Assembly: GCA_032358255.1 (NCBI GenBank)
Contig: JAULBX010026230.1
Span: 8,275-50,851 of the forward strand
Origin: Heterotrichella gracilis
Lineage: Eukaryota > Sar > Xanthophyceae > Tribonematales > Xanthonemataceae
Length of the DNA: 42,577 nucleotides
Reading direction: 5' to 3'
Part shown: in pieces, positions 1 to 42,577 of the stretch
Layout of the letters: each line of letters starts with the position of its first letter
Position numbering within the stretch: position 1 is the stretch's first letter
The notes under the pieces: generated by a model
The model's database searches: none
What the model saw: the letters and a program-made list of their open reading frames with translations, nothing else
Told to the model about the DNA's origin: nothing
Translations under genes and position numbers: made by a program

Positions 1-535
1 CCAGTAGATTTGCTGAAAGGTGGCCAAATGTGTTGTACACGCGCGAGGTGTTGACACAGCAGTGGCTGATTGCATCAATCTTTGTACTAGTCGCCTGGCT
101 ATGGTCGTCCAGTGCCCAGTCCACATGGCCGCACCCACCCACCGAGACAAGTCTGGCGCGTGCCCAGTAGATTTGCCCAATGTTCGCCAAACTTGCTGTA
201 CACGCGCAGTTGCGCGCAAGGCAAGCAGGGCGCACGTGCAACGCAGAGGCGTGCCCAGTAGATTTGCTGAAAGGTGGCCAAATGTGTTGTACACGCGCGA
301 GGTGTTGACACAGCAGTGGCTGATTGCATCAGTCTGTGTACTACTCGCCTGGCTATGGTCGTCGAGTGCCCAGTCCACGTGGCCGCACCCATCCACCGAG
401 ACAAACCTGGCGCGTGCCCAGTAGATTTGCCCAATGTTCGCCAAACTTGTTGTACACGCGCAGTTGCGCGCAAGGCAAGCAGGGCGCACGTGCAACGCAG
501 AGGCGAGACCTGGCGCGTGCCCAGTAGATTTTGGC
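1..535. repeat. Tandem satellite-like repeat, 254-base unit, truncated by window edge
   Basis: A core beginning CCAGTAGATTTG recurs at 1, 164, 255, 418 and 521. Spacing alternates at about 163 and 91 bases, so the higher-order unit is about 254 bases and is made of two related half-units, each ending in a GTACACGCGC-type block. The two full units seen are nearly identical, and a third breaks off after about 535. The array probably continues to the left. Open frames across it on both strands are by-products of the repeat and show no protein family. Confidence 0.9.
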
Positions 536-1347
536 TGCAGCAAATCTTGTTGTATACATGTGTACCCCAGATCTGTCCAGCAACGTTGCAGTCAACTGCG
601 ACAAGCTGACCCGGAGCAACACGGCACGGCGCAACACTTCTTCGCACACCTTGCAAACCTTTTGGACAAAATTTTAGCAAAACTACAAGTTTGTGTTACA
701 CCTCTGCGAGTGTTGCACAACGCACTAGCTGGTATGCTAAACATGTAGCCTGGTACAGTATACGTTCACTTCCAAATTCAGGAAGAAGGAGACAAACAAA
801 CACTCCACACACTGCAGCACACCACAGACAGCCAGCAAGAGGTGCTTCGGCTATGTGGCCATCACAGCCCGCGCATGCAATTGGGGTCTGGACACATCCC
901 AGTCACTGTTGCCTCTCTCACAGCATTTGACGGCAAGCATCAATACATCGGCCACCACTGCTACACCAACCTAGCTAACGGTCAACCACACTGCAGGGTC
1001 ACGATTTGGCTGGTGCCATGATATTGTGCACCCAATCATTGCGTTCAGATCATTTTTTTAGTGATACTTTTTTATTCGATTATTTTAAGCAATACTTCAT
1101 ACCCCTGTAGTCCACGCCGTCAACTATGATATTTCCCTATCATGGTAGATGCAACTGCAACCCGTAATCAAAAATGTAATTTGTGATGTGAGATCAGTTT
1201 CAAAGTTATAATGCCCGGCGCACGCTCTGCCATGCAAATGTGATCCCCTGCCCAGAATCAAACATAAGCATTTTAAATATAATAAAAAGCTATAAATATT
1301 TAGTTCCACAAATGACATCTATGGGTAACGTACTACCATGCTCCTGC
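536..1347. other. Intergenic, no gene seen
   Basis: Between the satellite repeat and the 3' end of the transporter gene I see no exon-like open frame with splice signals. From about 1045 the sequence becomes AT-rich, which fits the 3' untranslated or downstream region of the minus-strand transporter. Confidence 0.6.
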
Positions 1348-4300
1348 CTACGGCATCCTACTCGACCTAGCCATAGTTGACAAGCTGATGATGCGCCGCA
1401 TCTTGCCCCCCCCCTGCGTGTACCCCTGGGGCCCCCCATCCGCATCCGTCCTGTCCCGCACAATGAGGAACAGCCCCGCCAGGATGCCCAGCGCCCCCAG
1501 GTCCCACCAGCTGGGCTGCTCCCCCAACACCGTGAACGCAAGGAGGGTGCCGGCAAAGGGCTGTAGGCACTGGAAGGCGGCCACCTGAGGAGAGTGAAGG
1601 GAAGAGGAAAGGGGGGTGTCAGGAGTGAGGGGAGGGGATTCTACCCAGTGGATGATCGTGAGGTTTATACTTCAATGTTGGAATGAAGAGTGCACTGGAT
1701 GCCAATAGTGTGCCAGCAAGGGCTGCAGGCACTGGAAGGCGGCTACTGGGGGGGGGGGGGGCAAAGGAGGGTGTCATTCACGAGGAGGGGGTGGTATGTG
1801 AGGCGATGCCGTTAGCAAGGGAAGGGAATTCAGAGGTAAGAAGTGGCTGCATGTGCAAGCAGGTGGGAATGGAAACTTCTTGCATGGCGGAAACGACCAC
1901 AAGGCACCCTCAAGCCCCACCTAAATCTCATTGGTTTCCCAGTCAATACCGCCTTTATTTGCTTCATTGTATAAGCATCATTTTCACATGTATTTAGGCG
2001 CATCATTATTATGAATAGGTATTGTAAAATATTTCAGCCCCTCCAACCAACCACCCACCTGCGACGCCGGCAGGTGCTGCGTGGCCCACGTGACCACAAA
2101 ATATCCCACCACGCTGCACACCACCACCCAGTACACCAGCGGGCCCCACAGCGGCCGCGCCAGCACCCACTCCCCCTCTGCGGTGGTGGCCAGGGCAGTG
2201 CACCCCATGGCCACTGAGGCGGTGACGTAGGCCCAGGCGGCGAGGCACGCGGGGGGGTATTTCACCACCAGCTGCTTCGCCACCAGGAAGTAGAGGGCCA
2301 TGGCGAGGGTGTTGGCTAGCAGGCACATGTTGCCAGTGATCATGGCGGTGGTGGAGGTGGGGGTGGAGGGGTGGGAGTGGAGGCCGCCCATGACCTGGGG
2401 GGAGGGGGGTGGGGTGAGGTGGCGCAGCCATTGTGCAGGGTGTCTGTGGGCATGTTTTGGGAGCAGGATGCATGGTGCATGATCGGAAATGTGCAGGAGT
2501 ATGGCGCCATGGCTAGGGTACTGGCCAGCAGGCAAGTTGCCAGCGATCAAGATGGTGGTGGAGGTTGAGATGGAGGGGTGGGAGTGAAGCCCACCCATGA
2601 CCTGGAGGGGAAGGGGGGGTAAGAGTTGGGGCAGGGTGCATGGGGCATGATGCATGACTGGCAAGGGTGCATTTGGCCACCACCACCACCACACCACCAG
2701 CATCACTACAACGACAACAACGACTCTTTCATCTCGTACCATGCAAAGGAGCACCCTAATCAACCCCCGCACCCACCGCCAGCCGTACCATGCTGACAGA
2801 TACCCTCACCACCAGCGCTATCCCCGCCCACCCTGCAGAAACCTGCCTCACCGCAATGATTGGTGTGAACACTGCCATTGCCACCACCGCCGCCATTGCC
2901 ACCACCACCACCACCACTATCACAAACCTAATGCCCCCACCCGTGACCACCGCCGACACGCACCATGCTTATGCTCCCCCCCACCGCCAGCGCGATCCCC
3001 GCCCCCTTTTGGAGGGACCCCGCCTCCTGCCGCGTCACCACCGCGATGGCTGCAGTGAACACCGGAATGGTGGGCTGCATGCAGGTCGCCACCACCACAC
3101 CCGACAGGTTGATACCCAGGATGTAGAACAGCTGGTTGAGGTACAGGAGGACGCCCAGGGACGCCACGCGTGCCACGTCGGCTGCGCGAGGCAGGGCGAT
3201 GCCTGTGCGGTGGGGAATTGGGGGGGTAATGAGTGGGGATTGCAGGTTAGAACAGCTGGCTGGTACCAGAGTGTGGAACATTTTGCTGGTTAGGTATATA
3301 CACGCATTCCAGCAGTTCAGCCAGATTAGTGTGTGGAACAGCTGGTTGAGGTACAGAAGATGCCCAGGGACGCCACCCGCACCAGGTCGGCTGCTTAGGG
3401 CAGGGCGATGCCTGCGTGTGGGTGGGAGGTGGGTGGGTGGAGACGGGTGGGTGGTGGGGCGATGAGTGGGGATTGCAGGTTATGAGAGCTGCTTGTTGTC
3501 CAGTGTGTAGAACAGCTGGTTGAGGTACAAGAGAATGCCTGTAGATGTTTTAAGAAATATTTACTTCAATTCGATGTATCAGTAATCAACTTGTGTCAAA
3601 TGTACTTCAATTATTGTATCGTTAATTACTTGCCTCAGTGAAATAACGATACAACAAACCAGTATACTTTCTGCTTTATTGGCCGTAACCCCATCCCCAT
3701 CCCCACCTGTGAGTCCCCACGACAGCGCCACCAGTATTGGCCAGGCGGTGACCTCCCGCAGGAACGCAAACACCACGGGGTTGAAGGCCTCGCCTCGATC
3801 CGCAGACAGCGACGTCAGGCTGGCTTTGAGGTAGACCGAGCCAATGCAGAAGGCTATTTGCGTGATGGCGAGGGTGAGCTGGCACTGCCAGGGCTTGATG
3901 TCGGAGCCAGTGAGGCCTGCGGGTAGGGGGATATATGGAGGGTTGGAGGGTGGCAGCTATCCAAGAATGAGGCATACAGATGGCTAGCCATATGTAGCAG
4001 TACCGGGGATTTGAGCGTACAGGCCCTGAAGTGGAGCATGCAAGGGTTTTGAGGCAGCCCGATGCGAGATGCAGAGGGCTATTTGTGTGAGGGCTGGGTG
4101 TGCTGTCAGTGCCAGGGATTGATGTCGGAGCCAGTGAGGCTTGTGGGAAGGGCGATGGTAAAATGCACGCACATTAGAGTTTAGGGGTTGGGAGCTAATA
4201 AGGGTTGGTTTACAGTGCAGTGCTTTTGAGTCGCAGTGAGGTTCAGGGCCTTTGTCACACACACACACACACACACACAGCGGCTGGTTGCCCCACCCCT

Positions 4301-4533
4301 GGCATGTGCGGTTGTGCGATGAAGGAAAGCAACACCAGTTGCCAATGACATATGGGCTTTTGAGGAGAGGGAGTGTAACTTGAGGTGCTGCTCGTATTCC
4401 AACAGACAGCGCATCGTAGTCCCCACTGCCTGCCCTAGCACCCACCGTCTTTCCGCGGCGTTTGCACATCCACCAGGAGCTCGTCTGGCACTGTGGCCCG
4501 CCAGTGGGAGCCCTGCAGGGACTTGAGCGCCAT
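1348..4533 (-). CDS. EamA/DMT-family membrane transporter, plant WAT1-like (5 exons)
   Basis: Exons, in order of transcription: 4533-4446, 3916-3707, 3202-2964, 2394-2059, 1584-1348. They give 1,110 nt and 369 aa with consistent phases. The protein looks like a ten-helix drug/metabolite transporter with two EamA repeats. Exons 2-3 hold the first repeat (QIAFCIGSVYLKASL, then LNQLFYILGINLSG and QPTIPVFTAAIAVV). Exon 4 opens the second (TGNMCLLANTLAMALYFLV). The exon 4/5 junction restores the family hallmark LPAS-VAAFQCLQP, followed by LGEQPSWWDLGALGILAGL. Length fits plant WAT1-like proteins (about 350-400 aa). The start is the ATG at 4533, which gives a 30-residue hydrophilic lead before helix 1; a further upstream exon cannot be excluded. 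Substrate is unknown; the family moves amino acids, auxin and other small metabolites. Introns carry several decayed copies of its own exon ends. Confidence 0.88.
2486..2606 (-). repeat. Decayed copy of transporter exon 4 start with its acceptor
   Basis: In the intron before exon 4, a copy of the acceptor CAG plus the exon 5' part is readable as MGGLHSHPS, matching the true exon start. It then loses the frame. It is an echo of the exon/intron junction, not a usable exon. Confidence 0.85.
2781..2876 (-). repeat. Decayed copy of transporter exon 3 end with its donor
   Basis: Downstream of exon 3, the minus strand reads VFTPIIAVRQ, then GWAGIALVV and SVSMV at a GT. This parallels VFTAAIAVVTRQ, KGAGIALAV and SISMV of the true exon end, including the donor GT. 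Several indels separate the two. Confidence 0.8.
3225..3545 (-). repeat. Two partial copies of transporter exon 3 start
   Basis: Segments at about 3335-3425 and 3500-3545 repeat the exon 3 5' region (3124-3210), including the stretch coding for YLNQLF and the acceptor side. The flanking intron string GCGATGAGTGGGGATTGCAGG-like is also repeated (about 3230 and 3460). Both copies carry frameshifts or stops. Confidence 0.8.
4058..4150 (-). repeat. Decayed copy of transporter exon 2 start
   Basis: In the intron between exons 1 and 2, the sense strand repeats the beginning of exon 2 (LTGSD, then a Q..LAITQIA-like stretch) after an AG. It carries an in-frame stop, so it is not usable as an exon. 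Confidence 0.8.
4256..4279. repeat. (CA)n microsatellite
   Basis: About twelve consecutive CA dinucleotides in transporter intron 1. Confidence 0.95.
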
Positions 4534-5906
4534 CGCAGCAAGCTCCTGGGGGCAGGATATCAACCCTTACAAGGGTATCTGTTGGCGGTGCAGGGATATG
4601 GTGGGGGCGCTGCCAATCCTCAAGGAATACCTTTTCCTCGGAGGTCAGGGGTTCAATCCAGAGTCACGCAGCTGCTGTCTCCATCCTGACCTGTCCCGCT
4701 GAGGCAGTGGGTTGAGAGTTGATATGCGCTATCTGGGTTGTACAGCTACAACGTGTGCTTCACTTGTGTCGCCCTTGTGGAGACAGATGGTCTTGTTATA
4801 GCTATTAAAAACGTGGTGCACAAAGTCCTGCCTTCCGAACCCTCCTGCTCTCAATTCTCAACGGCATCGCCTGTAGAGGTGAGAAAGGAGCCGTGACTGC
4901 TTCTGAATGTGCACAATGTGTGGAGGATATATGCCAGAGTTTTGAGCCAAGGGTCACTCAGGGGCAAAAAGCATACTGGCCATTCCTTTGTGGGACGACG
5001 CAGGACTAGTTACACCAGAGTATGACTGCAGCTTGCATAGCAAACAACAAAGATTGAACCTTTAGCAGCCGTGGACGTTCGTGTGACTTGGGGCGGGGTG
5101 ATGGGGGTGGGCATTGATCTGGATCAACTATTCGTGCAATGTTAGTACACTCAAAGACACGGCCCGAGCAACTGGGTGCCCTTTAGAGCCACTCCAAACA
5201 GATGGTTTACCTTATTTTCTTCTAAAAGAGAGACCCGGTGCCAGCATATCAATAGCGCTCACAAGCCTACAGACCAGGTCTGTACTGAACAGATTGGGTC
5301 ACTGAACGGATTGGCCAACAATTGATCAACTAATAGCTGTCTTTGCCAGGTCCACGCACTTAACCCCCTCTACGTCCTGAGACTCGGCGTACACGGGGTG
5401 CTGTGACGACAAATTGCAAATTTGACTCGAGTACGGAGATGCATGCACATAGGCTGTATATGCATGCACTGATGTGTGCAAACCAGTCTACAATACACCC
5501 CTTGCAATTGTCGCAGAAATCACTGGCAGAAATACCCCGAACACTGGCAGACTACGCGAGCCTTTGCAGTCCTTTTTTATTCAGACTTGTCTTTCTTGCC
5601 TGTCAATAGCTAGCTGAAAGGTTTGATTCAACCCGTTTGATGCTCTTCGGTCAATTGCAGAAGGGACACAGCTCTTGCCACCCGGTAAGAGGAGGGTGGC
5701 CCAAGCGTTGTCGTGACCCACTATCGTTTATTACAGACTGTCAGTATACCAAAAAGCAGCTTTGCTCCACTAGCTACTCCGGATCTCCTTCTTAGCATTC
5801 TTGGCATGCCCTGCACAATGGCCACCAACACTGCTACACCGTGCCTCAGACAGTACTTCTGACATTTTGCTTAACAACCCAATACTGTTGCTTCAACTTT
5901 TTTCGA
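4534..5906. other. Intergenic between transporter (-) and membrane protein 1 (+)
   Basis: This interval separates two divergently transcribed genes and probably holds both promoters. I see no open frame with family resemblance and no convincing core promoter motif. Moderately AT-rich stretches occur at 5110-5600. Confidence 0.55.
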
Positions 5907-8900
5907 ATGTCCGCCGTGTGGCGCCAGTCTCCTCGAAATGAAGGCTTGGCCACGGAACACTCGTACAGGGACTGGCATGCCCGGAGAATGCAGTCTGTGG
6001 ACTTTGGCTTGACGCTTTCGATGCCCGCGCTCATTGCGTACATGGCGTACAGGAATTGGGCCGACGACCGGACTGCTGCGCGTCAGGAATCCATAGGTAG
6101 GTCAGGCGACCAGCTCATAGCTAGGTCAAGCGGTGGCGGGACAATTGCACCACTAGAAGTGTCAAGTGAGGTGTGCTCTATGCGGTAAAAACCCGGCAAA
6201 GGGTGTCATCGGTCCTTGCATGGTACAGATAGCATATTTCGCACACAAACCCTGTGCATACAAGGTAACACTAAGTGTTGCATGCCCAACTGTGGCTAGG
6301 CTATCCACCCTTAACCCTAACGCTCTTTTTGTGTGTTGCCTGCAGAATGGCTGTCGTTTGTGGTGCGCTTCTGCATAATGGACCTCACAATCATGCTACA
6401 GGTCAGTTGCGGCACAACCTCCCCTTTGGCCACCACCCTCGGCTGGCATTAACAGTGACTCTCTCGATATGATAACCCACTAGCACTTTAAGGCACTTTA
6501 AGACAGCAGCTGGATGTCGAGGCGTGTATTGAACAGGCCGTGGTGATGGTGGATTCCCTCTTAGAGGTACCCTCCGCCCACTGCCAGTTGCTGCACACAC
6601 TCTAGCCACCACACCCGTACACAAACGCAGCAGCGCTAGCACCACCATCCACCACACACAGTTCCACTATGGGCAAAGTCTTTAACCCTGAACTCTTCAC
6701 CATAAATATTAACCCTAAACCTATATGGGACGCTGCTAATGTTGCGGATTATGTCATGGCCAGCGCTTTGCCCCTGCGTGCACACGGTCTGCCCCGTTAC
6801 CCTAAACCCTAACTCCCAATCACCCTGTCGCCGCAGGCGCCGCACCTTCGGCGATGGCCATTGCTCCGTCCCTGGGTGCACATGGTCCGACAGTGCCTGT
6901 ACCTGGCCATCAGCTGCCGGAGCATCAGCACCTATGTGGCTAACCGGGGATCCCTGGATGACAGGAAGTGGGTGTGCACGTGTGGCGAGGGTTTTAGGGT
7001 TTCCTTGCTGAGTGGTGTAAGTGTACAAAAGGGGCTAGGATCGAGGGTTTCCTTGACGACTGTATACCCCCCCCATAACCCCACCCACATCCCACAGAAG
7101 CTGCCGCTACAAGCTCTATGGCTATCACGTGCACATGCCATTCACCCAGTAGTGCTCCTCTTCACACGCTGCTGTGCGCAACATCCATGTCAATGCCCCC
7201 CTCCCCCCCCATCCATAGGTGCAGCCAGAAGTACTACGGCTACCACATGCACATGTCCATGGTGCGGCTGGTACTCCCCCTGGCGCTGGACTTGGATATA
7301 GAGCACACATGCCTGCACGCCCTTGCGCTCATGGTCATTGACTGGAGGGATGCTGTCCCCACCATGTGCACCGCGCTGCAGGCCATGCCATGCAAGTAGG
7401 TGTTGCCTAGGGTTTTGGTGCATCCTCGTTAGGGTTTGGCGATGCGCTGCCCAGCATGTGCTGGGCGCTGCAAGCCATGCCATGCAGGTATGGGTTGGAT
7501 GTGCGGGCCCTTGTCTACGGCTTTGATGCATAAACCTCAGGGTTTTGCGACGCACTGCCAGCCATATCCAGGCGCTGCAAGCAATATTCTGCAGGAAGGC
7601 TTGCGTGCCATTGCCTAGGGTTTTGGTGCTCACTGGGTAGGGTTTTTGAGGCACAACGATAAACGTGTGCAATGCGCTGCATGCCATGCCACGCAGGTAG
7701 ACAGGCGTACCCTAGCCAAGGGTTTTTGTGTGCCTTGGGTACAGAGTGTTGGCTAGGTCAGCATTTTCGCCCTGCAGGTATAGGGTTTTATGTGCTTTCG
7801 GTGTGATTTGAATGTAGCGCGTTAGCCAAGGGTTTGGTGCGCCCTGTGGGATTTATTTTCGGTGCGGAGCGTAGGGTTTGGCAGCGCCCTGGCTAAGATT
7901 TTGGTATGCCATGCTGGGGCGCACTTGGCACTGGGCGGGCAGCGCGCACTGCCCACCATGTACAAGCCATGCCCTGCAGTCGGCCGATGTGCCCTAGCCA
8001 AGGGCTTTCGTTGCGAGGAATCCACAGATGTACTGCCATAACGCTGAAGTGCAGGAATCCCGAGGCGTTTTCCCATCCCCAGGGACCATGAAGACGTGGT
8101 GCTGCTGCGCATGCTGCACACGGGCATGTGCTGGATGCTGGGGCTGGACCCTCCACCATGGATGGAGGGGGTGGAGGCCACAATGGAGCCAATGAACGCA
8201 TGCCTGCTGCTACGGTGAGGAGAAATGTAGGATGCGGATGAGGGGCATCCTACATTGAGGGCCTTTGATAAGAGTGCAAATTAACTGGACAATGGTGGCT
8301 GGTTCAGCAGGGTCCATGCAACCCGTTGACCACTCGTCTGTTCTGCATGGTCACTTAAGTCATTATATCAGAGTCAATACCATCGGCCACTATCTGATGC
8401 TGTACAGGTTCATGCCATATACACTAACATTCTGCCTCTCGGTACTGACTTAATCAGGGGATATATGACAAAGGACTGACGCTTCCCTCCCCTTGTTTCT
8501 GATTTCAGGCGCTTTGTCTCCCTTGTGTCGCACGCCTTGCCTGTGGGGGTGCAGTACTTGCGGGCCAAACTCGCCAGGCTGGCGTACCGCACACAGGTGG
8601 GACACTGCTGTTGCCTGTCCTTCTTGTCTGACGTCCTTGCCTAGGTTTTGCCCTGGTTTCTGTGACAGCAGGGGTTCTAACCAGGAACTCCAGCCTGGCA
8701 TTGCCCTGGTTCCTGGTTTACAGTATTAACACCCTTAGTTACAGCTTTCTTAAGAATTCAGCTTTTTAGTGCCCTCCCCTTTCCTTAATCTGCTCATTTT
8801 CTCTCAGGTAGGGCACATGGCCCCAGGGGAGCGCAGGATGGAGCTGCGGGAGGTGGCTGAAAACGGGGTCATCATTGCTGTTGCGGTGCCGTGCATGGCT

Positions 8901-8975
8901 GGCGTGGCGTACGTGTGCCTGTGCGTGGTGGAGCAGTGGGGCCAGGGGGCGGGAGAGGGTGGGTGGGTCATGTGA
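5907..8975 (+). CDS. Multi-pass membrane protein of unknown family, copy 1 (7 exons)
   Basis: Exons: 5907-6096, 6346-6401, 6837-6967, 7219-7395, 8083-8214, 8509-8596, 8808-8975. They give 942 nt and 313 aa with matching phases. I do not recognise the family. Visible parts: a basic stretch YRDWHARRMQSVDFG leading into a hydrophobic segment that ends AYRNW; a short exon WLSFVVRFCIMDLTIMLQ; WVHMVRQCLYLAISC; KYYGYHMHMS followed by RLVLPLALD and a Cys/His pair (TCLHALALM); MLHTGMCWMLGLDPPPWM; and a C-terminal hydrophobic helix (VIIAVAVPCMAGVAYVCLC). About six membrane spans are likely. The gene was modelled by comparison with its downstream tandem paralog, and exons 2-5 have identical lengths in both. 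The start is the first ATG in frame; the N-terminus is 34 residues shorter than in copy 2. Intron 6 is absent from copy 2. Confidence 0.78.
7437..7980 (+). repeat. Array of decayed exon 4 3'-end copies in copy 1 intron 4
   Basis: After the true donor at 7396, the exon end (GCGCTGCAAGCCATGCCATG-like, then CAG and usually GT) recurs with ends near 7487, 7594, 7696 and 7979. Between copies sits a TAGGGTTTTGGTGC-type string. The second and fourth junctions keep GT; the third has GA. All are degenerate. Reading past the true donor meets an immediate stop, so later donors would give a truncated protein. Confidence 0.85.
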
Positions 8976-9994
8976 GGGGTTGGGGGTGGCGTTGGGAGTG
9001 GGTGGGTTATGTGAGTGGTGGAAGCCCTGTCGGGGAGGTGACGCTTGCGGTGCGTGGCCTGTGGAATGGGGGGCATGAGGTCTGCACGAATCATTTTATG
9101 TTCTGCTTTCATCCTTCAATACTGTCACCTTAATACATTAGGTAGCAATTACAGCAATATGTCTGTTGAAATTACTTGAATATCAGGTCAGCCAGGCTTG
9201 TTGCCTTCTGGTCGAGCAGCTGATCGTCATAATAGGCAGACGCAGGACTTCAATGAGTACATGATTAATTCAAAAGGCCGTAGGGCTGAACTTCTGGGCA
9301 ATAAACAGGATGCCTTGGGCGTCGGGTTTCTTTTCCTTTCAGGACACCCCAGTTCAACACCCTGACGAGTTGCAGGCGCCAGCCGTAGCCTTAAAGGGTT
9401 GTCTCACCTTCATGCAGTACCTCATTGAGGTACCACCTCTATGCTCTCTCTGCTAGGTAGTATAAATACCGCTGACCACGGTGTGCAAGAACAAGCAAAC
9501 GGGAAGGCAACAAGCAAAACAGGTGTGCAAACTGGCAAGACAGGTGGGGCAACTAGTACTAGGCCTGCAACAAACGTTTCCCTGCAGATAATATATTGTA
9601 ATATATTAATTACACAGTATTTTGTGTTTATTCCAGAAGTTTTTGGCTTGTTGTGGCTTCAAAAGCATTTGGTTCGCCTGTTTTCAACCTTAAGGGTGGG
9701 GTCAAGCCCTGTCTGGTGGGAAGCCTATCTTTCTTAGGTGTCGTCCTGTCGATCTGCACCTACCTCGGGAGGGGTTTGTAACGTTGTGTGGCCATGCGCG
9801 CGTGCGTGAATAGCCATAGGCCATGCTGACCTGTCGTTGCAAGCTTTCCCAGTTTTAGGAGGGTGGTGCATTCCATTTGTCATACAAGACCCAGTACCTG
9901 GTTTTGTAAACCGTTTGCACTCTTTCCCCCACACCGGTAGACTTCTAGTGTGGAGCCTACTCTGCCCATTGGTTGGCATGCCTGTGGACCAACT
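8976..9994. other. Intergenic between the two membrane-protein paralogs
   Basis: No exon-like frame is recognised. An AT-rich patch (9585-9625, TATATTGTAATATATTAAT-like) lies about 370 bases before the copy 2 start and could be promoter-proximal; this is only a guess. Confidence 0.5.
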
Positions 9995-12738
9995 ATGGGT
10001 ACCAATGATCCTAGTGCTTCATACAGCACGGCCAGACCCAAACACAGTACTCGTGAGAAAGAGCCTGGTAGCCCAGAACGTTTTGGCTTGTTCCCACGAC
10101 CGACGGCTCGGACATTTCGGCCACTGGCCTTCGAGGATCCAAGTGATGAGCTAGCTTACCGGGACCTGCAAGCTCGGCGGATGCGGTCAGCCGACTTTGG
10201 CGTGGTCATTATCCAACCGTTAGTGATGGTTTTCCTGGCGTACAGGAACTGGGTGGGTGGGCAAGTGCCTACCAGGGAGGCCAAAGGTGAGACAAGTCGG
10301 TGTTGGGTGTTTGACCTGGCGTGCACACAACTCCCCAGCGTTCCAGCTGTTGCTGGGTTTGCTTGCAACCTGCACTGTATTCCTGCCTCCAAACCGTGCT
10401 CACGCAAAGTTTGGGGTGTGAAATAGAGTGGGGTTGTAAGTTTCTTTGTGTTCTGTTCTTGGGCGTCCATTCAACCGGCACTTCACACCAATGCAATGGC
10501 TGACCAGCCTACTACTGTAGTATTTCAGCAATTAGGCACCCAGTGGGTGTCTGTACCCCATACTCGACGTCCATTGCACGCACCGGATCCATATGTTGCC
10601 CATGAAGCCACACACTTTTGAAAAGTGGCGTTAATAATAGCCAGTTGGCAGCCTCAGTGTCAAAACATGGCCATGGTGCGCCCTATCCAATCGTGTGCGT
10701 GTGCTGATGCAGACTGGCTGTCGTTCGTGGTGTGCTTCTGTATACTGGACGTCACGATCGTGCTACAGGTCAGTTGCCCCCCCTCCTCCCCCTTGCCACC
10801 AACCTTGACAACCCTAAACCCTAAACCCTGAACTGTCCTTGTGCTGCCAAGGTGCTACTTACTTGTGCTGGGCACTTTTGTGCCAGCAAGCAGTGTGCCA
10901 GCAAGCAGTGTGCCACCAGCACTCAAATCGCCACCCGCTCTGACCAGGCTGTGTTCCGTGCGTTGAACAACCTGCTTTTGGTCAGGGTTTGAACCCCAAC
11001 AACGTACCCCATATCCTAGGCCGTCAGCCCTAAACCCTGAACCCTAAACCTCCTGGGTGCTGCAGTTGCGGCGCCTTGCGTCCTGGCCAGCGCTGCGCGA
11101 GTGGGTGCACATCCTCCGCCAGTCTGTGTACCTGGGCATCAGCTGCCGGATCATCAGCAGCTATGTGGCCAGCCAGGGTTCTGTGGACGGCAAGCGGTAC
11201 GTGCAGAAGGGAGTTGGGGTTTCCTTGATGATCGATCACTCCATGATGGCGGCAGGTATTTTATAGTGGGTCTAGGGTTAAGGGTTACATGGATGATTGG
11301 CGGTGGGTAGACAAATGGGAGCTCACGTACCGTGCGCACGCGAAGTAAGCTCCCTGTCCCCGGCAGGCAACTTGCTCCCCCTCCTCCCCCACACGTATAC
11401 ACGCTTACCACCTGCACATGTCCATGTATACGCCAAACGACGACACTTACACACACCCCTCCTCCCCTCCCCGCGCAGGTGCACCCAGAAGTATTACAGC
11501 TACCACGTGCACATGTCCATCTTCCGCATGGTAGTCCCCCTGGTGCTGGACATGCGCATGGAGTACACATGCCTGCACGCCGTGGCGCTCATGGCAATCG
11601 ACTGGTGCGACGCGCTGCCCACCATGTGCAGGGCGCTGCAAGCCATGCCATGCAGGTAGGCCACATGACCTAAAGTAGGGTTTTGTGCACACTGGGTAAG
11701 GGCTTTGCGGCACAGTGACAACCATGTGCAGGGCGCTGCAAGCCATGCCACGCAGGTATGGGTTCACCGCCCCCTTTCTAGGGTATTGGTGCATCCACTG
11801 TAGGGGTTTGCGACGCGCTGCCCACCATGTGCAGGCCGCTGCAAGCCATGCCATGCAGGTAGGCCTTGGCTAGGGTTGCGGTGCAATTACTGTAGGGTTT
11901 TGCGATGCGTTGGCCCCCATGTGCAGGGCGCTGCAAGCCATGCCATGCAGGTACCTGCAGATATGCAGATACGTATGTCTGTGATTTCAGCGCCCTAGCT
12001 AAGGGTTTGTTGTGGGGGGATTTGGGGTGCTCAACCACTTTTCTTGCCGGCCACTACAATCTGTTTCCAAAGAGCCAAGTTCCAGACATCCACCGATGTT
12101 TCCCATCCCCAGGGATCGTGAGGACCTGGTGATGCTGGGCATGCTGCACACAGGCATGTGCTGGATGATGGGGCTGAACCCTCCGCCTTGGATGGAGGGG
12201 GTCCCGTCGGCCATTGCCCCAATGAATGCATGCCTACTGCTACGGTGAGCGAAAGAAACCCTACAGGGAGTGTCTACGGTATTCGTCCTGCCGTGCCTAT
12301 GTTGGCCATTATGGCCCATGCACGACAAGGTATTGTGTTGGCAGGCGATTTGGAGGTTGCAGTAGCGTTTTTTATTACTCCTCCACACCTCGAATTAGTA
12401 TGATATATGTAACCAAACAGAAAAGGAACATCATCTCATGTGAATTTTCGAGGATTTCAGCAAGACTGGTGATTTCCCCCCTTGTTTCTGGTTCCAGGCG
12501 CTTCATCTCCATTTGTGCCAATGGCCTCCCGGTGGGGGTGCAGTACGTGCGGGGGAGGGTTGCCAGGCTGGCATTCCGCACACAGAGGGGTGACATGGAC
12601 CAAATGGAGTACAAATTCGCGCTGAGGGACGCGTGTGCAAGCGCGGTGGTCATTGCGGTCGCTATGCCGTGTATCGCTGCCTTTGGGTATGTGTGCCTGT
12701 GCGTGGGGGAGCAGGGGGGGCAGCGGATGCGAGGGTAG
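9995..12738 (+). CDS. Multi-pass membrane protein of unknown family, copy 2 (6 exons)
   Basis: Exons: 9995-10286, 10713-10768, 11066-11196, 11479-11655, 12113-12244, 12498-12738. They give 1,029 nt and 342 aa. It is a tandem paralog of the upstream gene: exons 2-5 have the same lengths and phases, and the proteins align without gaps through WLSFVV, WVHILRQSVYLGISC, KYYSYHVHMS, TCLHAVALMAIDW, MLHTGMCWMMGLNPPPWMEG and GLPVGVQYVRGR. The last exon fuses the positions split in copy 1 (RTQ-RGDM). The N-terminus is longer, with a Pro/Arg-rich cytoplasmic-looking lead (FGLFPRPTARTFRPLAFED) before YRDLQARRMRSADFG. The start is the first in-frame ATG. Function is unknown; the conserved Cys, His and PPPW positions are candidates for functional residues. 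Confidence 0.78.
11700..11955 (+). repeat. Array of exon 4 3'-end copies with intact GT donors in copy 2 intron 4
   Basis: Behind the true donor at 11656, three further copies of the exon end GGGCGCTGCAAGCCATGCCA plus the CAG-GT junction end at 11755, 11858 and 11950, a spacing of 100, 103 and 92 bases. All three keep GT. They are less decayed than the array at the same intron of copy 1, which has similar spacing. Confidence 0.9.
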
Positions 12739-14839
12739 GAGGGGGGCCAGGGGGGGCGGGCCGGGGCCATGGTAGCAAAGCCAAGGGTGGCTATGATACC
12801 GCATGAGTGGCAGGGTGGTGATACCACCATTTCCCTGGTTTACGATGGTAGAATACCTGGCCATGGCAATGCTTTCCCGGATGCTGTGCCGCATGCGATA
12901 TGGCCTGCCCTGCATGTTGAATGCAATGCCTGGGTTGCTTTCTCTGGCAAAAAGTAGTTGGAGATCCCATAAGGGAAGAGGATTTTGCGGATCATTCATG
13001 CCCTGTTTTCTATTCAATAATTGTAGGTAGGTATAGGCAACTACTAATTGCCTACAAGTTGTCAATTTCAGGTCAGTCAGTCAGTAGGCGTGTTTTACAG
13101 TGTCGGGTAGATTATCTCAGCATGCTGCTGCAGCATGGCGCATACTTCAAATGCAGGGTGGATCATTATCATCATCATCCCGTGACAGTGCTGCAGGGGT
13201 CTTTCTTCAAGCAAAAAGTGTTCCAAAGGAAGAGAATGATTTCTTTCTATCATCATCGTTCAACCTACTCAGTCTGTTTATTCCTCTGTTTGTCAAGAGA
13301 CTTGTGAGTTACTTTTTATACATCATTTATAAGATTATAATAGCCGTCGTGCTATGCCACGTTATGCATGCCTTTGACGCCGCTTTTTTCTGTTTTCTCA
13401 AAGCTCAGTAGGTAATCTCCAAGGTAGCAATCTGTTCAATTTCAGTTCTAAATTACGCAGTCAGATTGCAGGCAGGAACCTCTTGATGACCTTTTCAGAT
13501 TTCAAAGTCGAGGAGCCTCTCAAAGTGGTAGAGCTGCAGTATGGTATATGGGTATATTTGGGCTGCAGGCCGCACTTTCCCGCACTGCATGGCACGATGA
13601 AATACATCGTACCAGGAGGTCCTCAGGTTACAAACTGATTGCTGGTGGCTGCAGCAACGCGTCTGTTTTGATTCTTTGCGCAGGCGCCTGCTTGACATTT
13701 TCCTGTGTCATACAGCTTAGTGCTCACGATGCTCTATTGACAACATCCTTAATAAGATTGTATCATGCTCAGCCTGCATGTTACAAGTCTTAGATGCCCA
13801 GCAAACTTGAGGCGTACTAAGCCTAGTAGAAGGCTCTGTGATTGCAGGCCAGGCTTCAGGATATCCTTTCAGTGTTAATGACCGTGACAATTGTAAGGCA
13901 GTTCTGAACTTTCAGTGCAGTGTACGGCTCAGTAATTTCGGTGTACCCTTAGGCTACTAGACTAGGTCTGACTTGACTCAGAGCAGATTATATCAAGACG
14001 GATTAGGACGGGAAGAAATACTGGTACAAGTGGTGAGACATGAAGCTAATTCATGAACAGCTGGGGCACACATACGTGCATGATTCTGTGATATGTAACA
14101 GAAACACACACAGTTGAATCCACAATTTCAACATAATTGTAAAACGTCTGCTGCAATTGAAACGTACAGGAGGAACAGAAACTTTATGGACAGTCAAAAT
14201 GGTACTGCCACAGCCCATTGTTGAGCCAAGACGTATAATACATGACGCGCGTAGCTGTTGCATGCCGTGGCCACTGCCATGCATGTACCCTGGCTGTCAC
14301 GCGGAACCTCTCCCACATGGTGGACTGATTCCAAGGTTAACTCTTCTCAAGCCCCGCTGCACTTGCACTGGTCCACCAGCCAGGCTGGAACCCTTGCGCC
14401 GCAATGCCATTTAGAACCTCTTCAGCATGCCACCTTGCGCCGCGATGCCACGTGGAACCCCTTCAGCATGCCACCTTGCGCCGCACAGGTACAACCTTGG
14501 CCGCACCCCCAGGTGGAAGTTCATCCATGGTACATAACGTGCAGCATGATGTAACCATTGCCAAATGCCGCCGGGGGTTGACATCACCTTGATCCCCGTT
14601 GCGCACGCATGTGGTCTGCAATCCATGTGCGCCGCCGGGTGCGGGTGCGAGGGGGGGAGGGGATCGTGGTGGGTGCTCCATCTATGTCAATGGCGAGGGC
14701 GCCGGCGGGGTGGTGGCCTAGGAGGGGGCAAAGGGGGAGGTGAGGGCTAGGGTTTGGGGTTTTGAAGGGGAGCGGTTCCACAGGGTCAAAGACACGTGAA
14801 AGCGTGTGAAAGCGCCCGTCAATATTTGACTTGACGTGA
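12739..14839. other. Long gene-poor interval, no gene seen
   Basis: I find no supported coding exons. A block repeating CAGCATGCCACCTTGCGCCG with TGGAACC-type strings occurs at 14380-14490. The rest is moderately AT-rich with scattered stops in all frames. Confidence 0.5.
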
Positions 14840-14840
14840 G

Positions 14841-14969
14841 GCCTCACTGTGACATGCATGCACTACATGCATTAGACGCACTACATAGATGTAGTGCGTG
14901 TAGTACATGTATTGCATGTAGTGCGCGTAATGCATGTAGTGCATGGAACGCCTCACTGTGCCATGCATG
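14841..14969. repeat. Long imperfect inverted repeat flanked by direct repeats (MITE-like)
   Basis: A 30-base left arm (14857-14886) pairs with 14916-14945 with only two mismatches. A perfect 10-base pair of arms, CGCACTACAT and ATGTAGTGCG, sits at the tip around 14878-14899. The structure is bracketed by a direct repeat close to GCCTCACTGTG-CATGCATG at 14841 and about 14950. This could be a small non-autonomous inverted-repeat element or a cruciform-forming site. It carries no coding capacity. Confidence 0.75.
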
Positions 14970-14984
14970 GATTACACGGCGCAA

Positions 14985-15052
14985 GCCCCCTTGTGCCGTG
15001 CTTCACTCGGCACAAGCCCCCTTGTGCCGTGCTTCACTCGGCACAAGCATCA
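14985..15052. repeat. 31-base direct repeats, each with a hairpin
   Basis: The unit AGCCCCCTTGTGCCGTGCTT followed by CACTCGGCACA is present twice in full, with partial edges. Each contains the inverted pair CTTGTGCCG / CGGCACAAG around a 9-base loop. Confidence 0.85.
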
Positions 15053-15123
15053 CCGATGCAAGTCTACCCCCCACACCACCAGCACTGTACCCCGGAAGGG
15101 CGGGTCCGCGCATAAGTACCCGG

Positions 15124-18100
15124 TTAGCGCCTCGCAGGTTTTAGGGTTAAGGGTTTAGGTTCTAGGGTTTGGGGTAAAGCTGGTTCACCTGTGAAAAAAC
15201 TGCCTTCCAGCCGCTGCTGCATGGGGGACTTCAAACCACCACCGCCGCCGCCGCTGCCGCCGCCGCCGCCATCACCACCGCCACCACCGCCACCACCGCC
15301 ACCACCCTCCGGACCACCACCAACTCCCCCGACCCGCCCCGCCAGGCGTGCCAGGTAGGTGGTGGATGTGGCTGCCAGGTGGCGCTGGGCTGCTGGGAAG
15401 TCAGGAAGCAGGTGGTGCAGGCTGGTGCGGTCAAGGAGGGTGAACCTGAGGGTGGCGAATAGGGGTATGGGTGTGTATGTGGATGTGGGTGTGTATGTGT
15501 ATGTGTGAATGTGGGTGTGGATGTGGTTGTGCTGGTACATGTGGCTTTGGTAACCAGCAATTTGTCTACACCCTTGCTGCCCGCCTAAAAGCACAATACG
15601 GTAGTCTCTGCGTACAAAAATCCTGGTAGCAGGAATTTTGTAGCTATACCCCTTAACGGCTCTGCAAGCACCCACCCACCCACCCACCTGCAGTCCGTCA
15701 GCGCCCGGACCCGATAGGGTGATAAGTACACACCAACCCCCCCGAGGGAGCTGCCCTCTTGGCGCACCCCCTCGCCCTCCCCGGTATCGTCCACACTCGG
15801 AGACTCCTCGCCACGCGGGGTGGTCTGCTCTTGGTCGTCCCCATCTCCATTTTTCGGTTGTGGTCCATCCCCAGCCCCGGTCCCCAATGACTCCGGGAGC
15901 CGCTGTGTGCATGGGGATTGGTGGTCATCAATCATGCCATCCATATTCTTGCTGAGGATGGGGATGTTACATGGGGGTGGGATGGGGGAAGGGATGGGGA
16001 TGGAAACATAATTGGGATGAGACCCCAAAAAAGGCATTGCTATGGAGTGCATTGTCAGCGATTGCACCTTAGTACAGAGTACAACTTGGGGTGATTAGGG
16101 GAAGGGTTTGAGTAGGGTTTCCCACCTGCAGCTGTCTGGGTGTGTACAGCAGCGCCGCCTCACAGAAGTGTTCCCCTTTGCTCAGTGTCTCCACCACCTG
16201 GCCATCCACTATTAGGTCCACATACCCCTGCATGATGAAGTGACAGCTGTCCATGCAGTCGCCCTGGAGCACGACCGTGCTGCCTGCAAGGGGGACATGT
16301 GTGTTTATACTAGGTTTCTACAGTCATGGGGGTTCAAATAAAGCCCTTGGTGGGCGCCAACAAAAGTTTTGTAATGCGAGATCAAGGACCTCTGTGGGAG
16401 GGTTTCACGGCATGAGCGGCAATGACCCTTTGGTGCCTGCTGCGGTGTTAGACCCAGCCAGTGATACCTGATGATGGTTCTGACCCAACCAAATGCACCA
16501 CGTCTGCTCTGGTGTAACAAATGGCCAACCAGCAATGCAAACTTTCGAGACTGAAATAACGTTTCAAAAAATTGCATTTCAGAATAATAACGCACTAAAG
16601 TGTGCAGCCTACCTGCTGTGGCGTAGGATGGGCGCATGAGCAGTGTGGCTCCACTGAGCAGGCCAGGGAAGTTGCGCAGGAGGCTGCAAAAAGGGAGGGA
16701 ACTGGAGTCACCGCAGGCCAACCAATGTGAAGAGCAAATGTAGTGCAGCAGCAGAGGAACATTGTTTTTAGAGTAGACACCACTCACCACCACAACAACA
16801 GGGACATAAACCACCACCACCACCAATACTAACACCGCCAAACACACTTGACCATCACGCACACCCCACCACCCACCTCAGTTTCTCCGGCACAGGCTGC
16901 GCGGTGCTTGCCACTATTTTGTGCAGTGTATTCCACAGGTAGCTGCGCTATACCCCCCCCACCGCCACCCCAACCGCCACCCCCACCATCATCACCCCCT
17001 CAACCACCCCTACCACCACACCATCCTCCCCACCCACCTCAGCTTCTCCAGCACAGGGCGCGCGGTGCTTGCCACTATCTGTGCAGTGTACTCCACAGGT
17101 AGCTGCCCCATCAGCTTACGCATCTGGCTGGCATGCAGGGCCACTGGGTCCTCGTAGCGCAGCTTGAAATGGGAGATCAGCTGGGATTGGAGGTGGGGGG
17201 GCAGGTCCCGGCCTTGCAACACGCGCTGCGGGGTATGTGAAATGGGGTTTAACGCTGAATCCTTTACATCTCAACTCTTAACTCCTATGGCAATTGTTAA
17301 CATCCCATGACTACAATGGAAGCTGCTGCACCCATTTTGACCCTAAACCTTGAACCCTAATCCCCTAAATGGCCATCGTGGGAGCTGCTGCACCCACCCT
17401 GGCCCTGTCCACCTTCTTCTCATATATCTCCCTCCCCTTGCTCTGGTCATACACCACGCTGGCAATCACGGCAGCCGGGACAGCAACCCTATATAAACCN
17501 NNNNNNNNNNNNNNNNNNNNNNNNNNNNNNNNNNNNNNNNNNNNNNNNNNNNNNNNNNNNNNNNNNNNNNNNNNNNNNNNNNNNNNNNNNNNNNNNNNNA
17601 ACCCATAACCCCCTGGTGGGATGCAACCAACTAGGTGACCTATGGTTACAGTGATGCTGCCACCCACCCTGACCCTATCCATCTTCTTCTCGTATATCTC
17701 CCTCCCCTTGCTCTGGTCATACACCACGCTGGCAATCACGGCAGCCGGGACAGCAACCCTATATAAACCCTACATCCCAACCTTCAACCCATAACCCCCT
17801 GGTGGGATGCAACCAACTAGGTGACCTATGGTTACAGTGATGCTGCCACCCACCCTGACCCTGTCCATCTTCTTCTCGTATATCTCCCTCCCCTTGCTCT
17901 GGTCATACACCACGCTGGCAATCACACCGGCTAGGACCACAAACTGCGCAGCAATGACGCAGGAGCCGATGGTCCAACCCAGCGCCTCGGGCCACGTGAT
18001 GGGCGGAAAGCTGCCGAAATGCACAGGAAACAATCATATGATGACATTTCAACAACGTATCGAATAAGTGGTGTAAATTGCACAGGAGATGGTCAGGCTG

Positions 18101-20179
18101 CTTGTTGTAAGGGGTGTATGGAGGGATCGCGGGGAACAGTGTTCACATGTTCCTCGTTATTCACATAATTATGGCGCGTAATTATGGCACAATCTATGAA
18201 AGTAACGAAGTCACCGGGGCACATTTTGTCCAGTATAACGAGGATTTGGGAGGTTTCGCAGTGCAAAACGCCAAATTACCAAAAATGAAAGCAGGAGAGG
18301 TGCTGCACAGGACTTAGGCGTTAGGGTGCATGCCTGCCCGTCATGTGTGCTTTGTATATACACCTGCACCGCGTCGTACTGTGTATACCTCAAGAGTTCA
18401 GGGCTTAAGGTCAAGGATGCTTAGGGTTTAGGGTGCGCACCTGCCATATGTGTTTTGAATGAACACCGACACTGCGTTGAAAAAGCTCCAAAGGTACTGC
18501 TGCCCCACTGGTGCGCCTTTGAGGCCAAGCTGCATAACCCAGGTGGCTGCAGAAGGGTAAATGGGCATTAAAAAAATTCCAATTGGGTGGGTAACTACCA
18601 CCTCCAACTTCCACCTGGGGAGTGATCCACCATGCATGCAGGTAAATGCATCATTATAAATTATAAATTATACAACCATGCGGCATGTGAGGACCATGCT
18701 CGCACAATGCACATCCATTGCTTGTAAAACTCGGCATGGTTTCTGCTAACCTGGCCGCAATTCCAATCATACACGTACCCTCCACCCCAAACGCCCCACA
18801 CACCCCCTGGCGGAAAGTTTTGCACCAGCAGCACAACTCCCACTAGAGCAACAAAGCCCAAATTGAGCCACCACCCACCTGGCGGGAAATTCTGCACCCT
18901 GACGGTCCACCAGGTCATGGCAGCAAAGTAGTGCGCGCCGAAAAACAGCGCCAGCGTCACAACCACCAACCGCCGGATGGCATTCGAGAAGTTGCGCCTC
19001 CAGGCATCCAGGCGGTCCAGCAGGTTGGGTAGGGACCAGTCTCGCAGGCGGCGCTTCAGGGTGAAGGCGCGCAGCAGGCTGCACAAGGGGAGGGAAATGT
19101 TGGGGGAAAGAAATGGAAATTAGGAAACGAAAATATGTATCCAATGTACATCAACATAATGACAGATACAAATGACCCCATTTCTGCGTTCAGGGCCAGG
19201 GTGCACCAGTGGGTGGTTTAGGGTTTTGGGTTTAAGGTGCAGGGCACGGGTGCACCAAGGGATGGTTAAGAGAGTTTGGGGTTTTAGGGTTCCGCTTGCG
19301 CACCAGTTCACCCTCCCTATGTTGTACAGCTCCATGGGGGGTGTGGCCCACACCACAATGCAGCTCAGCGGCACGCAGGCAGCAGCATCCAGCACAAACC
19401 ATGTGCACAGGTAGCGACGCCTGCAGGGTGGGTGGTGGTGGTGGTGGTGGTGGTGGTGGTGTTAATTCAATCTGGAACGCGTTGCGCCATCGTGGTTGCC
19501 GTGGCAATGCGTGCAGGTCAGGGTGTACGGTTTAGGGGTTTAGGGTTCACGCAGTCACCACCATCTCGATATGGCGCTGCGATGGCCCTGGGTACAGGGC
19601 GTCGCACTGAGGAATGGCAGTGCAGTGTGGCGGTGTGTGCAGTAGCCACCACGGGGCAGAGATTCAGGAGCGAAGCAAGGTGATTTGATCAAGGATACTG
19701 GCATGCCAGGTGGGCCGGGCACAACATGGTGACTCAAGGCATACACACGACCAGCACATGACAAGCATCGGTACAACCTTTGGCGGTGCCAGCACAGGCA
19801 AACACTTGAAGGGACACCACGCACAGAATCAGCGGATGCAGATGACACAAGTCTGCATCAGCATCACGCATGGGTGTAAACCCTCTCCACCCTAAACCCT
19901 AACATTCCCTGGACACCAAACCATAAACCATAAACCCGTACCCTATTTGCATCCACCCGTACTCCACTTTGTCGCTGTTGGGGACTTCAAAGGCAGTGCA
20001 AAAGTTGAGCAGAATGTCAACCTGCAAGGAGAGAGGAGCTGTCGGTATGCATGCGTGTTGTGCGGATGTGTGTTTGGTGGCGGTGTGGGGGGAACGTATG
20101 GGTGTGGGTGATTGCTGTGGGTGCGTGCGTGTTGTGCGGATGTGTGCATGGTGGCGGTGGGGGGTACGTGTGGATGTGG

Positions 20180-20212
<33 letters not shown>

Positions 20213-21461
20213 GTTGTGTGCTGTGCGGATGTAAAATGGTTAGTTAGGCACATGCATTCCGGCAATATAATCAGATTTGCAGACACCATCTGTGGGGATA
20301 TGTAAATTGTGGATATGTAAATTGCGGATTTCACCAGAATGAGTGCAAGGGGGGCATACCAGGAAGAACACGTTAGTGAGTCCAAAGAAGGCGTTCCCTA
20401 TCACGCTCCCCCCCACGCGCCCCTCCAAATTGGCCTGGTAGCTGCCGAAGTAGTCACTGCCAAAGCAGTAAAGCACAGAATCAGTACGTATGGTACACAG
20501 CACGGGGATAGGAGGAATAGTGAGTGCCTTGTGCAAAGCAATAGGCTACAGTACAAATTGGGGAGGCGGGGAGCATGCTTGACAGGTAAAAGAAAATATT
20601 TATGATAAAATATTCATGTTGTTATATCTGTGACATAATACGTTTGTGTGGATGACAGAAGGGAGGCTTACCACACAGTGATGTTTGACCGGTAGTAGGC
20701 TATCCACATCGGTACCAGCCACGCCGTTGCCAGTATCTGCAGGACAGGGATAGGGTTGGCATTCAAGGGTTACAGTTTAGGGTTTGGCGTGAGCGCGAGA
20801 TGTTGAGTACGACCACCGTGGCGTGTTGGGCACTTGGGAAGGCGGAGGCATACAGGACAGCACGAGACAAAAGGTGGTACAGTCGCAAGCACCTCACCCT
20901 GGCTACCCTGGTGATCTCAAGACGTTCTGACCAGTGCCCCACATATGCATGCATATGAAAGAGCGAGGGTCACCTTTATAGAATTATTCCTGACAGGTTT
21001 TATAGGGCTGAAACTTGGGAGAGCCTCGTTACAGGCAGGAGTGCGTGGGCCACTGGTGGTTAGGTGCAGTAAACTGGACCTGCATGCATGCTTGCACATT
21101 ATCCTTTTGCGATAAGGGAAGGCAGTCTCACCAGAAAGCTCGCAAAAACGTCCCATGACCGACGAAACAACCTGTTGGGGTTCAGCGGTAGCCTCCACCA
21201 CCTACGCGCCTGCTCGTCCTCGACTTTAACAACCGCAACTGCAATGCTGGCGTTGCGAGCCTTCTCGGCACGCAGGGAATCCGCCTCCTCCGCTTTGATA
21301 AAGGGGTGCACGAGCTGGATGTCGGCTGGGATGGGGTAGCTGGTGTTTCCATCCCGCAGGCTGACGCTGTATCCCCGTGCGAGGCGGTGGAGGGCCCTCC
21401 TGCCATGCCTCCACCGCTCGGCTTTGTCAAAGCTTGCCTCACTGCCTTCCGTGGGTTGCAT
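15124..21461 (-). CDS. Cyclic-nucleotide-gated-type cation channel (HCN/CNG/EAG superfamily, 13 exons)
   Basis: Exons: 21461-21132, 20736-20672, 20456-20360, 20021-19957, 19420-19304, 19078-18879, 18546-18441, 18010-17854, 17225-17038, 16683-16613, 16283-16126, 15902-15688, 15445-15124. They give 2,091 nt and 696 aa with phases agreeing throughout. The cytoplasmic N-terminus ends WDVFASFL. S1 follows (LATAWLVPMWIAYY), then S2, S3 (VDILLNFCTAFEVP) and S4-S5 (LLRAFTLKRRLRDW to ALFFGAHYFAAMTWW). The pore loop reads NTYGSFPPITWPE, close to the GxxPP filter region of CNG channels. S6 is VIAAQFVVLAGVIASVVYD, followed by a C-linker (GRDLPPHLQSQL) and a cNMP-binding domain (MQGYVDLIVDG, GEHFCEAALL..PR). 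A 70-residue acidic insert interrupts that domain before YRVRALTDC. The tail is poly-Gly. The last exon's C-terminus runs through telomere-like sequence and may be mis-ended. Ligand and ion are inferred from the family only. Confidence 0.88.
15236..15306 (-). repeat. Poly-glycine-coding trinucleotide repeat in channel last exon
   Basis: CCACCG/CCACCA triplets encode long glycine runs, broken by single Asp and Ser, on the minus strand near the channel C-terminus. A length-variable, disordered tail is expected. Confidence 0.85.
16868..16950 (-). repeat. Copy of channel exon 9 end with donor
   Basis: In the intron after exon 9, the exon end (17038-17105) is repeated with its GTGGGTGG donor. Scattered substitutions and an indel break the frame. 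Confidence 0.85.
17369..17783 (-). repeat. Tandem copies of channel exon 8 3' end, 186-base unit
   Basis: The last 72 coding bases of exon 8 and its donor (VIASVVYDQSKGREIYEKKM, then DRVR) recur at about 17643-17731 and 17373-17465. Together with the start of the intron they form a 186-base unit (17602 to 17788). The nearer copy differs from the true exon in that stretch only at one synonymous site (Asp codon). The farther copy reads KKVDRAR. All copies keep the frame and GT. The 100-N gap lies inside the array. Confidence 0.9.
17500..17599. other. Assembly gap (100 N)
   Basis: One hundred consecutive N bases, a standard placeholder length, inside the 186-base tandem array of channel intron 8. 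The true repeat number there is unknown. Confidence 0.99.
18312..18372 (-). repeat. Decayed copy of channel exon 7 (pore) end
   Basis: The sense strand reads YDAVQVYIQSTHDG, an altered copy of FNAVSVFIQNTYG at the end of the pore exon. It lies in the following intron and is followed by a TTAGGG-like string. Confidence 0.75.
18812..18838 (-). repeat. Short copy of channel exon 6 end
   Basis: About 40 bases after the true donor, the sense strand again reads VQNFPPG next to GGGGTGTG, repeating the end of exon 6. The GT is not preserved. Confidence 0.7.
19430..19461. repeat. (GGT)n microsatellite
   Basis: About ten GGT/GTG triplets immediately upstream (in gene sense) of the channel exon 5 acceptor. 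On the sense strand this is an ACC-rich polypyrimidine-poor tract. Confidence 0.9.
20183..20212. repeat. (TG)n microsatellite
   Basis: About fifteen TG dinucleotides within channel intron 3. Confidence 0.95.
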
Positions 21462-22095
21462 AGGAAAGGAAGTGACTTTGCATCGGGTAGGTGCCGATTG
21501 CTAGGGCGTGGGCTTTCCTATAAACGTGCTGGGCCAACTTCTGGGGCAGCTGGCATCGAGGGACATGCCAAGAGATGGGTCCCCAGGTTGCCACAGAGTG
21601 GCGAGTCAGGTGTGTATCATACCAAACCGCATGGCAGGAGGGCTGGATAAAAGCTGGCCCACCGCGCCGTATTTACACTGGTCTACAGGTCTATAAGCCT
21701 GGGAATCATCTTGCTTCCCATGGCCAAAGCCCGGGTGGGACCTCCCCGGTTGTATTCGCACACATACTCCCTGAGGCAGCTCGGCTCCAGCTCAGCTCAG
21801 TGGGCGCAGCTGCTGAGGCGGACCGTACTTAGTACCCTCGACACACAATTAATGCACCAAAGCAACTACATCTCCGCTACATTGCCACCCTTTAGCCCTC
21901 CCACACCCACCCAACCTCGTATAGTCCCACGATGTTCGCCCCACCGCACATTGGCACAGTCCCACACGCGCTCCGGAGCTTCGGCCTAGGGACCCGTGAC
22001 TGTATGGCACTCTCACAGCCGCCTCGAAGGCTCAGCTAACGACTCCTCCCACGCTTAAGGGCCCTGTTTGAACGCATTTCCCCCGCCCTTGGGGG
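21462..22095. promoter_or_regulatory. Divergent intergenic interval between channel and toroid gene
   Basis: These 634 bases separate the ATGs of two head-to-head genes and should contain both promoters and 5' leaders. The sequence is not repetitive and I see no clear TATA box. The call rests on position only. Confidence 0.5.
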
Positions 22096-24945
22096 ATGTC
22101 GTCTACAATGCTTCAGTACCAGGCAGCGCCGTGCTTCCCTACCTTGTCATCCGCACAAACCCTATGTGGCACGCCATCCCACGCGCATGAAAGCCCCAGC
22201 TCGTCAGCCCCGCCCGCCTCGCCCCTGGTCCTCCCAGCCCTCAGGATACCCAGCCTGACCAATGCTTCACCCAGGATGGCGCAGCTGTTGGCCCCATTCC
22301 AGTCCCAGCTCCGCACCAGCCTATCCCTCCTCCAGGATTGGTTCGCGCACATGGTGGAGCCTTCATCTAACAGGCTCGCCTACGGATTCAACCCTCGTAC
22401 AGCCGCCCGTGACCCATTGGCCGTCACGCAGAGCACGGTTCGGGACTTGGGCACAGTCACGTCCCTGGGTGTGCTCCAGAGCTTTGTGGGGGGCCAGCGT
22501 TTCGACCCGGTGATCAACGCTACCCTGTACGACTATGAGAGGCACCTGGTGAACTGCCGCCTGTCGGAAAGCTCGTCCGGGTTGGACGGTGGCGGCGGCA
22601 GCAGCAGGCCAGGTAAATAGCAAACTAAACTACTGGGTTCAGCTGTGTTTTTGAAGTTGCCTTTCAAACTTGCCGCAATGCAGAGGTGGATGTTGGGGGT
22701 TGTGGAAATACACACTGGCATGTGGACATGCATCTCTGCACTGGACTCCACCTCCAAATGCTTGCCTTCTTCAAGGGTTACGAAGAAAACGTACTTCCAG
22801 TGTTTTGAGATGTGCACAACTGGCCCTTTGTAAACGTGAATGAGCTCACTGTTTCCATGTTGTTGATACCCCCGCCCCATTTGCAGTGACCTACTCTTCT
22901 GAACAGCAAGTCATTCACCACCCTTTACTATTACCCACCTCCCACCGCCACAGTCCAACCCAAATCACCCACCACCCACTCCACACTTGCCACGCACACC
23001 ACCCATCACCTCTCCCTGCCTCTCCCAGGCTCGCCAGACCAGGGCAACCGCAGCGTGTCCTGCTGGAGCTTCCTCAACACCCTGCCGCACGGCGACCAGT
23101 CCTGCATAGCCCACAACGCGTTCTTCCTGCTGGCCTTCCTGCACGCGCACTCCTATGCGTTCACCTCGGACCGGCACAGGCAGCTCAACTTGGCGAGGGT
23201 GGCCAACGGGATTGTGCGCCAGCAGCGGCCGGACGGCACCTACAGGTGGGTTTAGGGTTTGGCGTTTAGGGTTAAGGGTTTAGGGTTTGGCCCGGGCAGG
23301 CACAGGCAGCTCAACCTGGCGAGGGTGGCCAACGGGATTGTGCGCCAGCAGCGTCCCGACGGTACTTACAGGTGGGTTCAGGGTGTAGGGTTTGGCCCCA
23401 GCGGCACCTACAGGTGGTTTATGGTGTTGCATATTAGATTTAGTGTGTATGGTAGGGTTCGGCCCTTCAATGTTTTAGGGAACGCGAAAAAGGAAATGGA
23501 ACCCACGTCCTGTACAGCAACAGTCCAGTGTCAGGGAAGTCAGGCAGGCAGCTCATTTATTGAGGGTATAGGGGGTGAATGGCAGCTGGTGCAACGAGTC
23601 GTGCCTGTTGCATGCTACACTGCCATTGCATCACTTCAGGGCAGGTGGCCCTGGTGCTCCAGCCAACACACATTTCACAGGCGGTGCACCTGCCATTTTA
23701 CCTGTGCCGAACCCTTTTTGTGTTACTTGCCTGACCCCTGCGAAACCTTGTGTAGGGTGTACTACGCCGCCAGCCAGCAGAGCGACGCGGGGTTCCAGCT
23801 GTACTCTGGCGAGGCCATGCTGGCGCTGGTGAGGGCATTCGAGGAGCTGCAGGAGCCGTCCTACCTGGCGTCTGCTGAGAAGGCCATCGTGGCGTACAGG
23901 AGGCTGTATGACCAGGTGGGTTTGCGGAGGAAAACGTCTAATATAGTGTGTGAGTGTGGACTGGCTTTGGGAGGACGCTGTTGCCGTGGCGTGGCGGTTA
24001 TCAGTTGCGCCATGCATCTACCAATGGAGCTAGGGACATTGGCACGTTATCCTTCTGGCGTGGCGATTACCAGTAGTGAAATGCATTCACCAAATGTGGT
24101 TGGGGACACTGGCAACTTCAACGTTTAGATTCGGCCTCCTTTTGCCTCATCGCACATACAGACGTTATTAGTGCAACCATGCTCACCTTCCCTCTCAACC
24201 CCCCCGCAGGGCGCCATCGACCGCAGCCACCTGGTGTTCTTCGCCAACTGGCAGACCCAGGCCGCGCGCCTGCTGGTGCACCACACCGAGAAGCACGCGC
24301 TGCGCCACGAGGTGCAGCGCTACGTGCGCCAGATGCAGGACCAGGTGATCGACCACGTAGGGTTTTTCGAGGGGCTGGAGCGCGACCCGGGGGCGGTGTC
24401 CACGGTGGAGTGCGCGTGTGCGCTGGAGGGGCTGGCGGACGCGTATGCGATGCTGCTGGTGGAGGGGGGGAGGGCCAAGCACGAGGGGCGCATGCGCAAG
24501 TATGAGCGCGCCATCGGGCAGGCGCTGGCGTTCCTCCTGCGCGTGCAGGTGCGTGGCTGGCGGCAATAGCAGTGATGTACGCTTTTTACATAATGCTTCA
24601 CAGCATCCTATCCTCATGCGTGGTTTGCCAGTGGCACGACCCACCGCAGCACAGCAGACAGGGGTGCATCCTTCCCGTGCGTGAATGCCACTGTCCTTGG
24701 AAATAACCCACAATGAGTGTGGGACCAGTTGGACATCTGATGCGTATGCACACTGCCTGATATCAATACTCCTCTCCCTCTCTCCCCTTCAGGTCCAGCC
24801 AGGCGAGGGTGTCCCCCCCTTGGCGGTGGGTGGCTTCCCCCACGGCCTGCAGCGCCCCCAGCAGCGGGTGGATGTGGGGGGCCATGTGGCCAACGCCTTC
24901 ATCAAGCTCATGGCCCTGGGTAACCAAGGGTCAAGGGAGGAGTGA
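22096..24945 (+). CDS. Alpha/alpha-toroid (six-hairpin glycosidase-like) protein, probably organelle-targeted (5 exons)
   Basis: Exons: 22096-22612, 23029-23245, 23756-23915, 24210-24548, 24793-24945. They give 1,386 nt and 461 aa with consistent phases. The first about 60 residues are rich in Ser, Pro and Ala and poor in acidic residues, as expected for a transit peptide. The rest is helical with repeated small-residue motifs typical of an (alpha/alpha)6 barrel: HNAFFLLAFLHAH, LYSGEAMLALVRAFEELQEP, ASAEKAIVAYRRLYDQ, FFANWQTQAARLLV, and the last segment GGFPHGLQRPQQRVDVGGHV. This order (YSGEAMLAL, then W-Q, then a D-x-x-x-H segment) resembles six-hairpin glycosidase-like proteins, but I cannot name the family or substrate, and catalytic residues are uncertain. 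The GT in GCCCTGGGTAACC near the stop could be a donor to a further exon. An extra in-frame exon copy sits in intron 2. Confidence 0.78.
23302..23373 (+). other. Candidate cassette exon: in-frame copy of toroid-gene exon 2 end
   Basis: This 72-base segment starts after GGGCAG, ends at CAG-GTGGGT, and is phase 2 on both sides, so including it adds 24 residues without shifting the frame. It repeats the 3' part of exon 2 (HRQLNLARVANGIVRQQRP, then DGTYR). It differs at five coding positions (TTG/CTG, CGG/CGT, CCG/CCC, GGC/GGT, ACC/ACT), all synonymous. The preceding 56-base stretch (23246-23301) would have to act as a very short intron with a poor pyrimidine tract. Alternatively it is simply intronic sequence of recent origin. 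Confidence 0.6.
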
Positions 24946-27278
24946 GAGGGTTTTCCTGTGAGGGGAGGAAACGGGGTTTCAAGTCTGGCGCCAGCTGTGC
25001 GCCGTGGTGCATCTATCAAGGGGAGCAAGGGGTTATTCAGTAATGGGAGAGGGGAGGGGGATTTGGCGTCAGCTGGGACCATGCAGTGGTGAATTTATCC
25101 GTGGGTGGCCGATATGGAAGGTATAAAGGGGTATTGTGTGGGGGGGGAGGGCAGGAGCGATATTGGCAGGGCAGAGAAACGTTATGTTATTAATTTGTGC
25201 ACAGCAAGTGCGGGGATGAGAATGGGGATTGGGGTATGCGAGATCCGGAGGCTGGGGATAGCAGAGCAGGAGCAACAGTATAAGCATGGGAACGCGGGGC
25301 AGCAATGCGTAATGTCAATGGGGTTTTGGCGCAGAAGCAGAGGCGCATGGAGGGGGGAAGGCATGTCATACAGCCATGGCGGATTGGACTGGGACTCTGG
25401 CAAGATTTTTGGCGAGGGATTTCTGCGTTTGCGCAATCAGCGAGGAATCAAGAACAGTTTTGTGTGTCCCATCCATTCTTTGCATTATTCAGGATTCCAA
25501 AGTGCCATGTTTGCATTAAACATAGGTAGGATTCACACTAGGTGCGCGTATTATGTCTTTTTATGTATAGGTAGGTACCACAGCACGTGCTGGCATCAAG
25601 CTATTTACACACAGCGCGCAACGAATGACGCTTACACCAGCACAGCATATGCAGTAGCTGCATCCATTCAGGGAGTAGGTAGGGTATTCATCGGGGTTTG
25701 CATGGTGTGAAGACTGCTAGACCGGGCAGTACCTCCCCTTCTTCGCTTTTGGCAGCTGCGTTTTCCCCCTGCAGCTAGCAACCACAAGCTTAACTGCACC
25801 ATGATTGCTGTTCGGGCAATGGCTGAGCTGTGGGTACTGCAATGGCAGCTAGGGTGGCGCCCTATGCGCAGTGTTTGATGCTGAAAGACTGATGCATCAG
25901 CCAGTGTTTGTACGTCGATGAATGCATGAATTGGTCATACGTACAAGGTGATCAATCATTGCAGAGCAATTCCAAAAGCGTTCTTGATTTTGGTACTGCG
26001 AACCTTTTGCAGTTGTTTCACAGTTCAGGCACTAATTTGGTTTTGTTGAGCACCACACCATGGCTGTCCACATTCTTGCACCGCACTGCCTGGTTTTCAC
26101 ATGGCAGGTCTTGTGGGGCCACCACCATTCTGCATTTGTTCCAGTAGTCTACGAGAGAGAGCGTGCGCATTGCAGGTTATTTGTGTTGTTCATTCGAGAT
26201 TTGAGGAATATCATAAAGTACATGTTGTGCACCACCCATATCTATGTAGCCGATTTCGTGCACGTTCATGTACTAGCTTTTTGCCCTAGGGGCACTTGCA
26301 GTGAGGCAAGCATTGCTGCCAAGGCGCAACGCCGCCGGACAACACCTTTTTGCATATGCAATTTTGCAGTTTTAACCCTTACAAGGTCAATTGCTGCAGC
26401 AGGTTATTTTCAGGACTGTCATACGTTATCAGAAGTATTTTAGTATCGTGTACGGTGTTGCGCGTATACGTTTCAGACGCTGAATTGGATTACTCCATGG
26501 TACTTGTAACCACATGTATGTAAGAAGGGTTTTGCCCACACTTCCAGGTGGATCAATGTTTCAACTTAGTTGAACACTCGAGTCAACAGATGCCTCGTGC
26601 TGAATAAAATAGGTCCTCTCAGAGCTAGGCTAGCTGAGCTGCTGCACTTGATGGACAAACAAGAATAGAAAATAAACGCCAAACTTTTGAGGCGTGAACA
26701 AGGCGGCATAGCAACTACCCAGCAGCATGATGCATAGGCCCCCGGTGCTCAAGATTGTGCATGCTCCACTCCTCTCAAAATCTCCATAATGGAAACACAC
26801 AGTGGGCCCCAGGGTTGACAACTTCCTCCACTACCCACTATGTATGTCATCCGGCACGGAGGTAGCAGCGCTGATTCTCATACAACAACAGTTGCTGCAT
26901 GAGAAATCAATTACTGGGCGCTGTGGCACATAATCAAACTGGTTCTGAAAAGTGCATTTCTGCCTCAACGCGTTGCAACATCTGCCGAGCATCACGTGGC
27001 CTGTTGGGACACTTTATCTCAACAAAAGCGCCAAAAAAGTAAGATTATCCTAGTACACGCCGACTTCTCGAAAAGCATTTTGGTGCACGCCTGTCACACA
27101 CACTTGAAAAACTGGAGGCCCTTTGTAATCTTCTCCGCCCCAACTCCCATTCCGCCATCACAACATTACAAATACATACGTGCACGTTTGCGCCGCCACA
27201 TCCCCCGTCCCCCATCCCCACCTCCTTGTCTCCATACGAAATATACACCCTGCGGCCCCTTCACAGGGGGGCAGTATG
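24946..27278. other. Intergenic between two converging genes, no gene seen
   Basis: The toroid gene (+) and ATG9 (-) converge here. Open frames exist, but none shows domain resemblance or splice structure. A short block at 26640-26740 resembles 39555-39640 and is listed separately. From 27010 the sequence is the probable ATG9 3' untranslated region. Confidence 0.5.
26640..26740. repeat. Short dispersed repeat, copy 1
   Basis: The stretch reading AAACGCCAAACTTTTGAGGC, then GGCGGCATAGCAACTACC, resembles the block at 39555-39640 (CAGGCGCCAAGGCGTAAATA, then GGGGGCATAGCAACCACGC). Only these two copies are seen in the window; the origin is unknown. Confidence 0.55.
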
Positions 27279-30200
27279 TTACAAAAAGTAGTCCTCCTCC
27301 TCCGAATCCCGCCGAAATGTCGACATTTCATGGGCCCGTTCCTGGGACCGCTCCGGACCCCACCTGTTCCCCCCCCACCCCTGGTGGTTCACACCATCCC
27401 CCACCCTCCCACCTCCCTCCTCACCCTCCTCCCCACCCGCCAGCCACCCGTTACTCGCCAAGGGCTGGTGGTTCGCCCAGAAGGGGGACGGAGGATGTAC
27501 AAAAGAGGGGAGGGCGGCTGTCGGCGGTGTGGTGGTGGGGTGCGCGGGGGGCTGGGGTCGTGGGGGACGCTGCGCAATTTGTGGGGATTGGCGGTAGCTG
27601 ATGCTGTGTTCCCGGGATGGCGCCTGCTCCTTCTCCTTGCTTTCATACAGGCTTTGGAGCAGGATTTGGCCCACTGCTACCCGCTCTGGTGCATCGCTGC
27701 CGCCCCAGGAATTGACGCCCTGCAACACATTTTCATTCACTACATTCAATAACTAATCAAGAAGGTCAAATATCATTTCAGGTGGCATGCATCAACACCC
27801 CACAATTCAATTCCCAGGCATGAACGAAAAAATAGTAATAATAAGTACCCGCCGCAGGGAAACTATCGCCTCCATCAAGGCAAAGAATAGTTACATGGGC
27901 ATAAGCAAATCAATTCGGGGCTGCAAATATCATGCAGACACCCTCCCACCCTCCAGTCCCAACAACCCACTCTACATGCGAGTCCTGTGCCCTGCCTCTC
28001 CCCCCATCCCATTCCCCGACCCTGTCCCTCACCTGTGCAGCCCCTCCCCCGCCTCCTCTCAAGAAGAACTCAGCCGATCCAAACACCGACCCGCTTGGAC
28101 TCACCCCCCTGTACCCCCCCTGGTAATACCCCACTTGATGGTAGTACCCCTGGGCCCCACTGGCAGGCACCGGAGAGGGCCCGTGGCCACTGCCTGTGAG
28201 GTGGCCAAGGGGGTGTAGCATCGAGTGGGAGGGGGGGGCGTGGGAGGGGTCATCGCCCCCTGGGGGTGCGCCTGCGTGCTCGGATCGCTGCATGTTCTGC
28301 GATGTGGGGGGAGGGTATTGGCAAGGGCACTAAACATGAGATAAATAATCCATTTTATGATGGCGCGAGGCAATTAGGCGCTGACTACTAATCTGGCTGC
28401 GCTGCTGGAACGGCAAGGATGGTACGTAATGATCTCAATGATAAACAGATCTACTTCAACATGCATATTGAATCATGATAACCCCAGAATCTACTTACAA
28501 AAAGCAAGGTGCTTACTGACATGCACCCCCTGACCCCCGCTGACAAGAGCACTGGACACAGCATCAATCAGGCGCAGCAAAACCCAAAACCTTGTACGGT
28601 TTCCCAAAAACCCCAAAGGGCTTCCTCAAAGTACCGCAGCATTTCCTCCCCGTTGTTTCCCCCCCGCACCTGCAGCATCTGGCTGTACGGATTGTAGTGT
28701 GTGGAGGGCATGACGCCAGGGTGTTGCCCCTGACCCTGCCCCTGTGCCAGGCTGGTGAGCAGCTGCCTAGCTGAGGGGGAGGGGTCCCAGTGGGGGTAGG
28801 TGGCGGCAAAGGTGATGAGGGATTTCTCCATCTTGCCCTGCCGGCTCTGGGCGGACTGCAGCAACACAAAGTTACAAACGGGTGTTCAGTGTTGATCGCA
28901 GTGAGGAATGGTTTGCATGTATTATTTCCCACTAGTTTTGCACCCAATCGCGCGCTGCCCCTTACTTCTTACACTGTTATATTTATTACAGTATTTGAGG
29001 TTATGGTGGTGCCGGCCAAACAGGGCGTAAGGCCCAACCACCAGCCACCAGCCGAGGCACGGTAGCCATCTGCTCAATTCCTGTTGAGCCCCTCAATCTG
29101 CCTCCAAACGGCCTCTACAACCCTCTCTGCCCCACCCACCTTGGCACTGCCCAACTCCCAGTGTTCAGGCAAATTTTAAATGTGAGACCCTACAAGATAC
29201 ACCTTTGCCACCGTGGCCGCTGCCCCGTACTTACAGTTGCCGTGGCGCTGGAAGTCAAACCTCTAAACCCTAGACTCGTTAACCCTAGAAACCCTACCTT
29301 TGGCACCGTGGCCGCTGCCCCGTACTTGGGGTTGCCGTGGCGTTGGAAGTCAAATGCAGACAGGCTGCATATGTGTCCCACCCCATCCACGTCCACAGTG
29401 AATTCCCGCACAAACTTGAGGATGGCGCCTGCGGTGGGGAGGGTTGGGAGGGTAGGGGTTGGCAGGGTTTGGGCGTACGGTGGGTGGAGAGGTTTGGGCG
29501 CCCAGCCTGTAGGTGTGGTGTGGTGATCCTCTACGCAACTGAAGGGTTTAGGATTTGCCAGCTCTTGCACAATGAGCAGCGCCTTGTCAAGAACACACCA
29601 TCAACCCCGCGCAGCACCTGCGAGCGGTGTGCACGCGCATGCACCACTACCTACAACCAGTACTGGAGCAGGCCTCTCATACCCTAAACCCTGAAAAACA
29701 CTGCACCTCAAGGTGAGTGCTTGCGTGCGCCACTAACAGCTACACTACCTGCAACCAGCTACCACTCCACCCCCCCCCACCCACCTGCGCACTGTGGCAA
29801 CAACAGGTAAAGCACAACGGGCGTGAGCAAAATACCGGTCCTGGCCAGCTACTCCACAACGCGAATCGCCTTGTATTAGAACAGGCATTCAAATCCTACA
29901 CCGTAAGCCTACAAGACCCGTATACCCCCTGCACCGCGGCGGAAAGCGCATCCATGAGCCACTAAATACCAAGATACCTGGCTACAACTACCTACCCACC
30001 CACCTGCACACTGCGGCAGCGAGAAGTACAGCACAAAGGGCGTGAGCAAAATGCTGGCCAACTCCTCCACAAAAAGCAGCGCCTTGTACTGAAACAGCCC
30101 CTCAAACTCCCCTTGGATCTCGGCAGTGTGCGCGCGCGTGCGCCAGTGGCGGGGCAGCCAGTGGGTGTGCGCCACCACCTCCAGGAGGGCCATCTCGGGA

Positions 30201-33200
30201 TCAAAGGAGGTCCCCGGCTCGATGATGAAGGCGCGGGAGACGGCCAGGACGATGCCGAGTGTCGCGCCCCACCTGCAAGGGTTTGGGGGTTTAGGGTTTA
30301 GGGTTTTGGGTTCTGGATGGCCAGTACGATGCCCAGGGCTGCGATCCCACCTATGGGGGCGGTAGGGTTTCGGATTTTGAGGTTTGAGATTGAGGTTTTT
30401 AAGGTCCCGGATTCACTCATAGAGGCGCAGCACGTCCAGCACATGATGAGCATGGTACCCCATCCGCACTGGTGAAAGGATTTAGGGTTTTACAGGGCTT
30501 TATGATCTGTGGCGAAGGCCAGCAGCCTGCTGAGTGGGTGTTACCCCACCAGTTTACCCCAAAGCCTGTCAACCCTTACCCCCCTCAACTCGATTTCACT
30601 CACCACACCAGGTTCCTGCCCATGAGCTGCCTCTCCAGCAGCTGCTCATGCACCAGCGCAGCAGCAAGCAGCAGCGCGGCAAAGGAGCCTGTGATGAATG
30701 CGGCAAGCTTGGCCAGCTGGGTAAGGCTGGGGTTGGGGAACTGGCGGATGTAGTGCTCCGCTGCCCTGTGGGACGCGTTCAGCCTGCAAGGTGAAGGCGG
30801 GTCTTGGTTAGGGTTTTCTGGTTTGGGGTAGGGTTTAGGGGAACTGGCGGATGCAGTGCTCCACTACGCAGGGAGGCGTTCAGCCTGCGGTAGGGTTCAA
30901 ATGTTCAGGATGTGGTAAAGGAAACTGGAGCCCCCAGCTGCGCGCCATGAAATGTGTAACTGTGAGTGTTACTAATGTGGTGTAGAGCGATAGAAAGACG
31001 GGAGGACTTCATGTGGTTTGCCAGGTGAGAAAAATCCAAGGCAGCCTGTGTGATAGATAGCTGGGCAGGTTCTCCAAACCTTGATCAATGCAAGGTACCA
31101 GCCAAGGTACCAGCCATGCCCCCACCGCATAGCGCACAGTGTGGTTTATGGTGTGATGAAACCGCCGTCCCCACATGTGTGCGACACATAGTGCAGCAGC
31201 TCGTTTAACTCACCTATGCGACACATAGTGCGGCAGCTCGTTTAACTCCCGCAGCTTCCATTTCAAGGTGTGGCTTAAGAGGTTAATGTGTGGCCTAGGG
31301 TTTGAAGTGTGGGGTCTCACCTGTGCGACACATAGTGCGGCAGCTCGTTAAATTCCCGCAGTTTCCACTTTGCAAGCGGGGACCATCGGCGCGCGCCCAC
31401 GCTGGATGGGTGGTGGTAGAACTTCTCGGCATTCCTCAGGAAGAAGTATATGATGAGGAAGATGAGGAGGAAAGGGGAGACGAGCAGGTTGACCACCGCC
31501 ATGCGCCTGCGGGCGGGGGAGGTTGAGGTTAGGATAGGGTGTAGGGTTTAGGGTGACTACTGCCAAAGGTGCAGTCAAAATACTGCAGGTGGGGATGGAG
31601 TGGGTTGGACGGCTGCCCAGGGGAATTATTTGATGATATTAAGTGGCCCTTAATGATTGTGCGGAAATGCATGTTGCAGAATTACGCACCCTCGCCTCCG
31701 AGCCAAAGTCCAATCCCCAGAATGTACAGCGCCTCCTCGTCCATCCAAGACCTTGCCCCAGATTCCACCCACCTCAACCCCATCCCTACCCACCTGAACG
31801 TGCGCCGCAGCGCCTCCTCGTCCCTCCTGAAACCCTCTCTTAGCCGGAAGCTGTCGTCAAACATGCGGTCCAGCAGGCACCAGTACAGGTTCCACTCCAG
31901 GGTCTTGGTGAGGATGAGGTGCCCCCGCAGGCCCGGCAGGGGCACGTGGAGGGCCAGGACCCCCTTGTTGAGCATGCCGATGAGGTAGTTCTCCTTGCGC
32001 ATGATGCGGGACACGATGTCGTGCTCGGTGAGGTCGCGCGTCACGCACAGCCGGGTGGTCTTCTGGACCTGCGGGGAGGGTTTTGAGTAGGGTTTTGGTG
32101 TAAGATTTTGAGACACAATGTCGTGTTCGTTGAAATCGCGCTTCACGCCCAGCCAGTGGCCTTGAACACCTGCGGGGTGGCTTGTTGGGTAGAGGTTACC
32201 AGCAACCCCACCTCAACCCTACCAAACCACCCCTCACCTCCACCAGCAGGTGTACCCATGTGCAAGGTTGACCCTCCCGATGGTCCCAAACCCGGCATAA
32301 ACCCTATTCCAAACCCTTCGCACCTCCACCATCCGCCGCGCCACCTTGGGCCACGTGATGGTCTTGATGTGGCGCTCGGTGATGCCTAGCTTCACGGTGC
32401 AAAACCCTACAAATAACCTTACCTAAACGCTACCAAAGCGCTCCCCCACCTCCCAACCCATGTGCAAAGTTTGACCATCCCAATGGTCCCAAACCCTGCA
32501 TCAAACCCTGCATAAACCCTAGTCCAGACAATGCCCGCACCTCCACCATCCTGCGCGCCACCTCGGGCCACGTGATGGTCTTGATGTGGCGCTCGGTGAT
32601 TCCCAGCTTGACGTTGCAAAAGTGCTTCACCTCCGCTAAATCCTTGAGCTCCACCAGCAGGTGCGCGAGGTTGACCAGCCAGTAGAGGGAGAACAGCAGG
32701 AGGTAGGCGCAGGCTAGCAGGCGCCACCACAGGGGCCCGGCGCGCAGGGGGTGCGCATGGATCGCAACCTGGGGGAGGGCAGGGGGGGGCTGCCGTCATG
32801 CAGAGTAAACAGGGGGGGATGAGGAGCGATCGCGAGCCCCCTCAACCCTCGCTTTAGTCTTTTCCTGTTACATGCAATTTGACACAGCAACTGGCTCAGC
32901 AACAGCCTTTTTCTCGGTTGGTGCAGTAGCACTCGTCAATAGAGAGAGAACAGCACGAAATAGGTGCAGCGCCATCAAGGACAACTCTTATTATTGGCGA
33001 TGACGATCCAATAATGCCAAAATGTTTTGCTTTATGAAAAGCACACTCGCCCGGCCCGCAGCCCAATTCCCCCCCCCGTTTTCCGCACCTCCATTATGTC
33101 GCAGGTGCCCTCCTGTATGCATGGGTCCGACAGCCCCGCCCAGTTGACGCACAGCATGAGGAAGGAGGAGAATCCTACGGTGAACCCTAGGGCAACCAAG

Positions 33201-34218
33201 TTGACCAGGCGCGCGGTCACCATCACCCAGAACCCCTTCTCCTCAAAATACCTGGGAAAAGGAAAGGCAGGGGAGTTCTGACGCAAGGGATAAGGAGTAC
33301 CGTACAGTTTGATGAGCCCAGTTTTGCTAAAAAAACCGTCCTACACTAGTCCCCCTGTTGAGTCTGGGGTTGCCCAACGTCATGGGTGATGGTTGAAAGC
33401 CCAGCGCATAGACGCAGTTGTTGGGAAGTGAAATACTGTTACATTATTACAGAGTTGGTGCATCAGCACCTGTTTGACACAAGGTGTATGCCTGAAGATA
33501 GACTAAGATGATATGCGTGTGTGTTGTGCCATCGCCTGCGCTGGGTTCTGGGCGGTTTGCAGGGGTTTCTGGCGCCTGGTTAGGGTTTTCCGTGCAAATT
33601 TTACCTGTATATTCTCCAGAAGAACCTGTCGAGGTTTGGTATGGCCTCCCACTCATAGCTCTCAGACCCAAGGAGCTCTGGGGACTGCAGGTCGTCCTCG
33701 TTCAAACTGGGGGGGAGGGGAATTCGAATTGGGTTTGCTGGGGGAGGAGGGTAATTCTGTGGACCTCTAGGGTTGCAACCCAGAGCAACAAGGGAATGTG
33801 GGACACATTTTCTTCAAGCAGGGTGTCCTGACAACCTTTGTAAATAGCCTATATTTGTTGGTAGACTAGAAGGCGGCGGCTGCCAGCTGACGGGACACCT
33901 AGCGGATGTATGCGTTGACGTCGTCAATGTGGTTGAATGCTGTACCAGGTTGCGAACCCGACAGTGATAGGCTATTCCAGCAGCTATCAGTCGGGAAAAC
34001 TTTTTACAAAACCTCGAGTAAACTCAGTAGACAGTTATGCGTCCCACAGGGCATCCATTTCGTGTTGTCGCATATGCATGCATATACACATATAAATCGC
34101 TCTTGGCGAGCACCGCCCCGCAGCGCATAAATCCGCAGTAAGAGAGGTCGGAACCCTACCTGGCCAGCGAGTCGAACTGGGCCTCGGGGAGCAGCGGCTC
34201 CTGCTGTTGCCCGTCCAT
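27279..34218 (-). CDS. ATG9: Autophagy-related protein 9, lipid scramblase of the phagophore (12 exons)
   Basis: Exons: 34218-34160, 33706-33605, 33251-33089, 32768-32541, 32068-31794, 31506-31321, 30783-30604, 30272-30004, 29428-29298, 28855-28670, 28296-28033, 27719-27279. They give 2,484 nt and 827 aa with all phases agreeing. ATG9 is the only conserved integral membrane protein of the core autophagy machinery; it travels in small vesicles, seeds the phagophore and moves lipids between leaflets. Landmarks in order: NLDRFFWRIYRYFEEKGFW; SDPCIQEGTCD; KDLAEVKHFCNVKLGITE; TITWPEVARRMVE; IMRKENYLIGMLNKGVLAL; LTKTLEWNLYWCLLD; LREFNELPHYVSHR; GRNLVWWGATLGIVLAVSR; VAHTHWLPRHWR; FQYKALLFVEELASILLTPF; GVGHICSLSAFDFQRHGN; GKMEKSLITFAATYP. 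The N-terminus is short. The C-terminus (exons 11-12) is long, Pro/Gly-rich and disordered, ending EEEDYFL. The start is the only ATG in exon 1. Introns carry several exon-end echoes. Confidence 0.94.
29195..29270 (-). repeat. Copy of ATG9 exon 9 end
   Basis: After exon 9, the sense strand repeats FDFQRHGN and KYGAAATV up to AAG-GT. A CCC to TGT change creates a TGTAAGT string inside the copy. One synonymous and two replacement codon changes are seen in the aligned part. Confidence 0.88.
29550..29950 (-). repeat. Two decayed copies of ATG9 exon 8 end
   Basis: Segments at about 29786-29900 (ending CAG-GTGGGTGG in gene sense) and 29555-29600 repeat the part of exon 8 coding for ALLFVEELA and TPFVLYFSLPQCA. 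Both have stops. Confidence 0.8.
30300..30365 (-). repeat. Copy of ATG9 exon 8 start with acceptor
   Basis: In the preceding intron, the sense strand ATAG then GTGGGATCGCAGCCCTGGGC repeats the exon 8 start that encodes GATLGIVLAV. Confidence 0.8.
30840..30900 (-). repeat. Copy of ATG9 exon 7 start with acceptor
   Basis: This repeats the beginning of exon 7 (LNAS, then EHCIRQFP in place of EHYIRQFP) after a GCAG, with an indel. It lies upstream of exon 7 in gene sense. Confidence 0.8.
31185..31270 (-). repeat. Two copies of ATG9 exon 6 end
   Basis: Downstream of exon 6, the coding string for WKLRE-NELPHYVSH plus the AG-GTGAG donor is repeated once well. A second partial copy is immediately adjacent, beginning inside the first copy's donor. 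In the good copy, three of the four differences in the well-aligned part are synonymous. Confidence 0.88.
32095..32180 (-). repeat. Copy of ATG9 exon 5 start with acceptor
   Basis: Upstream of exon 5, the sense strand reads CCCCGCAG, then a diverged exon start ending in NEHDIVSQ (true exon: TEHDIVSR). Confidence 0.85.
32323..32401 (-). repeat. Copy of ATG9 exon 4 end with donor, mostly synonymous
   Basis: This 79-base segment in the intron after exon 4 repeats VKLGITERHIKTITWP and VARRMVE followed by GTGCG. It differs from the exon by seven bases, five synonymous and two replacing (Asn to Thr, Glu to Lys), with no indel. Adjacent intron sequence is duplicated too (about 32225-32300 against 32440-32515), so the unit is about 215 bases. 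Confidence 0.9.
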
Positions 34219-35037
34219 TGTCCCTCGCTCCGCACTCCCCCACGACAGTTTCCCCGGCTGGCCTACCCTCCCCTGCGCATGGGTGTATGCTTGCGGGCCC
34301 AAACGAGCTTCGCAATACTACTCCACGCAACCCTACATGGGAAGGAACTTCCAGCGACGGCAGCGCACGAATAGGTGTTGCGTTTGAGTGGCGTAAGCTC
34401 GGGGGAATGAGAATATGGGAAAGTTCAAACTTCGAACCAAAGAGTGGAGTGCAGGACTTAGGCTGTGTGGGCCATACAGTAGATCGGTGTCCTATGCGTC
34501 TGTCACAAGTGTCACGGTTGGGGGAGTTGGCTTTTTGTTTGGGACGCATGTCCCTCCCGCTGGGCCCCCCTGGCAGGGTATGTAATATCGCCACCGCACA
34601 AGGGAAGGGACCCGCGCCCAATTATGAGCTGCCACTGCAAAAGGTCTGAAGTTGCAACTACGTATAGTCGAGCCCGGCTGAAGGAATTGCCGTCAAGCGA
34701 GTGCTGGGGTCCTTAGACGTCACCCGCTACCAATTACCAATTTGGGTTCCATATGCATGCACGCACAGGGCATTAGGCTAGCTCCAATTGCTGCGCATTG
34801 GACTTGGAATAGCTCTTAACACAACCCAGTAACGAATCCCGGTACTGGACGAGACCTTGTAGTACTCAGCATCCCGAAACTGTGGCGGCACCCTTGGGAG
34901 GCATTCCACCGCATTGGCACTGGTTTCAGGGAGACTCTCAGAGCCCACCCTCGCAACCACCACATTATACCATCAGCAAACCAGCTGACAGCAAACACCT
35001 CTTGGGACAGACCCACCAGCCCACTTCCCCAGCACCC
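34219..35037. promoter_or_regulatory. Divergent intergenic interval between ATG9 and PGP synthase
   Basis: These 819 bases separate the two start codons of head-to-head genes and should hold both promoters. No core motif is convincing. The call rests on position only. Confidence 0.5.
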
Positions 35038-37547
35038 ATGGTGTCGATGGCACAGTCTTCGGTGTGGGGCAATACCCGCAGCCAGCAGCTGAACCACACC
35101 CGCAGCCACCACCACCGCCCCGCCGTTTCCCACTGCCCACCATCACCCTGCCAACCCATCCTCCAGTCGCACACATGCTTTGCACCCCTTGGCACCCACC
35201 CACCCACATGGAGACTGACCACCCCCGCTGTGGGGACCAGGGCAGGCCAGCTGTATCCCCGGGAGCAAAGAAAAAGGGCATCGCGGCCAAGGAGGGTAGC
35301 TTGCAGCAGTGGAGATGCGGCAGGCAAGGGACCTGAGGTGGGGTTTGATTTTTCAATCACATCAAATACCTGCGTATGTGTGCCAGGTCTAATGCTGTTG
35401 GCCGCCATGTATCATGGTATCAGTGACATCTACATCTGTATCATCAACGTGTACCTTGAGCCTGTCAGGCAATTTCAAACCCTAAACTTCTTATCACCAC
35501 ACCTGGTGCAGTGTCTGTCCTTGCCCATTGTACTAGTGTAGACTGCGCGTGAGAACGACAGTATCAAATCATTGGCTGCCAACGCTGTTTATGCACTGGT
35601 GCAGATCCTGACGTTACCTACCCTCCTCACCATCGGGCGGGTGCTGGCAATCCCCTTGCTGGTGGCAGGTGGGAATGTATGTGCATCCGCCATGTGGCGA
35701 CCTTCTGACGCAGTTAGCCTGTGTGCATCCTCCACGCGCATTCATCACGCCGCCATCCATCACATCCACCGATTTATGTCATGTGGCACCGCGGGTAATG
35801 TGCAGCAGTCATCTTCAGTGCAAGCGTCATGTGGCGCATTTGTCCACCCGCCAATTGGCGCCATGAGGCACCGGTGGCCATCGTGCATCCTCCATGTGGC
35901 GCCATCCGCCAGTGCATCCCGTCCCGTACCCCGCCACCGCATGCATTCGCCATACATGTAACATGGACGAAGCCTGTGGACACAGGCTTGCTCCATCTGG
36001 ACACTTTCTTCTCAAACTTCGCCCCACACATACCTTTGCTCTGCAGTGTGGTATTGCGCCGCAGCCAGCCTGAGCGCTTTAAACCCTACATATTGACTAA
36101 AACCTACCCCCTGCCGCAGTCTGGTATTGCACCCCTGAGAGCCAGCGCGCCCTAATCGCCACCGTGACCTTCGTCCTTGCATCCCTCACAGACTTCCTGG
36201 ATGGCTACCTGGCAAGGAAGATGGTAGGGAAGGGCAGGAACCCCGGAGACACCTTTCTGCCACATGAGATCTGCCCACGTGTCATCAGCCGCCTGTCAAA
36301 CCCTAAATCTAAAGTCCTCGACCCTAAACTCCATTGCCCTACCCCGTGAAGGACCTGATGACCCGGTTTGGTGCCCTTTTGGACCCCATGACGAAAACCC
36401 TAAACCCTAAGCCCCCTTGCCCTATCCTGTGCAGAATCTGATGACCCGGTTTGGCGCCTTTTTGGACCCCGTGGCTGACAAGCTGATGGTGTGCACTGTG
36501 CTGGTGCTGCTGTGCACTCGAGCGCCCTCCCTAGGCTGGCTGGCAGGGAACCAGTGGCTCATACCCCTGGCAACCACTGGTAGGTATAGTAAACATCCCC
36601 TGGGATGGGGGATACCCATCCACCTGTTGTTGTTGGGCTGTAACTGGTTGGGCTGTTTAGGGTTTAGGGTTTGTGACCGCTGTGGCTGCAGGACTGTTGA
36701 CATGTAGGATAGGGAGCTTGATAGTAGGGCTTGTGGGGGTATGCAGATTGTAACCGTGGCTGCATATTACAATAGATTAAGTTAATAATGTATAAATTAC
36801 ATTATTATTGTGCAGTGATTGTTGGGCGTGAGATCAGCATGTCTGCCCTGCGCGAGCTGGCGGCCTCATTGGGTGGCGAGGCGTATGGCAAGGTGGCTGT
36901 CAGCAAGATGGGCAAGTGGAAGACAGCCAGCCAGGTGAGGGAAGCACTTGTGGGGGTGAGGGGAGGGGCATGCATGGTGCATTGCACAGGGCGCATTCAA
37001 CAGGGTTAATTACTGAGATATGTAGCATGGAACGGGTGTGTCATGAGGGGAAGATAGACCAGCTTGTTTGTCGATGGCGCTGTCATGTTTACAACCGAAT
37101 CACACCACTTCACCCTCAGGCCATCACATAATACAGTCCTGTACCGACAGTCCTCCCCTTTGTCTCCCCTGGCAGATGGCCTTCCACACCCTGCTATTCC
37201 TCACATTATGAATAGGAGAATAGAGAAATGTGCTGTTTAGTCCCCTGCCGATATCCTCCTCGTCCTCCCCAGAGGGCCTTCCACACCCTGCCACTTCTCA
37301 CATAGGATAGTAAAATTGTGTCATTGTCTTATTTAGGGTCCCTGCCAATACCCTCCTTTTCCTCTCCTTGCAGATGGCCTCCCTCACGCTCCTGCTGCTC
37401 ACATGCGGACCCCTGCCATGGACGATGCCCTGCGCCGCCGCCACAGCCGCCGCCAACGCAGGTGCTGCGCTGCTGCTGGTAGCCACCTGGCTCACCGCGC
37501 TGTCATTGGCTGACTACCTGCGCGCTCTGTGGCCATACATGGGTTGA
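35038..37547 (+). CDS. CDP-diacylglycerol--glycerol-3-phosphate 3-phosphatidyltransferase (PGP synthase), plastid-type (6 exons)
   Basis: Exons: 35038-35337, 35605-35668, 36120-36223, 36435-36579, 36816-36934, 37374-37547. They give 906 nt and 301 aa with all phases matching. The enzyme joins CDP-diacylglycerol and glycerol-3-phosphate, making phosphatidylglycerophosphate, the committed step to phosphatidylglycerol, which is essential in thylakoid membranes. The complete CDP-alcohol phosphotransferase signature spans the exon 3/4 junction: DFLDGYLAR, eight residues, then GAFLDPVAD. Other family features are LTLPTLLTIGRVLAIPLL at the first helix and VIVGREISMSALRELAA. Exon 1 (100 codons) is rich in Ser, Thr, His, Pro and Arg and poor in acidic residues before GKGPE, fitting a plastid transit peptide; a mitochondrial presequence is also possible. 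The start is the first in-frame ATG of exon 1; an ATG four codons... in the same exon (MVSM) is equally possible. Introns carry copies of exon starts. Confidence 0.93.
36035..36080 (+). repeat. Copy of PGP synthase exon 3 start with acceptor
   Basis: CTCTGCAG then TGTGGTATTGCGCCGCAGCC repeats the true exon 3 start (CCGCAG, TCTGGTATTGCACC) about 80 bases downstream. It is followed by AAACCCTA. Confidence 0.85.
36345..36395 (+). repeat. Copy of PGP synthase exon 4 start
   Basis: CTGATGACCCGGTTTGGTGC and TTTTGGACCCC repeat the catalytic-motif-coding start of exon 4, 80 bases before the true one. The acceptor CAG has become AAGG and the copy ends in a Met-Thr-Lys run, not Val-Ala-Asp. Confidence 0.85.
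37155..37312 (+). repeat. Two copies of PGP synthase exon 6 start with acceptors
   Basis: CCCCTGGCAG-ATGGCCTTCCACACCC (37157-37210) and TCCTCCCCAG-AGGGCCTTCCACACC (37250-37305) repeat the true junction TTGCAG-ATGGCCTCCCTCACGC at 37374. Both keep AG and a pyrimidine tract. The first would read MAFHTLLFLTL then stop, so its use would truncate the enzyme. Confidence 0.88.
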
Positions 37548-38081
37548 GGGGGAGCATGTTGTTTTTGAAGAAAATGATGTGTGTCCTGACGTCCTATTCA
37601 CTGCCGTTGGTTGCTGCCCTGTGCAACCACCACCACTGGTGCTGCAACGGTGCTGCTTGCAACCTTATGGCTGCCATTGTTGTATGCATATGACATTGAC
37701 AAGGATTGCTGCAGGTCTTGCCGGCAATCTTTACACAATTGTTTGCTTGACAAGCAGTCAAAGTTTCGCGGTCTGGGCATGCCGCCAAGCCACATGTGCC
37801 CATGCACTTTTGCTGACGCACAATTGATACGTCGCCGTGGTGACACCAAGTGACTCAATACATGGTGACGTAGCTGGTAAGAGTTGTCACACAAAAGTCT
37901 GCAGTAAGTCAGAATAAGAAGCAAGTGAAAAAATAGTAAAAACGTGTAAAAAATATTTAACTGCTGACAAATGATAAAAATGTGTAACAAATATTAAACT
38001 GCTGACATTGTCTCAATGGCACCATGCTATAAACTTATGCTGCCTTACTCTTGTGTGAAAGAGTTTTCCTTCTTTCCTTCT
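37548..38081. other. Convergent 3' interval with an AT-rich direct repeat
   Basis: Between the stops of PGP synthase (+) and glycosyltransferase 1 (-) there is no gene. At about 37930-38010 an AT-rich unit is present twice (AAAAACGTGTAAAAAATATT / AAAAATGTGTAACAAATATT, each followed by an AACTGCTGACA string), probably within overlapping 3' untranslated regions. Confidence 0.6.
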
Positions 38082-39209
38082 TCACGCCCTTGGGGCTTGC
38101 TTTCTTTCCCTTATCTGCTTTCTTTTGTCACTGGCAAAGTTTGTAAAGTTATATATTTGGCCAAGGTTGTGCCAGTGAATGAGGACGCAGTGCCCGGGGA
38201 CCCCCAGGTGCGGCGTGGACTCTTTCCCCTCCACATAAGTTGCCATCGTGTCGCCCGCTGACAGCTCAGCACGGCAATGCCAAAAAGGGTGCAACCACCC
38301 ATTCCTGAAAAACGGCAAACTCGGCTCCCACCTGACCGTCTTGCCCAGCGCCCACTGGTTATTCACCTTCACATCGCCGCTGGTGCATATGCATAAGAAT
38401 CGCTGCCAAAAACGTACGAAAGCTGGGCTCTTCTTGTAAAGAATAACGCCTCCATTGTACATATAGCTGGTTTCATGCGCACAGGTGGGCACATGGCAAG
38501 CAGGGTATACGCCTACCAAGTCATACCCAGCAATGAGGGAGGTCAAGTAGGTGTCTGAAAACAAGTCCTTGCCCTTGTAGTAAGGGTTGAAAACAGTATC
38601 CCCGTCGAGCATCAGCGATATGTCATATGGAGACTGCTGCAACGCGTATGCCCTGAGGAGCATCTTCAGCTTCCAGCACTGTGCTTCCTCACCCTTGGCG
38701 CTATCCAGTTTCCACTCTTCACACGACGCCCCTTGCTGGATGCGCCCTACCAGTGATCTGTCACCCACGCTGTCGCTTGGAGGGAGGGCAACTTGCTGAA
38801 TGTTGACGCCCTTGAACAAGGGTATGCCCCTCAAAACCTTATCCGAGATCTCATCAAGTACCAAGATGGTAATGTTCACAGGGTGCGAAGCCACTCTTTT
38901 TAACGATGCAACAGACGTCTTCAGTTCTGCCAAGCGGCTTCCGGTGAAGTTGCCAAAAGCGCCATAGACCACCCCCGATGTCAGGGCAGGCTGAGCGTTC
39001 CAGCGCAGGTTGTTGGTGTATATAGAGACAGAGGACAAGTAGTCGTCGCTGCCTAATGCTGCCTCGCAAGACGACGGCAGGTTGGACGCGTAGTCCTGCC
39101 CAGCGATCGCGTAGTTGAAGTTTGAGGCAGTAAACCCTACTGCACAGATGACCCACAGCAAAAGACCCCTGGGCCGCTGGGACCCATTTGGAAACAGACT
39201 GGGACCCAT
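38082..39209 (-). CDS. Putative type II membrane glycosyltransferase 1 (GT-A fold, intronless)
   Basis: A single open frame of 375 aa. A short basic N-terminus (RPRG) precedes one hydrophobic anchor (LLLWVICAVGFTASNF), and the rest should face the Golgi lumen. The central LMLDGDTVFNPYY carries a DxD motif, the metal/nucleotide-sugar site of GT-A enzymes. It is followed by PAC.VPTCAHETSYMYNGGV and SPAFVRFWQRF, a Y-NGG-ILY / F-W-F arrangement like that of GT8/GT77-type transferases, then NNQWAL and HWHN near the C-terminus as possible metal or acceptor residues. Two N-x-S/T sites occur early. The sugar donor and acceptor are unknown. The start is the first ATG; a 24-base direct repeat of ATGGGTCCCAG overlaps it, the second copy out of frame. 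It is a tandem paralog of the next gene. Confidence 0.8.
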   Translation of the reverse strand: MGPSLFPNGSQRPRGLLLWVICAVGFTASNFNYAIAGQDYASNLPSSCEAALGSDDYLSSVSIYTNNLRWNAQPALTSGVVYGAFGNFTGSRLAELKTSVASLKRVASHPVNITILVLDEISDKVLRGIPLFKGVNIQQVALPPSDSVGDRSLVGRIQQGASCEEWKLDSAKGEEAQCWKLKMLLRAYALQQSPYDISLMLDGDTVFNPYYKGKDLFSDTYLTSLIAGYDLVGVYPACHVPTCAHETSYMYNGGVILYKKSPAFVRFWQRFLCICTSGDVKVNNQWALGKTVRWEPSLPFFRNGWLHPFWHCRAELSAGDTMATYVEGKESTPHLGVPGHCVLIHWHNLGQIYNFTNFASDKRKQIRERKQAPRA

Positions 39210-40475
39210 TTGAAAACAGGAGGCATCAACTTCTGACGGACCGCGTTATCCACCAAGAAATAGAGGGGCAAGGGCTTGCATAGAACCTGCAGGGAGCATG
39301 CATGCATAAAGATGCATGCATTCAGTCAAAAATGAAAAAACAAAATCTACATTTATTTAATATTCGGTAAATCGGAAGAGTTTCTTGAAAATCAGAAATG
39401 TAGCTGTACCAGTGCTTTCAGAAGACAGTCCAGTTGTGCGAGGAATCTCACATGTCTCAGGTCTTATCGATATCGACCTTTTACACTGCCATGCTACTAC
39501 ATTGAGTGAAACTACGGTATTGGCCGTCACGATTTTCAATACATCAAGCACGTTGTGGAATAAGAAGAAACTGAAAGAAAACAGGCGCCAAGGCGTAAAT
39601 AAGGGGGCATAGCAACCACGCATAGCCCTCAAATCAAGTCAGTCAGGGCACCCGTCCCTTGGAGGGAAAAAGGTTGTGGTGGGGGGAGTGGTGGCTGTGG
39701 TGGGGCAGTGGAGGTAACGACTCACCCTCTGGGAATAAGGAATGGCGAATAAGGGGTGGAAATAAGGCGTGGCGAAGGCAGGGTGCGATGGAACAGGAGT
39801 GGTCGGCAAAACAACTGAGGTGGGAGCACTAGGAATAACAGGGGCAATGACGGGGGATGGGGAAGCACTAGAGGCAGAGCTGCTGACATAAAATCTGGGT
39901 GGGTTGTGACAAAAAGAGGAATACCAATTTTGTGCCGACCCGCCAATACATCATACATGTTGTGACTGCCAAATGATAGCTGTTCCCAACCGTTGTCTGG
40001 AGCTCTGGGCAAAATTGAAGGCATTTTGCTCAGCACTAACATCAACAATGTGACAATTACGTCAAAGATCCTAGCATACGCGGCTGTCGCATGCCACACA
40101 CCCACACCCACAACCACAACCATGCCCACACGCTGCGGCGCTGACCACGGTAAGCAAGTGAAACTGAAAGGGGATGGCCAAGCAGCAAGACATTTGGCAA
40201 ACACGCAAAACAGGTGGGGGACACCTAGGGGGGCTGGGGAGCGCAAAACAGAGTCCAAATATTCCACCTTTCTTCCTACAGTCTGGTACCTTTAATGTGA
40301 TACTGACGAAGCTGATAAAAGTTGTTATAAACAATGTTGTAATGTATCAGAATGAATCGCAAGAAAAAAGCTGTAAACAAGTGTACCCCTTGCCAGTGAC
40401 AACTGTACACACTTGGTGACAGGGGGGCGGGAAAAATGGTACACACCTACTGACAGTGGCACACTGGCAACCAAG
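39210..40475. other. Intergenic between the two glycosyltransferases
   Basis: No gene is supported. A 181-codon minus-strand open frame (39722-40267) is dominated by low-complexity Pro/Leu/Val sequence. The segment 39555-39640 is a dispersed repeat. Confidence 0.55.
39555..39640. repeat. Short dispersed repeat, copy 2
   Basis: Resembles 26640-26740: both contain GCGCCAA/CGCCAAA, AAGGCGT/GAGGCGT and GGCATAGCAAC.ACC. On the minus strand both would read C-Y-A-LFTP, which is what made the similarity visible. Confidence 0.55.
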
Positions 40476-41798
40476 TCAAAAATTGTATTTTTTGTCAAGG
40501 CCGTGCCAGTGAATCAAGACGCAGTGCCCGGGCACCCCCAGGTGTGGCGTTGACTCTTTCTTGTCTATATACATTGCCATCATGTCGCCCGCAGCTAGCT
40601 TGGCGCGGCAGTGCCAAAATGGGTGAAACCATCCATTCCTGAAAAAAGGCAAGCTAGGCTCCCACCTGACAGTTGCACCCAGCGCCCACTGGTTATTATA
40701 CTTCAATTGGCCGCTGGTGCATATGCACAAGAAACGCTGCCAAAACCGCACAAACGCTGGGCTCTTCTTGTATATGAAAGCGCCCCCAGTGTACATGTTG
40801 CCCGATTCGTGGCCACAGGTGGGCTTGAAGCAAGCAGGGTAGGCGCCCACCTGTGCAGCACACAAGGGGGTCAAGCCTGCTGTCATCACTGCAAAGTAGG
40901 GTTTGTGATTGGGGATGGTTGGGTGGGTCTTCTTGTCGCCCCATGCCAGGTGATGCGAAGCACTGTACGCAGTTTTCAAATTTCAGCAATTGAGGCAGTG
41001 CTTGTGCAAAATTGTAAAGGGCCGTGTGCTGTTTGCAGGACAAGGAATTGCTGCGTCTACATGACTGTGTGCCTGCATCATGGCCAGCACTACAAATGCA
41101 TGTACTGCTTGGGTATCCACCAAGTCATACCCCTTAACGAGGGAGTTCAGGTATGTGTCTGAAAAAAGCTTGTTCTTGTAGTAAGGGTTGAAAACAGTGT
41201 CTCCGTCCAGCATCAGCGATATGTCATACGGAGACTGCAGCAACGAGTATGCCCTGAGCAGCATTTTGAGCTTCCAACACTGCGCCTCCTCGCCTTTGGC
41301 GCTATCCAGCTTCCACTCTTCACACGATGTGGCTTGTTGAAGCCGCTGGATCAATGAATTGTCACCCACGCTGTCGCTTGGTGGTAGGACAACTTGCTGA
41401 AAGTTGACCCCATGCTGGAACAAGGGAATTTCGCTCAGTACGTGAGCCGAAACCTCGTCCAAGACCATGATGGTGACATTGGCAGGACGGGACGCCACTT
41501 GTTTCAAAGATGCAATAGAAGTCGTCAGTTCTGCCAAGCGCGTTCCAGTGTAGTTGCCAAAAGCGACATAGACCACGCCCGATGTCAGATTAGGCTGCGC
41601 GTTCCAAATTATATTGTTGGTGTATATGGAGACGGAGGAAACGTGGTCATCGCTGCCTAACGCTGCTTCACAAGACGACGGCAGGCTGGACGCGTAGTCC
41701 TGCCCAGCGATTGCGTAAACGAAGTTCCAGATTGTAACACTTAGTGCGAAGATGATCCAGAGCGAATTTCCCCGGGGTCGCAAAACACTGCGACACAT
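40476..41798 (-). CDS. Putative type II membrane glycosyltransferase 2 (paralog of 1, one intron)
   Basis: Exons: 41798-41121 and 40850-40476. They give 1,053 nt and 350 aa. It is closely similar to the neighbouring glycosyltransferase along its length: AGQDYASSLPSSCEAALGSD, SCEEWKLDSAKGEEAQCWKL, LMLDGDTVFNPYY, SPAFVRFWQRFLCICTSG, HLGVPGHCVLIHWH. The DxD metal site is intact. The C-terminus stops at KKYNF, lacking the basic tail of paralog 1. The intron falls exactly between Leu and Val of YDLVGAYPAC, where paralog 1 is uninterrupted. I start at the ATG (41798) that aligns with paralog 1, ahead of the anchor LWIIFALSVTIWNFVYA; an in-frame ATG at 41933 would add 45 residues. Function is inferred from the fold motif only. 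Confidence 0.8.
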
Positions 41799-42577
41799 TT
41801 CAATTGCTTGGGCAGCAACTTTGACGGAACGGTGGCCGCGTTTACCACCAAAACTCAGAGGGAAAGGCCTTTCACAGACTCGAGAAGAAGCATGGCATGC
41901 ATTTTTTGGTGTCCACTGACTAGAAGTAAACATTTATGATGCTGCACGCTCGCAGCTCCGCCGTTTGCATCCGTGCTGCACACACCTCCACTGCTGACCA
42001 CCGCCGCTCTGCAGCTACGACAGCGCGCGAATCCCTCCCACCTTTCATCCATGTGATACTCGGGTGCACTCCTGTATCACGTGTCTCGGCTGTGTCTCGC
42101 TTGTATTTGCGGACTTTTTTCTGCCTCGGTTGATTAAGCCGACGGTGTAAATGGCACCGTTCCGTGTGTAAACGATCATAGCGGACGACTGCATCGGTTG
42201 TTTCCCTATGACCTTATTTAACGCGAAACAACGTCGACGGCACAGAGCTCTGCTGTCTCTGTAGTCATAGTATTGTTGGGCACTCTGATTCTTACCCACG
42301 CCTTGTTATATTCACTGCAAGTGTGACTTTCGCTTGGCATGCATGCATGTGTGTCGCTTCACCACCTAGCAGCACTCACAGTGGCAACGCACTTGCCTTC
42401 ATCGCTTTTTGTCCTTGCTTGGGGTATGGCGATTTAATTTTATGTATCACCATTCCCTCGCCCTTCCCCCCTCCCCACCAAGCCCCCATAACCCACCCTC
42501 CCCACACCCGCATACACAATCCAAGCAGCAGTCACCCACCACAGCAAAGCACTGCCATCTTTGCTTATACTCTTGCT
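41799..42577. other. Upstream region of glycosyltransferase 2, no further gene seen
   Basis: This probably contains the promoter and 5' leader of the minus-strand glycosyltransferase (and a possible 45-codon extension to 41933). No other frame is convincing. The last 120 bases are CT-rich and run to the window edge. Confidence 0.5.

Follow-up and report, generated by a model that had tools for sequence, protein, structure and literature searches.

In the potato RdRp gene, according to the available part of the report, a tandem duplication crossing an intron-exon boundary led to the recruitment of a new intron, with RNA support (PMC4974935). In mouse cells, fill-in by CST and Pol alpha-primase at 3' overhangs yields small tandem duplications, as the accessible text describes (PMC8355091). 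The excerpted account of interstitial telomere loci gives plain duplication in only 3/66 horse loci and an intronic position for 31% of the human loci, a share held compatible with random insertion (PMC7215372). Single telomere units scattered in genes are also described as plant telo boxes, for which a telomerase model is proposed in the accessible portion of the source (PMC3022908).

We analysed a stretch of 42,577 nucleotides from Heterotrichella gracilis (the window), in which seven neighbouring genes (A-G) comprise 43 introns. Many of these introns hold an exon-end echo, that is, a copy of the adjacent exon end within the neighbouring intron. As in potato RdRp, the intron 3' end and the exon 5' start are duplicated and the extra copy is partly intronic. 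The potato case, however, concerns one gene and one event, and the available text mentions no telomere-type unit (PMC4974935), whereas here 22/43 introns of seven neighbouring genes are affected, as known from DNA alone. Direct local duplications, with adjacency of the copies seen in 13/21, partly resemble the direct adjacent copies of the CST/Pol alpha-primase system, where they result from staggered breaks. In that system the breaks are induced and the accessible text does not mention a dependence on telomere sequence, while the units found here are natural and measure near 95/193 bp (PMC8355091). Interstitial telomeric sequences left by break repair likewise consist of short internal telomere repeats, sometimes with direct site duplication; unlike in the horse and human loci of the excerpted account, introns and duplications are strongly over-represented here (PMC7215372). 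Plant telo boxes share the scattered single units, but they are enriched in 5' UTRs and not in introns in the portion available (PMC3022908), whereas our units are intronic and tied to duplications. As in intron gain by tandem duplication, extra splice signals are supplied; here the echoes sit inside existing introns, which lengthen, and no new intron is needed. Unlike introners, the 16 echo sides scoring at least 50 include no near-identical introns sharing one element. The median intron of the window measures 373 bp, against a mean of 206 bp for Chlorella vulgaris introns and 179 bp for those of Auxenochlorella given in the accessible part of PMC12636532. We consider it fairly probable that many local tandem duplications of ~95 or ~193 bp took place, that the echoes are their stranded, decaying remains, and that telomere-like 3' tips favour fill-in at staggered breaks.

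Echoes were called strictly when they scored above 60 dinucleotide shuffles and above every intron of the other genes (genes B and C were left uncompared with each other). By this cut-off, donor-side echoes were present in 13/43 and acceptor-side echoes in 13/43 introns of the window. The reverse-complement control exceeded the shuffles in 1/43 and 1/43, so that one or two of the weakest calls possibly reflect chance. For the 16 sides with a score of at least 50, no intron of another gene scored as high, which for weaker sides is part of the cut-off. The decay analysis covered 25 sides (the strict 26 minus A3 donor, B4 and F3 acceptor, plus G1 and G4), the homology test of the intron part 21 sides with weak ones omitted, and the list of coordinates and offsets 27 sides. 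With at least one strict case per gene and 33 alignments tallied in the decay analysis, the earlier note was right that all seven multi-intron genes carry such copies, more than twenty in total; its seven example stretches all contain them when matched to exon models. Its proposal that introns are lengthened also agrees with our data, since introns with an echo had a median of 449.5 bp versus 329 bp without (one-sided P=0.0035). Each intron side held one to three echoes, which speaks against a many-copy, homogeneous minisatellite or satellite array; TRF lists one exon-echo array as such (11606-11953 of the window). Rfam and tRNA scans of the sequence gave no matches. The echoes are the following:

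4045..4140, minus strand: gene A intron 1, start of exon 3916-3707; 82/94 identical, offset 224, acceptor AG lost
3332..3411, minus strand: gene A intron 2, start of exon 3202-2964; 69/80, AG retained, intron part between the copies homologous (z 15)
3500-3539, minus strand: gene A intron 2, second partial copy; 35/40
2494..2601, minus strand: gene A intron 3, start of exon 2394-2059 with AG; 91/108, offset 207, intron part z 8
1707..1746, minus strand: gene A intron 4, start of exon 1584-1367; 36/40, AG lost
6756..6789, plus strand: gene B intron 2, start of exon 6837-6967, weak echo; 27/34, C-type telomere units next after
7102..7141, plus strand: gene B intron 3, start of exon 7219-7395; 32/40
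7441..7700, plus strand: gene B intron 4, donor-side echoes, end of exon 7219-7395, telomere-type motifs between the units; 38/46 and 26/30
11388..11425, plus strand: gene C intron 3, start of exon 11479-11655; 33/36
11721..11953, plus strand: gene C intron 4, three donor-side echoes, end of exon 11479-11655; 34/35, 49/50 and 46/50, GT retained; array with TRF period 92 and 3.5 copies
16877..16946, minus strand: gene D intron 9, end of exon 17225-17038 with GT; 63/69
17386..17739 (17386-17499, 17668-17739), minus strand: gene D intron 8, two echoes, end of exon 18010-17854; 71/72 and 69/72; a 100-N gap (17500-17599) lies between them, and the 99% pair of this array is the least safe
18342..18374, minus strand: gene D intron 7, donor side, exon 18546-18441, weak echo; 25/33
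18807..18826, minus strand: gene D intron 6, donor side, exon 19078-18879, weak echo; 17/20, GT lost
23293..23371, plus strand: gene E intron 2, end of exon 23029-23245 with GT; 72/79, offset 126, several sense telomere units just ahead
29203..29259, minus strand: gene F (ATG9) intron 9, end of exon 29428-29298 with GT; 52/57, offset 95, adjoining telomere units
29785..29893, minus strand: gene F intron 8, end of exon 30272-30004 with GT; 82/103, with a second, more decayed copy (66/87) further along the intron
30316..30336, minus strand: gene F intron 7, start of exon 30272-30004, short echo; 18/21, C-type telomere units next after
30818..30884, minus strand: gene F intron 6, start of exon 30783-30604 with AG; 54/65
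31178..31267, minus strand: gene F intron 6, two donor-side echoes, end of exon 31506-31321; 50/54 and 31/34, GT in the first only
31727..31746, minus strand: gene F intron 5, donor side, exon 32068-31794, short echo; 19/20
32112..32163, minus strand: gene F intron 4, start of exon 32068-31794; 43/52, C-type telomere units next after
32324..32404, minus strand: gene F intron 4, end of exon 32768-32541 with GT; 74/81, intron part duplicated too (z 22)
32937..32969, minus strand: gene F intron 3, weak echo with its source 57 nt inside exon 32768-32541; 27/33
36355..36390, plus strand: gene G intron 2, start of exon 36435-36579 with AG; 33/36, intron part z 8, C-type telomere units next after
37176..37303, plus strand: gene G intron 4, two echoes, start of exon 37374-37547; 24/31 and 22/29, AG retained; narrowly misses the strict cut (1/39 mismatched introns scored as high), with two copies present

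The placement of the copies was analysed for exons of at least 120 nt with mononucleotide shuffles. Exon ends recurred in the following intron in 11/29 cases and exon starts in the preceding intron in 13/31, versus 0/29 and 0/31 with the sides swapped. That is, 24/60 exon ends matched the intron predicted in the earlier note and 0/60 the other flanking intron. Tandem duplication across the exon/intron junction, the origin suggested there, explains this placement as well as the intron part of the unit, which was homologous between copies on 13/21 sides. The other 8/21 sides lacked such homology and showed more decay than the divergence of the echo itself predicts. Exon-only copying, with a unit ending at the splice site, had been considered because the 50 nt adjacent to the junction looked unrelated in most pairs; the homologous intron parts led us to drop it as the general case. 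Divergence differs between echoes, from 1% to 24%, and therefore indicates several duplication events and not one.

Two features go beyond the earlier note and are the main clue to the origin of the copies: their unit lengths near 95/193 bp and the telomere-repeat units at their boundaries. Among 87 duplications shorter than 290 bp, the periods cluster near 95 and 193 bp (means of a two-component fit; BIC 953 to 924). On a log scale, the likelihood ratio was 32.4 versus a bootstrap maximum of 22.6 in 200. TTTAGGG is the telomere repeat of the genome, as its arrays start six contigs, within the first seven bases and pointing outward. Units of this motif touch 34/60 inter-copy gaps (8-120 nt) versus 7.6 expected (maximum 16 in 500). 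A complete motif was missing inside 30/60 gaps, 10 of which have a one-mismatch 8-mer. Motif density followed duplication density across 23 loci (Spearman 0.87; 0.86 over 22 with the window removed), and within the window the share covered by motifs was 4.8% in introns, 0.35% in exons and 0.57% elsewhere. Same-oriented neighbouring motifs flanked a locally copied segment in 43/68 cases, as opposed to 0/68 in the control. Genome-wide, motif pairs 78-108 bp apart had the same orientation 4368 times and opposite orientations 554 times (reversed-pattern control: 7). Motif pairs also numbered 2215 at 128-158, 2178 at 178-208 and 1290 at 308-338 bp; the 95-bp class was thus present, and a separate 193-bp peak was not found in the genome-wide spacing.

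The best strict echoes were also examined at the edge of their exon fragment: the motif had the predicted orientation in 10/11 cases with a motif within 45 nt, and 15/26 edges had none within that distance. None of the four acceptor-side echoes of gene A has a motif at its boundary. A hairpin between donor-side G units and acceptor-side C units was rejected: by inspection, 4/43 introns combine G units in their first half with C units in their second, about the level of independence. Among the matches listed in the open-licence literature, no report of a link between telomere units and intron duplication was found.

How far the pattern extends was analysed with Pfam-anchored kinesin exons in 12 stretches picked for several exon matches, where 5/44 inter-exon gaps were skipped as too short. 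A home-made gene finder had been dropped in their favour, since no more than 19 to 32 of 50 known exons came out exactly right, and an ABC-transporter search was left out of the results because bacterial contaminant contigs might mix in. Echoes were found in 6/39 kinesin intervals, two or three of them marginal (scores 23, 24, 28), and no duplicated pair was detected in 12/25 unselected 10-kb stretches, three of which are low in GC. By these numbers the process is not uniform across the genome. Among the kinesin loci, the strongest echo of intron 134-230/217-273 occurs in a locus with no motif at all (L032), and the motif-rich locus L040 shows no echo. A subtelomeric origin is not favoured, as samples of the telomere-array contigs C70 and C140 taken 20-30 kb from that end (loci L013 and L020) held no pair and little motif.

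Duplication, placement, neutral decay, unit sizes, motif association and motif orientation are evident from the sequence itself. The route by which they would be connected runs as follows. When a unit spans one exon/intron junction, the transcript would still be spliced at the outer, original site and yield the same mRNA. That would strand the inner copy, an exon fragment followed by GT or preceded by AG, in the intron, where it decays neutrally as an echo. A boundary TTTAGGG unit, where present, is located at the end of the duplicated unit that faces the intron, and its G-rich strand points from there into the duplicated exon fragment. The units may arise at staggered breaks, i.e. nicks on opposite strands, with the 3' single strands filled in and joined; in plants, tandem duplications reportedly form at paired nicks. 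A telomere-like 3' tip could recruit the telomere fill-in machinery, CST together with DNA polymerase alpha-primase and perhaps telomerase. CST is the telomere fill-in complex, and by likeness to the fill-in in mouse cells its involvement would be the best mechanism for these duplications. Motif-bearing introns would then duplicate more often, every duplication adding another motif. Inside the gaps, G-type runs lie nearer copy 2 in 14/22 and C-type runs nearer copy 1 in 8/20, and the C-type position departs from the model prediction. We tentatively propose the larger picture of a telomere-machinery mutational process inside genes, whose single units mark one end of 95-/193-bp duplications genome-wide, plant more units and let introns grow in a self-feeding manner.

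Telomerase itself might instead add TTTAGGG to a 3' end during staggered-break repair, the motif being joint filler and not a pre-existing hot spot, a possibility we regard as real though rather unlikely. An exact motif occurs on the reciprocal intron copy in only 4/17 and 1/13 cases (control 0 and 0), a result more in keeping with insertion at the joint than with a motif already in place. The gaps carry a single motif orientation, with 1 exception showing both. Precedents are the duplicated horse loci (3/66), ascribed to staggered breaks in the excerpted account (PMC7215372), and the telomerase model for telo boxes in the available portion of PMC3022908. When the search was relaxed, however, motifs on the reciprocal side rose to 5/17 and 5/13 within 40 nt, 6/17 and 7/13 within 60 nt, and 12/17 and 8/13 within 90 nt; at this last distance, with one mismatch and the same orientation, the exon side gave 2/17 and 1/13. 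Furthermore, the boundary orientation (10/11) would be unexpected if either end could be extended.

It is unlikely that plain neutral tandem duplication and splicing account for the echoes and that the telomere-type units are unrelated, e.g. a matter of splicing-signal composition, G-rich near donors and C-rich near acceptors. An orientation bias of that kind does run through the introns as a whole (first and second halves contain 299 and 111 nt of sense G units, and 127 and 262 nt of C units), and junction placement can be explained without the motif. Within the window, introns with and without an echo cannot be told apart by motif presence (17/22 versus 12/21, Fisher P=0.14; density P=0.04). 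On the other hand, it is the exact telomere unit that is in excess, as the top 7-mer rotation class in window introns and motif-rich loci and rank 101 in motif-poor loci, although this comparison of 13 rich and 12 poor loci was grouped after the fact and describes rather than tests. Gaps with motif in the same loci (34 versus 7.6 expected) and the flanked copies (43/68 versus 0/68) also argue for a connection.

The earlier note had inferred a recurrent junction-spanning process. Recurrent events and tandem copies across the junction are borne out, but an aim at junctions is not needed. When the same 18 genic duplicate pairs were placed at random in genes, 9.2 were expected to span a junction, 4.4 to lie inside introns and 4.4 to be exon-exon or mixed; if the last class is mostly purged, ~67% junction cases follow. 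Short introns and purifying selection thus predict this share, and the introns are only about two to four duplication units long; echo prevalence differs widely between genes. A duplication aimed at exon/intron junctions, for example coupled to splicing or transcription, that recurrently builds introns and new splice sites seems quite improbable to us, even though 17/18 genic pairs were of the junction type (P about 0.008 among survivable classes, by hand) and only 1/19 duplications in the window was intergenic versus 5.4 expected. The junction excess is modest, and exon-derived copies are detected more easily, only one partner drifting freely.

A role of the echoes as functional alternative exon ends, or as regulated decoys for splicing under selection, is very improbable. 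Junction-reaching echoes did retain their splice dinucleotides (GT 13/15, AG 8/10), and similarity was higher in their exon-derived parts than in the 50 nt of intron next to them. But decay is neutral, with mismatches of 11.6/8.7/18.4% by codon position; 22/24 indels are not multiples of three, which marks the echoes as neutral decoys, and the 33 alignments include 4 stops. With all echoes left out, ATG9 forms a single open frame of 11 exons, and 570 of its residues match other green-algal ATG9 (identity of up to 67% over 97%). As the source of the copies, mobile introner-like elements and assembly errors are both hardly credible: most introners are known from fast-evolving lineages, green algae among them (PMC9860276, accessible part), and one N gap lies inside an array, but each echo copies its own neighbouring exon with no shared element (16 sides scoring at least 50), and the assembly artefact named as a refuter in the earlier note is unlikely as a general cause because echo identities span 99% to 76% with indels, unlike a collapse or overlap artefact.

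The clustering of units near 95/193 bp and the tie of TTTAGGG units to the duplications are new here. Intron lengthening and the origin of decoy splice sites are usually inferred from scattered single cases, and this genome offers a large set. About half of the introns in the seven genes carry a datable copy of known source, which gives access to duplication rate, size and placement under the splicing filter. They are a warning for annotation: the exon ends inside echo introns look convincing, and the splice dinucleotides of most are intact. Whether telomere fill-in machinery works on internal breaks, with tandem duplications as the outcome, becomes testable through this tie by comparing sequences alone, and the link could show how introns grow.

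The assembly that contains the window comprises 68.5 Mb in 903 contigs, and the genes in the window are eukaryotic and rich in introns. Exon models of seven multi-exon genes in it (A-G) were built from open frames and GT-AG junctions. In the final models all seven are in frame throughout, with approximate outer ends:

Gene A: EamA-type transporter (Pfam)
Gene B: 5907-8975, + strand, tandem paralogue of gene C
Gene C: 9995-12738, + strand, tandem paralogue of gene B, without a match in the Pfam scan
Gene D: cyclic nucleotide-binding domain (Pfam) in the scanned piece; we take the product to be channel-like
Gene E: weak, sub-threshold C5-epimerase match (Pfam)
Gene F: ATG9
Gene G: CDP-alcohol phosphatidyltransferase (Pfam)

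Since the best named relatives of the ATG9 protein belong to the Trebouxiophyceae (among them Myrmecia, Chlorella, Elliptochloris and Trebouxia, at 62-67% identity), the DNA of the window probably derives, judging by sequence affinity, from a trebouxiophyte-like green alga. The window also holds two tandem ORF copies on the minus strand, 77-80% identical and presumably glycosyltransferase-like (38082-39245, without a Pfam match, and 40479-41933, apparently interrupted from about 40851 to 41119). An intergenic 254-bp unit is repeated twice at 1-505 with 96% identity, and shorter tandem repeats lie at 14392-14485 and 14977-15048.

An earlier note had described diverged copies of neighbouring exon ends, here called echoes, in the introns of these genes; 43 introns (median 373 nt) were examined. 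The copies are real, and the example coordinates were correct. Under a strict local-alignment test, 13 donor-side echoes (an exon end in the following intron) and 13 acceptor-side echoes (an exon start in the preceding intron) were spread over 22 of the 43 introns, while the reverse-complement control exceeded shuffles in 1/43 cases on either side. Placement follows a clean rule: copies lay on the predicted side of the junction in 24 of 60 tests and on the other side in none of 60. Genes B and C carry donor-side echo arrays in the corresponding intron (7396-8082 and 11656-12112, respectively); by eye only, one echo of B seems to resemble the exon of C more than that of B, which would suit an array older than the gene duplication. 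A 100-N assembly gap (17500-17599) interrupts a near-identical array in intron 8 of gene D, where copy number is uncertain.

In 33 echo alignments, mismatch rates at codon positions 1, 2 and 3 were 11.6, 8.7 and 18.4%, as expected for a constrained exon and a free echo. Frame-breaking indels (22/24) and four stops were found in the same alignments, and the splice dinucleotide was retained in 13 of 15 (GT) and 8 of 10 (AG) cases. By these sequence features the echoes look like non-coding decoys. Introns with an echo are longer (median 449.5 nt versus 329 nt without; one-sided P=0.0035).

Tandem duplication across the junction, the origin proposed earlier, predicts that the intron part between the copies resembles the sequence past the second copy. 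When the two were aligned for 21 echoes, this likeness was significant in 13; in the other eight the intron part had decayed beyond what the divergence of the echo itself predicts, and it may have decayed faster or never have belonged to the unit. Duplication followed by a splicing filter is well supported. A process aimed at junctions, also suggested earlier, is mostly not needed. Random re-placement of the 18 genic pairs within the genes gave averages of 9.2 for junction, 4.4 for intron-internal, 0.8 for exon-exon and 3.5 for mixed cases; with the last two classes left out because most of them would change the protein, about 67% of pairs are expected at junctions. The observed 17/18 exceeds this (P about 0.008, calculated by hand), an excess to which easier detection of exon-derived copies can contribute. 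Intergenic duplications made up 1 of 19 in the window versus 5.4 expected.

Local duplications occur genome-wide, but patchily. Twenty-five unselected 10-kb stretches yielded 91 local duplicate pairs; 12 stretches had none, including three of low GC content (L006, L016 and L024; 35-38%) with a different dinucleotide bias and little motif, which are probably contaminant contigs. At 12 kinesin loci, chosen by family and several exon matches, echoes were found in 6 of 39 inter-exon intervals (three per side, some marginal). After nested pairs were merged, 89 duplications remained in window and stretches, and their period was bimodal: a two-component fit to the 87 below 290 bp gave 95 and 193 bp (BIC 953 to 924; log-scale likelihood ratio 32.4 versus a bootstrap maximum of 22.6). 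Both classes persisted without the window (95 and 190 bp).

The duplications are associated with a TTTAGGG-class 7-mer. TTTAGGG is the telomere repeat of this genome: six contigs (C70, C140, C526, C609, C717 and C770), whose starts are probable chromosome ends, carry an outward-pointing 42-base array that starts no later than their seventh base. Further array matches occur at other positions, and at least one (C120) is contig-internal. The motif touched 34 of 60 inter-copy gaps of 8-120 nt (expected 7.6; 500 re-placements confined to the same loci never gave more than 16), and its density correlated with duplication density (three low-GC stretches excluded, Spearman 0.87 for 23 loci and 0.86 for the 22 that remain without the window). 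Its coverage in the window is 4.8% in introns, 0.35% in exons and 0.57% outside the seven genes. In the sequences analysed, neighbouring same-orientation motifs flanked a locally copied segment in 43/68 cases (0/68 with flanks from other loci). Genome-wide, 4368 same-orientation TAGGGTTT pairs lie 78-108 bp apart (overlapping matches counted); the two opposite-orientation arrangements gave 343 and 211 pairs and the reversed pattern 7. Counts of same-orientation pairs at 128-158, 178-208 and 308-338 bp were 2215, 2178 and 1290; by this measure the 95-bp class is prominent and the 193-bp class not separate. Within the window the motif was not significantly commoner in echo introns (17/22 versus 12/21), and the kinesin locus L032 has a clear echo, yet no motif.

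For the best strict echoes, orientation was scored up to 45 nt from the edge of the exon fragment. Donor-side echoes showed the G-rich strand in sense in five cases, the C-rich in one and neither in seven; acceptor-side counts were zero, five and eight. Of the 11 informative cases, 10 thus had the G strand running from intron to exon fragment. Whole introns share this bias in weaker form, so the two biases are not independent. Position within gaps gives a less clear picture: the predicted place nearer copy 2 was found for 14/22 G-type runs, but that nearer copy 1 for only 8/20 C-type runs.

We favour an origin of the units at staggered breaks whose 3' ends are filled in; a telomere unit may already have been present at the intron end before duplication. 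Orientation would then be fixed because this unit sits at the intron end and exons are nearly free of the motif. In mouse cells, fill-in by Pol alpha-primase guided by CST, the telomere fill-in complex, yields small tandem duplications (PMC8355091). Addition of the unit by telomerase during break repair is likewise supported, in that only 4/17 and 1/13 cases had the exact motif on the reciprocal copy. At 90 nt, however, a relaxed test gave 12/17 and 8/13 on the reciprocal side versus 2/17 and 1/13 on the exon side; at 40 nt it gave 5/17 and 5/13 on the reciprocal side.

Tandem duplication crossing an intron-exon boundary is already known from a potato gene (PMC4974935), as are telomere repeats at repaired breaks, with plain duplication at 3 of 66 horse loci (PMC7215372); telo boxes of Arabidopsis and rice prefer 5' UTRs (PMC3022908; for further context PMC8226300, PMC12636532 and PMC9860276). 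Within the open-licence literature searched, we found no report of telomere units combined with intron duplications at such density and with two unit sizes. If staggered breaks with filled-in ends gave rise to the units, and a telomere unit already stood at the intron end, the motif and the duplications would reinforce each other.
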